Origin: Thiocapsa marina 5811
Lineage (GTDB): Bacteria > Pseudomonadota > Gammaproteobacteria > Chromatiales > Chromatiaceae
Direction of reading: 5' to 3'
Assembly: GCF_000223985.1 (NCBI RefSeq)
Contig: NZ_AFWV01000002.1
Coordinates: 320,501-384,500, forward strand
Length of the DNA stretch: 64,000 nucleotides
Positions 1 to 64,000 of the stretch are shown in pieces. Position numbers and translations under genes: made by a program. The notes under the pieces are model-generated. The model was not told the origin of the DNA and ran no database searches. It was given only the letters and a program-made list of their open reading frames with translations. Every line of letters begins with the position of its first letter. The stretch's first letter is position 1.

Positions 1-1
1 C

Positions 2-130
2 TACGACCCCTGTTTGTCCTGCGCGACCCATGCGCTCGGGAAGATGCCCTTGGAGCTCGAGCTGCTCGACGCCGAAGGGCGGCGTGTCGGTCGGCTGGTG
101 CGGCACGCCGACGGCTCGGTCGCTGCCTGA
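2..130 (+). CDS. hoxH: NiFe hydrogenase large subunit HoxH, C-terminal end (partial)
   Basis: Only the last 42 residues are in the window; the gene starts upstream of base 1. The first residues read YDPCLSCATH, the DPCxxCxxH motif that supplies the last two cysteine ligands of the NiFe site in hydrogenase large subunits. The sequence after it (ALGKMPLELELLDAEG) resembles the cleavable C-terminal tail of bidirectional NAD(P)-linked HoxH; in this family a HoxW-type protease cuts after the histidine once nickel is inserted. The reading frame ends at TGA 128-130. The Hox subtype is an inference from the tail sequence and length, because the rest of the operon is outside the window. Confidence 0.85.
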   Translation, partial: YDPCLSCATHALGKMPLELELLDAEGRRVGRLVRHADGSVAA

Positions 131-140
131 TGCCTGAGCG

Positions 141-235
141 CAAGGGTGGACAAGCGCTGTAGGGTGGACAAGCGCAGCGCAGTCCACCAGCGTCGGCGCG
201 GGGTTCGGTGGACTTCGCTGCGCTCGTCCACCCTA
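141..235. repeat. Long inverted repeat with an extra half copy
   Basis: Arms at 160-188 and 207-235 (29 bp each) are inverted copies with only two mismatches and an 18-bp spacer, so the transcript could form a long hairpin. A partial direct copy of the arm start (AGGGTGGACAAGCGC) lies just upstream at about 143-157. It sits right after the hoxH stop codon, where it could end transcription, but no T-run follows. The size and symmetry resemble REP-like or MITE-type intergenic repeats. The rest of 131-434 holds nothing else I can support. Confidence 0.8.
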
Positions 236-434
236 CGGCTTGGCCACGGCAGGTTTCAGGTTTCATGATCAAGGCCACGCGCAAGTCCCGCGATCGGTCC
301 GGCGTTGCACGGCGCCTCGCGCGGTGCGGCATCGCCGACGACCCCGAGGGACAGCCGTCGGCCGGCCCTTGCGAGACGCTCGCCCTCGGTGCATGCTCCG
401 CGCCCATCAACGCACACACCCGGAGCAAGCAGGC

Positions 435-1193
435 ATGAGCAAGATCCATTTCATCGGCGGGGAGAAGGGCGGGGTCGGCAAGTCGGTGCTGGCCCGCCTG
501 CTCGCGCAGCATCATATCGACAACAACCAACCCTTTACGGTCTTCGACACCGACCAATCCCACGGGGCCATGCTGCGCTTCTACGGCGACTACTCCAGAG
601 CCGTCTTGCTCGACGCCTTCGAGGATGCCGATCAGTTGATGGAGGCGGCGCTTGCGGCACAGCAGAATGTGTTGGTGGACCTGGCGGCCCAGACCTCGGC
701 ACCCTTGTTCCGCTGGATCGATCAGAATGACTTCCTGGCGCTCGCCGCCGACGAAGGGGTCGGAGTGGTCTTCTGGCATGTCATGGACGACGGCGCCGAC
801 GGCATCGGTCTGCTCCAGCGACTCGTCGACCGCTACGGTGACGCGGCTGCCTATGTCGTGGTCCAGAACTATGGTCGAGGGAAGGACTTTTCCGCGTTCC
901 GGAGCTCTCCGGCGCGAGCGGCTGCCGAGGCCGTCGGCGCCCGTTTCATCGAGCTCCCCGAGCTGCATGCGGCCACGATGCGCAAGGTCGACCATCTGGC
1001 GGCGAGCTTCTGGGCCGCCGGCCAAAGCCGACCGGGCGGGCTGGGCTTGATGGATCGTCAGCGCCTCAAGGTCTGGATGCGCAAGGCCAACGAGCAGATC
1101 GCCTCCTTGGGTCCGGTCCTCGCCGTGCAGTCTCCGGTCGAGCCGGTCCAGGCGTGGCTGACCGGAGCGGCCGACGAGACGTCGCCCGGCTGA
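435..1193 (+). CDS. ParA/MinD-like P-loop ATPase
   Basis: Predicted protein of 252 residues. A deviant Walker A motif of the ParA/MinD class, EKGGVGKS, lies at residues 10-17, and FDTDQS at about residues 36-41 fits the switch region of SIMIBI ATPases. The ATG at 435 is chosen because the conserved N-terminus (MSKIHFIGGEKGG) begins there; the open frame runs further upstream but codes for arginine-rich nonsense. GGAG at 422-425 is a weak ribosome site. No ParB-like partner is nearby, so plasmid or chromosome partition is not supported. It follows hoxH by about 300 bp across an inverted repeat and precedes ftsK. Cargo and role are unknown. Confidence 0.7.
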   Translation: MSKIHFIGGEKGGVGKSVLARLLAQHHIDNNQPFTVFDTDQSHGAMLRFYGDYSRAVLLDAFEDADQLMEAALAAQQNVLVDLAAQTSAPLFRWIDQNDFLALAADEGVGVVFWHVMDDGADGIGLLQRLVDRYGDAAAYVVVQNYGRGKDFSAFRSSPARAAAEAVGARFIELPELHAATMRKVDHLAASFWAAGQSRPGGLGLMDRQRLKVWMRKANEQIASLGPVLAVQSPVEPVQAWLTGAADETSPG

Positions 1194-1327
1194 GCGCACA
1201 TACGAGGCGACCGCCGGAGCGATCATCGCCCGGAATCAGGAGGGGCTCGGGCCTGCGTCTGGCATCGAAACTACCCTAAGAAGCGCTAGTAACGGTATCA
1301 TGAGGAGCCAAAATTTCGGAGAGAGTC

Positions 1328-3856
1328 ATGGCGCAGGCAACACGATACGGGCAGTTGACGTTCAGCGACTACGTGGAGCGCGCACTCCGCGAGGGCGCCA
1401 TGTGGACCCTCATGGTCGTGGCGCTCTATCTGGTGCTCGCACTCGTCAGCTACTCTCCGAATGACCCGGGTTGGTCCTACGTCGGGGATGTCTCGCAGGT
1501 CAGCAACGCGGCCGGTCGGGCAGGGGCCTGGTTCGCCGATGTCACGCTCTTTCTGTTCGGGTTCTTCGCCTATCTGCTTCCGGTGATGGTCGGCTGGAGC
1601 GCCTGGCTGGTGTTTCGCGGTCGCGGCGAAGAGCCGGCGCCTCGCACCTGGATTCTGGCGCTGCGCTGGATCGGATTCTTCATCACCATCGTCGCCGGTT
1701 GCGGTTATGCCGCGATTCACCTTGCGGACCTCGGCTCCCATTTGCCGAACGGGGCCGGCGGTGGGCTCGGGTTGCTCGTGAGCGGCAACATGCGTGCCGC
1801 CTTCAACACCACGGGGACCGATCTACTGCTCGGTGGCGCCCTTTTGGTCGGCTTTACGCTCTTCTCCGGGATCTCCTGGCTCAGGGTGGTCGACAACACG
1901 GGCGCTGCCGTTCTGCAGGCCGCCGGCTGGGTCGCAAACGTCGTGCAGGGTGCGGCGACGGGCCTGGTGTTGCGTCGGCAGGCTGCCGCAGCGGCGGAAT
2001 CAACCGGGCTTCCGGAGGCGTTGAATCTGATCGATGCCCCGACGCCGTCGGATGGGGAGTCGATGCGTTCGCGCTCGCAGGACGCGTCCGGCCCCGAGGC
2101 GCCGGGACACGAGCCCGGCGCGCGCTCCGGTCGTCGTTTCGATGGGGTTCCGCGGCGTGTCCGGGACGCCATGACAGAACCCGAGACGCTGTCGCTCGAT
2201 GACCTCAAGCGCGGTCAAAAGCCCGTGCCGGCGGCGGCGCCGCGGATCAAGACGCCCTCGCGCCCGGTGACTCGGCCGGAGCCGCCGAGCTCGCCTTCCC
2301 AGGTCGCTTCGGTGCAGGCGTCTTCGGCCGCCCATACAGCGACCGGCCGGACCGAGGAGGTCAGTCTTCCGCCGCTCGATCTACTCGATCTCCCGCGACC
2401 GAGCGGCCGGGCCTATTCGGACGAGCAGATCGAGGACCTCTCCCGTCAGGTCGAGCTCAAGCTCGCCGATTTCGGCGTCCAGGTCCAGGTCGTCGCCGTC
2501 TACCCCGGTCCGGTCGTCACACTCTTCGAGCTGGAGCTCGCACCCGGCATCAAGGTCAGCAAGATCACCGGACTGGCAAAGGACCTGGCGCGCGCGCTCT
2601 CCACGATCAGCGTCCGCGTGGTGGAGGTCATCCCGGGCAAGTCGGTGATCGGCATCGAGATCCCCAACCAGCAGCGCGAGACGGTCTTTCTGCGTCAGAC
2701 CTTCGGCTCGGCGACCTATCAGGATGCCAAGTCGCCCCTGACCTTGGGTCTGGGCAGCGACATCTCCGGTCTGCCGGTGGTGGTGGATCTGGCCAAGATG
2801 CCGCATGTGCTGATCGCCGGCACCACCGGCTCGGGTAAATCGGTTGCCATCAACGCCATGATCCTGAGCCTGCTCTACAAGGCAGGGCCGCAGGACGTGC
2901 GGCTCATCATGGTCGATCCGAAGATGCTCGAGCTCTCGGTCTACGAGGGCATCCCGCATCTGCTCACCCCCGTCGTGACCGACATGAAGGAGGCGGCCAA
3001 CGCGCTGCGCTGGTGTGTCGGGGAGATGGAGCGTCGCTATCGCCTGATGGCGAAGCTCGGGGTGCGCAATATCGGCGGCTACAATCGCCAGATCGCGGAT
3101 GCCGCGGCACAGGGCCGCACCATCCCGGATCCTACCATCGCCGCTGATTTCGCCGCCGAGCAGGGTATCGAGGTGCCGGCCCTGGAGCATCTGCCCTACA
3201 TCGTCGTGGTGATCGACGAGCTGGCTGACATGATGATGGTCGTCGGAAAGAAGGTCGAGGAGCTAATCGCTCGTCTCGCACAGAAGGCGCGCGCATCCGG
3301 GATCCATCTCCTGCTCGCCACCCAGCGGCCGTCGGTCGATGTGCTGACCGGTCTCATCAAGGCCAATATCCCGACCCGCATCGCTTTCCAGGTCTCGTCG
3401 CGGATCGACTCGCGCACCGTCTTGGACCAGATGGGTGCCGAGCAGCTGCTCGGGAACGGCGACATGCTCTATCTCCCGCCGGGCGGCAACATCCCGCAGC
3501 GCGTTCACGGTGCCTTCGTCGACGATCACGAGGTCCATCGGATCGTCGAGCACCTCAAGCAGTTCGGTGCCCCTCAGTATCTGCAGGACGTGCTGCGCGA
3601 GCCGACCGAGGTCCTGCCCGGCATCGACCCCGAGCCGCGCGGCGACACGGAGGACACGGATCCTCTGTTCGACGAGGCGGTTCAGATCGTTGTCGAAAGC
3701 CGCCGCGCCTCCATCTCGGGGGTACAGCGGCGTCTGAAGATCGGCTACAACCGAGCCGCGCGCATGATCGAGGAGATGGAGCGTATCGGGATCGTGGGCG
3801 CAGCGGAGACCAACGGAAACCGCGAGGTCTTGGCGCCGCCGCCGATCGAGGATTGA
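1328..3856 (+). CDS. ftsK: DNA translocase FtsK
   Basis: 842 residues. The N-terminus has four or five membrane segments (about residues 20-190) that anchor the protein at the division septum. A Pro/Ala/Ser-rich linker follows (about 215-350), then the RecA-like motor with Walker A GTTGSGKS at 498-505 and Walker [10 protein letters not shown] at 626-634. The last ~65 residues form the winged-helix gamma domain that reads KOPS sites. The protein pumps DNA across the closing septum and activates XerCD at dif. GGAGAG lies seven bases before the ATG. It is shorter than the E. coli protein because the linker is short, as in many other gammaproteobacteria. Confidence 0.96.
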
Positions 3857-3883
3857 AGGCGATCGGGTTCGGGGTTGGCCGGT

Positions 3884-3914
3884 ACTCGCGGCACCGCTCC
3901 GCGGTGACGCGAGT
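3884..3914 (+). terminator. Hairpin after ftsK
   Basis: ACTCGCG-G-CACCGC pairs with GCGGTG-A-CGCGAGT around a three-base loop: 13 base pairs with one 1x1 mismatch, starting 28 bp after the ftsK stop. There is no clear T-run, so it may only partly stop transcription before lolA. Confidence 0.5.
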
Positions 3915-4044
3915 CTCCCCGGCGCTCTGCGCCGCGCCGCCTGCCTTTGACTCGAATTCCGTCGTCGACGCCGGTTCCACCGATAGAATCTTTGGCGTTT
4001 TTTCGTGTCTCTCATGGATCCATTCGCCGTACTCAGGGCTTCAT

Positions 4045-4752
4045 ATGACAGATTTCCTTCCCTTGGTTGATCGGTTCGGGCATCGCCCGAGGCGTCTCGT
4101 TGGCTCCGGTCAATCATTGCGCTCGCGCCTTGTCGTGCTCGCCTTGCTCGTGCCGCTGATCCTCCTGTCCGGGATCACGAGTGCAGCCGCCGCCGAGGGT
4201 GCGAAGCGGGTGAATGACTATCTGGCGGGCCTGAGCAGCCTCCGCGCCGAATTCGAGCAATTTACCTTCAATGCCGAGCGCACGCGGATGATGGAGTCGC
4301 GCGGCACCCTCTATCTGCAACGCCCCGGCCGTTTCCGTTGGGAGTACAGCACGCCGAATCGCCAGGTCATCATCGCCGACGGCAGCCGAGTCTATCTCCA
4401 CGATCTGGAGCTCAAGCAGGTCTCGCATCAGAGTCAGAGCCGCGCGTTGAGCGGAACCCCGGCGCTGCTTCTGGCCGACGGCGGGCCGATCGAGAAGCAC
4501 TTCGAGGCGTCGCCGATCGAGAGCACGGATGGCCGGACCTGGGTCGAGCTGATCCCCAAGGCGCAGGACACCGACGTGGTTCGGATCGAGCTCGGATTCG
4601 GCAAGGACAACCTGGAAAGCCTCATCATGGAGGACAGCTTCGGACAAACGACCCGGTTGAATTTCACGGGGGCGGAGCGCAACGCCAAACTCAGTCCGGA
4701 TCTGTTCAAGATGGAGCAGGGGGCGATGGACGATTTCCTCTCCTTCGACTGA
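4045..4752 (+). CDS. lolA: Outer-membrane lipoprotein carrier protein LolA
   Basis: Periplasmic chaperone that accepts lipoproteins from LolCDE and hands them to LolB. With ATG 4045 it has 235 residues, with a long n-region followed by a hydrophobic signal stretch (LVVLALLVPLILLSGITSAAAA, split here by family knowledge into h- and c-regions). The mature part carries the LolA pattern: a YLAGLSSLRAEFEQ start, RGTLYLQRPGRFRWEY, then SLIMEDSFGQTTRLNF near the end. The frame stays open further upstream, but that stretch overlaps the hairpin after ftsK and does not look coding. A TTG codon nearer the signal peptide is possible. The order ftsK-lolA-rarA is conserved in gammaproteobacteria. Confidence 0.92.
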   Translation: MTDFLPLVDRFGHRPRRLVGSGQSLRSRLVVLALLVPLILLSGITSAAAAEGAKRVNDYLAGLSSLRAEFEQFTFNAERTRMMESRGTLYLQRPGRFRWEYSTPNRQVIIADGSRVYLHDLELKQVSHQSQSRALSGTPALLLADGGPIEKHFEASPIESTDGRTWVELIPKAQDTDVVRIELGFGKDNLESLIMEDSFGQTTRLNFTGAERNAKLSPDLFKMEQGAMDDFLSFD

Positions 4753-4836
4753 AGCGCGTCTCGGTATGACCTGTGCTGTTTGCTGTTCGGATCGCCCTTG
4801 CGGATTCCAATGGGCGTCGGCTCAGACGCGCTTCAG
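4749..4836. repeat. 13-bp inverted repeat spanning the lolA-rarA gap
   Basis: CTGAAGCGCGTCT (4749-4761, overlapping the lolA stop) is repeated perfectly in inverted orientation at 4824-4836. The 62-bp spacer is long for a terminator; the pairing may be structural or chance. Confidence 0.35.
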
Positions 4837-4941
4837 GAGTCTGATTTTGTCTTCTGAACCGCGCTCGCCGCGACTGTCTCGAGGACTGCCGGGAGTCGGG
4901 TTGCGGCGAACCGGTGGTCACTGCTGCGGGCGCGGTTCAGG

Positions 4942-6234
4942 ATGACTGACGCGCCGCTCGCCGAGCGGATGCGCCCGGCCACGTTGGAGGGATTCTTCGG
5001 TCAGCAGCACCTGCTTGCGCCGGGCAAGCCGTTGCGTGAGGCGATCGAATCGGGCCAACTCCATTCGATGATCTTCTGGGGGCCGCCCGGCTCGGGCAAG
5101 ACCACGCTCGCGCGTCTCATCTCGCGGGTCTCGGGTGCCCACTTCCTGAGTCTGTCCGCCGTTCTTGCGGGCGTGAAGGACATCCGCGATGCGGTCGCTA
5201 CGGCGCGGACGGTACGGGATCTGGAGCAGCGACCCACGCTGCTCTTCATCGACGAGGTGCACCGCTTCAACAAGGCCCAGCAGGACGCCTTCCTGCCGCA
5301 TGTCGAAGACGGCACCCTGACCTTTATCGGCGCCACGACCGAGAATCCGTCCTTTGCGCTGAACAATGCGCTGCTCTCGCGTGCGCGCGTCTATCTGCTT
5401 CATGCCTTGGAGACTGAAGACATCGAGCGCGTCCTGGCGCGCGCCCTCTCGGATCCCGCGCAGGGGCTCGGAGACCTTGGGTTGCGTCTATCGGGCGATG
5501 CCGCGACTCTGCTTGCTCGCAGTGCCGACGGCGATGCGCGTCGGGCGCTCAATCTGCTCGAATTGGCGGCCCGAATGACGGTGGGCGAGGAGATCGCACC
5601 GGAGACCGTCGCCGAGGTGATCGCCGGCAGCGTGCGACGCTTCGACAAGGGCGGGGACATCTTCTACGACCAGATCTCGGCGCTGCATAAGTCGGTCCGC
5701 GGATCGGACCCGAACGCCGCGCTCTATTGGCTGGCGCGGATGATCGACGGCGGCTGTGATCCGCTCTATGTGGCGCGGCGCATCGTGCGGATGGCCAGCG
5801 AGGACATCGGCAACGCCGACCCGCGCGCACTGGACCTGGCGCTCAATGCCTGGGAGGCACAAGAGCGTCTCGGCTCGCCGGAGGGCGAATTGGCGCTCGC
5901 TCAAGCCGTCGTCTATCTCGCCTGCGCAGCCAAGAGCAATGCGGTCTATCTGGCCTGGAACGAGGCACTGGCCGATGCGCGGTCGTCCGGCTCGCTGGAT
6001 GTGCCGATCCATCTGCGCAATGCCCCGACCAAGCTGCTCGAGGCGCTGGGACATGGACGGGCCTATCGTTATGCCCACGACGAGCCGGAGGGTTATGCGG
6101 CCGCAGAGACCTATCTCCCGGATGCCTTGGCGAGACGACGCTATTACCGGCCCGTCGATCGCGGACTCGAGATCAGGATCCGCGAGAAGCTGGAGCGTCT
6201 GAAGGCGCTGGACGAGGCAGCGAGACGAGACTGA
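4942..6234 (+). CDS. rarA: Replication-associated recombination protein RarA (MgsA)
   Basis: AAA+ ATPase of 430 residues related to clamp loaders, acting at stalled replication forks and interacting with SSB. Walker A GPPGSGKT is at residues 47-54 and Walker B LLFIDE at 100-105, followed by [17 protein letters not shown], typical of the RarA/WRNIP1 family. Sensor 1 lies in [11 protein letters not shown]. The C-terminal tetramerisation part contains the conserved [22 protein letters not shown] stretch (about residues 270-292). Its length matches the family. It lies 189 bp after lolA, a common gammaproteobacterial pairing. The stop region forms a hairpin (6229-6268) that runs into a repeat unit. 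Confidence 0.95.
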
Positions 6235-6249
6235 GCGCGGCGCACTCGG

Positions 6250-6332
6250 GAACCGCGCCAGCTCAGTCGGTCGTCGCGTCTGCCCGGGCCGATCCCATCC
6301 AAAACATCGCATACAGCACAGGGCGCGCTTTA
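6250..6332 (-). repeat. A-type CGCGGTTT repeat unit (copy 1)
   Basis: Read on the minus strand this 83-bp unit matches the A units at 39.6, 50.9 and 54.4 kb over its whole length, including the core TATGCGATGTTTTGGATGGG and the following GATCGGCCC. Its ends are slightly decayed: TAAAGCGCG on one side and GCGCGGTTC on the other. The TAA that ends the minus-strand gene at 6330 is the first three bases of the unit (6330-6332). Confidence 0.8.
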
Positions 6333-6761
6333 GAGGAAATCCGGCAGACTCTTGCGGATGGCCTCGGGGCTATGGGTGGTCAGGTTCTTGTCGATCTCCC
6401 CGGCGACCAACTGTTTGAGCGAAGGGGACTGATGTTTGCGCAGCATCCCCAAAAAAGCCGGAGCAGCGATGACGTAGAGCTTTTGCATCTCCCCTTTGTT
6501 GCGCGCGTTCTCCAGCGTCTCGCAGACCAGGCCGGCGAAGCGTTCGGCATTCTCCTGCTTGTGCGCCTCCTCGCCGTTGACACCGTGCGCCCCCGACATG
6601 GGGTCGTGACCGCGACCGCCCTTGTCGGTTGTCAGATCACCCTCGTGAAGCCGGCCTTCCGGGGAGGTCAGCGTGTGGATCTCGCGCAGCGTGCCAGCTG
6701 ATTTATCGGTGGCGAAGATGCGTGCGCGGCTGTTGTCGGCGGCTAGTATCCAAGTCAACAT
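6330..6761 (-). CDS. Host attachment family protein (eRF1-like fold)
   Basis: 143 residues, full length for the family annotated as 'protein required for attachment to host cells'. The start MLTWILAADNSRARIFA, the basic/Gly-rich middle (GGRGHDPMSG) and the ending VAGEIDKNLTTHSPEAIRKSLP are all family signatures; the fold is related to the eRF1/AF1 central domain. The family name comes from plant-associated bacteria and says little about function here. The protein lacks a signal peptide and should be cytoplasmic. Its stop codon is inside the adjacent repeat unit. It is convergent with rarA. Confidence 0.75.
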   Translation of the reverse strand: MLTWILAADNSRARIFATDKSAGTLREIHTLTSPEGRLHEGDLTTDKGGRGHDPMSGAHGVNGEEAHKQENAERFAGLVCETLENARNKGEMQKLYVIAAPAFLGMLRKHQSPSLKQLVAGEIDKNLTTHSPEAIRKSLPDFL

Positions 6762-6920
6762 GATGTCACCTTACTCCCGTGCTGAGCCCGACCGCGATGC
6801 GGTCGGAACCTTGGGTAAGACGGGACGATCGCCTCCGCGATGCGCGGCTTTGCGGTGCCGCGCCCCTCCCTAGGTCGGTCAGCTCCCGTCTCTTTCAGTG
6901 TAACAGGCCCGTCACGGAAG

Positions 6921-7367
6921 TCAGTGGCCCGGCCGATGCGTGCCGGCAGCGCGTTCGACGCACTCGAGGTAGCTCGCGGCGTCGAAGGGTGCTTGGTTGC
7001 GTTGCAGTGTCCAGAGTGCCTCGGCGAGGCATTCCATGATGCGATGCTCGGTCTCGTGCGGATCGCCGGTGATCTGCATGAGGCGGCTATAGAGCCCACG
7101 GATGCCCGCCGGTTGATCCACGCTCAACTGCTCGAGGATCGCGATGTGCAGACCCATGTGCAGAAATGGATTGGACTCGCCGTGCTCGGGGAGATAGTCG
7201 CGCCCCAGGGTCTTGTCCGCATCGGTCATGAGCGGATGATATTCGGGGTGGCGGCGCAGGACCTCGACGATCTGTGCCTCGACGGGCTCCAAGGGTCGTC
7301 CGGCTTGGGCCTTCTCCCAAGCCGTGATGAAGATGCGACGATGGCTTTCACGGTCGTTTGCGAGCAT
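6921..7367 (-). CDS. DUF1841 family protein
   Basis: 148 residues from the ATG at 7367, preceded by GAGAG. The central NPFLHMGLHIAI block and the preceding RDYLPEHGES, plus the HRIMECLAEALW helix, are the DUF1841 signature. The longer open frame upstream overlaps nth and is not conserved. The stop-to-start gap from nth is about 60 bp on the same strand, so the two are probably co-transcribed, a pairing seen in other gammaproteobacteria. Function is unknown. The 6762-6920 interval downstream has no gene. Confidence 0.8.
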   Translation of the reverse strand: MLANDRESHRRIFITAWEKAQAGRPLEPVEAQIVEVLRRHPEYHPLMTDADKTLGRDYLPEHGESNPFLHMGLHIAILEQLSVDQPAGIRGLYSRLMQITGDPHETEHRIMECLAEALWTLQRNQAPFDAASYLECVERAAGTHRPGH

Positions 7368-7428
7368 GGCGTCGAGCTCTCGATGGGGCTGGGGTTCGGG
7401 CGCGTGGCGATTGCGTTCGATCCTTGCG

Positions 7429-8067
7429 TCACGCCGGTGGCGTCTTGTCGCGATAATCGCACAGATCGGCAATCGGACATTCCGGGCAGCGCGGTTTGCG
7501 GGCGAGACAGACATAGCGTCCGTGCAGAATCAGCCAGTGATGGGCGTCCTTTAAAAAGATCTTGGGGACGTGGCGCAGCAATCCCCGCTCGACCGCGAGC
7601 GGGGTCTTTCCGGGTGCAAGTCCGGTGCGGTTCGAAACGCGGAAGATATGGGTGTCTACGGCCATGGTCGGCTCGCCGAAGGCGGTATTGAGCACGACAT
7701 TTGCCGTCTTGCGTCCGACGCCGGGGAGCGCCTCCAATGCGTTGCGCTCGCGCGGAACCTGACCGCCGTGCTCTGCGACCAGGATCGCGCAAGTCTTGAT
7801 GATATTGGCAGCCTTGCTGTTGAAGAGTCCGATGGTCCGGATATGCGCCTTGAGGCCCTCTTCGCCGAGGGCGAGCATCTTCTCGGGTGTATCGGCAACC
7901 GCGAAAAGATGCGCCGTGGCCTTGTTGACCCCTTTGTCGGTCGCCTGGGCCGACAGGATCACCGCCATGAGCAGCTCGAAGGGCGTGCGATAGACCAGCT
8001 CAGTCGTCGGCGCCGGATTGGCGGCACGAAGACGCTCGAAGAGACGACCGCGCTTTTCCTTGTTCAT
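7429..8067 (-). CDS. nth: Endonuclease III
   Basis: Bifunctional DNA glycosylase/AP lyase for oxidised pyrimidines; 212 residues, the E. coli length. The helix-hairpin-helix LPGVGRKTANVVLN carries catalytic Lys120, and Asp138 lies in MAVDTHIFRV; both have the same numbers as in E. coli. The C-terminal CLARKPRCPECPIADLC gives the Cys-x6-Cys-x2-Cys-x5-Cys ligands of the [4Fe-4S] cluster. The ATG at 8067 gives the usual MNKEKR start. Confidence 0.97.
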   Translation of the reverse strand: MNKEKRGRLFERLRAANPAPTTELVYRTPFELLMAVILSAQATDKGVNKATAHLFAVADTPEKMLALGEEGLKAHIRTIGLFNSKAANIIKTCAILVAEHGGQVPRERNALEALPGVGRKTANVVLNTAFGEPTMAVDTHIFRVSNRTGLAPGKTPLAVERGLLRHVPKIFLKDAHHWLILHGRYVCLARKPRCPECPIADLCDYRDKTPPA

Positions 8068-8234
8068 CGATGGATCATCCGGAAAGACTGTCCGAAGTGA
8101 CAGCCCAATTCGTCGAGCGACTCTCCGACACGAGCGATGACTGGCCTCTTTCGTCAGCTGAAAATCCTGGAGCGGATCAGCTTCCGGAGAATTCGAGCGT
8201 CGAGCCGATCTCGGTCGTGCTGCGCACCCCGGAG

Positions 8235-8281
8235 CTCGTCATCGCAGGAACTCATCATCGCAGGATCTCGTCATCGCAGGA
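8235..8281. repeat. Three-copy 15/16-bp tandem repeat
   Basis: CTCGTCATCGCAGGA is present at 8235-8249 and 8267-8281, with a one-base variant (CTCATCATCGCAGGA) at 8251-8265. It lies in the 255-bp gene-free gap between nth and the LysM gene. No other signal is visible there. Confidence 0.75.
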
Positions 8282-8322
8282 TTGGGGATCGGCGTGATTC
8301 GGCGTTTCGCGAGCGAGCGGAC

Positions 8323-9096
8323 TCAAGGCACGACCAGGGTGACCCCGGGCATCAGCTGATTGGGGTCTCCGAGGACATGGCGATTGGCCTCGAACAGCGC
8401 ACGCCACCGACTGCTGTCGCCGTAGCAACGGCTGCTGATCAGTGCCAATGAATCGCTGGGGCGAATCCGATAGGCGCCTTGTGCGTCGAGTACACGTGCT
8501 AGAGCGAGTTGGTGTCGGTGCAGCAGGGTTTCGGCGTCGGTAATCGCCTGCTCGGCGTTGGCGTCCCGTTTCGGGTCCGGGATGCTCAGCGTCTCGCGCA
8601 ACCTCTCGTAGGCCTCGCGGGCGGCCTGCCGTGCCTGCTCGGCATCGAGTGTGCCGCCGTCCTGTCGGGGAACCCGTGCGCGGAGCGCCTCGAACCGGCG
8701 TTCGAGCGCCTCGTGGGCCGTGGTCAGCGAAAGCCTGCGGGCGTCGAGGTCCGAGAGTTGTTGGTCGCGCTCGCTCAGGGCCTGCTCAAGCTCGAGCAGC
8801 GCCTCTTTCAGGCGCTGCACCTCGCCGTTCAGGCGCTCGATCTCCTGGGTCCCCTCTGCAAGCCGGCGCTCCGCCTCCATGCGGGCTTGGTCGGCGCTCT
8901 TGCGGGCATGGGCCGATTCCTTGAGTTTTCCCTCCATGCCCAGGAGTCGCAGAGTCATCGCTTCGATCTCTGCATCGGGCGCAACCGCGGGCTCCCGATC
9001 TGCCGACGGATCCTCGATCCCCCATGATGCAGCGGCGACGAGCAGCAGCAGGATCGCGGCGATGGCGCCGCTGTGCCGAGAACGATCCCGGGTCAT
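8323..9096 (-). CDS. Coiled-coil protein with C-terminal LysM domain
   Basis: 257 residues. An N-terminal hydrophobic segment (IAAILLLLVAAASWG, about residues 11-26) is a signal peptide or membrane anchor. Residues ~40-135 are Glu/Arg/Leu-rich heptads, a predicted coiled coil. The end (AYRIRPSDSLALISSRCYG ... LMPGVTLVVP) is a LysM peptidoglycan-binding domain at about residues 205-257. The layout suggests a periplasmic protein attached to the cell wall, resembling FimV/YgbD-type spacer proteins, but no specific function is recognised. It is followed on the same strand, before its start, by trpB2 across a short gap of 47 bp, so it may be read from the same promoter. Confidence 0.7.
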   Translation of the reverse strand: MTRDRSRHSGAIAAILLLLVAAASWGIEDPSADREPAVAPDAEIEAMTLRLLGMEGKLKESAHARKSADQARMEAERRLAEGTQEIERLNGEVQRLKEALLELEQALSERDQQLSDLDARRLSLTTAHEALERRFEALRARVPRQDGGTLDAEQARQAAREAYERLRETLSIPDPKRDANAEQAITDAETLLHRHQLALARVLDAQGAYRIRPSDSLALISSRCYGDSSRWRALFEANRHVLGDPNQLMPGVTLVVP

Positions 9097-9143
9097 GGTG
9101 AATCTCCTGGCATCGTCTCGGCTAGAGGTCTAATGCCCCGTGT

Positions 9144-10505
9144 CTAAGCGACGCTGGGAAGCCCGGACAGGGCCATGGCGACCTCGTCCTCGGCATAGGT
9201 CAGATCCTTCAGCTTGCCGGCCAGGTAATCGGTATAGGCCTGCATGTCGAAGTTGCCGTGGCCGCAGAGGTTGAACAGGATCGTCTTGGCCTCGCCGGAC
9301 TCGCGGCACTTTTCGGCCTCGACGATGGCTGCCTTCACGGCGTGATTGGCCTCCGGCGCGGGGACGATGCCTTCGGCCTTGGCAAACCGGATGCCGGCCG
9401 CGAAGCAATCCAACTGATTGTAGGAGGTCGGCTTGATGTAGCCGAGCTTGGTCAGGTGGCTGATCTGCGGTGCCATACCGTGATACCGCAGTCCTCCGGC
9501 GTGAAAGCCCGGCGGCACAAAGCTGGACCCGAGGGTATACATCTTGACCAGCGGGGTGAGTTTTGCGGTATCGCCGTAGTCGTAGGCGAAGAGACCCTTC
9601 GTCAGCGTCGGGCAGGCCGATGGCTCGACGGCGATCAGCTCGATGTCGCGCCCGCCGCGCAGCTTCTCGCCCAGGAACGGGAAGGCGATGCCGGCGAAGT
9701 TGCTGCCGCCGCCGGTGCAGCCGATGATCATGTCCGGGTAGTCTCCGGCCATCTCCAACTGCTGTTGTGCTTCGAGGCCGATGACGGTCTGATGCAGCAG
9801 CACGTGGTTCAGCACGCTGCCGAGCGCGTACTTGGTGTCGTCACGCTGGGCGGCCAGCTCCACGGCCTCGCTGATGGCGATTCCGAGACTGCCGGTGCTG
9901 TCGGGATGCTCCGCGAGGATGGCCCGTCCGGACGCGGTGGTTTCGCTCGGACTGGCGATGCACTGAGCCCCGAAGGTCTCCATGAAGGCGCGTCGGTACG
10001 GCTTGTGGTTGAAGCTCACCTTGACCATGTAGACCACGATCTCGAGGCCGAACATGGATCCGGCCAAGGCGAGCGACGAGCCCCATTGACCCGCCCCGGT
10101 TTCGGTGGTGATCCGCTTCACGCCTTCCTGCTTGTTGTAGAAGGCCTGCGGGATGGCGGTGTTGGGCTTATGGCTGCCGGCCGGGCTGACACCCTCGTAC
10201 TTGTAGTAGATCTTCGCCGGGGTGTTGAGCGCCTTCTCCAGTCGACGTGCCCGGTAGAGCGGGGACGGGCGCCATTGCCGGTAGACCTCGCGCACCGGCT
10301 CCGGGATTTCGATCTCGCGCTCGGTGCTCATTTCCTGCTCGATCACGGCGCGCGGGAAGATCACCGCCAGATCGTCCGGTGTAATCGGCTGTTGGGTGCC
10401 GGGGTGCAGGACCGGATCGAGAGGCGTCGGAAGATCGGCGTTGATGTTGTACCAGGTGCGCGGGAGATGCTGCTCGTCGAGCAGATATTTGACTGAGTCG
10501 CTCAT
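9144..10505 (-). CDS. trpB: Tryptophan synthase beta chain-like protein, TrpB2 type
   Basis: PLP enzyme of 453 residues. The pyridoxal lysine is Lys113 in AGSHKPN, the substrate loop is ETGAGQWG (135-142) and the phosphate-binding glycine loop is GGGSN (265-269). Length and the N-terminal extension ([18 protein letters not shown]) are of the TrpB2 class, not the ~400-residue TrpB1. TrpB2 makes tryptophan from indole and serine and lacks the TrpA contact surface; it may salvage indole. There is no trpA beside it, consistent with a stand-alone role. Confidence 0.9.
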
Positions 10506-10642
10506 GCTGTCGTCGGACCTCAGGGTGAATGGGTAACCGGCTGTCGTTGCGGCCGGTCTCTTGCGTCCGTCGGCAAGTGTGCCAGTTTTGTGACCGATCT
10601 TGAATCCCGTCCGGGCGTCGATATCGGCCGAGCGACTTGCCG

Positions 10643-10666
10643 CGATCCCCCTACCGCGGGGGATCG
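10643..10666 (-). terminator. Hairpin between the beta-helix gene and trpB2
   Basis: CGATCCCCC pairs with GGGGGATCG around a six-base loop: nine perfect GC-rich pairs in the 236-bp gap after the minus-strand beta-helix gene. No T-run is present. Confidence 0.45.
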
Positions 10667-10741
10667 GGACGAAAATCCGTGTCGGGATTGCCTCGCCCGA
10701 GCATCGGAGGTCGCGTTCCGGCCGGCGACCGGTCTCGGAAG

Positions 10742-12352
10742 TCAGTAGGCGAGCTCATGGGCGCCGACATCGAAAGCGCCCCGTTGCGGGAGTTGTGTGC
10801 CGTAGAAATCTCGCGTGCCGGTCGACAACCCGAACTGCGATTTAAGATTGATCCCGCGGTTGATGAGCGGTGAGCTTGCCTTCAAGCGATACTGGAGCAT
10901 TTTTGTCAACGCGCTCGGATTCCCGACGATTCCGCCGACTCCGGGATTAACCATTTCGGGATCGGCGAAGAGTCCGGTCGAAACCCCGTTGAGTTTTTCT
11001 TGCCCGGTGCTTCGGAAAGCCGTGAGACTCGAGTAGAGGGTCGATCCCCAACGGATTTTAAAGGGCGATCCATTCGACCAATAGTTGTTGCCCTGAATCG
11101 ACAACCCCTTTTGGCCGCCCACAACACAAAGAAGAGGTGCGCCGCCGGTCGTGAAGATGATGTTGTTGCGTATGCTCATCGTAGAGGTCGGGGATGCCAC
11201 CCTGATTCCGCAAACGTTTCCTGTCGCCGACGGGGAGATATAGATAGTGTTGTTGTAGATGTGGCTGTTGGAGATCTCGAGCGGCGCTTTGCTCCAGACC
11301 ATGATCCCGCCATAGGTGTTGCGGCGCCCGTCGTTCTGGGAGATGTTGTATCGTATAACATTGTTCTTGAACGAGGGGGCCGAGTCATACTGCGCCAAAA
11401 GATATCCTGCGCCATCGTTCTCGTGCGAATAGTTGTACTGTAGGATCGAATTCGTCACGCCGCCGTCGAGATCGAAGCCGCCGCCGTCGGCGGCTCCCGA
11501 CGTCGTGCGGTTTCCGTATGACTCATTGAATTGGATTGTTATTCTATTCGCGCGCCACGCCCAGATTCCGATCGGGCCGCTGCTCGATGTGTTGCGCACA
11601 CCATTGGAATGAGCCACGCAACGGGCAATTCGCCCGCCATCGACGTTGGAAATGACGATGCCGTTGCCGGTTGGTTCTCTCGCCCCGGAGATCCCCTCGT
11701 TTCGGTACGCAAAACTTCCGGTAATGTAAACCTTGGTATGGGCGTAACCCTTGAAACCGGGTGCGTCATAGCCCCAAACAGTGATGCCGTTTTTGGCGTT
11801 GTCGTACGCACGTACGCCGTCGATGGAGACGTTCTTAAACCCGGTCGTTCCGTTCCATGCGCCGATCTCGACCCCTGCATGATGAAACCCGCTTGCATCG
11901 ATCTTGCTCAAGGTGACCTTGTCGAGCTTCACGCCGCCCGGTAGGTCTGTGTAGAAGATGATGCCGGCGCCCTCGTTGACGTTCGCGCCCGATCCTCTGA
12001 TGTTGAGGTTGGAAATGACGAATCCGGCGGTGTTATAGGCAAATATTCCATCGCCGTCCCCGGCGAGGATCGTCGCCCTGCCGCTTCCATAAGAGCCGAT
12101 GCGGATCGGTGATGCCGCCGTCCCTCGATCGAACGCATCGAAATAGAGATTTCCGGAAAAGCTGTCCCCGCCTCGCAAGAACACGCGATCGCCGGGATCA
12201 AGAATCAAGTCATTGATTTTGTCCAAGGATCGCCACGGGGCTTGCGAAGATCCTCCGGAGTTTGTATCCCGGCCGGCGGCGCTCACGTAGTAATCGGTGC
12301 CGAACGACGCCGAAGGCAGCAGAAGCAGGATAAGCAGCAACGGGTAGAACAT
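10742..12352 (-). CDS. Secreted right-handed beta-helix protein
   Basis: 536 residues with a clear signal peptide ([17 protein letters not shown]). The mature start [18 protein letters not shown], with PWRSLDKIN next, is the opening seen in many parallel beta-helix proteins (polysaccharide-lyase-like, NosD/DUF1565-like). The body has many short repeats with N/G/T ladders such as [21 protein letters not shown] and [19 protein letters not shown]. No lyase catalytic set can be assigned by eye. Its A/T-richer codons (many TAT, AAC/AAT and ATT) differ from its neighbours, suggesting acquisition by transfer. It sits 43 bp after der on the same strand and probably rides on that operon. Confidence 0.8.
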
Positions 12353-12395
12353 CGAAGGTCTCCTGAGTCCTCGTTTTGCTTCCTTCGGAGATCCG

Positions 12396-13796
12396 TTACC
12401 GCTTGCGGTTGACGAATGTCTTCAGGCGCTGGCGGTGCTTGATCTGGCTGGGTGTGAGCTTATTGCGACGCCCTTCGAAGGGATTGGTGCCGCTTTTGAA
12501 TTCGATCCGCAGCGGGGTACCGAGGAGCTTGAGCTCGCGTCTGAAGCGATTGATCAGATAGCGCCGGTAGGTGTCCGGGACCGAATCGGTCTGGTTGCCG
12601 TGGATGATGATGATGGGCGGGTTGCGTCCGCCTTGGTGCGCATAGCGCAGCTTGATGCGCCGCCCGTGCACCAGCGGCGGTTGATGCTCCTGGACGGCGT
12701 CCTCGAGCAGGCGAGTCAGCTCCGGGGTCGAGAGGTTGCGGGTGGCGTTGGTGTAGGCCTTCTCGACCTCGTCGAGTAGGAGGCCGACACCGCTGCCGTG
12801 CAGTGCGGAGACCAGGTGCATCTTGGCGAAGTCGAGGAAGGCGAGCTTGCGCGCGAACTGTGTCTTGATCTGCTCGCGTTGGTCGGGGGCCAGCCCGTCC
12901 CACTTGTTGATTGCAACCACGAGTGCCCGCCCGCGCTCGATGATATGTCCCGCGAGTGTGGCGTCTTGTTCGCCGACACCCTCGTGTGCGTCGAGCACCA
13001 GGATGACGACATTGGCCGCGTCGATTGCCTGTAGGGTTTTGATGACACTAAATTTTTCAATGACGTCGTCGACCCTGGAGCGGCGACGCATGCCCGCTGT
13101 GTCGATCAGGGTGTAGTGGCGACCCTGTTGCTCGAAGGGGACGAAGATGCTGTCGCGGGTAGTGCCCGGGCTGTCGAAGGTGACCAGCCGGTCGTCGCCG
13201 AGAATCCGATTGATGAGTGTCGATTTGCCCGCGTTCGGGCGCCCGACGATCGCGACCCGGATGCCTTCCTCCGTCTCTGCAGCCCCGATCCCCTCGTCGT
13301 CGACCAGCGGGAATCGGGCAAAGACGGCGTCGATGAGATCCTGCACGCCGCGTCCGTGGGTGGCCGAGACCGCCATCGGCTCGCCGAGGCCGAGCCGATG
13401 GAAATCCGCCGTAGCCAGTACCGGGTCCATGGTGTCGCTCTTGTTGACCACCAGACTGACCGGTTTTCCCATGCGACGCAGGCGTGCGGCGATCTCGATA
13501 TCGCCCGGGGTGCAACCGTCCCGCGCGTCGACGAGGAAGAGCAGATGGTCTGCTTCGTCGATCGCGAGCCGGACCTGTCGTTCCATCAGGGCCTCGACAC
13601 CGTCGATGGCTTGGCTGATGCCGCCCGTGTCGACGATGACATAGCGGCTCGGCCCCACGACGCCGATCCCGTACTGGCGATCCCGGGTCAGACCGGGAAA
13701 GTCCGCAACCAGCGCATCCCGCGTATGCGTAAGGCGATTGAAGAGTGTCGACTTGCCGACGTTGGGCCGGCCGATCAGTGTGATGACGGGCAGCAT
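12396..13796 (-). CDS. der: Ribosome biogenesis GTPase Der (EngA)
   Basis: 466 residues with two tandem G domains: GRPNVGKST at residues 9-17 and a second P-loop [10 protein letters not shown] about 180 residues later, each with its own DTGG/DTAGM and NKxD motifs (NKSD, NKWD). The C-terminal KH-like domain ends [18 protein letters not shown], typical of Der. It acts in 50S subunit assembly. The open frame extends another 256 codons upstream on this strand, but that part is antisense to bamB; ATG 13796 gives the family N-terminus [12 protein letters not shown]. It is six bp after bamB in a conserved operon. Confidence 0.96.
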
Positions 13797-13801
13797 GCCG
13801 T

Positions 13802-15121
13802 TCAGGGGCTGGACTCCGGTGGCGCGGATCCCGGCAAATCGGCCGGTGCGGTATCGACATCGCGCGACGCGGCGCCTGCATCGGCGGGTGCGCCGCCGCG
13901 CAGGCCGATCTTGGCCGCGGGCGCGCCGCCGATGCTCAAGGCGGTCAGGGTGCCGTCGTCGGCGAAAACATATAGACGGTTGCCGACGACCAAGGGGCGC
14001 GCCGTAATCGCTCCTTTTCCGGTGATGCGGGTGCGCCCGACCAGACGGCCGTCGGAGCGCGTGAGCAGGTGGACATAGCCATCCAGATCGCCGACCGCGA
14101 TCAGGTTGCCGACCAATGCGGGGGCCGTCACCTGACGGTAGCGCAGACCCTCTTGGCGCCAACGTCCGGCGCCGTCGCTCGGGTCCGCACCCCAGATCTG
14201 ATCGCTCGAGTCCGTCACGAAGAGGTCGGATGTATCGGCCGCGAGTCCGGCGTGCGCCGAGAGCTCGCGTCGCCAGATGACGGTGCCGGTCGTGATGTCG
14301 ACGGCGGCCAGATCGCCGTTGTAGGAGCCGACGAAGGCGATGGTCCCGATCACGACCGGGTCTGCATCGATGTCGGCGATGCGCGAAAGCTCCGAGCGCC
14401 CGCTGGGGCGGGTAATGGCGACCTCCCAGAGCGGGGTGCCGTCTGCCGGGTCGAGGTTCAGAAGCTTTCCGCCGGAAAGACCGACCAGGATCCCGGAGGG
14501 CGTGAGGACCGGACTGCTGCTGCCGCGCAGCGTCAGCACGGGAGCGGGATAGTTCAGGCGCCATTGCTGGACGCCGGTGTCCGCGTTCACGCCGTAGATG
14601 CTGTCGTCAAGGGTATGGACGACCGCCTGGGCCGTGTCGGTCATGCGCGGGACCGAGAGGATTTCGCTGCCGAGCTGTGTCCGCCAGAGCTCTTTGCCGT
14701 CGCTGACGGAGAAGGCGACGAGCTCGCCCCGGCTGGTGCCGATGACCAAACGGTCGCCTTTGACGTCGGGTCCGCCGCTGAAATGCAGATCGGTATCGCG
14801 TTCCCAGAGCACGCGTCCGCTCTGGGCGGCGACGGCAACGAGTCGGCCGCGCGAATCCGCCACATAGATGCGCTCTCCCGAGAGCGCCGGAATCAAGTAG
14901 AGTCGCCGCCCGGCAGTGCCGCGCGTGACACGCTCCGACCAAAGTGTCGTCAACCCGACCGTCTGGACGATGTCGGTCAGCTTGGTGGGCGGTGTGGGAT
15001 CCTTGTCGGCGCCGATCCAGGGGATCATGCTGCATCCGCTCAACAGGCCGGCGAGAAGCAGCACCCCGAGTCGGGCGGCGCCCGCTGTCGATTGCATGGC
15101 CATAGGCGGATCTGCGACCAC
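13802..15121 (-). CDS. bamB: Outer-membrane assembly lipoprotein BamB
   Basis: 439 residues. Signal peptide with lipobox LLSGC (about residues 26-30), then a PQQ-like beta-propeller with repeated [22 protein letters not shown] and VIWRREL strands ending in tryptophan blades. As part of the BAM complex it helps insert outer-membrane proteins. The C-terminal tail rich in Ala/Pro/Ser is not typical and may be disordered. The start is uncertain: GTG 15121 shares one base with the yfgM stop, while ATG 15103 and ATG 15097 also give good signal peptides. Confidence 0.94.
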
Positions 15122-15747
15122 TAGCCGGCTGCGGGTAGGTTGTCGAGCTTGAGCCGGATCAACTGCGAGAACCCGGTCCCTTCCGCGAGCGCCTGCTCAT
15201 AGGCCTCGCGCGCAGCGACGGTGTCCTCGCGAGCCGCTGCGATGTCGCCCCGCACTGCGGCGAAGTCGCCGGCAAACTCCGGACTCGTTCCGTACTCGGC
15301 AAGGGTCTTGGCCGCTGCGTCCAACTGGCCTTCCGCAACCTGAATCCGCGCCAGGCGCAGCGCGGCGATATGTGCCATCGCTGGCTCCGGAGGGTTGGCG
15401 ATCACCTCCGTCAAGGCGGCCATGGCCGCCTCGGCTTGGCCGGATTCGTAAAGCGCCTTCGCCTCGACCAGCGCGCCGAGTGCGGCATATGGGGTCGACG
15501 AGAAGTCGTCGCTCAGCATCCGGACCTGGGTCACGACCGCCTCGGTTTGACCGGTTGCGGCGTTGGCGAGCACCTGATCGAAGACCATCGAGCCTTGAGC
15601 GGCGACGCTATCGCGATAATCGCCCCAGTAACGCCAGCCGACGATCGCGCCCAGCCCGATGGCGATGCCCATGACGACCGCCACGCCGTTTTCTTTCCAC
15701 CAAGCCTTGATGGCTTCGACTTTTTCGTCGTCGGTTTCGTAACTCAC
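15121..15747 (-). CDS. yfgM: YfgM-like membrane-anchored TPR protein
   Basis: 208 residues. The GTG at 15747 is chosen because GGAGAGAG lies just before it and the protein then starts SYETDDEKVEAIKAWWKENG, the family N-terminus. A single membrane segment follows (VAVVMGIAIGLGAIVGWRYWG) with a periplasmic tetratricopeptide-like region behind it. In E. coli YfgM is an ancillary partner of SecYEG and PpiD. The long open frame upstream runs antisense over hisS and is not part of the gene. Confidence 0.9.
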   Translation of the reverse strand: MSYETDDEKVEAIKAWWKENGVAVVMGIAIGLGAIVGWRYWGDYRDSVAAQGSMVFDQVLANAATGQTEAVVTQVRMLSDDFSSTPYAALGALVEAKALYESGQAEAAMAALTEVIANPPEPAMAHIAALRLARIQVAEGQLDAAAKTLAEYGTSPEFAGDFAAVRGDIAAAREDTVAAREAYEQALAEGTGFSQLIRLKLDNLPAAG

Positions 15748-15808
15748 TTCTCTCTCCGTGGTGACGTGGATGCGCGCGCGGCTGGACCGATGTCGTCGCC
15801 TGCCGCCA

Positions 15809-17083
15809 TCAATCCGGGCTCTCGATTTCTCGGGACAGAAAATCGACCAAATCGTCGAACCCCAGCTCCTGTTGATCGCTCTCGTCGCGTAGGGGTTTGA
15901 CGCCGACAATACCCTTCGCAATTTCCGCCTCGCCGAGGACGAGCGCGAAGGTTGCTCCGCTCCGATCGGCCTTCTTGAACTGGCTCTTGAAGCTGCCCCC
16001 GCCACAGTGCGCAACGAGGCGCAGACGAGGCAGGAGGTCGCGCAGGCGCTCGGCCAGAAGCGGGGCCTCGAGCTGGGCCTGATCGCCCACCGCGACCAGG
16101 TAGGCATGGACCGCGGGCTCCCCGGCATGACCGGCGAGCGCCAGCAGCTCGACCAAGCGCTCGAGACCCAAGGCGAAACCCACGGCAGGTGTTGCCCGGC
16201 CACCGAGCTGCTCGACCAGGCCGTCGTAGCGGCCGCCGGCACAGACCGTGCCTTGGGCGCCGAGATCCTCGGTGATCCACTCGAACACCGTGCGGTTGTA
16301 GTAATCCAGGCCGCGTACCAGCCGCGGATTCAGTCGGTAGGGGATACCCGCCTGATCCAGGCCGTGACGCATGCCCTGAAAGTGGGCCAGACTGTCCTCG
16401 CCGAGGTGATCCATCAGCGTCGGTGCATCGGCGACGATCTTCTGTGTCTGCGGATGTTTCGAGTCCAACACGCGCAACGGGTTGGTGTGCAGACGCCGCA
16501 GACTCTCGGCGTCCAGATCCTCTCGCCGCGCCTCCAGATAGGTCACCAGCTCCTCGCGATAGAGTCGGCGCTCGTCGGGATCCCCGAGACTGTTGATCTC
16601 GAGACGCAGACCATTCAATCCGAGCGCGCGCCACAGGCGCGCCGTGAGCAGGATCAGCTCGAGATCGATGTCCGGTCCCGTGAGTCCGAAGACCTCGGCG
16701 CCGATCTGATTGAACTGCCGGTAACGGCCGCGTTGCGGGCGCTCGTGCCGGAACATCGGACCGCGATACCACAAGCGTTGGGGTTGGACGAGCAGGCCGT
16801 GCTCGATGGCGGCCCGCACGCAGCTCGCGGTGCCTTCCGGACGCAGGCTCAAGCTCTCGCCGTTGCGATCCTCGAAGCTGTACATCTCTTTCTCGACGAT
16901 GTCGGTGACCTCGCCGATCGAGCGCTTGAACAGATCCGTAACCTCGAGGATCGGCGTACGGATTTCGGCATAGCCATACGCGGCGAGAATCCTGCGTGCG
17001 GTGTCCTCGATACGATGCCAGGCTGCGACGGCCTCGGGCAGGATGTCGTGCATCCCCCGAATCGCCTGAATATGCTTACCCAT
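15809..17083 (-). CDS. hisS: Histidyl-tRNA synthetase
   Basis: 424 residues, the usual bacterial length. Class II core: the start [11 protein letters not shown], motif 2 [14 protein letters not shown], and the histidine-specific blocks [13 protein letters not shown] and [13 protein letters not shown]. The C-terminal anticodon-binding domain contains [11 protein letters not shown] and the final RDESDQQEL. It charges tRNA-His and lies 61 bp before yfgM in the conserved operon. Confidence 0.97.
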
Positions 17084-17140
17084 GTTCGGTGGCTCGATGT
17101 GTGCGGACGAGGGTCGGAGTCGTTTGGCCCGGGCGCGCCG

Positions 17141-18244
17141 TCACTCGGGTAGCTCCGGATCGAGCGAGAAGCGCGCCACGTTGCCGCGCGAACGCGCCTC
17201 CAGATCGAAGGGTTCGCCGTCGACCGTCATGCTGCTGTTGTTGACCCGTCCCACGGTAAACCGGAAAGGACCCTGCCCGGTGACCTCGCGCCGATCTCCG
17301 GCCTTCATCTCGCCGACGATGAGGCGCTCTCCGGCGGCATTGCGCACCTCGAGCCACGAGGGACCGGTGAACTCGAGGACGATGCCCTTCTGCGCTGCCG
17401 CAGACGGGGCGAGAAGGGGGGGCTCGACCTGCGGATCGCTCGCCGTCCCATCGGGCGTGTCGGCCTGCGCTTGGGTCGGCGGATCGATTGCGGGGCTTGC
17501 TGCGCTCGCGGGCATCGGCTGCGACACTGCCTCCGAGGCCGGTTCGACGTCCGGCTCGGATGCCGACGAGGTCAACGCCGTCGGTGTTTGCCGCGGAGGC
17601 GTTTCGGGAGGACGTACGGGCGCAGGCTGCGTGGTTTCGGGGAAGCTCACGCCCGTTGGGTCGCTCCGGTCGGCCGATTCGATCGCCGCGTCGGGCGTTT
17701 CGGGATCAGCCTCGGGGGTGCTTGCGATCAGTGACTCGGAAGCCGGGTCAGGTGCGATCGAATCCGGCTGAAGCTCGGCCGTTTCGGTCTCGAGCTCCGG
17801 CGCGATCTCGGGTCGTTCGTGCCACCAGAGCGCGATGACGGCGACGACGGCGGCCGCCAGGGCAAAGCTGACAAGGCGCACCAGAATGCGGGTGCCGCCC
17901 GAATCGAGATCCGAGCCCGAGCTCGATATGCGGCGCGAGGGCACGACGGTGTCCGTGCTCTCGTCGTGGGACTGGTAGGCCGCAATCAGCGGTGCCGGGT
18001 CAAGTCCGAGTACCCGCGCATAGTTGCGCAGATAGCCGGTGATGAAGACCGGACCGGGCAAGAGGTCGAAGCGGTCCTGCTCGAGGGCCTCGATGATCTC
18101 GGGCTTGAGGTGCAGCTGTGTTGCGATCCGCTCGATCGCCAGGCCGCGCGATTGGCGTTGTACCCGTAGGCGTCGCCCGGGGCTATCGCCGAACTCGACC
18201 ACGTTTTGGTCGTTCGGGTCGGTGGATTGTGTCTGGTTTGTCAC
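17141..18244 (-). CDS. rodZ: Cytoskeletal protein RodZ
   Basis: 367 residues. A cytoplasmic HTH_25 domain (residues ~20-88) includes RLRVQRQSRGLAIERIA and the family motif VFITGYLRNYARVLGLD, which contacts MreB. One membrane segment lies at about 119-141 (ILVRLVSFALAAAVVAVIALWW). A long Pro/Ser/Thr/Glu-rich periplasmic linker leads to a C-terminal DUF4115 beta domain from about residue 275. RodZ couples MreB to the rod-shape wall machinery. It sits 57 bp before hisS. Confidence 0.92.
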   Translation of the reverse strand: MTNQTQSTDPNDQNVVEFGDSPGRRLRVQRQSRGLAIERIATQLHLKPEIIEALEQDRFDLLPGPVFITGYLRNYARVLGLDPAPLIAAYQSHDESTDTVVPSRRISSSGSDLDSGGTRILVRLVSFALAAAVVAVIALWWHERPEIAPELETETAELQPDSIAPDPASESLIASTPEADPETPDAAIESADRSDPTGVSFPETTQPAPVRPPETPPRQTPTALTSSASEPDVEPASEAVSQPMPASAASPAIDPPTQAQADTPDGTASDPQVEPPLLAPSAAAQKGIVLEFTGPSWLEVRNAAGERLIVGEMKAGDRREVTGQGPFRFTVGRVNNSSMTVDGEPFDLEARSRGNVARFSLDPELPE

Positions 18245-18255
18245 TCGTGAGGTCC

Positions 18256-19050
18256 CTACAGCTCGCGGGTCTCGGGTGAATCGGGAAAGCTGGCGCGCAA
18301 CGCCTTCTCGTACTCGGCTGCGCGGGCTCGGTTACCTAGTGCACGTTCGGTCGTGACCGCGGCGGCGAGTGCCTCGCGGGCCGTCGCCGGGGTGCGCACG
18401 GTCGTCGGCTCGAAATAGCGGTCCAAATAGACCTTTGCCCCCTGCATGTTGCCGCGTTTGAGCTCGAGCTCCGCAAGCTTCACCAGCGCCGGGCCGAAAC
18501 CGGGGTTGGCGGCGATCGCAGCGCGATAGTAGCCTTCCGCCTTGGCCGCGTCACCGGCGCTGCCCGCGCAGGTCCCCGCATTGGTCATCGCGACCCATGG
18601 CGTTGCGTAGAGTGGGTTGTCCAGTGCCTTTTTGAAGTAGACGTCCGCCTCCGCGTAGCGCTTTTCTCGACACTGATAGGCGCCGAACGCGTACAGGACA
18701 TCCGAGTTGTTCGGTGCGAGCCTGACGGCGCGCTCGTAGTGCGTCGCCGCAAGCGCGGGCTTGCCCATCTCCTCGTACATGAAGGCGAGCCACACGTGGG
18801 CCTTGGGATAATTCTTGTCGGCCTCGATCGCCTGTTGAGCGCGACGGAAGGCGACCTCGGTCTGGCCGCGGCTGTAGTACTCCTCGGCCATCTCGACATA
18901 AAGCTCGGCCGGGCTGTCCTGCGGATCCAGCCCGAGTGGATCCGTGCCTGGCTGCGCCGTTTTGCTCGCGCAGCCGACTAAGCCGAAACAGAGCGCGCTC
19001 GGCATCAGCACGGCATGCGTGACCAGGCGGACGCAGAGAGGACTCGTCAT
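18256..19050 (-). CDS. pilW: Type IV pilus pilotin PilW/PilF
   Basis: 264 residues. Lipoprotein signal with lipobox FGLVGC (cysteine about residue 27) and at least four TPR repeats, for example AELYVEMAEEYYSRGQTEVA and ALAATHYERAVRLAPNNSD. This is the outer-membrane pilotin that helps assemble the PilQ secretin. Its place between rlmN and rodZ is the standard gammaproteobacterial position. It overlaps the 3' end of rlmN by four bases. Confidence 0.9.
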   Translation of the reverse strand: MTSPLCVRLVTHAVLMPSALCFGLVGCASKTAQPGTDPLGLDPQDSPAELYVEMAEEYYSRGQTEVAFRRAQQAIEADKNYPKAHVWLAFMYEEMGKPALAATHYERAVRLAPNNSDVLYAFGAYQCREKRYAEADVYFKKALDNPLYATPWVAMTNAGTCAGSAGDAAKAEGYYRAAIAANPGFGPALVKLAELELKRGNMQGAKVYLDRYFEPTTVRTPATAREALAAAVTTERALGNRARAAEYEKALRASFPDSPETREL

Positions 19051-20177
19051 GGCATCGCCGCCTTACCGGCCCCGGCCCTGCCGTCCAACGGGATCTCCGC
19101 CGGAATCGCGACCGCGACGCGTCCGAGCCGACGCGTACGATCCTCGACGCGTCCGACGAGCTGTCCGCAGGCGGCGGCGATCTCGTCGCCGCGTGTCTTG
19201 CGGGTCATGGTAAAGATGCCGGCGCCTGCGAGTCGCGCGCGGAAGGCCTCGATACGCTCGGGCGGCGAGGTGCCGTACTGGTTTCCGGGAAACGGGTTGA
19301 ACGGGATCAGGTTGACCTTCGAGGGGATCCCTTCGAGCAGGCGGATCATCTGTTTGGCGTGCGCAAGGCTGTCGTTGATGCCGTCGAGCATCACGTATTC
19401 CCAGGTGATGCGGCGGCGCTTGTCGGCGCCCACGTAAGCCTTGCAGGCCGGCAGCAGCTCGGCGAGCGGATATTTGCGGTTGATCGGGACCAGCTCGTCG
19501 CGCAGGGCATCGTTGGGTGCATGCAGCGAGACGGCCAGCGAGACGTCGCTGACTTCACGCAGCCGGTAGATGTTCGGGACGATGCCCGAGGTGCTGAGCG
19601 TCAGGCGCGTCTTCGCGATCATGTAGGCAAAGTCGTCCTGCATGATGTCCATCGCCTTGACGACGGCATCGAAGTTGGCCAGCGGCTCGCCCATGCCCAT
19701 CATGACGACGTTCGACGGCGCGGCTCCCGTCTGTCGTGTCGCATGCCAGATCTGACCGGCGATCTCGCCGACCGTCAGGTTGCGGTTGAAGCCCTGCGTG
19801 GCGGTTGCGCAGAAGGAGCAGTTGAGCGCGCAACCCACTTGCGAGGAGACGCAGATGGTCGTGCGGCGGCCCTCCGGGATGAAGACGGTCTCGATGCGCT
19901 GACCGTCTTCCAGCTCCATGATCCACTTGACCGTTCCGTCCGCGGAGGGCTGATCGTGGATGATCCGCGGCAGGCGGATCTCGACGCTCTCGCGCAGCGC
20001 ATCGCGCAGCGCCCTGGACAGGTCCGTCATGGCGTCGTAATCGACGACGCCGTGCTTGTGGATCCATTTAAAGAGGCTGCGTCCGTGAAACGCCTTGAAA
20101 CCGAGCCCGAGCACCAGTCTCTCGCAGTCGGCAAGATCCAGGTCGAGTAGATTGGGCTTGAGCTCGGCGTTGGTCAC
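19047..20177 (-). CDS. rlmN: 23S rRNA (adenine-2503-C2)/tRNA-37 methyltransferase RlmN
   Basis: Radical-SAM methyltransferase of 376 residues. The cluster motif Cys-x3-Cys-x2-Cys is CALNCSFC, just after VSSQVGCALN, followed by ATATQGFNRNLT; GMGEPLANFD and SLHAPNDALRDELVPINRKYP are further family blocks. A C-terminal cysteine acting as methyl carrier is in AACGQLVG. The protein methylates A2503 of 23S rRNA and A37 of some tRNAs. Confidence 0.97.
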   Translation of the reverse strand: MTNAELKPNLLDLDLADCERLVLGLGFKAFHGRSLFKWIHKHGVVDYDAMTDLSRALRDALRESVEIRLPRIIHDQPSADGTVKWIMELEDGQRIETVFIPEGRRTTICVSSQVGCALNCSFCATATQGFNRNLTVGEIAGQIWHATRQTGAAPSNVVMMGMGEPLANFDAVVKAMDIMQDDFAYMIAKTRLTLSTSGIVPNIYRLREVSDVSLAVSLHAPNDALRDELVPINRKYPLAELLPACKAYVGADKRRRITWEYVMLDGINDSLAHAKQMIRLLEGIPSKVNLIPFNPFPGNQYGTSPPERIEAFRARLAGAGIFTMTRKTRGDEIAAACGQLVGRVEDRTRRLGRVAVAIPAEIPLDGRAGAGKAAMP

Positions 20178-20185
20178 GGGGATCC

Positions 20186-20614
20186 TCAGCGGGTGCGCGG
20201 GCAGACGCCTTCCGGGAAGAAGAAGGCGATCTCGACGGCCGCGGTATCCACGGCATCGGAGCCGTGCGCTGCGTTTTCGGTGAAGGAATCGGCAAAGTCC
20301 GCACGGATGGTGCCTGGCGCGGCATTGGCCGGGTTGGTCGCGCCCATGATGTCGCGATTCTTGGCAACCGCGTCTTCGCCTTCGAGCACCTGCACCATCA
20401 CCGGACCGGACGTCATGAAGTCGACCAGCTCGTCGAAGAAGGGTTTACCTTGGTGGATCCCGTAGAAGGCAGACGCCTGCTCCTTGCTCATGTGGAGCAT
20501 GCGCGCGGCGACGATACGCAGCCCGGCGGCTTCGAAACGGCTCAGGATGGCGCCGATGGCGTTTTTCGCGACCGCATTGGGCTTGATGATGGACAGGGTT
20601 TGCTCGATGGCCAT
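20186..20614 (-). CDS. ndk: Nucleoside diphosphate kinase
   Basis: 142 residues, the usual length. The start [18 protein letters not shown], the [14 protein letters not shown] block and the phosphate-carrying His117 in NAAHGSDAV are all present. It transfers phosphate from ATP to other nucleoside diphosphates. It is the first gene of the minus-strand operon ndk-rlmN-pilW-rodZ-hisS-yfgM-bamB-der. The 290-bp gap to the divergent DHH gene must carry both promoters, but I cannot place them. Confidence 0.97.
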
Positions 20615-20904
20615 GTTGGTTCCGAATAAGGGATTCGTAAAGAGGTCGGGTCGGATCGCCGGAATCGCGAGCTGGGTTTCCCCGGGCGATCTGCCCGTCG
20701 GCTCGCCGCGCGGCCCGTACCCGTCGGAGACTTGAGTGGATTACGAAGTCTACCGATCGCGAACGCCTCGAGCAACGCCGGCAGAGCCGTGTTCGGCGTG
20801 AGCGGCGTCGCGAGGCGTCCGCGATCGTCGTCATGGATTTGGACCGCTCGCGTGGTTGGGCGGATAATCAGTGGACATCCATTTGCACGCAAAGGGTTTT
20901 CCAG

Positions 20905-21861
20905 ATGAGTCATTACGATGTCTTCAACGGCGACGCCGACGGTCTCTGCGCCCTGCAGCAACTGCGCTTAGCCGAACCGATCGACACCATTCTGGTCACC
21001 GGCGTCAAACGCGACATCGCCCTGCTCGAGCGGGTCGAGGCGGTCAAGGGCGATCTGGTCACCGCGCTCGATATCTCCTTCGACAAGAATCGCGGCGCGG
21101 TCGAGCGCTTGCTCGGGCAGGGTGTCCGCATCCGTTATTTCGATCACCACTTCGCCGGCGAGATCCCGGCCCACCCGTCGCTCGATGTCCACATCGAGAC
21201 GCTGCCCGACAAGGGGACGAGCCTGTTGGTCGACGATTACCTGCATGGCTCCCAACGGGCCTGGGCCGTCGTCGGGACCTTCGGGGACAATTTCGACGCG
21301 TCCGCCCGACGTGCCGCCGAGCCCTTGGATCTGACCGAAGGCGAGCTCGGTCTGCTGCGCGATCTCGGCATCTATCTCAACTACAACGGTTACGGCGAGA
21401 CCGTCGACGACCTCTTGTTTGCCCCGGACGTCCTGTTTCGCAGTTTGCAGCCCTACGCCGATCCCTTGACCTTTATCGTCGAGGATCCGACGTTTCCGGC
21501 CCTACGTGACGGCTATGCCGACGACATGGCCCGAGCGCGCGCCGTTGCGCCCGCGTTCGAGAGCGAGCGGCATCGGCTCTTTGTCCTGCCGGCCGAGCCT
21601 TGGGCCCGCCGCGCCAGCGGCGTCTTCGCCAACGAGCTTGCGCAGCAGGCGCCGGATCGGGCGCACGCCATGCTGACCCGGCTGCCCGCGGGCGGGTTTC
21701 TGGTCAGTGTCCGCGCGCCGCTCGCGCGCCCGGACGGGGCGGATGTACTCTGTCGGGGATTTGCGAGCGGCGGCGGGCGCAAGGCAGCGGCAGGGATCAA
21801 CCTGCTGCCCGAGGCCGAGTACGACACCTTCCTGGAGCGGTTCCGCGCCGCGTTCGGATAA
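20905..21861 (+). CDS. DHH-family phosphoesterase
   Basis: 318 residues. An N-terminal FNGDADGLCAL block (metal-binding aspartates, residues 7-17) is followed by the DHH motif at residues 80-82 (RYFDHHFAG). A C-terminal DHHA1-like part ends with LCRGFASGGGRKAAAGINLLP, the GGGxxxAAG substrate loop. The family includes RecJ-like nucleases, pyrophosphatases and NrnA-type oligonucleotide/cyclic-dinucleotide phosphodiesterases; the substrate is not clear here. ATG 20905 follows an AAGGG and gives the conserved MSHYDVFNGD start; the frame extends upstream without coding character. Confidence 0.8.
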   Translation: MSHYDVFNGDADGLCALQQLRLAEPIDTILVTGVKRDIALLERVEAVKGDLVTALDISFDKNRGAVERLLGQGVRIRYFDHHFAGEIPAHPSLDVHIETLPDKGTSLLVDDYLHGSQRAWAVVGTFGDNFDASARRAAEPLDLTEGELGLLRDLGIYLNYNGYGETVDDLLFAPDVLFRSLQPYADPLTFIVEDPTFPALRDGYADDMARARAVAPAFESERHRLFVLPAEPWARRASGVFANELAQQAPDRAHAMLTRLPAGGFLVSVRAPLARPDGADVLCRGFASGGGRKAAAGINLLPEAEYDTFLERFRAAFG

Positions 21862-21871
21862 CGAGAAGTCG

Positions 21872-21893
21872 CAGCGCCTCCGAAGAGGCGCTG
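21872..21893. terminator. Hairpin between convergent genes
   Basis: CAGCGCCTC and GAGGCGCTG form nine perfect pairs around a four-base loop. On the minus strand the loop is C(TTCG)G, an extra-stable tetraloop. It lies 11 bp after the DHH gene stop and 30 bp after the minus-strand stop at 21923, so it may serve both. No T-run is visible. Confidence 0.6.
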
Positions 21894-21922
21894 TGACAGC
21901 GGGCACGGGCTCGATTCGGGTC

Positions 21923-23257
21923 CTATTCGACGTCGGCGACGAAGTACCCGACGTCCTCGAGCACGTGTGTCGTCTCCCGATCGCGCGACCCTTCTTCTTG
22001 GACTCGCAAGGCTACGGATTCGACGTTCAGATTCTTCCACCGCAGGGCTGCCGTATCGTCGCCGTGTGTCGTCTGCATGTCGGCGACGAGCACCGGAGAC
22101 CGTACGAACGCGGTTTGGTAAACCAGGTTGTGCGCGTCGTGGTCGACGTTGCGTCCGGTGCGTCCGACCTCGTATTGCATCCCGTCGACGACACCGGTGG
22201 ACGCCTCCCAGGCGATGAAGTCGACACGTTCGGGCAGATGCCGTTGGCTATTGGCCTCTTGCTCGCGCAGTCCGACGTCGAAGCCGTCGGACTCGATGGC
22301 GTGCAGCCGTGCTGTCACGGCATCGCTCTCGTTGAAGCTGACGACGGTCGCGAAGATGACCGGGGCGTCTTCGAAGGCAGCAGTGAAGGTATGGCGTTGG
22401 AATGCCTGTGTTGTGCCCGTGATCAGCGAGCCGGCCTCGACCTGGGCTCCGTTGGACAGCTGATGGCGTCCGCGCTCCATCACCAGGTAGGAGACCGTTT
22501 CCAGGTCATGTGCATCGTCGAGAGAGTCCCATTCCTGAACGCGAATCGAGAAGCCGTCGGCGTCGATCGCGTCGACCCTGACGATCGCCGGTTCGGTGTC
22601 GTAGCTGCTCAATGACTTGACGACGACGACCGGGTCTTTGAATTCACGCTGGAACTCGATACGTTGCCATTCCTGATTGATCTCCGCCTCGCCGATCTCG
22701 ATGGCCGGGTCGGTCGCCGCGAGGGTATTCTCGGCGGCTACGCGCGTCGGCCGAGCGGATCGAGCAGTTGATGCCTCGCCCATCTCGATGGCCGTGCGAG
22801 TCCTCGCGAGGGTGTTGTCGGCCGTTGCCGACGCCGTCGGCCGTGCGGATGGAGCATCGGCTGCACCGCTCATGGTCACGACCCCGGAGGCCGAATGCGC
22901 AGCCGCCGGCATATCGACATTCACCTCGTTGGAGAAGTCGCTGCAGAGCTTCCCGTCGCTCGTACATGCCCGTGTCGCGAAGAAGTAGTGCGAGCCGCCC
23001 TCCAAGCCGGAGACGGTCGCCGATGGGGTGGTAACTCGAACCTTCGCGTAGTAGGTCTCGCTGGCGGTCCCGTAGTGCACCTCGTAGTTCGCCACGCGAC
23101 TGTCGTTCACCGCATTCCATGCGAGTCTGACCTCGTCTGCTGCGGAGATGCCGCTCGCCGACGACAACAGGAGCAGCAAGAACAGCTTAACGTACAGGAC
23201 AAAACCGGTGTGAATGGTGGTCCTTGGGTCATTTTGGACGGTCCGAGCAGGTCGCAT
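21923..23257 (-). CDS. Secreted FnIII protein with three ~75-residue beta repeats
   Basis: 444 residues from ATG 23257 (AGGGTG upstream). A signal peptide (FVLYVKLFLLLLLSSASGISA) precedes a fibronectin type III domain (VRLAWNAVNDSRVANYEVHYG ... HYFFATRACTSDG). A low-complexity linker holds two near copies of a segment (TLARTRTAIEMGEAS and TLAATDPAIEIGEAE). Three homologous ~75-residue units follow, each with a PVVV/PVIF/PVLV strand, a DGF or VESVALRVQE strand and an ending such as VSYLVMERG or VGYFVADVE; these look like H-type-lectin-like beta modules. The protein is probably exported and may bind carbohydrate, but this is inference. Confidence 0.65.
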   Translation of the reverse strand: MRPARTVQNDPRTTIHTGFVLYVKLFLLLLLSSASGISAADEVRLAWNAVNDSRVANYEVHYGTASETYYAKVRVTTPSATVSGLEGGSHYFFATRACTSDGKLCSDFSNEVNVDMPAAAHSASGVVTMSGAADAPSARPTASATADNTLARTRTAIEMGEASTARSARPTRVAAENTLAATDPAIEIGEAEINQEWQRIEFQREFKDPVVVVKSLSSYDTEPAIVRVDAIDADGFSIRVQEWDSLDDAHDLETVSYLVMERGRHQLSNGAQVEAGSLITGTTQAFQRHTFTAAFEDAPVIFATVVSFNESDAVTARLHAIESDGFDVGLREQEANSQRHLPERVDFIAWEASTGVVDGMQYEVGRTGRNVDHDAHNLVYQTAFVRSPVLVADMQTTHGDDTAALRWKNLNVESVALRVQEEGSRDRETTHVLEDVGYFVADVE

Positions 23258-23659
23258 AGCGTTCACCCTGTCCATTCGCGTGACGAGGCCGGTCCCCGGA
23301 ATGACCCTATTCAGCGTGTGCCTGACGGTTGCGATGGGCTCCGGAAGCGAACCCGATGGTCGTTTCGGATCCGCCCCTTCGCGGTTCCGGCCTCCTTTGA
23401 GCTGAGTTAACCAGTAGTTTCGGGAGGGTTCTGCGACCTGGACGGCAAAATGCCGGCGACGACGAAGGCGAGGGGGCGAAGTGTGCGGTCGGTCACATCG
23501 CAGAAATCGGACGGCGAGCCGTTTGCGGCGGTACTGCGGATGCAGGGTGGCGTGCTTTCGTGTGCGGCAATGAATGTGCCGATGTCCCCGAATAACGCGT
23601 GCCGGTTTCTTCGGCACGCGCGAGGGGCGTTGCGAGAGGCGTTCCGAGGTTTCCCCGAT
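23258..23659 (-). other. Gene-free interval upstream of the FnIII gene
   Basis: 402 bp without a supported gene. The frame of the FnIII gene stays open here but reads as Arg/His-rich nonsense. It contains the hairpin at 23596-23620 and otherwise no signal I recognise. Confidence 0.6.
23596..23620 (-). terminator. Hairpin after the 5'-nucleotidase gene
   Basis: CGCGTGCCG and CGGCACGCG form nine perfect pairs around a seven-base loop, 39 bp after the minus-strand stop at 23660. A short TTATT follows on the minus strand. Confidence 0.6.
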
Positions 23660-25168
23660 TCAGTATCGTAGGATCCGTCCGTCTGTTGCGACGCTCAACG
23701 GGCTTTCGGTGCGGAAGCCCTCGATCACCATGTCCGAGATCAGGCGTCCGGTCATCACGGGCTCGGTCATGTTTTTGAGCATGCCGTAGCCGTCTCCGCC
23801 GGCCGCGAGGAAGTCGGAGGTCACGATCCGATACCGGCGGGCAGGATCGATGGGGGCGTCGCCGATCGAGGCGTTCGCAAGCCGCCCGTCCGCGATCCCG
23901 TAGCGCACGCCGGAGACCTGGAGGAAGCCGCCGGGGTTGTCCGACGGGTCCAGCGCAGCGCTGCGCTCGAGCGCGGCGAGCAGTCGGGCGCCGGTCAGCT
24001 CGCCCAACACCAGCTCGTTTCGAAAGGGGAAGGCCTGATAGATCGATTTGAGCGTGACGGGTCCGGCGGGGATGCTTGACCGAAAGCCGCCTGCGTTGAA
24101 CAGCGCGACATCCGCCAGGGTGATCTCGCGCGCCAAATCGGCCACGAAGTTGCCGAACGGGGCTTCTTCGCGACGAATCAGCTCGCGCCAGGCGCTCAGC
24201 TCTTGCGCGCTGAAGCCCACCTCCCTGCCCATCTCACGCTCGGCGTCCAGCGTGATGCGGCGGACCTCTTCGGCGATCTCCGGATCCTCCGGGCTTGCGG
24301 CATCGATTGGGATCATGGCGTGGTCGGTGGGCGCCAAATGCCCGTCGCTGCAACGGAAATCCATACGTCCCAGCCATCCGCCACGTTCTCCGGCCTGGAC
24401 GATGGGTACGTTCTGCACAAGCACCGGTCGTGCGTAGAGGTTGTGGTTGTGGCCGCCCACGATCACGTCGATGCCGGGTACGGATTCGGCCAGTCGGCGA
24501 TCGTCTGCGATCCCCATGTGCGAGAGCACCACCACCAGATCGGCGTCTTCCCGGAGTGTCGGCACCAGGCGTCTGGCGACGGCGACCGGCTCCTCCACGC
24601 TGATGCCTTCGATGTTGCGCGGATGGGTGGCGGTGGTCAGCTCGGGTGTGGTGAGTCCAAGGACCGCGACCTTCGGCTCATCCGGCCGTCCGATCACGAC
24701 TGAAGACAGCACCGGCAGCGGCTCCGGGTCCGACGCCACGTTGGCGCTCAGAAAAGGGAACGCGGCCTCCTCGGCCAGACGGCGAAAGACCGCTTGGCCG
24801 TAGTCCAGCTCGTGATTCCCCATGACGGCGGCGTCGACGCCGATGCGCCCGAGCAGCACCAGATCGGGCACGCCCAAAAAGAGGCTCGAGGTGAGCGTTC
24901 CTTGGAGCAGATCACCGGCGAACAGCACGACAACCGGGCGGCTCGGGTCTTCCGCCCGAACCTCGGCAACGGTTGCGGCGAGGCGGGCGATGCCGCCGCG
25001 CTCGGTCCCGTCACGAGGGTCTTCGTAGGGCTCGAGTTGACCATGGAAGTCGTTGAAATGCAGGAGTGTCAGTGATTCTCCCGGTACGCAGGCCGCTGCG
25101 GCGACGGAGGGGGCCAGACCCAGGAGCAGGAGCCATGACCAAACGCGGATGGGCCTTACGGACTGCAT
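23660..25168 (-). CDS. Periplasmic 5'-nucleotidase/UDP-sugar hydrolase family protein
   Basis: 502 residues with a signal peptide (WSWLLLLGLAPSVAAAA). The N-terminal metallophosphatase domain has all metal blocks: LLHFNDFHGQ, FAGDLLQG, VMGNHELDYG, VVLSHMG and VGGHNHNL. The C-terminal substrate domain carries NAGGFRSSIPAG and FPFRNELV, with the usual 5'-nucleotidase stacking loop region DFLAAGGDGYGML. It should hydrolyse extracellular nucleotides. SoxB of sulfur oxidisers belongs to the same superfamily, but the sequence around the metal site and the lack of sox neighbours argue for a nucleotidase. Confidence 0.87.
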   Translation of the reverse strand: MQSVRPIRVWSWLLLLGLAPSVAAAACVPGESLTLLHFNDFHGQLEPYEDPRDGTERGGIARLAATVAEVRAEDPSRPVVVLFAGDLLQGTLTSSLFLGVPDLVLLGRIGVDAAVMGNHELDYGQAVFRRLAEEAAFPFLSANVASDPEPLPVLSSVVIGRPDEPKVAVLGLTTPELTTATHPRNIEGISVEEPVAVARRLVPTLREDADLVVVLSHMGIADDRRLAESVPGIDVIVGGHNHNLYARPVLVQNVPIVQAGERGGWLGRMDFRCSDGHLAPTDHAMIPIDAASPEDPEIAEEVRRITLDAEREMGREVGFSAQELSAWRELIRREEAPFGNFVADLAREITLADVALFNAGGFRSSIPAGPVTLKSIYQAFPFRNELVLGELTGARLLAALERSAALDPSDNPGGFLQVSGVRYGIADGRLANASIGDAPIDPARRYRIVTSDFLAAGGDGYGMLKNMTEPVMTGRLISDMVIEGFRTESPLSVATDGRILRY

Positions 25169-25282
25169 TCTTGTATTCCTTGGGATTGAGTCGATGGATG
25201 GCGATTCGGGTTGTCGAGGCCGGATAATACAGGTCGCGACCTCGGCGAGGCCGCGTCATCGCCGTTTAGGTGCACTCCCATC

Positions 25283-26167
25283 TCAGCGCAATCGGTAGGC
25301 GATCGGCACCACGATCTCCAGTCTCGACCGCCCCATGCTTGCCGGGATCGCGGGCATCGGGGATGCCCGTCTCAGGAGCTCCGATGCGGCACGATCGAGC
25401 GCGCTATGGCCGGAGCTCGCTTCGATGCGATGCGAGATGACTTTGCCGGTGCGGTCGATCACGAAACGGACCCTGACGACGCCTTCCTGGCGCAGCTTTC
25501 GGGCTTGGGGCGGGTAGCGTTTGTGTCGCTCCAGCCAGGCCGCGAGCTGCGCGTAGTAACGGTCTTTGGACTTGCCCCCGTCGGCCTTTCCGCCCGTTGC
25601 GCCGCCGCCCGTTCCGGCCGCGGCCGGGGTACCTCCGGCGCCTGCGCCTTGTTGGCCGAGGGCTTTGCCGGTTGCTTTCGGGTCGACGGAGGCCGTCTTC
25701 GCCCCGGTCGGTCGGGGCTGCGTCTTCTGCGGCCGCTTCTCGGGTCCGGGCTCGGGTGTGACCCGAGCGGTCCGTGGCGGCGGGGTCTTACGGCTGCGAG
25801 CCGTTTCGGCCTTCGGCTTCGGGGTTGCGGGCTCCACTGCGGTGATCGGTGCGGGAGGGCGTGGCTCCGCGGCCCGAATGGTCTCGGTGACCGTGGCGAG
25901 AGTGTGGGATCCGACGGGCCGCAGAGCGGTCGCTTCCAGGGTTGCGCTCGGGAGGAATTCCGCCGCGATGGGTTCGAGTGCGTTCGCGACGCCGTCTCCA
26001 CCGGCAGGACCGGTCCCTCCGAGTGCAATGCGGATGCCGGGCGCGTCCAATTCGACCGGCGCAGCCGGATCGAGCAGCTTTGCGAGGACGAGATGGGCGG
26101 CGAGGGCGAAGAGCAGCGCGAGCACCCACTGATAGCGTCGCGGCTCCATCATCCCGGAATCATTCAT
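25283..26167 (-). CDS. tonB: TonB family energy transducer
   Basis: 294 residues. One N-terminal membrane segment (YQWVLALLFALAAHLVLAKLL) includes the His seen in TonB anchors. A long Pro/Lys/Thr-rich periplasmic spacer follows, then a C-terminal TonB domain with YPPQARKLRQEGVVRVRFV and GHSALDRAASELLRRA. Together with ExbB and ExbD it should power outer-membrane receptors or a related process. It overlaps the preceding exbD by eight bases. No TonB-dependent receptor gene is nearby. Confidence 0.9.
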   Translation of the reverse strand: MNDSGMMEPRRYQWVLALLFALAAHLVLAKLLDPAAPVELDAPGIRIALGGTGPAGGDGVANALEPIAAEFLPSATLEATALRPVGSHTLATVTETIRAAEPRPPAPITAVEPATPKPKAETARSRKTPPPRTARVTPEPGPEKRPQKTQPRPTGAKTASVDPKATGKALGQQGAGAGGTPAAAGTGGGATGGKADGGKSKDRYYAQLAAWLERHKRYPPQARKLRQEGVVRVRFVIDRTGKVISHRIEASSGHSALDRAASELLRRASPMPAIPASMGRSRLEIVVPIAYRLR

Positions 26168-26564
26168 CGCGCGCCAAGGTCAAGAGGTCGATTTCCTCGG
26201 CCCCGGCCATGCGCAGGGACGCGAGCAGATCGACCAGACGACGTGCTTCGAGGGTCGCGTCCGCCTTGATCTGCAGGCGCGGAGGGCCGTCTGCGAGCCT
26301 ATCGGCAACCCGTGCGGCAAGGGTCGTCTCGTCGAGCGGCTCACCGTCGAGGCTGATCTGTCCCGTTCGGTCGATCAACAGGACCAGCGGCATTGCTCGC
26401 GCGCTCTGCGGGCTGTTCGAGCGCGGGGGATCCAGGGCGACCGACTCGGTCGGGGCGAGTCGGCCGGCCAACATGAAGAAGATCAACAGCAGAAAGACGA
26501 CATTGATCAGCGGAATCAGATTGGCTTCGCTGTCGGCTGCTGGCTTGGAGCGTTTCAATTGCAT
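26160..26564 (-). CDS. exbD: ExbD/TolR family protein (second copy)
   Basis: 134 residues. An N-terminal membrane helix carries the family motif NLIPLINVVFLLLIFFMLAG, but the aspartate usual in this helix is replaced by Asn (LINVVF rather than LIDVVF). The periplasmic domain includes ALDPPRSNSPQ and LQIKADATLEARRLVDLL. The substitution of the proton-carrying aspartate suggests a structural or modified role beside the neighbouring copy, which keeps it. Confidence 0.87.
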   Translation of the reverse strand: MQLKRSKPAADSEANLIPLINVVFLLLIFFMLAGRLAPTESVALDPPRSNSPQSARAMPLVLLIDRTGQISLDGEPLDETTLAARVADRLADGPPRLQIKADATLEARRLVDLLASLRMAGAEEIDLLTLARDE

Positions 26565-26570
26565 GCGAAT

Positions 26571-26960
26571 TCAAAGGCGCAGGAGGGTCAGGTGTGTTGC
26601 TCCGGCGTCGCGCAGGAGATCCAGCACGTCGACCAGACGCTGGAGGCTCACACCCGGCGCGGGCTGAACCAGGATGCGTTGCGCCGGGTCTTCGCCGATC
26701 CGTGCGGTGACCCGTCCGGCAAGTTCGGCGGCGGCGATCGTCTCGGCGTTGAGGTCCAGCTCCTCGGGCTGCACGCGCACCAGCCATGACCCGACCACGG
26801 GGGTTTCGGCACCCGCCGAGGCCGGCTCGCCCATCTCGACGGCCTGCCATTTGATCAGACTGGAGGCGAGCATGAAGAAGACCAGCAGGATGAAGACCAC
26901 GTCGATCAACGGGGTCAGGCCGATCAGTCGGCGACGCGGCGCGGGCGACTCAAAGCGCAT
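26571..26960 (-). CDS. exbD: ExbD/TolR family protein (first copy)
   Basis: 129 residues. The membrane helix reads IGLTPLIDVVFILLVFFMLA and keeps the conserved Asp thought to carry protons. The periplasmic part (VRVQPEELDLNAETIA ... LLRDAGATHLTLL) has the usual ExbD fold pattern. It overlaps exbB by 11 bases and is 6 bp before the second copy, so the four genes form one operon. Confidence 0.9.
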   Translation of the reverse strand: MRFESPAPRRRLIGLTPLIDVVFILLVFFMLASSLIKWQAVEMGEPASAGAETPVVGSWLVRVQPEELDLNAETIAAAELAGRVTARIGEDPAQRILVQPAPGVSLQRLVDVLDLLRDAGATHLTLLRL

Positions 26961-27765
26961 GCGGGATCCGATCCGCGCAGACCGGCGGCGACATCGAAAC
27001 GGCTGGCCCCTCGAGTCGCAGTCCTCCGGTGAAGACGCGGGTCACCTGATCCTCCAAGCGGCCCGTCACGCCTTCGAGAAGACGCTCCAGCCAATTGAGC
27101 GCGACAACGGTCGGGATAGCGACCGAGAGCCCTGCGGCCGTGGTCAACAGGGCGACCCAGATCCCGCCGGAGAGCACCGACGGATCGACCTGATTGCCGG
27201 CCGCTTCGAGGGCGCGAAAGGCGTCGATCATCCCGATGACGGTTCCCAGCAGACCCAGCAGGGGGCTCAAGCTCGCGATCACCTCGAGCCCGCGCAGATG
27301 GCTCCGCAACGCGGTCAGCACCCCCAGAGACCGGCGCTCGACCTCTTCGCGCAGCGCCGCCGGATCATTCGCGTGAAGACTGCCGAGCATGGCGGTCCTG
27401 ACCACCTCGGCCAGCGGATTGCGTGCTCGGGCGAGTCGATCGACCGCCTCGCGACGTCGACCGGCCTGCCAGTCGCTCAGCGCGTTCTCGATATGCTCGG
27501 CGCCGTCGTGTCGCAAGCGGGCAAACTGCCAGAGCTTGATCAGGACGATGGTCAGGGCGAAGACCGACATCGCCGCCAGGATCAGCATCACCGGGCCACC
27601 GGCGTCGAGCAGGGCACGCAGCGGCTCGGGGATCGCCGTCGCGATCGGGAGGGGCGCGAACATACCGAACCAGGATTCCGTCGCCGTGGTCGTCACCGGA
27701 TCCGGTATGGCGGACGCCGCTGCGGTGACCGGAGCGAATGCTGCGGCGGCAGCGGTTTCAGACAT
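26950..27765 (-). CDS. exbB: ExbB/MotA/TolQ proton channel protein
   Basis: 271 residues with three membrane segments: PVMLILAAMSVFALTIVLIKLW near residues 58-79, a pair near 155-175 (IASLSPLLGLLGTVIGMIDAF) and one near 200-220 (GGIWVALLTTAAGLSVAIPTVV). The last two carry the Gly/Thr pattern typical of ExbB. An Ala/Thr-rich N-terminal part precedes the first helix. It forms the stator with the two ExbD proteins and TonB encoded next. Confidence 0.93.
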   Translation of the reverse strand: MSETAAAAAFAPVTAAASAIPDPVTTTATESWFGMFAPLPIATAIPEPLRALLDAGGPVMLILAAMSVFALTIVLIKLWQFARLRHDGAEHIENALSDWQAGRRREAVDRLARARNPLAEVVRTAMLGSLHANDPAALREEVERRSLGVLTALRSHLRGLEVIASLSPLLGLLGTVIGMIDAFRALEAAGNQVDPSVLSGGIWVALLTTAAGLSVAIPTVVALNWLERLLEGVTGRLEDQVTRVFTGGLRLEGPAVSMSPPVCADRIPHAL

Positions 27766-27811
27766 CGGTTCTCTCCTCGGGGTGGGCGTCTGCGCGGTGC
27801 GGCATCTTCGG

Positions 27812-28234
27812 TCACTTCACCAGCTGAGTTTCGGCGCGCGTCGACAGTGTCAGGCGCTCGATGCAGTCGGCGTGTGCACCATCGGCATCCCGACACTCGA
27901 GCACCTCGTTGATCAGGATGCGACCGACGTCGTTGCAGTCGAGATCGGGAATATCGAACAGCTTTACGGTCGTCTTGGCTGCCCGCAAAGGTGCCGTGTC
28001 GACCGCTAGGCGTCTGGCAATCACGCCCGTTCGGTCGAACAGAATCAGGTCGAGCTGCAGCGCCTCGATCGCCGCTCCTGCGCTGTTGTCGAAGACCAGA
28101 TAGGCGCGACAGGCCTTCGTCTCCGGCTGGGGCTCCATCTTGTTGAGCTCGAGCTTGATCTCCTGAGCGCTGCCGATACCCGTGTAGGTGCCGATGGTCA
28201 GCAGGAGGGCCTGCAAGAGGTTACGGTGATTCAT
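27812..28234 (-). CDS. Small exported protein upstream of exbB
   Basis: 140 residues from ATG 28234, with AGGATC upstream. A signal peptide (NLLQALLLTIGTYTGIGSAQ) is followed by EIKLELNKMEPQPETKACRAYLVFDN, LDLILFDRTGVIARRLAVD and CNDVGRILINEVLECRDADGAHADC. The conserved cysteines may form disulfides. The longer frame adds 32 residues without a signal peptide and is less likely. Its place 47 bp before exbB suggests it works with this TonB system in the periplasm. I do not recognise a named domain. Confidence 0.75.
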   Translation of the reverse strand: MNHRNLLQALLLTIGTYTGIGSAQEIKLELNKMEPQPETKACRAYLVFDNSAGAAIEALQLDLILFDRTGVIARRLAVDTAPLRAAKTTVKLFDIPDLDCNDVGRILINEVLECRDADGAHADCIERLTLSTRAETQLVK

Positions 28235-28360
28235 CCGAGGGATCCTATCGGCTTTCGAGCCGGAGATCTTCGCCGCACTCGCGGGAGGGGTCAATCGGGG
28301 CCGATCGGATATCGAGATTCGACGGGCCACCCGACCCGGAATCGGAGGGTGTCGGTGAGC

Positions 28361-28921
28361 TTAGTCGACGACGCTGACGAGATCGCCGATTTTAAGGCGC
28401 TCGAAGAGAAAACGCGCGTCTTTCTCGCCGACGCGCACACAGCCGTGTGAATCCGGATAACCCGGAAGCCAGCCCTCATGCAGGAAATAATGGCCGTAGA
28501 ATTGGATGGAGTAGGGCATCCATGCCTGCATCCCGAGCTGGTTGGTGTAGCGCGAGGAGACCTTGTCCTTCTGCTTGCTGAGCACGGAGAAGGTGCCGCG
28601 CGGCGTGCCGTAGCCCTCGCGTCCGGAGGAGATGGGGCCGGTGCGGACGACTTGATCGTCCTCCGCGTACAGAAACGACTGGCTGCCGATCTGGATCGTC
28701 AAGGACCGCTTTGCCTCTTCCGAAGCGGGTTCGGCGAGGGACTGCGGCGCAGCCTCGCTCCCGGCAGACTCCGTTTCCCGATCCGATGGGCGTGTGCGCT
28801 CGGCGGTCTCGGGTGCGTCGCCGGTTTGGCGCTCGGGCGCCGGCCTGGTCGGAGACTGAGCGCAGCCGACAAGGACGGCGGCCGCGATGAGTAAAGGTAA
28901 GATCCGTGGGAAGAAAACCAT
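28361..28921 (-). CDS. Lipoprotein L,D-transpeptidase (YkuD family)
   Basis: 186 residues. Lipobox LVGC ends at Cys20. After a disordered Glu/Pro-rich linker comes a YkuD catalytic domain from about residue 72: IQIGSQSFLYAEDDQVV, GTPRGTFSVL, and the active-site SHGCVR with His159 and Cys161. Such enzymes form L,D cross-links in peptidoglycan or attach proteins to it. It is short and, lacking a LysM domain, probably acts near the outer membrane. Confidence 0.9.
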   Translation of the reverse strand: MVFFPRILPLLIAAAVLVGCAQSPTRPAPERQTGDAPETAERTRPSDRETESAGSEAAPQSLAEPASEEAKRSLTIQIGSQSFLYAEDDQVVRTGPISSGREGYGTPRGTFSVLSKQKDKVSSRYTNQLGMQAWMPYSIQFYGHYFLHEGWLPGYPDSHGCVRVGEKDARFLFERLKIGDLVSVVD

Positions 28922-29124
28922 GAGAGGCGAGGGCTCCTGTTGTCGGACTCCTGTCCCGTAACCCGGTTATATGTGGTTTCGGTTGTCTCGACACCAGCGA
29001 CACGGTCAAGCGCGAGCTGCCCAGCCATCGGATTCCGGAGCCTCCGGGCATTCATTGACACACAGCCGCTCTGCGCCGAGCTCGTGGTCCGAGCAGCTCC
29101 GGTCGTTTCAGCGCGCCCTCTGTC

Positions 29125-30705
29125 TCACGCGGCGGCCGCCGCGGCGGCTTCTCGTGCCCGATCGTCGATCGTCAGGCTACGCCCGGCCAGCCAGACCAGA
29201 AGGACCACCGGGACGCCGATCAAGGTCGTGAAGACGAAGAAACCGGGATAACCGATCCCGTCGACGATCGAACCCGAATAACCGCCCAGGACCTTCGGCA
29301 AGAGTGTCATGAGCGAGCTGAAGATGGCGTACTGCACCGCGGTGAAGGACACGCTGGTCAGGCTCGACAGGAAGGCGACAAAGGCCGCACTGGCGAGTCC
29401 GGCGGCGAGGTTGTCGGCTGCGACAGCGATATAAAGCCACGTTGTTTCCGGTCCCGCAAGCGCCAAGACAACGAAGACGAGGTTGGTCGCCGCGGATAGG
29501 ATTGCCCCGAGCATGAGGATCCGCATGACCCCGTAACGGGTTGCCATCAGCCCGCCGAGGAGCCCGCCGAGGATGCTCACGATGACCCCGAAGGTCTTGA
29601 CCGCGGTCGCGATCTGCGGCTTGGAGAAACCGATGTCTTGATAGAAGACATTGGAGATGACGCCGAGCACGATGTCCGAGATCCGATAGAGCCCGATCAG
29701 GGCAAGCAGGAGCAAGGCGGTCTTCAATCCGTAGCGGCGGAAGAAATCCAGTGCCGGCTCGATCCAGGTCTCGCGGGCCATCGCGGCGTTCACGGCACCG
29801 GCGGCCACCAACAGCCAACCGGCGGCGATCGCCGCGGATACGGCAACGGCGAAATGCAGGCTCTCCAAGAGGAATCCGCTGATCGGTCCGCCGCCCGCCC
29901 ACGCCTTGAGCCCCGCGAAGGCCCCGCCCGAGACGAAGAACCCGCCCGCAAAGGCAGCCGCGGCCACGAGGAAGACGCCGACCAAGCGCAGATAATCGGA
30001 GGCGCCGTAGACATGGGCGTCGGGACGCCGGGTTTCGGGCTCGGAGATCAGGAGCGTCGTCACCACCCCGATCAGCATGGTCGATGCCATGACGAGATAC
30101 GTCAGCTGCCATGCCCGAAAGTCGTAGTCGCCTGCCTCCGAGCCGAAGAGTGCAGCCAGATAGAGCGCACCCGCGCCGGCGACGACCATGCCGATCCGGT
30201 AGCCGGCGATATAGGTCGAGGACATGAGTCCCTGCAGGCGCGGCGCGGCGGATTCGATGCGGTAGGCGTCGATCACGATATCCTGGGTCGCCGCCGAAAA
30301 ACCGAGCAGCACGGCGGCCAGCGCCATGCGCGTGACGTGACCGGTCCCGGTCGCCGGATCGATCAGCGCCATGGCGACGATGGCGGAGATGATTGCGAGC
30401 TGAGAGACCAACAGCCAAGCGCGACGCCGTCCGAATCGACGGGTCAGCAAGGGCAGGGGGAGCTTGTCGATCAGGGGCGCCCAGACGAACTTGAACGAGT
30501 AGCCCAGTGCGGCCCAGCTGAAGAAGGTCACCGCCTGACGCTCGACGCCGGCCTCGCGCAGCCACAGCGAGAGCGATGAGAAGATCAACAGCAGCGGGAT
30601 TCCGGCCGAGAAACCGAGAAAGAGCATCGAAAGCACTCTCGGATTGGAAAGCTCGCGTGCGGTTGCCCTCCATCCCCCGTTGTTGCTGGTGTCGGCTGGC
30701 GTCAT
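29125..30705 (-). CDS. ampG: AmpG-like MFS permease
   Basis: 526 residues from ATG 30705. About 12-14 membrane segments, with the AmpG-family signatures FSAGIPLLLIFSSLSLWLREAGV at the start, WAPLIDKLPLP and RRAWLL in the first loop, and GFSAATQDIVIDAYRIE in the next. AmpG imports anhydromuropeptides for wall recycling. The extra 20 residues from the upstream ATG are Cys/Arg-rich and unlikely. The presence of an L,D-transpeptidase gene just downstream fits a wall-related neighbourhood. Confidence 0.88.
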   Translation of the reverse strand: MTPADTSNNGGWRATARELSNPRVLSMLFLGFSAGIPLLLIFSSLSLWLREAGVERQAVTFFSWAALGYSFKFVWAPLIDKLPLPLLTRRFGRRRAWLLVSQLAIISAIVAMALIDPATGTGHVTRMALAAVLLGFSAATQDIVIDAYRIESAAPRLQGLMSSTYIAGYRIGMVVAGAGALYLAALFGSEAGDYDFRAWQLTYLVMASTMLIGVVTTLLISEPETRRPDAHVYGASDYLRLVGVFLVAAAAFAGGFFVSGGAFAGLKAWAGGGPISGFLLESLHFAVAVSAAIAAGWLLVAAGAVNAAMARETWIEPALDFFRRYGLKTALLLLALIGLYRISDIVLGVISNVFYQDIGFSKPQIATAVKTFGVIVSILGGLLGGLMATRYGVMRILMLGAILSAATNLVFVVLALAGPETTWLYIAVAADNLAAGLASAAFVAFLSSLTSVSFTAVQYAIFSSLMTLLPKVLGGYSGSIVDGIGYPGFFVFTTLIGVPVVLLVWLAGRSLTIDDRAREAAAAAAA

Positions 30706-30966
30706 GGGGTTCTCGATGGCGCCGTACCGGACGTGGCCGGTGCAACGACAATTGCAAATGGGCAAAAACGCCGCGGAGGATACCGTTCGGCGAGTCCTCG
30801 GCTCAAGGTCGAACGGACAGTCTTCGCCTGACGCCGGGCCGCGGACGTACTACCATGGGCTGCGTACGGGAACCCGCATCGCCGGCGTGGTCAGCCGGCA
30901 GGCGGGTCGTCCCGGTACACTGCAAGCCGCGACTCGAGTGAAGGACAACCATTAGGAGACTCAAAC

Positions 30967-31530
30967 GTGACGAATGCAAACCAACCCAGTCTGACCCAAC
31001 CCGATGCCGGCCAGCGAAGCGGCCTTATGCGTCTCATGCTGGAACAGTGGCCCTATGTTCTTCTCTTCGTCGCCGTGATCGCAGGCGTTGCCTTTACCGA
31101 TATGCGGTTGGAGTTCGCGCTGCTCTACTGGCAGATCTTGATTCCGTTCTTCGGTCTCGTTGCCTTGGCGATCGGCTGGAACTCTGCGGGCGAGGATACC
31201 AAGGCGCGGTCCGCCTTTGTGCTCAAGACTGTTTTGCATTGGGGGGCTCTGTTTGTCTTGGTTTGGATCCTCTATCTGCCGCAGCTCAAGGATGTCCTCA
31301 ACGCCGAGCTCACCGGACTGCAGATCATCTTCCTGCTTGGCCTGACGGCGTTCCTCTCGGGGGTTCACGGCAATCCGCGGATGTCGGTCATCGGTGTCTT
31401 TCTGATCGTCAGCGGCATCGTCGTCGCGTTTCTCGACGACGCAGCGCTCATGATGTCCGTGCTCGCCGTCGCGGTGCTGGTCGGATTGATCTTGTGGCAG
31501 AAGTTCGCGGGCGGGAAATCCGCCGGCTGA
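30967..31530 (+). CDS. Polytopic membrane protein of unknown function
   Basis: 187 residues. The GTG at 30967 is chosen because a strong AGGAG lies eight bases upstream (30954-30958). Five membrane segments are visible: YVLLFVAVIAGVAFTDM, ILIPFFGLVALAIGW, LHWGALFVLVWILYL, LQIIFLLGLTAFLSG and MSVIGVFLIVSGIVVAF with a final helix LAVAVLVGLILW. No family is recognised and no enzyme motif is seen. It is divergent from the ampG-like gene. Confidence 0.65.
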   Translation: MTNANQPSLTQPDAGQRSGLMRLMLEQWPYVLLFVAVIAGVAFTDMRLEFALLYWQILIPFFGLVALAIGWNSAGEDTKARSAFVLKTVLHWGALFVLVWILYLPQLKDVLNAELTGLQIIFLLGLTAFLSGVHGNPRMSVIGVFLIVSGIVVAFLDDAALMMSVLAVAVLVGLILWQKFAGGKSAG

Positions 31531-31641
31531 GGGGGCTCGAGCGCCCGTGGGCTTCTCGGAAGGCGGGCGTGCAATGCGGCGGAAGATCCGCGTGTGCGCG
31601 CTATCGACCTTCCGCGACAGGTGTCGATCCGGGTAAGAGGC

Positions 31642-31670
31642 GGCCACTGCAACCGACGGCTGCAGTGGCC
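31642..31670 (+). terminator. Hairpin downstream of the membrane protein gene
   Basis: GGCCACTGCA pairs perfectly with TGCAGTGGCC around a nine-base loop, 112 bp after the stop at 31530. No T-run follows, so termination is uncertain. Confidence 0.45.
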
Positions 31671-31963
31671 TACGCCGGACCCGTGCGCGTGGAGCTGTGC
31701 GTCCTCGGCGGAACCGCCTTGGGCCTCCCTGCTCACGAGCCCGAACGTTGAAGGGTCAGATCCGTATCCTCGAAGCTGACCACCTCCCGTGAACATCAGT
31801 TTTCGTGCCAGGCGTTGGTTCGCAGTCTGGCGGGGTTCCGGCAGCCATGCGCCGGACCGACTCTGACCCAGCCTGTCATCAGGTGACGGTTTGCGGCTAA
31901 GCGCTGTCGTCGCGTCCGCTTGTCGTCGGATCATCTTCTAATACAATGATCAAGAAAATAAAA

Positions 31964-32000
31964 AGGCCATCGTGGTCGCCTTGGCGAATCACGATGGCCT
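31964..32000 (-). terminator. Strong minus-strand intrinsic terminator without a gene in front of it
   Basis: AGGCCATCGTG and CACGATGGCCT form 11 perfect pairs. On the minus strand the stem is followed by TTTTATTTTCTT, a classic U-tract. No protein gene ends here on the minus strand; the next one, maeB, has its own terminator at 32442-32470. Confidence 0.85.
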
Positions 32001-32441
32001 AAATTCGGAGACGGGCGGAGGAGGGGACCCGACCCCGATGGCTTGCTTGGCATGGCTGAATATCGCTGTCGGGTGTGGGTTCGGACCACATCTCCGATCG
32101 ATCACGTTTTGTGCGTCCCTCGGCGTCTGCGAATCTGTCCCCTTCGGCGCGCCTGTGATCGTGTTTCCGATCACCCCTGTCGCCCTTGCTCGGGGGGCGC
32201 GTCGCCCGGCTCTATCGAGCGAGCGACGCGCCGATGCTCCCTGCTCGGTACCGTCCTGGTCCCTGCCGAGTCCCTTGGGCTCCTGTCGACTCTTGGTTTC
32301 TGCCTTCGCCTGTCTATAAGCAGTGGATGTGCCAATGTTCGATGACGTGCGACGTTAGGCCGGAATCGCCGATCGGCCGGTCTCTCGGATCGTTTGTCAT
32401 ACAGCGTTGATCGAATGTAAGGCACCGAATTTTATGAACAT
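32001..32441 (-). ncRNA. Candidate structured small RNA region
   Basis: No conserved reading frame is seen in this gap. It is bounded by two intrinsic terminators, and the lower one (31964-32000) points to minus-strand transcription starting within it. Internal folding: GGCGCGTCG/CGACGCGCC at 32196-32204 and 32224-32232 enclose a further GCTC-TATC-GAGC hairpin, and GTGATCG/CGATCAC pair at 32155-32174. It does not match tmRNA, RNase P, 6S or SRP RNA by eye. The call rests on terminator placement and folding only; the 5' end is not known. Confidence 0.35.
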
Positions 32442-32470
32442 AAAAAACCGCCCGTTGCGGGCGGTTTTTT
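32442..32470. terminator. Bidirectional intrinsic terminator after maeB
   Basis: Six A, the stem CCGCCCG-loop-CGGGCGG, then six T. The symmetrical A and T runs make it work on both strands; it lies 108 bp after the maeB stop. Confidence 0.92.
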
Positions 32471-32577
32471 CTTCGGCAGCACCCGAAGTCGTCGTGCGGG
32501 GCGGGCGGTGGACATCCATGCGCGATGCCGGGGTGCGTCGTCGATGACCTAGGTCGTCATCTGATGACCCGTTTCGG

Positions 32578-34839
32578 TCATTCAGCCTGCACAGCGGCCA
32601 AAGCCGTCATATTGAGCAGTCCCCGCACGGAGGTGCTCGGCGTCACGATATGTGCGGCACGGTCGGCACCGAGCAGCATCGGGCCGAAGGCCCCGCCTTC
32701 GTTGATGGTCCGCAGCAGGTTGAAGGCGATGTTGGCCGCATCCTGGTTCGGCATGATCAGGAGATTTGCGCGACCTTCCAGCTTCGAGTCAGGAAAACGC
32801 GCCTCGCGAACGGCGGCGTCCAGGGCCAGGTTGGCGTGCATCTCGCCTTCGACCTCTAGGTTCGGGGCGCGGGTGCGGAGCAGTCGCATCGCTTCCTGCA
32901 TCTTGCGTGCGGCGGGGGACTCGTGACTACCGAAGTTCGAGTGCGAGAGCAACGCGATCTTCGGGCGCAACCCGAAGCGTTGGACCTGTGCCGCACACAG
33001 GAAGGTGATCTCGGCGAGATCCTCGGCACTCGGGTCCGATTGCACATAGGTATCGGCGATGAAGAGCGGCCCCGCCGGCAGGACGATGGCGTTCATGGCG
33101 GTCAGGTGACGCACGCCCGGCGCGGTGCCGATCACCTCCTCGACATGTTTTAGGTGTCGCGCAAAGCGTCCGACGACGCCGCAAATCATGGCATCGGCAT
33201 CGCCGCATCGGACCATGGTCGCGGCCAATACGGTGGGGTCGTTGCGGATATATTCGCGCGCCTCGTCGGGAGCGTAGCCGCGTCGTTGGACGCGCTCGTA
33301 GAAGGTCCGCCAGTGTGTGTCGAAGTTGGTGTTTTCGCACGGCACGATCAGATCGAAATCACGCTCCGGGCGCATGGTGAGGCTCAGATCCTTCAAGCGG
33401 TTTCCGATGACCTCCGGACGGCCGATCAGCATCGGGCGAGCAATCCCTTCGAGGATGGCCTGCTGAGCCACCTGCAGGACGCGCTCGTCCTCGCCCTCGG
33501 CATAGATGATGCGTTTCGGTGCGGCTCGCGCCTGATCGAAGACGGGCTTCATGGTCATCCCGGTGCGATAGCCCCGGAGATGCATGGCGGTGCGATAGGC
33601 GTCCAGGTCGGCGATCGGTCGCGTTGCGACCCCGCTCTCCATCGCGGCACGCGCGACCGCGGGGGCCAGATTCTCCATGAGACGCCGGTCGAAGGGCTTT
33701 GGAATCAGATACTCGGGCCCGAAGGTCAGCTCGCCCCCGCCATACGCCGCGCGCACGATATCCGACGGCTCCGCCATGGCGAGATCCGCGATCGCCTTCA
33801 CACAGGCGATCTTCATCGCCTCGTTGATCTCGGTGGCACCGCAATCGAGTGCGCCCCTGAAGATAAAGGGGAAGCAGAGAACGTTGTTGACTTGATTGGG
33901 AAAATCCGACCGCCCGGTGGCGATGATCGCGTCCGGCCGGGCAGCGCGGGCCAGATCCGGCATGATCTCGGGGACCGGGTTGGCGAGCGCCATGATGATG
34001 GGTGCATCGGCCATCTTGATCAGCCACTCGGGTTTGAGGATGCCCGCGGCGGAGAGTCCCAGGAAGATATCGGCGCCCTCGATGGCCTCCTGCAGGGTGC
34101 GCTGCTCGGTCTCGATTGCATACCGCGCCTTGTAGGGGTCCATCTCATCGGTGCGTCCGCTGTAGACCACGCCGGCGATGTCCGTGAGGGTGACGTTCTC
34201 CTTCGGCAGGCCCATGCTCACCAGCAGATCGACGCAGGCCAAGGCGGCAGCTCCGGCGCCGGCCGTGACCAGGCGGGCCTTGCCGATGTCCTTGCCCACC
34301 ACGCGCAGGCCGTTGAAGATCGCCGCGGAGACGACGATGGCGGTCCCGTGCTGATCGTCGTGGAAGACCGGGATGCCCATACGCTCCTTCAAGGCGCGCT
34401 CGATGATGAAGCACTCCGGCGCCTTGATGTCCTCGAGGTTGATGCCCCCGAAGCTAGGCTCCATGCGCGCGACGGTCTCGATGAACTTCTCCGGGTCGCG
34501 CTCCTCGATCTCGATGTCGAACACATCGATGTCCGCGAACTGTTTGAACAGAACCGCTTTGCCTTCCATCACCGGTTTGGAGGCGAGGGCGCCGATGGCG
34601 CCGAGACCCAGCACCGCCGTGCCGTTGGTGATGACGGCGACCAGGTTGCTGCGCGCGGTGTAGAGCGACGCGTTCATCGCGTCCTTCTCGATCTCCCGGC
34701 ACGCAGCCGCCACGCCGGGCGAATAGGCGAGCGCCAGATCGCGCTGATTGCCCATGGGTTTGGTCGCTTTGATCTCCAGCTTGCCGGGTTTGGGATAGCG
34801 GTGATAGTCGAGCGCGTTCTGGTCGAATGAGTCCGGCAT
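32578..34839 (-). CDS. maeB: NADP-dependent malic enzyme with phosphotransacetylase-like domain
   Basis: 753 residues. The N-terminal ~430 residues are malic enzyme: [68 protein letters not shown] and the NADP-binding [16 protein letters not shown]. The rest is a phosphotransacetylase-like domain ([43 protein letters not shown]), which in this family is regulatory. The enzyme decarboxylates malate to pyruvate with NADPH formation. The gene ends at a clear terminator and lies 158 bp after the CRP/FNR-type gene. Confidence 0.95.
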
Positions 34840-34997
34840 CTGGGTCTCCGTGGGGTGGTGTGCGGCGTGCGTGAGCGTCTCGGCCGGTACGGCCGTCCGT
34901 CATGTCGAGGTCATTATGCTGCGGCGCAGCAGAATGCTGCAAAGTTTTCAATTACGCTCGTCTCGAGCCTCATCCGCCGGCAATGTGTCTTTTTGAA

Positions 34998-35717
34998 TCA
35001 GCGCTTGAGCAGATTCACCGATCCACTGCTCGGCGAACCCAGCTCGACGTTGTCTTGGAGCTCCGCGACCTCGCCGAGGGCGGCACGGTCGAGGATGGTC
35101 ACCTGGGCGCCGTGGACCTCGATGATGCCACGGCCGGCAAGCTCCTTCATCACGCGCGAGAAGGTCTCCGGCTGGATCGACAGGCGCGAGGCCAGCACCC
35201 CTTTGCGCACATCCAGCTTGAGCGATCGCCGCTCGGGCGGGGCCTTGGCCAACAGATAGCGAGCGACTCGGCTGCTCGCGGTGTGCATGGTGAGATTGTC
35301 GATCTCGCCGATCAGGCCGCGCAGGCGCTGACTCAGCGAGCCGAGCATCAGAAAACAGGTGTCGACCGACTCGCGCAGCATCAGTGCGAAGTCCCGGGCA
35401 TCCAGGCTGAGCAGCTCCGAAGGCGCCAGAGCACCGGCGCAGACCGGATAGCGCGGGGCGTTCAGAAACATCAGTGCTTCGGCGAAGGTCTGACCCGGGG
35501 AGACCAGCTCGATGACCTTCTCCGCCCCGCCCGGCGAGAGACGAAAGAGCTGAATCTGGCCCTGGAGAACCAGGTAGAAGCGCTCCGCGGGATCACCCTG
35601 ACTGAACAGAAGCTGCTCGGCGCCGAGGACGACACGCGTCGCGTGCTGGCTGACGCGCTCGAGTTGGCCGTGGCTGAGGCCGGCGAGGAGGGGGGCAGTC
35701 TTCAACTCGTCGATCAT
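34998..35717 (-). CDS. dnr: CRP/FNR-family regulator, Dnr-like
   Basis: 239 residues. An N-terminal cyclic-nucleotide-type beta barrel (FSQGDPAERFYLVLQGQIQLF) is followed by a long dimer helix and a C-terminal winged helix. The recognition helix reads IQPETFSRVMKEL; the E-x2-S-R pattern is the one that reads TTGAT half-sites in FNR/Dnr proteins. The cysteine cluster of O2-sensing FNR is missing, which points to a Dnr/NnrR-type NO sensor. Divergent norCB with a perfect TTGAT-N4-ATCAA box between them supports this. The exact signal is inferred. Confidence 0.85.
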   Translation of the reverse strand: MIDELKTAPLLAGLSHGQLERVSQHATRVVLGAEQLLFSQGDPAERFYLVLQGQIQLFRLSPGGAEKVIELVSPGQTFAEALMFLNAPRYPVCAGALAPSELLSLDARDFALMLRESVDTCFLMLGSLSQRLRGLIGEIDNLTMHTASSRVARYLLAKAPPERRSLKLDVRKGVLASRLSIQPETFSRVMKELAGRGIIEVHGAQVTILDRAALGEVAELQDNVELGSPSSGSVNLLKR

Positions 35718-35834
35718 CGGATGCCTTGTCGGGCGTTCGCCGTTGGTTGGAATCTCGGATCGATCTACGGGAGCGGGACGGATGTGTCAAGCCGACCGGC
35801 CGTGATCGGCTGCGTGATCTGCCGCAGGATCGGT

Positions 35835-35848
35835 TTGATTTGCATCAA
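35835..35848 (+). promoter_or_regulatory. Dnr/FNR box upstream of norC
   Basis: TTGAT-TTGC-ATCAA, a perfect match to the FNR/Dnr consensus. With class II spacing (centre at -41.5) transcription would start near 35883, about 32 bp before the norC GTG at 35915. It lies in the divergent dnr-norC gap and could also serve dnr. Confidence 0.85.
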
Positions 35849-35914
35849 GGCGGCGGATGCCTCCGGAACGTGCAATGCGCCCACGGTTCGATCCATTACC
35901 GAGGGCTTTATCCC

Positions 35915-37814
<1,900 letters not shown>

Positions 37815-37891
37815 GTCACCGTGTTCAGAGCGGTGCCGGTCGCGGCAATCCGGCCCCGAATCGGCCCCGGACGCGAGGTCTATGCCCAGCG

Positions 37892-37925
37892 CGACGTGCC
37901 GCAGCCAGCCGGCTGCGGCACGTCG
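37892..37925 (+). terminator. 15-bp hairpin after norB
   Basis: CGACGTGCCGCAGCC and its exact inverse form 15 pairs around a four-base loop, 78 bp after the norB stop. No T-run follows; it may act as a partial terminator or 3'-end stabiliser before the DsrE-like gene. Confidence 0.65.
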
Positions 37926-38090
37926 AGGCCGATACTGAATCGGCTTCCGAACACCTTTCGGGGCGACGTCTTCTCGCGTTACGCTGCTTCGGCCCGATCG
38001 CCTCTTCGACGCGGTGCTCGGGTCCCTTGCAGATCCAACGATCACCTGGATCGCGACGACCATACCAACCACAACCTCGAGGACATCACC

Positions 38091-38510
38091 ATGCGTCTTT
38101 TATCCACGCTTCTCGTGGCCTTCGCCTTGACCGCCGGCGGCCTGATGGCGCCCGTCTTGGCGAGCGACGACGACCCGCTCTTCATCAATCTGACCACGGA
38201 TGACCCGCACCGCGCGAACATGGGCATCACTTTCGGGAAGAATCAGCTTGAGCGAGGCCACCCCTTGACCGTCTTTCTCAACGACAAGGGTGTCTTCGTC
38301 GGCGCGAAGGCGAATGCCGCGACCTTCGGCGAGCACCAAGAGAAACTGGCCGCGATGATCGACAAGGGCGCCCTGGTGCTGGTGTGCCCCATGTGCATGA
38401 AGCACTACGGCGTTGCCGAGGCCGATCTCATCCCCGGTGCTCAGGTCGGCAACCCCGATCTGACCGGCGGCGCACTCTTCAAAGACGATACGCAAACCTT
38501 GACCTGGTAG
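38091..38510 (+). CDS. Secreted DsrE/DsrF-like family protein
   Basis: 139 residues from ATG 38091 (GAGG upstream). A signal peptide (LLSTLLVAFALTAGGLMAPVLA) is followed by a DsrE-like domain: LFINLTTDDPHRANMGITFGKN, QLERGHPLTVFLNDKGV and LVLVCPMCMKHYGV with Cys99 and Cys102. DsrE-family proteins handle sulfur as persulfides in the cytoplasm; this one is exported, so the role must differ. It lies just after norB, and a truncated homologue at 48609-48908 precedes norE, so it may belong to the NO-reductase regulon. Confidence 0.8.
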   Translation: MRLLSTLLVAFALTAGGLMAPVLASDDDPLFINLTTDDPHRANMGITFGKNQLERGHPLTVFLNDKGVFVGAKANAATFGEHQEKLAAMIDKGALVLVCPMCMKHYGVAEADLIPGAQVGNPDLTGGALFKDDTQTLTW

Positions 38511-38516
38511 TCCCCT

Positions 38517-38553
38517 TCGAAGGGCCAAGCCGTCGACGGCTTTCGCCCTTCGA
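38517..38553 (+). terminator. Hairpin after the DsrE-like gene
   Basis: TCGAAGGGC pairs with GCCCTTCGA, enclosing an inner AAGCCGTCGACGGCTT palindrome; it starts seven bases after the stop at 38510 and ends 20 bp before the next gene. Confidence 0.55.
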
Positions 38554-38573
38554 TCACCCTCGAGGACGGGTCG

Positions 38574-39434
38574 ATGAAGCGCATGCCACTCTCGACGGCT
38601 CTCTTGTTGGCATCCTTTTGCTCGAACGTCCCGTCATCCGCCGAGCCGCCCGGCGATGTCGCCCCGGGTTCGCCTGCGGGTCTGCCCGAACCGCTGCGCG
38701 ATGCGCTCGCCGGCGGCGGACTGGCTCCGGAGCTTATGGCCCTGCCGGCAGGTCGCTTTATGCGCGGCGATCTGCAGGGAAACAGCACGGATGTCGATGA
38801 AAAATCTCCGATCGATGTGACCCTGTCGAGGCCCTTCGCGATCGGGGTCTACGAGGTCACCTTCGATGAATTCGATACCTTCTGCGACGCGACCGGTCGC
38901 GACAAGCCGGACGACTCCGGCTGGGGTCGTGAGCGGCGCCCTGTCGTGAACGTGACCTGGAACGACGCCGTCGCATACACCGCTTGGCTCAGCGAACAAA
39001 CGGGCCGGCGTTATCGGCTGCCGACCGATGCCGAATGGGAGTACGCCGCCCGCGCCGGCACTGCGACACGCTTTTGGTGGGGCGATGATCTCGGTGTGGA
39101 TCTCGCCAATTGCGCCGGGTGCGGCAGTGCGTGGGACGGTTACGAGACGGCGCCGGTCGGCTCCTTTCAACCCAACCCCTTCGGCCTCTACGACACGGCG
39201 GGCAATGTCTTCGAATGGGTCGCCGATTGCTTTGCGGAGACCTTCGCGAAGGCGCCTGCCGACGGCAGCGCCCATGAGAATCCTGCGGGCTGTGGTCAGC
39301 GGGTCTATCGGGGCGGCAGTTGGAGCTTTCCGCCCCGCGAGGTGCGCTCGGCGAATCGGTGGCGGGACTTCCCGACCGGTTCAAGCGACGACATGGGATT
39401 TCGGGTCGTGCGCGAGCTGGATCCCGAGCGCTGA
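38574..39434 (+). CDS. Exported formylglycine-enzyme-like (SUMF1) domain protein without the catalytic cysteines
   Basis: 286 residues with a signal peptide (ending SNVPSSA). The FGE-sulfatase fold is recognisable: FAIGVYEVTFDEFDTFCDAT, PVVNVTWNDAVAYTAWLSEQTG, RLPTDAEWEYAARAGT, NPFGLYDTAGNVFEWVADC and VYRGGSWSFPP. In true FGE enzymes cysteines follow the RGGSW motif; here they are replaced by Ser/Val, so formylglycine formation is not expected. Related proteins (NirV) accompany nitrite reductase genes. Its place behind norCB suggests a helper role in denitrification enzymes. Confidence 0.82.
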   Translation: MKRMPLSTALLLASFCSNVPSSAEPPGDVAPGSPAGLPEPLRDALAGGGLAPELMALPAGRFMRGDLQGNSTDVDEKSPIDVTLSRPFAIGVYEVTFDEFDTFCDATGRDKPDDSGWGRERRPVVNVTWNDAVAYTAWLSEQTGRRYRLPTDAEWEYAARAGTATRFWWGDDLGVDLANCAGCGSAWDGYETAPVGSFQPNPFGLYDTAGNVFEWVADCFAETFAKAPADGSAHENPAGCGQRVYRGGSWSFPPREVRSANRWRDFPTGSSDDMGFRVVRELDPER

Positions 39435-39583
39435 TCCACGGGAGCAGCCGATCCGGCCGCTCGCTGTTCGGCTGTGGCTGACCTCCTCACGCATTGCGGT
39501 CACCCACGATCCTGAGCCTGGGCGCGCAATCACGACCCGGAGCGGTTGGTCAGCCGGGAAGGTTACGGGACTACAGTCGGCGT

Positions 39584-39670
39584 TTAAACCGCGCCCAGTG
39601 CGGTATGCGATGTTTTTGGATGGGATCGGCCCCGGCAGTTTTTGACGACCGCTGGAGACGGCGCAGTTTA
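39584..39670 (+). repeat. A-type CGCGGTTT repeat unit (copy 2)
   Basis: Begins TTAAACCGCGCCC and ends GCGCAGTTTA. The interior (GTATGCGATGTTTTTGGATG, then GGATCGGCCCCGGCAG) is nearly identical to the A units at 50.9 and 54.4 kb. It stands alone, without an AT-rich linker or B unit, in the 400-bp gap between the SUMF1-like gene and the toxin-antitoxin pair. Nothing else is seen in that gap. Confidence 0.85.
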
Positions 39671-39834
39671 GCTGACATTCGAAGGGGCCGCCTGGATGTG
39701 CCGGAACCGCTCGGCTGCGGGTGCATAGCGTGCAGCTCGCCGGTGAGATGGGCCGCGGGACGGGCTGGAACTTGAGCTATGCTTGTACTGTGCGTAGAAT
39801 GTGCATTTCATAAATACCCCTCAGGTGCAATGCC

Positions 39835-40203
39835 ATGGCCGCCATCTTCGCGGACGTGCTCGAATCGACGCGTGAACCCGGGACGTCGCGGTTCTCTGCA
39901 TCGGGCGTCGCCGACATTCTCGGCATGCAACAGCAGGATCTGGCCGAGCTGGCGGGGGTCCATCGCAACACCCTGCGCACTCACCCGGAATCGCCAAGAC
40001 TGCAATCCGCACTGCGTGACCTGATGCGGGTGTTGTCGGCTGCCGCGGCGGTGCAGCCGGACCCGCAACGCGCCATCTTCCTGGTCAAGAATGAACCCAT
40101 TCCTGCGTTTCGTCACAAGACCCTGTTGCAACTGGTACAGGAAGGCCGGACCGAGGATGCGATCGGCTACCTGGAGTCCATCAGTACCGGGTTCGTCGGT
40201 TGA
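39835..40203 (+). CDS. Xre/MbcA/ParS-type antitoxin
   Basis: 122 residues. An N-terminal Xre-like helix-turn-helix region (VADILGMQQQDLAELAGVHRNTL) is followed by the C-terminal DUF2384 toxin-binding domain: FLVKNEPIPAFRHKTLLQLVQEGRTEDAIGYLESI. This type of antitoxin neutralises RES-domain toxins and represses its own operon. CAGGTG lies before the ATG. It overlaps the toxin gene by four bases. Confidence 0.9.
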   Translation: MAAIFADVLESTREPGTSRFSASGVADILGMQQQDLAELAGVHRNTLRTHPESPRLQSALRDLMRVLSAAAAVQPDPQRAIFLVKNEPIPAFRHKTLLQLVQEGRTEDAIGYLESISTGFVG

Positions 40204-40727
40204 TCCTCTCCGATCTGCCACCCGGCACCACGTTGTTCCGGGCGCATACCCCGCAGTGGGCCAGCCGGCCCACCAGCGGCGCAGGCGCCGCAACCCGAGG
40301 AGGGCGCTTCAACCGAGAAGGCGTCGAGGCGCTGTACCTGTCGTTGGATGAGGCGACCGCCTTGCGCGAGTACCAGCAGACCTCGCCCTTCCTTCCACCC
40401 TGCACGATGTGCTCGTACACCGCGGCGCTGCGCGACCTGGTCGACCTGCGCCGGCTCCACGACGGGGCGCCCTGGGACGCGCTCTGGCACGACTGGCGCG
40501 AGGACTGGCGCCACCTGACGTTCGAGTTGCATATCGAACCCCCGACTTGGGTTCTCGCCGATCTGGTGCTGGCCCATGGCTATACAGGCATCCTCTTTCC
40601 AAGCCAGGCACACGAGGGCGGAACCAACGTCGTGGTGTATTCAGACCGGCTCGTGGATGGCAACTCGGTCACCGTCAACGACCCCGACGGGCGACTCCCT
40701 CGCGACATGTCCAGTTGGGCGCGATGA
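40200..40727 (+). CDS. RES-domain toxin (NAD+-depleting)
   Basis: 175 residues from TTG 40200, which overlaps the antitoxin stop. The RES family pattern is present: an early LFRAH, GGRFN at residues 34-38, ALYLSLDEATALREYQQ at about 44-60, and a late FPSQAHEGGTNVVVY. Characterised RES toxins break down NAD+. Translational overlap with the antitoxin gives the usual coupling. The pair follows a single repeat unit and opens the accessory block that separates the two halves of the nor genes. Confidence 0.9.
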   Translation: MILSDLPPGTTLFRAHTPQWASRPTSGAGAATRGGRFNREGVEALYLSLDEATALREYQQTSPFLPPCTMCSYTAALRDLVDLRRLHDGAPWDALWHDWREDWRHLTFELHIEPPTWVLADLVLAHGYTGILFPSQAHEGGTNVVVYSDRLVDGNSVTVNDPDGRLPRDMSSWAR

Positions 40728-41258
40728 TCTCTCCCCGGTTGCTGGCTCCCAGCTCGCTGTGAACGACGGGGGAGTTGTCAATGGCCGGTTCCGGCCAGGT
40801 CCTGCGGCCAGGTCCGGACGCTCAGCCGGCGTCGGGGAGCGGCCGCAAACGCTTGTTTAGCGGACCGTCAATCGGACAGGGCCGTCCCCACGTTGCTCGA
40901 CCCGCACTACCGGGCGTCTCAGCTCGTATGGGTGGCTCCGATTTCTATGCAGCACTGCCGTGTCAACTTGTTCACGGGTGCCCGCCTCTGGCAGACCGAT
41001 GCGCGGATCTCGCTCGTTACCAAGTACTCTCGATGTTGGGTTCGATACTGGGCTCGCGGTTCACGTTTACCCAGGCGGGACTCCCTCCCGCTAGAACGTG
41101 CGGCCTTGCCAGGGCGCACCGCCCCCTATTTCTCCCCCGATTTCTCCCGGTAATTCGGCGGCCATGTTGGCGTTCGCGTGGCACGCGGTTCACGCACAGC
41201 CTTTATGTACCCTAGCGCGGGTGAGCCGCAGCCAGAAGAAGGTCTACAGCGGATGCCG
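40728..41258. other. Gene-free interval
   Basis: 531 bp. A plus-strand frame of 146 codons is open but reads as Pro/Arg/Gly-rich, unconserved sequence, and there is no ribosome site I would trust. No repeats, promoters or terminators are recognised. Confidence 0.5.
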
Positions 41259-44200
41259 CTACGCGCGAACTTCGTGGACCGCCAGCGTTTCACCGTCCGC
41301 CTCCGCCTCCAGTGCCCCCAACGCCCCAAAGTCGTCAAGAATGACGTAGGCCGCCGGCACCAGAAACAGCGCCGCGATGGTCGCGGTGACCAGCCCGAAG
41401 GCGAGGCTGGTGGCCAGCGGGATCAGGATCTGTGCCTGTAGGCTCTTCTCCAGCAGCAGCGGGGTCAGGCCGGCGACGGTGGTGATGGAGGTCAGCAGGA
41501 TAGGGCGAAAGCGGGCGCGGCCGGCCTGTTTGGCGGCGGCGATGGTGGCCATGCCGCGCAGGCGCTCCTGGCGGATGAAGGTGACCAGGAGAATACTATC
41601 GTTGACGACGACGCCGAACAGCGAGGCCATGCCGACGATGCTGGGCATGGTCAGGTCCAGCCCCAGGGCCATGTGGCCGAAGACGACGCCGATGAACGCG
41701 GTGGGAATCACCAGCATCACGGTGATCGGCGCCAGATAGCCGCGGAATTGCAGCGCCAGCAGCATGTAGACACCGATCAGGCCGAGCAGCACGTTGCGGC
41801 CGATGGATTGTCCGGTCTCGGCGGATTCCTTGCTCTCGCCCTCCACGTCCAGATGCACGCCCGGGAAGCGCTCCAGCAGGCCGGGGATGAATTCGGCGCG
41901 GGCCTGGGCGAGCAGTTCCTGGGCGTTGGCAAGATCGCGATCGACGTCGCCCTGCACCGTGACCGCGCGCTGGCCGTCGACGCGATGGATGCGCGCCCAG
42001 CCGCGCACCTGCTCCACCTCGGCCAGGTTGGCGAGCGGGATCAGCGCGCCGTCACGGCCGGTGATGGTGAATCGTTCCAGATCGGCCGGGCCGGTACGGT
42101 CGCCGGCGTCGATGCGCAGATTGACCTCGTAGGTCTCGGCGCCGAGCGGGAACTCGTCGATCTTCACGCCCTGGAAGGCGGCACGCAGTTGCTCCGAGAC
42201 CTGGCGCGCGTCCAGACCCAGCACGCCGGCGTCGGGCTTCAGGCGCAGCCGATATTCGCGCTTGCCGGGGCGCAGGTCGTCGGTGAGGTCCTGCACGCCG
42301 GCGAAGCGGTTCAGATAGGCTTGCAGTTCGTTGGACGCCGCCTTGAGCTGGTCCAGGTCCGCGCCCACCAGGCGCAGGTCGATGGGGCGTCCGCCGGGGC
42401 CAATGGCGGGCTCGGTGTACTTGATACCGATGACGTCCGGCAGCTCGCCGACCGCGGCCCGCCAGGTGTTGAGCACCTCGCTCAGCGCGGCATCGCGCTC
42501 CTCGGCACCGAGCAGGTCCGCGACCACGCGGGCCACATGCGGGCCGGTCTCGTAGGCGTCCGGGTTTTCGCCGAAGATCACGGTGACCGATTGCACCAGG
42601 TCCTGCCGGTCCGGCTGGCGCGCGCGGAAGGCGGCGTTGACCTCGGCCAGCGCCGTCTCGACCCGCGCCACCACGGCCTCGGTGCGTGCCAGCGGGGTGC
42701 CCTGGGGCAACAGGATGCGAGCCTCCACCACGTCGCCGTCCAGGTCCGGGAAGCCGACGAACTTCAGCTTGCCGCCCACCGGCATCGCCACCGCGACGAT
42801 CAGCAGCATCAGCACCAGGCCGACGGTGAGATAGCGATAGTCCACCGCGCGGTCGAGCAGCCGGCCGAAGGTCCGGTCGCGCAGGCGCCCGAAGCCGCGC
42901 TCGAAGCCCTGCCGAAAGCGCGATGGCCGTTGCCCGTCGCCATCTAGCCCCCCATCGGCGCGCTGATGCGCCAATGAATGATTCAGATGGTGCGGCAGGA
43001 TCAGAAAGGCCTCCAGCAGGCTCACCGAGATCACCAGGATCAGCACGATGGGCATGATGCGCAGGATCTGCCCGATCTCCCCGGAGATGAACGCCAGCGA
43101 GCCGAACACCAACAACGTGGTCGCGAACGACGACAGGATGCCAGGCAGCACCTCGCGCGAGCCCTCGATGGCGGCCCTGGCCGGGCCGTCGCCCTTGGCC
43201 ATGCGCGCGGCGATGTTCTCACTGATGACGATGGCGTCGTCCATCAGCAGACCGACGCCGATCAATAGCCCCACCATCGAGATCATGTTGATGGTGATGC
43301 CGAAGGCGGGCAGCAGGAACAGCGCGCCGAGGAAGGACACCGGCAACCCCATGGCGACCCAGAAGCTGTAGCGCAGCCCGAAGAACAGCCACAGCACCAG
43401 GAACACCAGCGCCAGACCCTGCACGCCGTTGCGCACCAGCATGTCGAGCCGATCCTGGACGATGGAGGCGCGGTCCTGGGTCAGGTACAGCGCGACGCCG
43501 GCAGGCGTTGCGGCCTGCTCGGCGGCGACGAAGTCGCGCACCTGCCCGAGCAGATCGAGCACGTCTTGGTCGCGGGTCTTGGCGATGTCCAGCACCGCGG
43601 CACGCTGGCCGTCGAACAGGATCTTGTCCTCGTCGCGGTCGAAGCGGTCGGTGATGGTCGCGATCTCGCCGAGCCGGATGCTGGCACCGCCGGCGCCGGA
43701 GATGACCACCAGATCGCGGAAGTCCTCCGCGCGCTTGCGCTGATCGTCGAAGCGCAGCAGCAGGTCCTCGGCGCCGCCCTCGAGCCGCCCCGCCGGGCTG
43801 CCGAGGCTTTGCCAGCCAACGGCATCGGCGATGTCCTGGGCGGATAGGCCGTACTGACGCAGCCGCCAGGCGGGCACCTCGATGCGTATGTGGTGGTCGG
43901 AGAAGCCGACGACGCTGACCTCGGCAACCTTTGTGTCGGCCAGTATCCGGTCCTTCAGATCCTCGGCGTAGGCCTTGAGGTCGACCGGGTCTTGCGGTCC
44001 GGTCACCGCCAGCGAGATCACCGGCTCGGTGCGGCCGAGCTCGGTGACCACCGGCGGTTCCACCTGGTCCGGAAAGTCGTCGATGGCGTCCACCTCCGAC
44101 TTCACGTCGTCGAGAAAGCGCACCATGTCCGCGCCCTCGCGCATCACCGCGGTGGCGGTGCCGATGCCCTCGCGGGACTCGCAGCGTAGCTCGTCGAGAT

Positions 44201-44420
44201 CGGTGATGCCCTCGATAGCGTCTTCCAGTCGTCGGCACACCGCGTCTTCGACATCCTCCGCCGTGGCGCCGCGGTAGATCAATTGCACCTGGACCTTGTC
44301 GCTCTGGATCTCCGGCAGGGTCTCGCGCTGTAGGCCCGGCAGGGCGGTGAGACCGAGGATCATGATGGCGGCCATGAGCAGGTTGGCCGCGGTCTGGTGG
44401 CGTGCGAACCAGGCGATCAT
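41259..44420 (-). CDS. RND efflux pump inner-membrane permease
   Basis: 1053 residues. AcrB-like: N-terminal ARHQTAANLLMAAIMILGL, two periplasmic porter halves and 12 membrane helices, including the GLLIGVGLLMDDAIVISENI helix with the proton-relay Asp pair and the repeat VGMASLFGVVVNDSILLVTF in the second half. The GTG/ATG start overlaps the adaptor gene by four bases. Together with the adaptor and the TetR regulator it forms a three-gene operon. Substrate is unknown; an outer-membrane TolC-like factor is not encoded here. Confidence 0.95.
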   Translation of the reverse strand: MIAWFARHQTAANLLMAAIMILGLTALPGLQRETLPEIQSDKVQVQLIYRGATAEDVEDAVCRRLEDAIEGITDLDELRCESREGIGTATAVMREGADMVRFLDDVKSEVDAIDDFPDQVEPPVVTELGRTEPVISLAVTGPQDPVDLKAYAEDLKDRILADTKVAEVSVVGFSDHHIRIEVPAWRLRQYGLSAQDIADAVGWQSLGSPAGRLEGGAEDLLLRFDDQRKRAEDFRDLVVISGAGGASIRLGEIATITDRFDRDEDKILFDGQRAAVLDIAKTRDQDVLDLLGQVRDFVAAEQAATPAGVALYLTQDRASIVQDRLDMLVRNGVQGLALVFLVLWLFFGLRYSFWVAMGLPVSFLGALFLLPAFGITINMISMVGLLIGVGLLMDDAIVISENIAARMAKGDGPARAAIEGSREVLPGILSSFATTLLVFGSLAFISGEIGQILRIMPIVLILVISVSLLEAFLILPHHLNHSLAHQRADGGLDGDGQRPSRFRQGFERGFGRLRDRTFGRLLDRAVDYRYLTVGLVLMLLIVAVAMPVGGKLKFVGFPDLDGDVVEARILLPQGTPLARTEAVVARVETALAEVNAAFRARQPDRQDLVQSVTVIFGENPDAYETGPHVARVVADLLGAEERDAALSEVLNTWRAAVGELPDVIGIKYTEPAIGPGGRPIDLRLVGADLDQLKAASNELQAYLNRFAGVQDLTDDLRPGKREYRLRLKPDAGVLGLDARQVSEQLRAAFQGVKIDEFPLGAETYEVNLRIDAGDRTGPADLERFTITGRDGALIPLANLAEVEQVRGWARIHRVDGQRAVTVQGDVDRDLANAQELLAQARAEFIPGLLERFPGVHLDVEGESKESAETGQSIGRNVLLGLIGVYMLLALQFRGYLAPITVMLVIPTAFIGVVFGHMALGLDLTMPSIVGMASLFGVVVNDSILLVTFIRQERLRGMATIAAAKQAGRARFRPILLTSITTVAGLTPLLLEKSLQAQILIPLATSLAFGLVTATIAALFLVPAAYVILDDFGALGALEAEADGETLAVHEVRA

Positions 44421-45796
44421 GGCGCGACTCCGAGGGCTTGCAATTGCTCGGCCAGCTCAAGATCCGGCCGCGGGTCCAGCAGCATGCCGTCGACCGCAGG
44501 CACCAGATCCGACAGCACCACCCGTTCGCCGGGTTCGAGACCGGAGGCGATGACGCTATTGCCGTCCTGGTCGAACAACACCTCGACCGGCCTGCGGCGC
44601 AGGCGCTGCTCATCGTCGACGACGAAGACCGCGCCATCGCGCACCGCCCCGCGCGGCACCAGCACCCGCGGCCCACGGCTGCGCCCGCGCAGCACCACCT
44701 GCACGAACATGCCCTTGGATAGCGGCGGTCGCTGGCCGGGGATGATCTGGTCGTAGGGCCGGTCGACGGCCACCACCACGCCCATGGTGCGGGTCTGCGG
44801 GTCGACCTGATCGTCCATGCGCACGAACTCCGCTTGCCATTCGGCCACGGCATTACCGAGATCCAGCCGCACCAGCGGATCGAGTCCCGCGAGCTTGGGT
44901 AGCAGCGCGTTGAACTGGGTCGGATCGACCACTCGGCTTGCGGCCTGCCGAAGGTCTGGCGCCTGATCTGACGCCCAGTCTGGTGTCAGCCCCTCGGCGG
45001 GCAGGTCCAGGAACAGCCGTCGCAGCGCGGACAGCGGCACCTGGATGTCCATCTCCACCCGGTCCACCGAGTCGCCCTCGAACAGGGTCTGACCGACACC
45101 GACGTACTGATCCGCCTCGACAGCCAGGTTGGCGATGCGCAGATCGAAGGGTGCAACGATCTGGGTCCGCTCCAGGTCACGCTGGGCACGGGTCGCCTGG
45201 CTCTCCAGTACGCGGCGCTGGGTCGGGATCAAGGTCAGGGTGTTGCGCAGATTCTGTACCGCGCTGTTGCTGGTCAGCGCGGCGCGCTCGGCCTGGTCGA
45301 CATCACTGTCGGAAACCGTCCCCTTTGTCCCGAGCTTGCGCAGCCGCTCCAGCTCTTGGTGGGCGAGGTCGCGATTGCGCTCCTCGATCTCCAGCGATGC
45401 AAGGGCGTTTTGCTCCTGCACCTCCAGCTCCGCGAGCTCGGCCTGGGCCTGTGCCAGGGCCAGCTCATAGTCGATGGGATCGATGCGGATCAGCTCGGTC
45501 CCCGCCGCCAGGATCTCGCCGTCGCGCAGCCGCGGGTGGATCTCGATGATGCGCCCGGACACCTGCGCCACCGCCTTCCAGACCCGCGCCGGACGCACCG
45601 GGCCGTAGCCCTCGGCACTCGGCGCCAGCTCGACCGCGGGCGCCTCGATGACACGCACCGGACGCGCCGTTTCGCCCTGCTCGGTCCGCGCCGGCGGTTC
45701 ACGGCCCTGGGCCATCCAGACCAGGATGCCGATGCCGATGGCAATGGGCGGCAGGATCAGCCAGCGGTGCTTGCAGACGGGTCGCTCGGCATTCAT
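44417..45796 (-). CDS. RND periplasmic adaptor (membrane fusion protein)
   Basis: 459 residues from ATG 45796. An N-terminal anchor (WLILPPIAIGIGILVWMAQG) is followed by the lipoyl/barrel-sandwich half AQVSGRIIEIHPRLRDGEI, a coiled-coil hairpin rich in Ala/Glu/Leu (about residues 110-200) and the second lipoyl half IVAPFDLRIANLAVEADQYV. It bridges the permease and an outer-membrane channel. The longer frame upstream is antisense-like and not used. It overlaps the tetR stop by four bases. Confidence 0.93.
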   Translation of the reverse strand: MNAERPVCKHRWLILPPIAIGIGILVWMAQGREPPARTEQGETARPVRVIEAPAVELAPSAEGYGPVRPARVWKAVAQVSGRIIEIHPRLRDGEILAAGTELIRIDPIDYELALAQAQAELAELEVQEQNALASLEIEERNRDLAHQELERLRKLGTKGTVSDSDVDQAERAALTSNSAVQNLRNTLTLIPTQRRVLESQATRAQRDLERTQIVAPFDLRIANLAVEADQYVGVGQTLFEGDSVDRVEMDIQVPLSALRRLFLDLPAEGLTPDWASDQAPDLRQAASRVVDPTQFNALLPKLAGLDPLVRLDLGNAVAEWQAEFVRMDDQVDPQTRTMGVVVAVDRPYDQIIPGQRPPLSKGMFVQVVLRGRSRGPRVLVPRGAVRDGAVFVVDDEQRLRRRPVEVLFDQDGNSVIASGLEPGERVVLSDLVPAVDGMLLDPRPDLELAEQLQALGVAP

Positions 45797-46554
45797 CGGT
45801 CTGCTCCTGAATTGGGCTTGATGGGACTGGGTTGGGGGGCATTGCAGCCGGGCGGACGATAGTCCAACGCGGCCTCGGTCATCGCGCACAGCAGCGCCTG
45901 GATCTGCGCCACGTCGTCGTCGGTGTAGGCGTCCCGGCCGAGATGGCGCAGCAGCGTCGTGCGCGCGGCACGGAAGGCAATGGTCGGTCCGGTCAGCGCA
46001 TGTGCCACCAGGCGGCACTCGGTATCCACCTGCGCCAGGCCGCGGGCGCCGGCGACCAACTCGGCCATGACGGCGTGCATCGGACCGAAGAGGTTTTCAT
46101 AGAGCACATCGAAGGCCGCGGTGGGTTGGTTTTGTTCGCGAAAGATAAAGCCGGGCGCGTCTTCACTGAGCGGACCGACCAGCAACCGCAGCGCAAAATC
46201 CCCCAGCAACTGCCCGAGCAGGCGCCGACAGTCGTCTGCGGACGCGTCGGGCAGCGCCTGCTCGATGCGCACCAGTTGTTCGCGCATGCCCTCGCCGAGC
46301 TGCTCCGCGAGGTAGGCGGCGGTGGCCAGGTAGAGCTCGCGCTTGCCGCCGAAGTGATAGGAGATCGCCGCCACATTCGCCCCGGCGTCCTGCACCAGCT
46401 GGCGGTTGGAGACCGCGTCGTAGTCGTTGTGCCCAAAGGCGCGCAGGGCACTGCGCAGCAAGCGCTGGCGGGTGTCGGGCGTTTCGGGATTTGCGGATCG
46501 GTCGGACACGATAGCGCTCAAGCTGGGGCACGGGGATGCAGGAACCTGCGGCAT
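45793..46554 (-). CDS. TetR/AcrR-family regulator
   Basis: 253 residues. The N-terminal HTH reads TRQRLLRSALRAFGHNDYDAVSNRQLVQDAGANVAAISYHFGGKRELYLA, the standard TetR pattern with DUF1956-like C-terminus of the CecR (YbiH) type. It heads the pump operon. A palindrome just upstream (46570-46583) is a candidate operator, so autorepression and pump control are likely. Confidence 0.92.
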   Translation of the reverse strand: MPQVPASPCPSLSAIVSDRSANPETPDTRQRLLRSALRAFGHNDYDAVSNRQLVQDAGANVAAISYHFGGKRELYLATAAYLAEQLGEGMREQLVRIEQALPDASADDCRRLLGQLLGDFALRLLVGPLSEDAPGFIFREQNQPTAAFDVLYENLFGPMHAVMAELVAGARGLAQVDTECRLVAHALTGPTIAFRAARTTLLRHLGRDAYTDDDVAQIQALLCAMTEAALDYRPPGCNAPQPSPIKPNSGADR

Positions 46555-46569
46555 GTGGCCTAACTGTAG

Positions 46570-46583
46570 ATCAATCGATTGAT
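46570..46583 (-). promoter_or_regulatory. Candidate operator for the TetR-type regulator
   Basis: ATCAATCGATTGAT is a perfect 14-bp palindrome 16 bp upstream of the tetR start. Its position suits a repressor site for the pump operon. Confidence 0.6.
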
Positions 46584-47109
46584 TGAATCAAGCCGCAGAG
46601 ATCAGGAGACTTCGCGGAAAGAGAACGGACAAATCCGGTGCGGCGGACCTTGCTTCCCTGAATGCCGCAACGTAACCGAGGTACCGGCACTTCTAGCAGT
46701 TCAGAGGACAGCCTAGACCCGGTAGACGTAACTCGTAGACGTGGCGAGTGTCCGCTGTTCATTCCAACGCGAACTTGGGCCACCGGAGAGCCCGCGGCTG
46801 GAATGGGTCGTGACTTGTCCCCCGTTGAGCCGTGAGCGACTTTCCGGTATCGGGATCGAAGAGTCAGTCGCTTTCGGTTGATGGGAGACGGCTCCTGGCC
46901 GTTCAGAGTCCCTCACAGGGTCGAATGCGGCCGTCCGCAACATGTCCCGAGCGATCACTCCGGATCTGTCACCGAGCGACTGGTCTGACTCGTCAGGTCT
47001 TGCGAACACCCCCTGGGCGGTGTCGCATTGTGCGATAGATGGCCGGTGGCGAGGTCCACAAATTCCAGACGTTCGTGACGAAATCCTTTTGGAAACAACA
47101 CGGGCCAAG
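46584..47109. other. Gene-free interval
   Basis: 526 bp between the tetR operator and chrA. Open frames here are short and of mixed composition; no domain, terminator or repeat is recognised. It may be decayed mobile DNA, but I cannot show that. Confidence 0.45.
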
Positions 47110-48525
47110 TTACGCCATGAAAGAGTAGCCCAGCCCGGCCAGCGCACACGCCGCGATCACCGGTATGATGCCGACCTTGAAGCGCCACAGTGCGACCAAG
47201 GCTCCAATCGTGAGCACAAGAGAGAACCATTCGAAGGGGCCGGAGAAAGGCGCTTCCTTGGTCGCGCCGGGCCAGAGGACATGCCAGGCAAAGAACACCG
47301 CCAGATTGACGATGACGCCGACGACGGCCGCGGTGATGCCGGTCAAGGGCGCGGTGAACGTCAGATCATGCCGCGTCGCTTCGATTGCAGGGGCACCGAT
47401 CAGGATGAAGAGGAACGACGGCAGGAAGGTGAAGAAGGTCGCCACGCTCGCCCCCGCGATCCCGGCGAGCAGCAGGGCATCGGGGCCGAAGATCTCCTTG
47501 GTCCAGGCACCCACGAAGCCGACGAAGGCGACCACCATGATGAGCGGCCCGGGAGTGGTCTCGCCGAGTGCCAACCCGTCGATCATCTGGGTCGCGGTCA
47601 GCCAGCCATGGGTCTCGACCCCGCCTTGATAGACGTAGGGCAGCACTGCGTAGGCACCGCCGAAGGCGACGAATGCCGCCTTGGTAAAGAACCAGCCCAT
47701 CTGGGTCAGCGTTCCCTGCCAGCCGTAGCCGAGCCAGAGTAGACCCTCGATCAGGCACCAGAGCGTGAGTCCGATCAGGGCGTAGCCCAGGGTATTCCGC
47801 CACGAGAGCCGCCACGAGAAGCGAGCGCACGCCGGCAGCGGCGTGTCGTCGTCGATGATCGCCGGACCGTAAGCGGCGTCTCCGGACCTATGCCCGCCGC
47901 CGGTCTTGAATCGATCCGGCGCGATCCGCCCGCCCAGAAATCCGATCAGGCCCGCGCCGAGCACGATCGCCGGAAAAGGCACGTTCAGCGCGAAAATGGC
48001 GACGAAGGCCGCCGCGGCGATCGCCCAGAGAGCGCCGTTGCGCAGCACTCGGGATCCGATGCGCCAGGCCGCGAACACCACGATCGCCGTAACCGCCGGC
48101 TTGATCCCGTAGAGGATGCCGGCGACCACCGGAAGGTCTCCGTACGCCAAATAGACGAAGGTCAGCGCGATCAGGATCGCGAGCGACGGCAGCACGAAGA
48201 GCACGCCCGCCATGATGCCGCCGAGCGTGCCGTGCATCAGCCAGCCGATATAGGTCGCGAGCTGCTGCGCCTCGGGTCCGGGCAACATCATGGTGAAGTT
48301 CAGCGCATGCAGGAAACGATGCTCGCTGATCCAGCGTCGGCGCTCCACCAGCTCGGTATGCATCATCGAGATCTGTCCGGCCGGTCCGCCGAAGCTGACG
48401 AAGCCGAGCTTGAGCCAGTAGCGAAAGGCATCTCCGAGGGTCACGGGTCGCGGCGGCGAGGATGCAGGGGCTTGCGCGGGCGATCGACCGGGTGATGTTT
48501 TGGCGGTCTCGCGTGTCGTTGCCAT
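47110..48525 (-). CDS. chrA: Chromate transporter ChrA
   Basis: 471 residues, the two-domain (long-chain) type. The N-terminal half has DAFRYWLKLGFVSFGGPAGQISMM and NFTMMLPGPEAQQLATYIGW; the C-terminal half repeats the pattern with FFTKAAFVAFGGAYAVLPYV and LALGETTPGPLIMVVAFVGF. Ten or more membrane helices are visible. The family exports chromate. It is divergent from the DsrE-like remnant and unrelated by function to the nor genes around it. Confidence 0.95.
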   Translation of the reverse strand: MATTRETAKTSPGRSPAQAPASSPPRPVTLGDAFRYWLKLGFVSFGGPAGQISMMHTELVERRRWISEHRFLHALNFTMMLPGPEAQQLATYIGWLMHGTLGGIMAGVLFVLPSLAILIALTFVYLAYGDLPVVAGILYGIKPAVTAIVVFAAWRIGSRVLRNGALWAIAAAAFVAIFALNVPFPAIVLGAGLIGFLGGRIAPDRFKTGGGHRSGDAAYGPAIIDDDTPLPACARFSWRLSWRNTLGYALIGLTLWCLIEGLLWLGYGWQGTLTQMGWFFTKAAFVAFGGAYAVLPYVYQGGVETHGWLTATQMIDGLALGETTPGPLIMVVAFVGFVGAWTKEIFGPDALLLAGIAGASVATFFTFLPSFLFILIGAPAIEATRHDLTFTAPLTGITAAVVGVIVNLAVFFAWHVLWPGATKEAPFSGPFEWFSLVLTIGALVALWRFKVGIIPVIAACALAGLGYSFMA

Positions 48526-48608
48526 GAAGGATCTCGGAGCGGGAATCCTCTCGGACCTGTTCGTGTCCTGGAGGGGCCTCGCTCAGGCCAGCGATGTGAT
48601 GGGACAGT

Positions 48609-48908
48609 ATGATCACCTGGTCCTTGGGCCTGCTGCTCATCACTCTATGCGTCGTAACCAACGCCCAAGCCACCGAAGATCAGTCGATGGGCCTGTTCGT
48701 CAATCTGTCGACGAGTCAGACTGCCACTGCCGGTCACGCGATGCACTTTGCATCGAACATGCTCGAGCGCGGGCACCCGGTCGTTTTCTTCCTGAATCAT
48801 CAGGCGGTTGCCTGCGGCTTTCGTCTGCGGGGACTCCGCAGAAGATGCGCGCGGTCGGCTGGTTGTCCGAAGGGCGCGCAGGACTGGATCCCGGTTTACC
48901 CGATTTGA
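48609..48908 (+). pseudogene. Truncated secreted DsrE-like gene
   Basis: The frame starts with a signal peptide (ITWSLGLLLITLCVVTNAQA) and then the DsrE-like block GLFVNLSTSQTATAGHAMHFASNMLERGHPVVFFLNHQAV, close to the intact protein at 38091-38510. After residue ~67 similarity stops: the CPMCMK part is missing and the tail is Arg/Cys-rich in all frames. It therefore looks like the 5' half of a decayed homologue. Its last codons overlap the Dnr box in front of norE. Confidence 0.7.
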
Positions 48909-48918
48909 TGTCGATCAA
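48905..48918 (+). promoter_or_regulatory. Dnr/FNR box upstream of norE
   Basis: TTGAT-GTCG-ATCAA, a perfect consensus match. Class II spacing puts the transcription start near 48953, which rules out ATG 48945 for norE and supports 48969. Confidence 0.85.
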
Positions 48919-48968
48919 AGCCGATAACCGACAGCCCATCTAGGATGCAGGTCAATCAAGGGCCGCCG

Positions 48969-49589
48969 ATGCCCGCACCGATCCGACCTGATCAAGAGCC
49001 CTCGATGTCCGCAACGCTCACGGCAGCGCCGCCCGTCCGTTACCCGCCGGGTGATTTGGCGATTTGGATCTTCATCCTGGCCGAGCTAGCGGTCTTCGCC
49101 ATTTTTTTCGCCTCCTATGCCTTCGCGCGCATGGGCGACGTGGCGATGTTCAACGAATACCAAGCCACGCTCGACAAGGGTGCGGCGCTGATCAACACCC
49201 TGGCCCTGATCACCAGCAGCTATTTCGTAGTGCGCGCCATTGCCGCGATCCGCGAGGATCAACCCAAAACGAGCGTACGTTGGCTGCTCGCCGCGCTGGC
49301 CATGGGCGCCCTGTTTCTGGTCGTCAAATCGGCGGAGTACGCCCACCATTTCGGCGAAGGCGTGCGGCTGAGCAGCAACACCTTCTATATGTTTTATCTC
49401 TCCTTGACCTTCTTCCATTTCCTGCATGTCGTGCTCGGCATGGTCATCCCGGCGGCAGTGGCGCTGAAGACGCACCAAGGTGCTTACTCCGCGAGCGAGC
49501 ATACCGGCATGGAGACCGGCGGTGTTTATTGGCATATGGTCGATCTGGTGTGGCTGATCCTTTTCCCCTTGGTCTATGTGATGCGATGA
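48969..49589 (+). CDS. norE: NorE, cytochrome c oxidase subunit III-like protein
   Basis: 206 residues from ATG 48969 (AAGGG six bases upstream); ATG 49005 is also possible. Five membrane helices of the COX3 fold: GDLAIWIFILAELAVFAIFFASYAF, TLALITSSYFVVRAI, WLLAALAMGALFLVVKSAEYAH, FYMFYLSLTFFHFLHVVLGMV and HMVDLVWLILFPLVYV. NorE is not a catalytic subunit of cNOR but is needed for full activity or assembly in several denitrifiers. It overlaps norF by four bases. Confidence 0.9.
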   Translation: MPAPIRPDQEPSMSATLTAAPPVRYPPGDLAIWIFILAELAVFAIFFASYAFARMGDVAMFNEYQATLDKGAALINTLALITSSYFVVRAIAAIREDQPKTSVRWLLAALAMGALFLVVKSAEYAHHFGEGVRLSSNTFYMFYLSLTFFHFLHVVLGMVIPAAVALKTHQGAYSASEHTGMETGGVYWHMVDLVWLILFPLVYVMR

Positions 49590-49879
49590 ACACCATCATG
49601 AAAACCCAAATCGCGATACGTCCCTGCACACGGATCTATCTGCTGCTCGTCGTGCTGACGGTGGTGACCTTCGCCGTCGGCTATTTCGAGCTGCTCTCGG
49701 GAAACAGGGCCTTGTTTTTGTCGCTGCTCGTGCTCGGCTTCGCCTTGATCAAGGGTCAGCTCATCGGCGATTTCTTTATGGGTCTGAAGGGTGTACGCGG
49801 ACCCTGGCGCTTCGTGATTCTCCTGTGGCTGTTGATCCCGGGAACCCTGATCACCATCGCCTTCACACTCGCCGGCTGA
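49586..49879 (+). CDS. norF: NorF, small membrane protein
   Basis: 97 residues, starting inside the norE stop (ATGA overlap). Three membrane helices: IYLLLVVLTVVTFAVGYF, ALFLSLLVLGFALIKGQLI and FVILLWLLIPGTLITIAF. The internal KGQLIGDFFMGLK fits COX4/NorF-like small subunits of nor clusters. It acts with NorE in the inner membrane; exact role unknown. Confidence 0.85.
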   Translation: MNTIMKTQIAIRPCTRIYLLLVVLTVVTFAVGYFELLSGNRALFLSLLVLGFALIKGQLIGDFFMGLKGVRGPWRFVILLWLLIPGTLITIAFTLAG

Positions 49880-49885
49880 GCACAG

Positions 49886-50764
49886 ATGACATCCAGACAC
49901 GCCGCTCGTCCGATCTCGATTCCGAACACCGGCGCGATGGCCGGTCACGCGGCGCAGGCGTCCGCCGAGACCCAGCGCGAGACCCGGCGCGAGTCGATCT
50001 TTTATCAGCCGCAAGGCCGCGAGGTCGCGCTCTTCGAATACGCCTTCCAAAATCGCCTGCCGGTGATGATCAAGGGGCCGACGGGCTGCGGGAAGACCCG
50101 CTTCGTGCGCTATATGGCCGAGCGCTGGGAGCGCTCGCTCTACACCGTCGCCTGTCATGACGATCTGACCGCGGCGGACCTGGTGGGACGCCATCTGATC
50201 GGCGCCGAGGGGACCTTCTGGAGCGATGGTCCGCTCACGCGTGCGGTGCGCGAGGGCGCCATCTGCTATCTCGACGAGGTGGTGGAGGCGCGCAAGGACA
50301 CCACGGTGGTGCTGCATCCCCTCACCGACGATCGACGTATCCTGCCGTTGGAGCGCACCGGCGAGACCCTGCAGGCGCCGCCCGGATTCATGCTGGTCGT
50401 CTCCTACAATCCCGGTTACCAGAACCTGCTCAAGGGGATGAAACCGAGCACGCGTCAGCGCTTCGTCGCTGTCACGCTCGGCTTTCCCGAGCCACGCCTG
50501 GAGGTCGCGATCCTGATCGGAGAGACCGGGATCGAGAGCGCATGGGCCGAGATGTTGGTGCGGATTGCCGGCTCGCTGCGCGCACTCAAGGACCACGACC
50601 TCGAGGAAGGCGTCTCGACGCGATTGCTCGTCTATGCGGCGACCCTGATCCAGGCCGGCATGGACCCACGCGACGCCTGTCTCGCCGCGCTGGTCGAGCC
50701 ATTGACCGACGATGCCGAGACCATCGCGGCACTCGCGGAGGTGATCGATGCGACACTTGTTTAA
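49886..50764 (+). CDS. norQ: NorQ/CbbQ-type MoxR AAA+ ATPase
   Basis: 292 residues. Walker A GPTGCGKT at 64-71, Walker B AICYLDEV near residue 130 and sensor 1 VVSYNPGYQ. The block LPVMIKGPTGCGKTRFVRYM is typical of NorQ/CbbQ. With NorD it is thought to insert the FeB iron into NorB. Starts six bp after norF. The last codon is GTT and the stop TAA (50762-50764) is the start of a repeat unit, so the C-terminus may have been reset by insertion. Confidence 0.93.
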   Translation: MTSRHAARPISIPNTGAMAGHAAQASAETQRETRRESIFYQPQGREVALFEYAFQNRLPVMIKGPTGCGKTRFVRYMAERWERSLYTVACHDDLTAADLVGRHLIGAEGTFWSDGPLTRAVREGAICYLDEVVEARKDTTVVLHPLTDDRRILPLERTGETLQAPPGFMLVVSYNPGYQNLLKGMKPSTRQRFVAVTLGFPEPRLEVAILIGETGIESAWAEMLVRIAGSLRALKDHDLEEGVSTRLLVYAATLIQAGMDPRDACLAALVEPLTDDAETIAALAEVIDATLV

Positions 50765-50953
50765 ACCGCGTCCAGAGCGAGATGCTCATTTTCGAGTGAG
50801 CTCGACGTTTCGTGCATCCACGGCCCTTAGCGGGGACGCGGTTTAAAATGATATATTTTTTAATATCCTAAACCGCGCCTGCTCCAACGGTAGTCAAGTC
50901 TGCCGAGGCCGATCCCATCCAAAAACATCGCATACCGCACTGTGCGCGGTTTA
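50761..50953 (-). repeat. Composite repeat: B unit - AT linker - A unit (copy 3)
   Basis: B unit 50761-50846 runs from TTAAACCGCGTCC to GGACGCGGTTTAAA; the linker 50847-50868 is TGATATATTTTTTAATATCC; the A unit 50869-50953 runs from TAAACCGCGCC to GCGCGGTTTA. Read on the minus strand it is A-linker-B and matches the copy at 54375 through the A unit, linker and first half of B. The norQ stop lies within its left end. Confidence 0.9.
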
Positions 50954-50965
50954 GGTCGAAGTCTT

Positions 50966-51379
50966 ATGAAAAGTACCCGGCCTGTAGGTCAGCGGATCGC
51001 CATCGCCGCCGAGTCGCTGTATCTCGCCAACCTGCTCATCCTGCCCGGGATCGGCTTTCTGCTCCTGCTGGTGCTCGCGTTTTGGGGGCGGGAGGGTCGC
51101 GCACCGCTGGCGGCTGCACACCTGGATCAAACAGTCCGCGCGAGTCTCTGGGCCGGAGTGCTACTGATCATCGTGATCTCCGCGGTCATGGCGATCGCCG
51201 GTGCCGGAGCCATGTACGTCTGGACGCTGGTGATCCTCTATTTCATCGTCTGTCACACCACGCTGGTCCTGCTCGGTGTCTTCGGCCTGACCAAGGCGTT
51301 GGCTGGACACTGCTGGCGCTACCCCTTGGTCGGGCCGCCGCTTCCGGGCGGGTGTCCTCAGGCAAAACGCCATGTCTAG
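50966..51379 (+). CDS. Small membrane protein of the nor cluster
   Basis: 137 residues from ATG 50966. Three membrane helices: LYLANLLILPGIGFLLLLVLAF, SLWAGVLLIIVISAVMAIAGAG and VWTLVILYFIVCHTTLVLLGVF, ending with a short polar tail. A DUF4870-like pattern is possible but uncertain. It starts 12 bp after a composite repeat and overlaps the polyferredoxin gene by eight bases, so the two should be co-translated. Its function is unknown. Confidence 0.7.
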   Translation: MKSTRPVGQRIAIAAESLYLANLLILPGIGFLLLLVLAFWGREGRAPLAAAHLDQTVRASLWAGVLLIIVISAVMAIAGAGAMYVWTLVILYFIVCHTTLVLLGVFGLTKALAGHCWRYPLVGPPLPGGCPQAKRHV

Positions 51380-52475
51380 AACCCGGCTGCAACAACGGCG
51401 AGCCTGGTTTCAGGTCGGTTTCTTTGCGCTCTTCCTGCTGGCGCCGCCGCTCGATCTCTTTCGGATCGATCTGACGCTCGGTCACGCGATCCTGTTCGGG
51501 CAGCACTGGACGCTCGGGATCGAGGACTTTCTCGCCGGTCGCACCGGCATCGGCGATGCGACGCTCAACCTCTTCGTGCGCGGCTTTCTGCCGATCTTCG
51601 GCGGTGCCGCGCTCTTCTTGTTCATTGCCTGGCGTTACGGGCGTCTCTATTGCGGTTGGCTGTGTCCGCATTTCTCGGTTGTCGAGACGATCAACGCGCT
51701 GATGCGCCGGGCCTCCGGCAAACCCAGCATCTGGGAGCGCCGCACTTTGCCGCCGCCGCTGCGCGGTCCGATCCCGATGACGGTGACCGGCGCGCCGGAT
51801 CCGAGCCCGAAGTCCCCGGCGTCGGCTCCGTATTGGAACCGCTGGTACTGGATCCCGACCCTACTCGCCGTGGTCGGCTTCGCCTTCCTCTGGGCGCTGG
51901 CCCTGCTCACCTATCTCCTGCCGCCCTTCGAGATCTACCACAACCTGCTGAACGGCACCCTGACCCGTAACCAGAGCATCTTCCTGACGGCGGCCACCAT
52001 CGCGCTCACTGTCGAGTTCCTGCTCGCGCGCCATTTCTTCTGCCGCTATGTCTGCGCGGTCGGTCTGTTCCAGAGCCTCGCCTGGATGGCCAACGATCGG
52101 GCGATGGTGGTCGGCTTCGACACCCGCCGCGCAGCCGCCTGCGCCGATTGCGACAACGCCTGCGACCATGCCTGTCCGATGCGTCTGAAGCCGCGCACGA
52201 TCAAACGCAAGATGTTCACCTGTACCGAGTGTGCCGAATGCATCTCGGCCTGCACACAGGTCCAGCACGGCGACCCGCAGCAGAGCCTGCTGCGCTGGGT
52301 AGACGGCGCGGAGGCGTTGTCGGTCGTCACCGGACGCCCGAGCACGCCGAATCAGGAATCCGGCCTGCCTTCCGAGTCACGACACAGGCCCGGCAGACAA
52401 CAAGACAAGCCGAACCACGCGATGGGTCCGTCCTGGACCGCGCAGACAGGCGGCGCGACGGCTCGAAGCGCATGA
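51372..52475 (+). CDS. Membrane polyferredoxin (CcoG/NapH/NosR-like)
   Basis: 367 residues, four or five membrane helices. Cysteine motif CGWLCPH at residues 94-100, then two ferredoxin-type clusters: Cys257, Cys260, Cys264 and Cys268 (CADCDNACDHACP) and Cys284, Cys287, Cys290 and Cys294 (CTECAECISAC). The family passes electrons through the membrane or helps assemble copper/heme enzymes (CcoG, NapH, NosR). Located between norQ and norD it may serve maturation of the NO reductase or a linked oxidase. The last ~40 residues are Pro/Gln/Arg-rich and not part of the fold. Confidence 0.82.
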   Translation: MSRTRLQQRRAWFQVGFFALFLLAPPLDLFRIDLTLGHAILFGQHWTLGIEDFLAGRTGIGDATLNLFVRGFLPIFGGAALFLFIAWRYGRLYCGWLCPHFSVVETINALMRRASGKPSIWERRTLPPPLRGPIPMTVTGAPDPSPKSPASAPYWNRWYWIPTLLAVVGFAFLWALALLTYLLPPFEIYHNLLNGTLTRNQSIFLTAATIALTVEFLLARHFFCRYVCAVGLFQSLAWMANDRAMVVGFDTRRAAACADCDNACDHACPMRLKPRTIKRKMFTCTECAECISACTQVQHGDPQQSLLRWVDGAEALSVVTGRPSTPNQESGLPSESRHRPGRQQDKPNHAMGPSWTAQTGGATARSA

Positions 52476-52539
52476 ACACCGTCGCATCCCGTGCGCCTTT
52501 GCGGCTTGACCACCTTTCCACGAGCCGCTGAACGCCGAC

Positions 52540-54378
52540 ATGGAAGAGCAAGTCGGAGCACTCTGGCATCGCGCCATCACCCGTCTGTCGGAGCGGCGGC
52601 ATCCCTTTGCCGCGGTGACGCTCGAAGAGGTGGCCGTCCCGATCGGGATCTTCTTCCGTGCTCTGGGCGGCGACGGCGGACTGCAGGTCGAAGCGGCTGA
52701 GGCGAGCGCACACGGCGCCCGTCGTGGATTCCTGCAACGACTCGCCGGGCTCGACGAGAAGGTCGAGCTGGCCTGGCGCGACGAGCGCTCCTTGCGGCTT
52801 CCCGCCCGGATCGACCTCTTCGCGGAGCGCGCACTCAATCGCGATCTCTACATCTGGCTCGCCGCGCTCGCGGCCCAGCAGACAGGCCCGACCCGAGATT
52901 GGCTCGTCGAGAGTCAGGACCAGGCTCGCCGGACGCTCTCGCGATTTCCGGGCCTGCGCCCGCGCTACCGGCGGCTGCTCGACGCCCATCTCGACCTGCG
53001 CCCGGATCCGCGCGCCCTGCCGGCAGACGAGCGTGCGCGTGAAGAGGCCATTCGTCTTGCGCTGAAGGATCCCGGCAGTGTCACGCGGCTCCCGACAGCG
53101 CGCCGTCCGCCGTATCCGGTCGTGCTCTGGCTGCATCCCGATCCCGAGCTCCCGGCCGGTGCCTGCTCCGATCCCTCCGGCGGCGAGGCGCAGGATATCG
53201 ATCGCGATGCCGCCGTCGAGTCGCTCGGCGAGCGCCGTCGGCGACGTGCCGAGCGGGTCGCCATGCCGGAGAAGGACCAGGGGCTGATCACGATCCGGAT
53301 GGAGAACATCCTCACCTGGGGCGAGCACGTCCAGGTCGACCGCGGGACCGACGAGGAGGACGATCTGGAGCGCGCCCGCACCGCCGCGGCCGATCTCGAT
53401 CGCATCTCGGTCGCGCGTGACCGTCAGGCATCCGGCGCGCGTTTGAAATTCGATCTGGATCTGCCGGCCGAGTCCGAGGACGATCTGGTCCTCTCGGAGG
53501 GGATCCTCTTGCCCGAGTGGGACTGGCGAAAGGGTACACTTTGCCCGAATCAGTGTCGCGTGGTCCCGCTCATCGCCGCGGACGCGACACCCTGCGCGCT
53601 GCCCGAGCACCTGCGCCGTACGGCCCATCGGCTGCGCCACCAGTTTCAGGCCCTCGCCCCGGCGCGGGTCTGGCAGCGCAGTCAGTCCGATGGACAAGAG
53701 ATCGATCTGGACGCCTATCTGCGTTTCGCCACGGACCGCCAAGCCGGTGCCGGCACCCATGCCGACGGACTCTATCGCGACATGCGCAAGGGGGCGCGCG
53801 ATCTGGTGTGCCTACTGCTTTCGGATCTGTCGCTCTCGACCGACACCTGGGTTGACGACCACGCACGCGTCATCGATGTCATCCGCGACAGTCTCTTTCT
53901 CTTCGCCGAGAGCCTGGCCGCGACCGGCGATCGCTTCGGCATGCTCGGCTTCTCCTCGCGTCGTCGCGACCCGGTGCGCATTCACAGTCTGAAGGACTTC
54001 GACGAGCCGCACGGCGCCGGCGTGCGCGGGCGCATCGCCGCCATCAAGCCCGGCTATTACACCCGCATGGGCGCAGCCATCCGCTACTCGACTCGCCTGC
54101 TCGCCGCGCAACCGGGCGGACGCCGTCTCCTGCTGATCCTCTCCGACGGCAAACCCAACGACCTCGACCGCTACGAAGGCCGCTACGGGATAGAAGACAC
54201 CCGCCGCGCCGTCCAGGAAGCCCGCGCCCTCGGCCTGACCTGCTTCTGCGTCACCATCGACGAGCGTGGCAACGACTATCTCCCCCACCTCTTCGGCACC
54301 GGCGGCTATGTCGTCATCCGCCGGCCAACAGAGCTTCCGGCGCAGCTCCCGGTTCTTTACGCGCGGCTGACGGCTTAA
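52540..54378 (+). CDS. norD: NorD/CbbO-type von Willebrand factor A protein
   Basis: 612 residues. The C-terminal ~200 residues form a VWA domain with MIDAS motif Asp429-x-Ser431-x-Ser433 (SDLSLSTD) and the later LILSDGKPNDLDRYEG. The N-terminal region matches CbbO/NorD proteins that work with NorQ as a metal-inserting chaperone pair. It lies 64 bp after the polyferredoxin. The TAA stop (54376-54378) is inside the following repeat, as with norQ. Confidence 0.93.
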   Translation: MEEQVGALWHRAITRLSERRHPFAAVTLEEVAVPIGIFFRALGGDGGLQVEAAEASAHGARRGFLQRLAGLDEKVELAWRDERSLRLPARIDLFAERALNRDLYIWLAALAAQQTGPTRDWLVESQDQARRTLSRFPGLRPRYRRLLDAHLDLRPDPRALPADERAREEAIRLALKDPGSVTRLPTARRPPYPVVLWLHPDPELPAGACSDPSGGEAQDIDRDAAVESLGERRRRRAERVAMPEKDQGLITIRMENILTWGEHVQVDRGTDEEDDLERARTAAADLDRISVARDRQASGARLKFDLDLPAESEDDLVLSEGILLPEWDWRKGTLCPNQCRVVPLIAADATPCALPEHLRRTAHRLRHQFQALAPARVWQRSQSDGQEIDLDAYLRFATDRQAGAGTHADGLYRDMRKGARDLVCLLLSDLSLSTDTWVDDHARVIDVIRDSLFLFAESLAATGDRFGMLGFSSRRRDPVRIHSLKDFDEPHGAGVRGRIAAIKPGYYTRMGAAIRYSTRLLAAQPGGRRLLLILSDGKPNDLDRYEGRYGIEDTRRAVQEARALGLTCFCVTIDERGNDYLPHLFGTGGYVVIRRPTELPAQLPVLYARLTA

Positions 54379-54532
54379 ACCGCGCCCGGCGCAGTATGCG
54401 ACGTTTTTGGATAGGATCGGCCCCGGCAGACTTGATGGCTGTTGGAGCCGTGCGGTTTAAAGTATTAAAAAATATATTATTTTAAACCGCGCGCCCGCTA
54501 ATCGTTGTGGATGCACCAAACGTCGAGCTCAC
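54375..54532 (+). repeat. Composite repeat: A unit - AT linker - partial B unit (copy 4)
   Basis: A unit 54375-54461, linker GTATTAAAAAATATATTA, then a B unit starting TTTTAAACCGCG at 54479. The B unit matches the 50.8-kb copy up to the CGTCGAGCTCAC at 54532 and then diverges, so its far end is lost. Orientation is opposite to copy 3. The norD stop codon is its first complete codon. Confidence 0.9.
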
Positions 54533-54632
54533 CAACTCTCCGACGAGGTAAGACAGGATGCCGAGGCGCAACTCGCGGAGCCGGAGAAGCGTCTTCGGCG
54601 GTAGGTGCGTGGTTTGAGGCACACTTTGGCCG

Positions 54633-54663
54633 CTCCCGTGTCCGCCTTGGGCGGACACGGGAG
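54633..54663 (-). terminator. 14-bp hairpin after the midcut gene
   Basis: CTCCCGTGTCCGCC and GGCGGACACGGGAG pair perfectly around a three-base loop, 15 bp after the minus-strand stop at 54678. No T-run follows. Confidence 0.7.
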
Positions 54664-54677
54664 ATCGCGACGTGCCT

Positions 54678-55229
54678 CTAACCCGGATAGCAGGGCAAGG
54701 TGCAGGGGGCGTCCGGGGTGACACGCAGTCCGACGCTGCACTGTTCGGCCAATGCGGTCGGCTTCGGGGCCTCTTCGGAAGATTCCAGGACGGGAAAGCT
54801 GGATTCGACTCGGCGAAGAACGACGCCTTCCTGAAGCGTCGTGCCGACGACGAGATCAACGGGTCCGTTCGCCTCCTGCTGCGTCGAGCCGATGTCGAGA
54901 ATGCCGCAACTCACGAATGCCGAGCCGGAGGCTGTCGAGATCGTCAGGTCGTAACGAGCGGCCCAGGACTCTTGCGTCAGATAGGTCGAGCCGAAGATGG
55001 CGCCCGCGGCGATTAGAGCGACACCTCCCTGTTTACTGCGCTTGTGCAGGAAGGCGTACGTCGCCGCGACAAGCAACAACCCGAGAAGGGCCGTGGCCCA
55101 TGGACTCAAGGGCACCGGCTGTGCCGTTCCCCAAGCCACATTCCACCCGAAATCCTGCTGAGCAAACGCGGACGACACGGCACCTGCGGACAGGCTGATT
55201 GCAACGAGGATCTTTGCGGTTGTTCTCAT
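54678..55229 (-). CDS. Membrane protein with internal IPTL-CTERM-like segment (midcut-by-XrtH type)
   Basis: 183 residues from ATG 55229, preceded by GGGGAG. A signal peptide ends at SSAFAQ. Unlike ordinary exosortase substrates, the sorting-like segment is internal: VPLSPWATALLGLLLVAATYAF then HKRS at about residues 39-64. After it comes a second helix and a Cys-containing exported domain (GSAFVSCGILDIG ... CSVGLRVTPDAPCTLPCYPG). This order fits the family described as cut in the middle by exosortase XrtH. No exosortase gene is in the window. Confidence 0.6.
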   Translation of the reverse strand: MRTTAKILVAISLSAGAVSSAFAQQDFGWNVAWGTAQPVPLSPWATALLGLLLVAATYAFLHKRSKQGGVALIAAGAIFGSTYLTQESWAARYDLTISTASGSAFVSCGILDIGSTQQEANGPVDLVVGTTLQEGVVLRRVESSFPVLESSEEAPKPTALAEQCSVGLRVTPDAPCTLPCYPG

Positions 55230-55350
55230 TTCGACGTCTCCCCTGATTTGATTCGTGCGCGGCGCGACCCGGCCGATACCCCGTGTACCGCCGTATCGGC
55301 GCCGCACGCCGGAGTTTGACGCGGAGAGTCCGGCCATACAAGCGCAAAGC

Positions 55351-55402
55351 GGGGCAGCGGGGCAGCGGGGCAGCGGGGCAGCGGGGCAGCGGGGCAGCGG
55401 GG
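55351..55402. repeat. Six-copy GGGGCAGC tandem repeat
   Basis: Six perfect 8-bp units and a half unit, giving seven evenly spaced G4 runs on the plus strand. It lies between the minus-strand SCO1-like gene end (55443) and the midcut gene start, 41 bp after the stop. It could form G-quadruplexes and is a likely slippage hot spot. Confidence 0.95.
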
Positions 55403-55442
55403 TACGTCGGACGCGTCGCCCGGCCGAACCGAAACGTGCGCT

Positions 55443-56078
55443 TCAGCCCGGAGGCAAAAGGCGCTGGGTCATCTCTGACTCGGGCGTCTCGGACAAGAGT
55501 GCCTCGATCCGCTCGGCGATCTCCACCGCCGGTGTCGAGTAACCGAACTTACGAATATAGCTTCCGTCGGGGCCGAGGAGATACATCCCCGCGCTGTGGT
55601 CGACGTGGTAGCGATCAGGCGGTGCTCCAGGCTCGGTGACCTTCTCGTAACGGGCGTTGAAGTTTTGGGCGGCGCGCGCGATGAGCGACGCCGAGCCGGT
55701 GAGGCCGATGATGCGCGGGTGAAAGTAGGCCGTATAGGTCGCCAGCACCTGCGGGGTATCGCGCTGCGGATCGACCGTGATGAAGATCGGCTGGACGCGA
55801 TCCGCGCGATCGCCCAACTGCTTCAGTATTGCCGCGGCCTCGACCAGGGTGGTCGGGCAGATGTCCGGACAGTAGGTGTAGCCGAAGGCGATGAGCTGGA
55901 ATTGGCCGGGGAAATCGGCGTTGGTGACGGCACGTCCATTGGCGTCCATCAGGAGATAGCGCCCGCTCGGCGGGGACTCGTCATCGGCGGGCGCTTCGGC
56001 GGCTTCGATCGATCCCGTGGCTATCCCGGCGGCCAGAAGTAGTGCTGCAACCAGCGGCGCGACGACGGGAATCGTCAT
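55443..56078 (-). CDS. SCO1/SenC-family copper chaperone
   Basis: 211 residues from ATG 56078. An N-terminal anchor (VVAPLVAALLLAAGIATGS) is followed by a thioredoxin-like domain with the copper motif CPDIC (Cys70, Cys74), FITVDPQRDTPQVLATYTAYF and the conserved His in YHVDHSAGMYLL. Such proteins deliver copper to oxidase or NO/N2O-reductase centres. The longer frame upstream belongs to another gene region. It overlaps the preceding gene by four bases and is in one operon with it. Confidence 0.92.
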   Translation of the reverse strand: MTIPVVAPLVAALLLAAGIATGSIEAAEAPADDESPPSGRYLLMDANGRAVTNADFPGQFQLIAFGYTYCPDICPTTLVEAAAILKQLGDRADRVQPIFITVDPQRDTPQVLATYTAYFHPRIIGLTGSASLIARAAQNFNARYEKVTEPGAPPDRYHVDHSAGMYLLGPDGSYIRKFGYSTPAVEIAERIEALLSETPESEMTQRLLPPG

Positions 56079-56515
56079 GATCCGGTCTCGTCGTTCGGCA
56101 GGGACGTCTCGGCGCCGGGCGGTTGCGGCGCAGACGCTTCCGGGCTCGCTTGCTCCGGATTCGCGTGTTCGGGGAAAACCGCCTTCAGTGCTGCCGCCGA
56201 TTTCGCCAATCGCGCCGCCAAATCGGCCTCGGTCGGGCAGGGCGTACCGTCCTTGGTCGCCGCGAGGAAGGCGGCGTTGGTCGCCGTCTCGAAGAGGGTT
56301 CCGTAGCGGCGGGTCTTGGGTGCATGACCGATCATCAATGCCTTTGCATTGCTGGACGTATCGAACTGCCGACAGGCGAGCGCCTGGCCGTTCAGCGTTC
56401 CCAACGTCCGGACCTCTGCAAAGCCGATCTCGGTCGAATCGGTCGACGGGGTCGGATCGGCGACAGCGAGCCCCGTGGACATCAGCACTAGACCGGTCAG
56501 GATCGGAAATCTCAT
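56075..56515 (-). CDS. Small exported protein preceding the SCO1-like gene
   Basis: 146 residues from ATG 56515, with GGAGG upstream. Signal peptide MRFPILTGLVLMSTGLAVAD. The mature part has FAEVRTLGTLNGQALACRQF, then ALMIGHAPKTRRYGTLFETATNAAFLAA and PCPTEADLAARLAKSAAALKAVFP; two cysteines are present. The Pro/Ala-rich tail looks disordered. No domain is recognised, but position suggests a periplasmic partner of the copper chaperone. Two FNR/Dnr-like boxes lie upstream. Confidence 0.75.
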   Translation of the reverse strand: MRFPILTGLVLMSTGLAVADPTPSTDSTEIGFAEVRTLGTLNGQALACRQFDTSSNAKALMIGHAPKTRRYGTLFETATNAAFLAATKDGTPCPTEADLAARLAKSAAALKAVFPEHANPEQASPEASAPQPPGAETSLPNDETGS

Positions 56516-56587
56516 GCGGGGCCTCCAAGGCTTCGGCGGGGTCGGTGTCTTCGCGGATGCGCTCGGGTTGCCGACGACCCCTTTTTT

Positions 56588-56601
56588 ATCATCCGGATCA
56601 A
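56588..56601 (-). promoter_or_regulatory. FNR/Dnr-like box upstream of the SCO1 operon
   Basis: Minus strand TTGAT-CCGG-ATGAT (one mismatch at ATCAA). Centre at 56594.5 puts a class II start near 56553, 38 bp before ATG 56515, a sensible leader. Confidence 0.5.
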
Positions 56602-56645
56602 AACCAAGCTCGCTTTTCAGCATAGCGTAAGGGGACTCCGATCCC

Positions 56646-56659
56646 TTGACGGAGATCAA
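56646..56659 (-). promoter_or_regulatory. Second FNR/Dnr-like box, overlapping the lysR stop
   Basis: TTGAC-GGAG-ATCAA; symmetrical TTGA-N6-TCAA core. Too far upstream (about 130 bp) for simple activation of the SCO1 operon unless there is a second promoter; chance is possible. Confidence 0.4.
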
Positions 56660-57627
56660 GTGCGGCAGACCGGCGCGGGCTCATGGTCGTGAAGCGCCTG
56701 GATCCGCTCCAGTTCCTCTGCCCCCGGGGCAAGCTGTGCGGTCTCGAACAACTCCTTTTCCGTCGGCGTGCCGCCGTCGGCGGGCGATCGTTCCGCGATG
56801 ACCGTATGCAGGGTCGACAGCGCCGCATCGAGCACGGGCGACTCGCTCTCCAACGGATAGACCACGTAGGCCGGCAGCAGAAACCGCGGGCTTTCGGGTG
56901 CCACGTGCAGGCAGCCCGCACGCACGTAGGGTGCGGCGACGCGCTCGGGGACGAAGCAGGTTCCCCCGTTGGTCAAGATCAACTGCAGACCGAGCCAGCC
57001 GATGTTGGCCATCTGGGCCGGCCGTTCCAGATTCGGGTAAACCTTGCTGTGCTGGGCATAGAAGGTCGGCCCCCAGTTCACGTAGACATAGCCGTCGTCG
57101 AGCTCCGTTCGCTGCGGATCGCTGGTCACCAGGACCAGTGTCTCGTCGAACAAGTGCTCCACCTGAAGGCCGGCGCTGTGCTGCGGCGTGTACATCAAGG
57201 CGAGGTCCAGCGTGCCTTCGACGATGCGCCGCATCAGATCGTCCTCGAAACCGATCTCGCTGCTGATCGAGACATCCGGTGCCTGCTCGCGCATCCGCCC
57301 GGCCCACAGCGGTAGGAAGCCGTCCCAAAGAGCGATACGCGCGCCGATCGTGATGCTGGCCCGAAAGCGGCTGGGTAGACCGACGTCGTGGCGGGCCTGC
57401 TCGAGCGTCAACACCAGCGTCTTCGCATGCCGAAGAAAGCGCCGACCCGCGGGCGTGAGTGTCGCGCCCGAGCGGTTGCGCACGAACAGCCGGGCGTTCA
57501 GGTAACGCTCGAGACCCTGAATGCGCGCGCTGACCGTGGATTGGGTGACGTGCACGCGGTTGGCGGCCTCCTGGAAACTCCCGTGCGCGGCGACCGCCAA
57601 GAAGGTTCTGACCTGGTCAATATCCAT
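56656..57627 (-). CDS. LysR-family transcriptional regulator
   Basis: 323 residues. N-terminal winged HTH (MDIDQVRTFLAVAAHGSFQEAANRVHVTQSTVSARIQGLERYLNARLF split over about residues 1-48) followed by the effector domain with the usual alternating beta-alpha pattern. Its ligand is not evident. A CGCGGTTT repeat abuts the start codon, so the promoter must lie in or beyond the repeat. It is divergent from the DsrC-like gene and may control it. Confidence 0.9.
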   Translation of the reverse strand: MDIDQVRTFLAVAAHGSFQEAANRVHVTQSTVSARIQGLERYLNARLFVRNRSGATLTPAGRRFLRHAKTLVLTLEQARHDVGLPSRFRASITIGARIALWDGFLPLWAGRMREQAPDVSISSEIGFEDDLMRRIVEGTLDLALMYTPQHSAGLQVEHLFDETLVLVTSDPQRTELDDGYVYVNWGPTFYAQHSKVYPNLERPAQMANIGWLGLQLILTNGGTCFVPERVAAPYVRAGCLHVAPESPRFLLPAYVVYPLESESPVLDAALSTLHTVIAERSPADGGTPTEKELFETAQLAPGAEELERIQALHDHEPAPVCRT

Positions 57628-57711
57628 AAACCGCGTCCATCATGGCTGGGGCACGATGCGTCTTGGGTGAGCGTTGTCTCGATCCATCATCGTCGGAGCG
57701 AACGCGGTTTA
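57628..57711. repeat. Single CGCGGTTT repeat unit, B-like (copy 5)
   Basis: AAACCGCGTCC at 57628 to ACGCGGTTTA at 57711. The GCGTCC/ACGCGG ends resemble the B type. It begins on the base next to the lysR ATG and ends 6 bp before the long DsrC-like frame opens. Confidence 0.8.
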
Positions 57712-57929
57712 GGTGATTGACCATGTCTTTGGTTGATGCTCCTTCGTGGATAAGGTTTGAGGTTCCCGCGTCCTCGAGGTTGCGGGTTCAGACGAAGCAT
57801 ACCGCCATGAAGCCGGTTCTCGAATCGAAAACATCGATATCTAACGCCGAAAGGATTCGTTTGTCTCGGGGTCCAGTAGAGGCTAATTTAATGATATGGA
57901 TCAAGATCGATGGAGTTGGAGACGAGACC

Positions 57930-58571
57930 ATGATTGACGTAAAGGTGTCCATGAAGGTCACGAATGAGCCGCTGAAACGCACGCCCGTGGTCCTCAAGCT
58001 GGATGCGGACGGCTCCGAGACGGCGCCCGTCTTCACCGACCGCGCGGGCGTGGCGCACTTCGACCTGCCGCCGACCAGCGGCAAGGTGCTGGTATCCGGG
58101 GTGGAGCGTTTCGACGGGCGCCTCGACGGCGAGATCCCGATCGAGCTGTGGTCGATCACCCAATCCGAGCGCAACTCGAAGGGTCTGCCGGGCGAGTTTC
58201 CCTCCGGCAGCAACGCCTACCCGGGCATGACCACCCGCAGCATCCAGGTCGGTGAGCGTACGATCCTCACCGACAGCGAAGGTTACCTCGTGGATCCGTC
58301 GGATTGGTCGGAGGAGTTTGCCCGCGCCCTGGCGGCGCATGACGGGCTCGCGCTGAATGCCGAGCACTGGGAGGTCATCCGCTTCCTGCGGGCGAGCTAT
58401 GTCAAACGCGGCACCCAGGCGACGGTGCGCGATATGATCGCTCATTTCCGCAAGATCTGGGGCAGCGAGAAAGGGAGCAACCGCTATCTGCACCAGCTTT
58501 TCCCGCGCGGCGGCCCGCAAAAACAAGGCAATCGATTGGCTGGTCTACTTCGCACGAAGGGCGAGCACTGA
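57930..58571 (+). CDS. DsrC/TusE-like protein without active cysteines, with N-terminal beta domain
   Basis: 213 residues from ATG 57930 (GGAG upstream); the frame opens at 57717, but those codons are A/T-richer and unlike the rest. Residues ~1-105 resemble a beta-sandwich (VVLKLDADGS, FTDRAGVAHFDLPP). Residues ~110-213 are a DsrC/TusE domain: LTDSEGYLVDPSDWSEEFA, LNAEHWEVIRFLRASYV, HQLFPRGGPQKQGNRLAGL. DsrC uses two C-terminal cysteines 11 residues apart; here Asn201 and Glu212 replace them. Such cysteine-less homologues are thought regulatory. The N-terminal fusion is unusual. Confidence 0.75.
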   Translation: MIDVKVSMKVTNEPLKRTPVVLKLDADGSETAPVFTDRAGVAHFDLPPTSGKVLVSGVERFDGRLDGEIPIELWSITQSERNSKGLPGEFPSGSNAYPGMTTRSIQVGERTILTDSEGYLVDPSDWSEEFARALAAHDGLALNAEHWEVIRFLRASYVKRGTQATVRDMIAHFRKIWGSEKGSNRYLHQLFPRGGPQKQGNRLAGLLRTKGEH

Positions 58572-58705
58572 GCGGCCGTCGGGAACGGGTCAAAACGACC
58601 GAAACAAGTCGCCGGGGCGTGCTTGCGAACCCCGGCTGGGCGCCGACGACGGGGTTTCCGAGGTTGGCGCTCGGTGAGCGGTCTGCGCAGTCGGATCGGG
58701 ACGAT

Positions 58706-60001
58706 TCAGGATTGCGGTTCGACTCTCGAGGGTGCCGGCCGGAGCAGGACAGCGCCCCGTCGATAGGTGCGAGCGACGCCGATCAACAATACGAGCAACA
58801 GGATCGAGGAGAGCGCGAGCGCGATGCCTGCCGGGCGGGCCAGCACCGGAACCCACAGGCTGCCCGCGAGCAGCATCAGCGCGGCGAGATGCAGGCCAAA
58901 CTGGATCCGTGCCCACCGTATCGACAGCAGGCTGCCCATATGCGGTATGCGCAGGTCGAACCGTCCGCTCGAGAGTTGGCGATGCTGGAGGTGAAACCAG
59001 GTCAGGAACGGCAAGATCTTAAAGAGCATGCCGGCCGGCAGTCCGACCCCGAGTCCCACCAACAGGAGCACGCCGACGAGGGTCGGCGGCGCCGCGAAGA
59101 CCCACGCGAGCGCTGCGCAGCAGAGGCTCAGCATGGCCGCCCACCAGTGCAGCAATGTCGGATCCATCCGGGGTCGCTCGCGACGGCTGATCGAGCTCAG
59201 GGTGACAAGCGCAAAGCCGACGAACCCCAGCGCGACTCCGCCGATGACGGCCCGCCCGACGAGCTCATCCCCCATGATCCAAGCCGTGCTTGCTGCACCG
59301 ATCCCAACCAGGACGGCCGGCGCGAACCAACGCCGCATGGGCGCCGGATAGGCCGGGGTGACATAGAACATCGGCAGCACCTGGATGGCCACGCCGACCA
59401 CCAGCAGCCCGACCCAGCCCATCAACCCCCAGGCGACATGTGAATCGACCCAGGGGGTGTGATGCGCAACCCGGAGCCACCCTTGCAGGACGGCGACCAG
59501 CAGCAACCCCAAGGCGACCGTGACCGCCAAGGCCAAGGCGGCCGTGCGCAGCGCCAGCAAGGTTCCCGGGGCACCGCGCGCCCGCATCAGTGCGATGGCG
59601 ACCGGGACGACGAAGACCAGGAATCCCAGCGCAGAGGCCCCGGCGCCGATCCAGATCAGGGTCGGACCGCCTCCCCCCAGCCCCCAAGCTAGTCCGGCGG
59701 CGCCGACGGTGAGCAGGAGATGCGTGGCCGTGCCGACCAATCGCACCCCGGGGACCGGTGCGCCCGCGACGACGGGCAACATCTGAAGCAGCGCACCGCA
59801 CATGATCGATCCGAGATAGCCGATCGCGATCAGGTGGGTCGCGGCGAGAGCGCCGGGCATCCAGCGCGAGACCAAGAGGGTCGGTCCCTCCCAAGCCAAG
59901 AGCAGCCCGGCGGCGATCGCAAACAGCGGCGCGGTCAGAAAGAAGCGTGCGGGGATGTCGATCGGCGGGGCCTGATCGAGTGAGAGTCCGCCGGTATCCA
60001 T
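58706..60001 (-). CDS. Polytopic membrane protein of the NO-response group
   Basis: 431 residues with about 12 membrane helices. Conserved-looking His-containing stretches: MPGALAATHLIAIGYLG, SIMCGALLQMLPVVAGAP, VDSHVAWGLMGWVGLLVVG and MLFKILPFLTWFHLQHRQL, suggesting heme or metal binding. The pattern resembles membrane proteins found with nor/nnr genes, but I cannot name the family safely (NnrS-like is one option). It starts next to a composite repeat and is the last gene after hemerythrin and DUF2249 on the same strand. Confidence 0.6.
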   Translation of the reverse strand: MDTGGLSLDQAPPIDIPARFFLTAPLFAIAAGLLLAWEGPTLLVSRWMPGALAATHLIAIGYLGSIMCGALLQMLPVVAGAPVPGVRLVGTATHLLLTVGAAGLAWGLGGGGPTLIWIGAGASALGFLVFVVPVAIALMRARGAPGTLLALRTAALALAVTVALGLLLVAVLQGWLRVAHHTPWVDSHVAWGLMGWVGLLVVGVAIQVLPMFYVTPAYPAPMRRWFAPAVLVGIGAASTAWIMGDELVGRAVIGGVALGFVGFALVTLSSISRRERPRMDPTLLHWWAAMLSLCCAALAWVFAAPPTLVGVLLLVGLGVGLPAGMLFKILPFLTWFHLQHRQLSSGRFDLRIPHMGSLLSIRWARIQFGLHLAALMLLAGSLWVPVLARPAGIALALSSILLLVLLIGVARTYRRGAVLLRPAPSRVEPQS

Positions 60002-60008
60002 TATTTTT

Positions 60009-60206
60009 TTGAGCCGCGTTTGGAGTGCGTGTGGTCGCTTTCTCGTTTGGGTTTAGCGTCGAGGACTCTGGCAGCGCTCGGCGCGACGCGGTTCAAAAAA
60101 ATGAATAATTTACTCTTTTTAAACCGCGCAGCTCCGACGCCGGTCGGCAGGGACGAACCCAGAATCCGAGCACTGAACATCGCATGGCCCAACGCGCGCG
60201 GTTTAA
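60009..60206. repeat. Diverged composite repeat: B-like unit - AT linker - A-like unit (copy 6)
   Basis: First unit 60009-60096 (TTGAGCCGCGTTTGG ... GACGCGGTTCAA), linker of about 22 bp (AAAAATGAATAATTTACTCT), second unit 60119-60206 (TTAAACCGCGCAG ... CGCGCGGTTTAA). The second unit keeps the ACATCGCAT core of A units. It fills the gap between two minus-strand genes: the DUF2249 stop is inside its right end and the membrane-protein ATG is 7 bp from its left end. Confidence 0.8.
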
Positions 60207-60469
60207 AAACGGCTCACGCCCTGTTGCCGGATTCGACTGATCGGACGTTGTTGCTTCGGCACGGGTGAGATGAGGATGCGATAGCGATCGTCCTCGGAGC
60301 TGATCTCCCAGCGGTAACCCATCCGTCGCAGCATGTCGTAGAGCGGATAGGGCTCGCGACGATGAAGTACGCACAGGCGATCGCCGGGCGGCAGGTCGGC
60401 GAGTGCATCGAGGATCCGCTCCATCGGCTCCGGAGCGGGAAGAGCGCTGACATCGAGTGTTCTGTCCAT
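60203..60469 (-). CDS. DUF2249 domain protein
   Basis: 88 residues. Typical DUF2249 sequence: LDVSALPAPEPMERILDALADLPPGDRLCVLHRREPYPLYDMLRRMGY (residues 5-52, family block). The C-terminal tail after ISPVP is not conserved and the stop TAA (60203-60205) lies in a repeat end. DUF2249 proteins often accompany hemerythrin and NO-reductase genes and may bind a metal or redox cofactor. It begins three bp after the hemerythrin gene stop. Confidence 0.85.
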   Translation of the reverse strand: MDRTLDVSALPAPEPMERILDALADLPPGDRLCVLHRREPYPLYDMLRRMGYRWEISSEDDRYRILISPVPKQQRPISRIRQQGVSRF

Positions 60470-60472
60470 CGT

Positions 60473-60910
60473 CTAGCCCGCCTGCAGCCGGTTCAGGATG
60501 TCCGGTGTCTGGTCGCCCAGACTCTCCTCGGCCATCGGATAGAGGATGCCCTCTTCCTTCGCGTTGTGCTGCTGGGTCACCAGATGGAGCGTCTCGAGGA
60601 TGCCGAGACAGGCGTCGGCATCCTGGGCGTGGACCGCCTCATCGAGCTGCTCCACCAGGGCACGCATCTGTCCGTGTTCCATCGTCATCATACCGGTCGG
60701 TCCGCTTGCCCAGGGCATGACGGCGACCAACTCCGGAAAGAGGATCTGCTCCTCCATGTCGAAATGGCCGATCAGGGCCTTCGAGAAATCGGTTGTTTGC
60801 GCGGCGAGTCGATTCCAATCGCCGCCCGAGACGGCCCGCTCGCACGCGGCAAGCAGATGATCACAGCGCTGGTGGTCGTCGGTCATGTAGGTCGCGATCG
60901 AGTCGGTCAC
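60473..60910 (-). CDS. Hemerythrin-like di-iron protein
   Basis: 145 residues from GTG 60910; a strong GGAGG lies seven bases upstream. Hemerythrin HHE pattern: DDHQRCDHLLAAC, HFDMEEQILFPEL, MEHGQMRALVEQL and QQHNAKEEGILYPM supply the His/Glu ligands of a di-iron centre. Such proteins sense or scavenge O2/NO, or repair Fe-S centres (RIC-like). It heads the operon with DUF2249 and a membrane protein. An FNR/Dnr-like site lies at the expected distance upstream. Confidence 0.88.
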   Translation of the reverse strand: MTDSIATYMTDDHQRCDHLLAACERAVSGGDWNRLAAQTTDFSKALIGHFDMEEQILFPELVAVMPWASGPTGMMTMEHGQMRALVEQLDEAVHAQDADACLGILETLHLVTQQHNAKEEGILYPMAEESLGDQTPDILNRLQAG

Positions 60911-60965
60911 TGTCAATCCTCCGTTTGAATGCCCCGGCATTCTCCCTGCATCGAGAGGATCGTCC

Positions 60966-60979
60966 TTGACCTAGGTCAG
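60966..60979 (-). promoter_or_regulatory. FNR/Dnr-like box upstream of the hemerythrin operon
   Basis: TTGAC-CTAG-GTCAG on the plus strand (one mismatch). Its centre is 62 bp upstream of GTG 60910; class II spacing would leave a leader of about 20 bp. Confidence 0.45.
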
Positions 60980-61037
60980 ATCCCGTCGCATGCGCTCGCG
61001 CGCAGAAGACCCGCAATTCCGAGTCGCCCGGGCGGAT

Positions 61038-61051
61038 TTGACCTGTGTCAA
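61038..61051 (+). promoter_or_regulatory. FNR-like box upstream of bchE
   Basis: TTGAC-CTGT-GTCAA, fully symmetrical. Class II spacing predicts a start near 61086, 29 bp before the bchE ATG. Fits anaerobic induction of an oxygen-independent cyclase. Confidence 0.65.
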
Positions 61052-61070
61052 GGACGACAAATCACCCGAC

Positions 61071-61088
61071 TGTCAACCTTCATTGACA
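61071..61088 (+). promoter_or_regulatory. PpsR/CrtJ-type site upstream of bchE
   Basis: TGT-N12-ACA, with symmetrical half-sites TGTCAA and TTGACA. It overlaps the start predicted from the FNR-like box, as expected for a repressor of photosynthesis genes under oxygen. Confidence 0.65.
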
Positions 61089-61114
61089 CTCACCATAGGC
61101 CGGGGGCTTCACGC

Positions 61115-62779
61115 ATGCGCATTCTCTTCATCCACCCAAACTACCACTCGGGCGGCGCCGAGATCGCCGGCAATTGGCCGCCGGCCTGGGTGGCCTATCT
61201 CACCGGTGCGCTCAAGACCGCCGGTTACACGCAGGTGCGCTTCGTCGATGCCATGACCAACGACCTGTCCGAGGAGCAGGTGCGCGAGGCCGTTGCCTCC
61301 TATGCCCCGGACATCGTCGGCTGCACGGCCATCACCCCCTCCATCTACAAGGCCCAGCGTCTGCTCGAGATCGTCAAGGAGGTTGATCCGAAAATCGTGA
61401 CCGTCCTCGGCGGCGTGCATGCCACCTTCATGTATCAGCAGGTGCTCGGCGAGGCGCCCTGGATCGACGCCATCGTGCGTGGCGAGGGCGAGGAGATCAT
61501 CGTCGATCTGGTCCGCACCATCGCCGAAGGCCGCTGGCCGGAGGAGCGCGGCAAGGTCAAGGGCATCGCCTACGCCGTCGACGGCAAGATCATCGCCACC
61601 CCGGCCGCGCCGACCGTGAAGGACCTGGATGCCATCACCCCGGATTGGAGTGTGCTTGAATGGGATAAGTACAACTACATCCCGCTCAACAAGCGCGTCG
61701 CCATCCCGAACATGGCGCGCGGTTGTCCCTACACCTGCTCCTTCTGCTCACAGTGGAAGTTCTGGCGTGACTACCGCATCCGCGATCCGAAGAAGGTGGT
61801 CGACGAGATCGAGACCCTGATGCGCGACCACGACGTCGGCTTCTTCATCCTCGCCGACGAGGAGCCGACCATCAATCGCAAGAAGTTCATCGCCTTCTGC
61901 GAGGAGCTGATCGCGCGCAATCTCGGGATCCTCTGGGGCATCAATACCCGCGTCACCGACATCCTGCGCGACGAGGACGTGCTGCCGCTCTATCGCAAGG
62001 CCGGCCTGATCCATGTCTCGCTCGGCACCGAGGCCGCGGCGCAATTGAAGCTCGACCGCTTCAACAAGGAGACCACGGTCGCCGACAACAAGCGGGCGAT
62101 CGGCCTGCTGCGCGATGCCGGCATCCTCACCGAGGCACAGTTCATCGTCGGGCTCGAGAACGAGACCGCCGAGACGCTCGAAGAGACCTACCAGATGGCG
62201 CGCGACTGGAAGCCGGACCTCGCCAACTGGGCCATGTACACCCCCTGGCCGTTCACGGATCTCTTCCGCGAGCTGGGCGACAAGGTCGAGATCTTCGACT
62301 ACGAGAAGTACAACTTCGTCACGCCCATCATCAAGCCGGCCGCCATGGATCGCGCCGAGCTGCTCGACCGCGTCATGCACAACTATCGCCGCTTCTACAT
62401 GCACAAGGCGCTCTTTTCCTACCCCTGGGCGGGCAGCGGCGAGCGGCGGCGTTATCTGCTCGGCTGTCTGAAGGCGTTCCTCAAGGCCGGCTTCGAGCGC
62501 AAGTTCTACGATCTGGGCAAGGTCAACTACTGGGGCCCGCAGTCCAAGAAAAAGGTCGACTTCCACTTCGACCCCAAGCGCACTCGCGTCGCCGAGGGCG
62601 GCACAGACTGGAAGGCCAAGCACAGCCGCAAGATCAAGGGCGACGTCCAGGCGCAGATCATGGCCTGCGGCGGCGGCAAGGATCAGCTCGATCAGGCCGA
62701 GATCGATGCACTGACGGTCGCGCCGCCGACGCTGCCGAACGCAACCGGCAAGGCGTCGGTCAGGGCGATGAACGAGTAG
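61115..62779 (+). CDS. bchE: Anaerobic Mg-protoporphyrin IX monomethyl ester cyclase BchE
   Basis: 554 residues from ATG 61115. An N-terminal B12-binding-like domain ([42 protein letters not shown]) is followed by a radical-SAM domain with Cys204, Cys208 and Cys211 (GCPYTCSFC), then [14 protein letters not shown]. It forms the fifth ring of bacteriochlorophyll without oxygen. Length and both domains match BchE; the C-terminal ~80 residues are Lys-rich and not conserved. This is the clearest sign that the host is phototrophic. Confidence 0.95.
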
Positions 62780-62913
62780 GGCCCGGAGGCCCGGAGCGTC
62801 GGAATCACGGATCTCGTCGTCGGGATCGTCTCCGCAGTCAACCGCTTTACGCGGCAGATGGCCGCCATGGGCTCGCGTCGCACATGGCCCGGCCGATCCG
62901 GCCGAGAGACACC

Positions 62914-62934
62914 GTTCCGGCATCCTGCCGGAAC
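62914..62934. terminator. Hairpin between bchE and dabA
   Basis: GTTCCGGCA and TGCCGGAAC form nine perfect pairs around a three-base loop between convergent genes. No T-run. Confidence 0.55.
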
Positions 62935-62960
62935 GCTCTCGCACCGTTGCCTTGCTCGCT

Positions 62961-64000
62961 TCAGGCGTCGATGGCCTCGCCTTCGTCCGCTCCGCAGATC
63001 ACCCAGCCTTGCCCCGGCAAGCGCCGCTGGATGCCGCCGTCCCGATCCTCCATCCGGAAGAGATGCAGCCAGCCGTTGTCCAGAAGCTGACGCACCAAGT
63101 CGTTGCGGGCGATGATCTCGTCGATCGGCGTTTGGGGTGCCTGCAGGAAGACGCTGAGACGCAGCGGTTCGTGGATCCAGCGTCGGCCGTCGTGCAATGA
63201 CTGCATGGGCAGCCCGACGCGCAGGTCTCCGGCGTTGCCTTCGAGCACGCCGATGGCACCTCCGACTACGTTGTGCAGGACCTTGTTGCCGCTGCCGAAG
63301 CGCCGGTTGTCGACCGTGGAGCCGTAGTATTGAAGGTTGATCCAGGTCGCGACCACCATCGGTGCGGTCATGATCAGCTCCAGGGTTTTGAAGCCGGCAT
63401 CGGCGCGCCAGTCATAGTCGTGCAGGAAGGTCCGACCGCCGAGATCAAGGCCGTGTGTGCGTGTGCGCGGTGCGGCGATGAAGGCGGCGTTGCCGGCCAG
63501 GCCCCACTCGGGGCGAACCTGCGACCAATCTCGGCTGCGCTGGCGGATGCTGGCCTCGAGGCTTTGCCGGCGGCGGCCGCCGAGCCCCAGCAAGGTGGCC
63601 CGTTGCAGGCGCGTCAGCTCGCCGGCCTGCTTGAGCCAGCTCCTCAGCTCGGCCAACTCCTCGGCGTAACCCGCGGGAAGCACATCGGTGTCGAACAGGT
63701 GAACGTCGTCGACCGTGGTGTCGTGTAGACCGGGCAGGAACCAGGTGTCCGCGGGGACATCCAGACCACGCTCGAGCAAACCCCGGCGCACCGCCGGGTC
63801 GTTCAAGATCGCGGCGACGACACGGGCGCTGGCCTCGCCCGTTTGACCCGCGCAGGCGCCGCAGTCGAGCCCGGCGGCGTGCGGGTTGTTCACCGAGGTG
63901 CTGCCGTGACCGACCAGCAGCACCAAGCGGGCGAAGCCGTCGGTGAGCGACATGGCGCGGAGAATCCCTTCGGCGAGCGCGACACGATCCGCCTGCGGGA
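62961..64000 (-). CDS. dabA: Inorganic-carbon transporter subunit DabA, C-terminal part (partial)
   Basis: The frame stays open to the window edge (346 residues seen, starting [15 protein letters not shown]), so the N-terminal part lies beyond base 64000. The DUF2309 signature [28 protein letters not shown] supplies the His and Cys ligands of the zinc site expected for DabA. Other family blocks are [23 protein letters not shown] and [20 protein letters not shown]. DabA with the membrane protein DabB takes up CO2/bicarbonate in autotrophs; dabB would lie outside the window. Suits an autotrophic sulfur bacterium. Confidence 0.93.

Follow-up and report, generated by a model that had tools for sequence, protein, structure and literature searches.

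The window, a 64,000-nucleotide stretch of the Thiocapsa marina 5811 genome, contains seven loci of a single short repeat, with edges placed by profile and motif, and five of the seven lie on a stop codon. All six loci listed in a preliminary description of this DNA are present, but the doublet at 4750-4939 had been missed. The loci are composed as follows.

4750-4939, unstranded: doublet of units 4750-4835 and 4855-4939 with TGAAGCGCG-type (TG-type) ends; a LolA-type gene has its stop codon, TGA at 4750-4752, in the first bases of the doublet, and the start of the next gene is at 4942
6249-6332, minus strand: single X ('A') unit, profile score 63.7 bits; the minus-strand Host_attach gene has its stop codon at the right edge, 6330-6332
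39585-39670, plus strand: single X ('A') unit, 81.1 bits, away from a stop codon (the upstream gene ends at 39434)
50762-50845, plus strand: Y ('B') unit, first part of the doublet 50762-50953; a CbbQ/NorQ-type (norQ-type) gene has TAA at 50762-50764 as its stop codon
50846-50868, unstranded: AT-rich doublet spacer of 23 bp
50869-50953, minus strand: X ('A') unit completing the same doublet, 85.3 bits
54376-54459, plus strand: X ('A') unit, 75.6 bits; a VWA-domain (norD-type) gene has TAA at 54376-54378 as its stop codon
54460-54482, unstranded: AT-rich doublet spacer
54483-54567, minus strand: decayed Y ('B') unit that has lost its outer end, 24.1 bits
57627-57711, unstranded: single diverged unit
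60010-60205, unstranded: two diverged units, 60010-60095 and 60120-60205, forming a doublet; a DUF2249 gene has its stop codon in the right-edge TAA, 60203-60205 on the minus strand

One profile fits all four of the units that had been grouped as 'A units', and the core TATGCGATGTTTTTGGAT ascribed to them is matched without change at 39.6 and 50.9 kb and with slight changes at 54.4 and 6.3 kb. The stop codons named for the Host_attach, norQ, norD and DUF2249 genes were each confirmed, as were the two contacts with start codons: the first base of the unit at 57627 is also part of a LysR-type start codon, and the start codon at 60001 lies 8 nt from the last doublet. The Y unit that is decayed at 54483-54567 is intact at the orthologous place in KS1.

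A family of short units with paired ends

The units are 84-86 bp long, have inverted ends of the form (Y)TAAACCGCG...CGCGGTTTA(R) and belong to one family, as had been proposed, with 366 of 467 distinct units falling into one cluster at score 19, whereas shuffled comparisons (n=3000) reached a maximum of 11. Within the window TAAACCGCG occurs 11 times against 0.25 expected from shuffles, and among exact-ended pairs spaced 60-110 in 1.26 Mb all 74 of 74 have a spacing of 84-86 bp. The ends pair over 9-12 bp, the unit thus being a short element with terminal inverted repeats, as the definition of a bacterial MITE has it. Where ends have changed, both were altered alike in 26 of 57 cases (permutation mean 6.1, maximum 14). 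A requirement for the two ends to pair, or to be bound jointly, across a set spacing would explain the constant unit length and the matched end changes. In many copies two units form an inverted doublet of ~192 bp around an AT-rich spacer, and others are single.

The wider search that the preliminary description had called for was run, and it returned 313 exact-ended copies in the whole Thiocapsa genome, against 0 in the reversed control, and dozens to hundreds of copies in other members of the genus and in certain other Chromatiaceae. One genome of the genus, G123, is free of the element. Consensus folding revealed no conserved RNA structure in the interior of the units, no terminator-like T run was noted in them, and the window has no Rfam 15 match at gathering score. 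Viruses, plasmids and phages gave no match to the exact pattern or to one doublet used as query. A match in Laspinema (L028), located in a frame that we take to be ClpX-like, was regarded as chance. A literature search on Thiocapsa and Chromatiaceae repeats, largely confined to non-subscription papers, showed none on this repeat among the papers listed.

Insertion sites and stop codons

In relatives, element-free sites hold 2 bp, often TA, in place of the element, and orthologous comparisons show a 2-bp gap more often than any other (17 of 148). The units are therefore mobile, MITE-like insertions, as suggested earlier for TTAA-type targets; a TA-type target is what the element-free sites support. 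Filled sites read Y-TA...TA-R. The element-free dinucleotide at 13 clean loci is TA in 4, TG/CA in 5 and something else in 4, and a second method gave TA in 8 of 15 close comparisons, some of these inside other copies. Because TA stands at only 4 of the 13 clean loci, despite element-free YTAR sites remaining TA in 179 of 242, a plain TA duplication is not proven.

Since the terminal TA is followed by A, a stop codon that receives an insertion is restored as TAA, and the end of the protein is kept. When C-termini were compared with orthologues, as had been advised, the element-free orthologue proved to have its stop, TAG or TGA, in the same codon position at six of the ten stop loci compared; two of the remaining four differ by one residue and two are unalignable. 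Judging from these alignments, the stop codon is apparently preserved by the repeat and not, as the preliminary description had it, supplied by it, and the protein keeps its end. A stop codon inside a repeat need not signal truncation of the gene.

In 2.06 Mb drawn from three genomes, an edge coincides exactly with a stop codon at 96 of 191 loci, compared with 13.6% of loci expected from the available YTAR sites, which bears out the earlier point that random insertion can hardly account for such placing. Gene calls were home-made, and restricting them to long, high-scoring genes leaves 60 of 191 loci on a stop. Occupancy of YTAR sites is 93/326 at stops, 21/70 at 1-10 nt and 2/40 at 11-20 nt, the excess spanning the region from the stop to about +10 nt. 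With GC, target word and gene orientation controlled, the stop-zone effect corresponds to odds of ~8 (likelihood ratio 104), and GC around the target was thereby rejected as the source of the bias. Between convergent genes the occupied fraction of YTAR sites is 38/141 in the stop zone vs. 4/292 outside it, and within genes none of 959 YTAR sites is occupied by an edge-matched locus. Younger and older copies do not differ in the fraction at stops (48/98 and 48/93), and oriented single units face one way in 31 of 39 cases at stops vs. 14 of 38 elsewhere. In comparisons between species, elements at stops were shared in 25 and empty in 10, and other elements were shared in 9 and empty in 12 (15 unclear comparisons excluded, both directions counted); greater sharing at stops would also be expected from selection or from re-used sites.

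Possible origins of the stop-codon preference

The equal age classes, the +10 nt zone, the strength of the effect between convergent genes and the preferred orientation all point to a bias of insertion. We therefore lean, with moderate confidence, towards a non-autonomous MITE-like element that is mobilised in trans and whose stop preference is set when it inserts. It stands inserted both as single units of 84-86 bp and as inverted doublets of ~192 bp, and the preference would be fixed by choice of target, with the outer end towards the gene, and not by later selection. More tentatively, target choice may be tied to gene ends: one preferred end would be turned towards the gene, insertion would fall within the stop codon or up to 10 nt behind it, and re-formation of TAA would make the insertion silent, the enzyme sensing translation termination or a state of the DNA, directly or via a host factor. 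The element would then avoid harm by landing where no protein changes. The kind of element is known and its target preference is unusual; a bias set at insertion would be an unusual way of target choice in bacteria, and hundreds of natural insertions are available for reading the targeting rule.

The lack of occupied YTAR sites within genes, and the presence of the target word in TAA and TAG stops, would suit an ordinary TA-target MITE that inserts at random over YTAR sites, with selection sparing the harmless copies at or just behind stops. This is rather unlikely, however, considering that the stop zone is favoured so strongly between convergent genes, a setting in which promoters are not expected, that the bias is constant with age, and that units at stops have a preferred orientation. 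A role as a gene-end signal, retained by selection since it ends or protects mRNAs, we hold to be unlikely. A fraction at stops that stays constant from younger to older copies is not what such retention predicts, the interior structure is not conserved and lacks a noted T run of the terminator kind, and a stem beginning within the stop codon would presumably be covered by the terminating ribosome, even though the higher interspecies sharing at stops, the orientation, the strong use between convergent genes and the pairing ends are all compatible with a signal. Ribosome occlusion of the stem as a selective reason in operons is itself disfavoured, since convergent genes show the stronger bias.

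REP sequences and REPINs, which are associated with RAYT, occur in high copy number as pairs of alternating orientation with pairing ends. The Thiocapsa repeat is similar in its many copies, inverted pairs and pairing, co-changing ends, and the genome has eight Y1_Tnp loci; but none of these, inspected over ~1.5 kb on each side, is bordered by units (one unit lies ~1.3 kb away), and the 2-bp footprint and ~85-bp units also differ, making movement by a RAYT (Y1) transposase, in place of a TA-target MITE mechanism, very improbable. That the units create stop codons, and so truncate or extend neighbouring genes, would accord with a terminal TAA or TGA serving as stop at the 96 loci but is contradicted at the six where the element-free orthologue has the same stop, and is almost certainly wrong.

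No transposase with unit ends was found among 27 transposase loci of this genome (8 Y1_Tnp, 6 DDE_3 and 13 DDE_Tnp_1). Pairs of ends that enclose no unit, sought as an autonomous partner, are spaced 1.6 to 4.8 kb; of three such places inspected, L241 and L243 were rejected as carrying genes, presumably ISL3-like and IS66-like, inserted into units, and L136 as enclosing ordinary genes. L301, a 620-aa DDE_Tnp_1 transposase flanked on both sides by complete units, was rejected for having ends of its own unlike those of the units; of the two other copies of this transposase, L298 is without a unit, and L303 has, 13 bp further along, an end resembling that of a unit.

The nearest precedents are RUP, pneumococcal BOX and ERIC. 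RUP is likewise a short repeat with terminal inverted repeats (TIR) and TA-containing targets; it has 107 bp and a 9-bp TIR, is thought to be moved by IS630-Spn1, and differs in that this partner IS with matching ends is known, whereas none was found for the Thiocapsa repeat (PMC2229807, PMC3049150). BOX is also modular, high-copy and intergenic, and is set apart by description, having other modules and another host (Streptococcus). Of 58 coding sequences overlapping BOX, 36 have a BOX-encoded stop codon, and orthologues gave no strong evidence of truncation; exact placing on stops relative to available targets, and orientation, are reported here and were not found for BOX in the available part of that account (PMC3049150). 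ERIC (RU-1) shares with the Thiocapsa repeat its short, non-coding nature, TA ends, stem-loop and position between genes, itself shows TA duplication, has a 7-bp TIR (tabulated in PMC2229807), and is distinguished by its description and its length of 127 bp in enterobacteria (PMC2229807, PMC2759123).

Distribution and anatomy of the repeat

The units, 84-86 bp repeats with inverted ends, form one family. All six loci claimed for the window in the preliminary description are present, although that count was short, since a seventh locus at 4750-4939 had been overlooked. TAAACCGCG occurs 11 times in the window vs. 0.25 in shuffles, and TAAACCGCG-N(55-80)-CGCGGTTTA has 313 copies in the whole genome of T. 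marina 5811 and none there when read backwards. This pattern is present in 18 of 146 Chromatiaceae genomes, nine with 46 to 471 copies and nine with 1 to 3; the named records carrying it, among the matches listed, are Thiocapsa, Thiobaca, Thiocystis, Lamprocystis and further Chromatiaceae (a single Laspinema record among them is regarded as a chance match). No exact copy was found in one genome of the same genus (G123, 4.7 Mb), while the five other Thiocapsa searched alongside it, T. marina 5811 included, hold 120-471, a contrast that offers a handle for identifying the mobilising gene. A scan of viral_contigs for the pattern found none, and plasmids and phages searched with one doublet (two inverted units and a spacer) as query gave no match.

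In an initial set of sequences, which takes in some overlapping loci, 165 of 189 units measure 84-86 bp from end to end, as do all 74 exact-ended pairs in 1.26 Mb of the T. marina genome (scan range 60-110). The bases flanking a unit on the outside are a pyrimidine at one end and a purine at the other. There are two large unit classes, X (201 units; the A unit of the first reading) and Y (150 units; its B unit), and 62 of 77 doublets combine X and Y in inverted order. The spacer of X/Y doublets (n = 94) measures 22-23 bp in 81, is 85% A+T and carries an A-tract, which is strongly conserved in the 23-bp spacers (TATTAAAAAATATA in one orientation, e.g. window 50846-50868); a host DNA-bending protein might bind it. 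No conserved fold was found in the unit interior; the unit ends pair with each other. Where both ends are altered, they show like changes in 26/57 cases (permutation mean 6.1, maximum 14), and in 12/39 without the TGAACCGCG type (mean 2.3, maximum 9). Pairing of the two ends, or their recognition as a pair, would explain this; subfamily spread or quasi-palindrome repair could add to the pattern.

Placement at stop codons

With genes called by a home-made codon model, three genomes (2.06 Mb together) gave 191 loci, and at 96 of these an element edge lies exactly on a stop codon (T. marina 58/114, Thiocapsa sp. KS1 15/23, G146 23/54); a profile-based method gave 102/211, and long high-scoring genes only gave 60/191. 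The share expected from availability is 13.6% for YTAR targets and 8.4% with TG and CA as additional targets. Five of the seven window loci are so placed, at LolA-type, Host_attach, norQ-type, VWA-domain (norD-type) and DUF2249 genes. Two doublets occupy nearly the whole intergenic gap, the next start codon following 2 and 12 nt past the element edge (from edge to start, window 4939-4942 and 50953-50966, respectively), and the ribosome-binding site of the next gene may be partly inside the element. In other Chromatiaceae, the TAA of 14 of 63 outer edges closes a reading frame 200 or more codons long (other frames 1 and 2); for at least 80 codons the count is 22 vs. 13 and 11.

YTAR sites are occupied in 93/326 cases at stops, 21/70 at 1-10 nt and 2/40 at 11-20 nt, and at a rate of 0.7 to 8.6% in the remaining classes. 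On contig copies with elements removed (132 loci with a YTAR junction kept), occupancy in the stop zone vs. outside was 38/141 vs. 4/292 for convergent and 42/222 vs. 36/748 for tandem gene pairs. GC, target word and gene orientation were ruled out as the cause, odds of about 8 remaining.

The idea that units supply the stop codons was not borne out: among ten stop loci comparable with an element-free orthologue, the orthologue ends at the same codon in six (TAG in three, TGA in three); a one-residue difference was seen at two, and the last two are unalignable. As the first base of the element after TA is A, any TAR stop becomes TAA. Judged from these alignments, stops are apparently kept by insertion, not made.

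We favour a bias at insertion as the origin of the stop preference. The on-stop fraction is 48/98 in copies nearest other copies and 48/93 in more diverged ones; by class, it is 54/110 with X, 12/24 with Y only and 30/57 for others. Single units that could be oriented (29 could not) have the outer end towards the gene in 31/39 cases at stops and 14/38 elsewhere. Where a single unit stands 85-112 nt behind a stop, it may in some cases be what remains of a doublet that has lost its first half to decay. Selection could also lie behind the placing: elements at stops are oftener common to several species (25 shared and 10 empty vs. 9 and 12 for other elements, both directions counted and 15 unclear comparisons excluded), which counts against targeting.

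Mobility and insertion footprint

The norQ-norD region, searched against 11 genomes of the same genus, gave 57-67 matches in each of 8; most of those listed span the doublet alone. Relatives differ at the norQ end, where a Y-X doublet, a single X, a reversed X, an X-Y doublet or no element is found. A single unit stands opposite a doublet at four sites (92-95% identity), which reads as the precise gain or loss of one unit together with the spacer.

Flank comparison of stretches from T. marina 5811, KS1, G146 and T. roseopersicina DSM 217 yielded 148 pairs, with 2 bp the commonest gap (n = 17). Of 13 clean loci, 4 have TA as the element-free dinucleotide, 5 have TG/CA and 4 have another. TA is retained at element-free YTAR sites in 179 of 242 comparisons, which leave out 76 with another gap; by a second method, 8 of the 15 close comparisons showed TA, with some located inside other copies. 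A TA duplication at insertion is likely, and it is possible instead that the element carries its own terminal TA and swaps out two bases.

As a side observation, the stretch that precedes the VWA-domain (norD-type) gene, 52341-52539, is variable between same-genus genomes, being alike in DSM 217 and of other sequence in KS1, G149 and G146.

Known repeats and transposases

ERIC and RUP resemble the element in short inverted ends and TA (PMC2229807, PMC2759123, PMC3049150), and BOX in encoding stop codons of neighbouring genes (PMC3049150). A Coxiella MITE is reported to extend the end of one gene (PMC5896051), whereas the Thiocapsa element appears to keep stops.

Because none of the 27 transposase loci of T. 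marina has the unit ends as its own ends, the class is placed no further than 'MITE-like'. An element with a 620-aa DDE_Tnp_1 transposase directly abuts a unit, its end coinciding with the terminal TA of that unit (L301:2677), and its own ends appear unlike unit ends; another copy of this element (L303:1066-1079) lies 13 bp from a unit-like end, and a third copy (L298:2433) has no unit end nearby. IS630 prefers CTAG. In G146, repeat units are interrupted by inserted genes, one ISL3-like and one IS66-like (L241:7282-8866 and L243:12750-14366).
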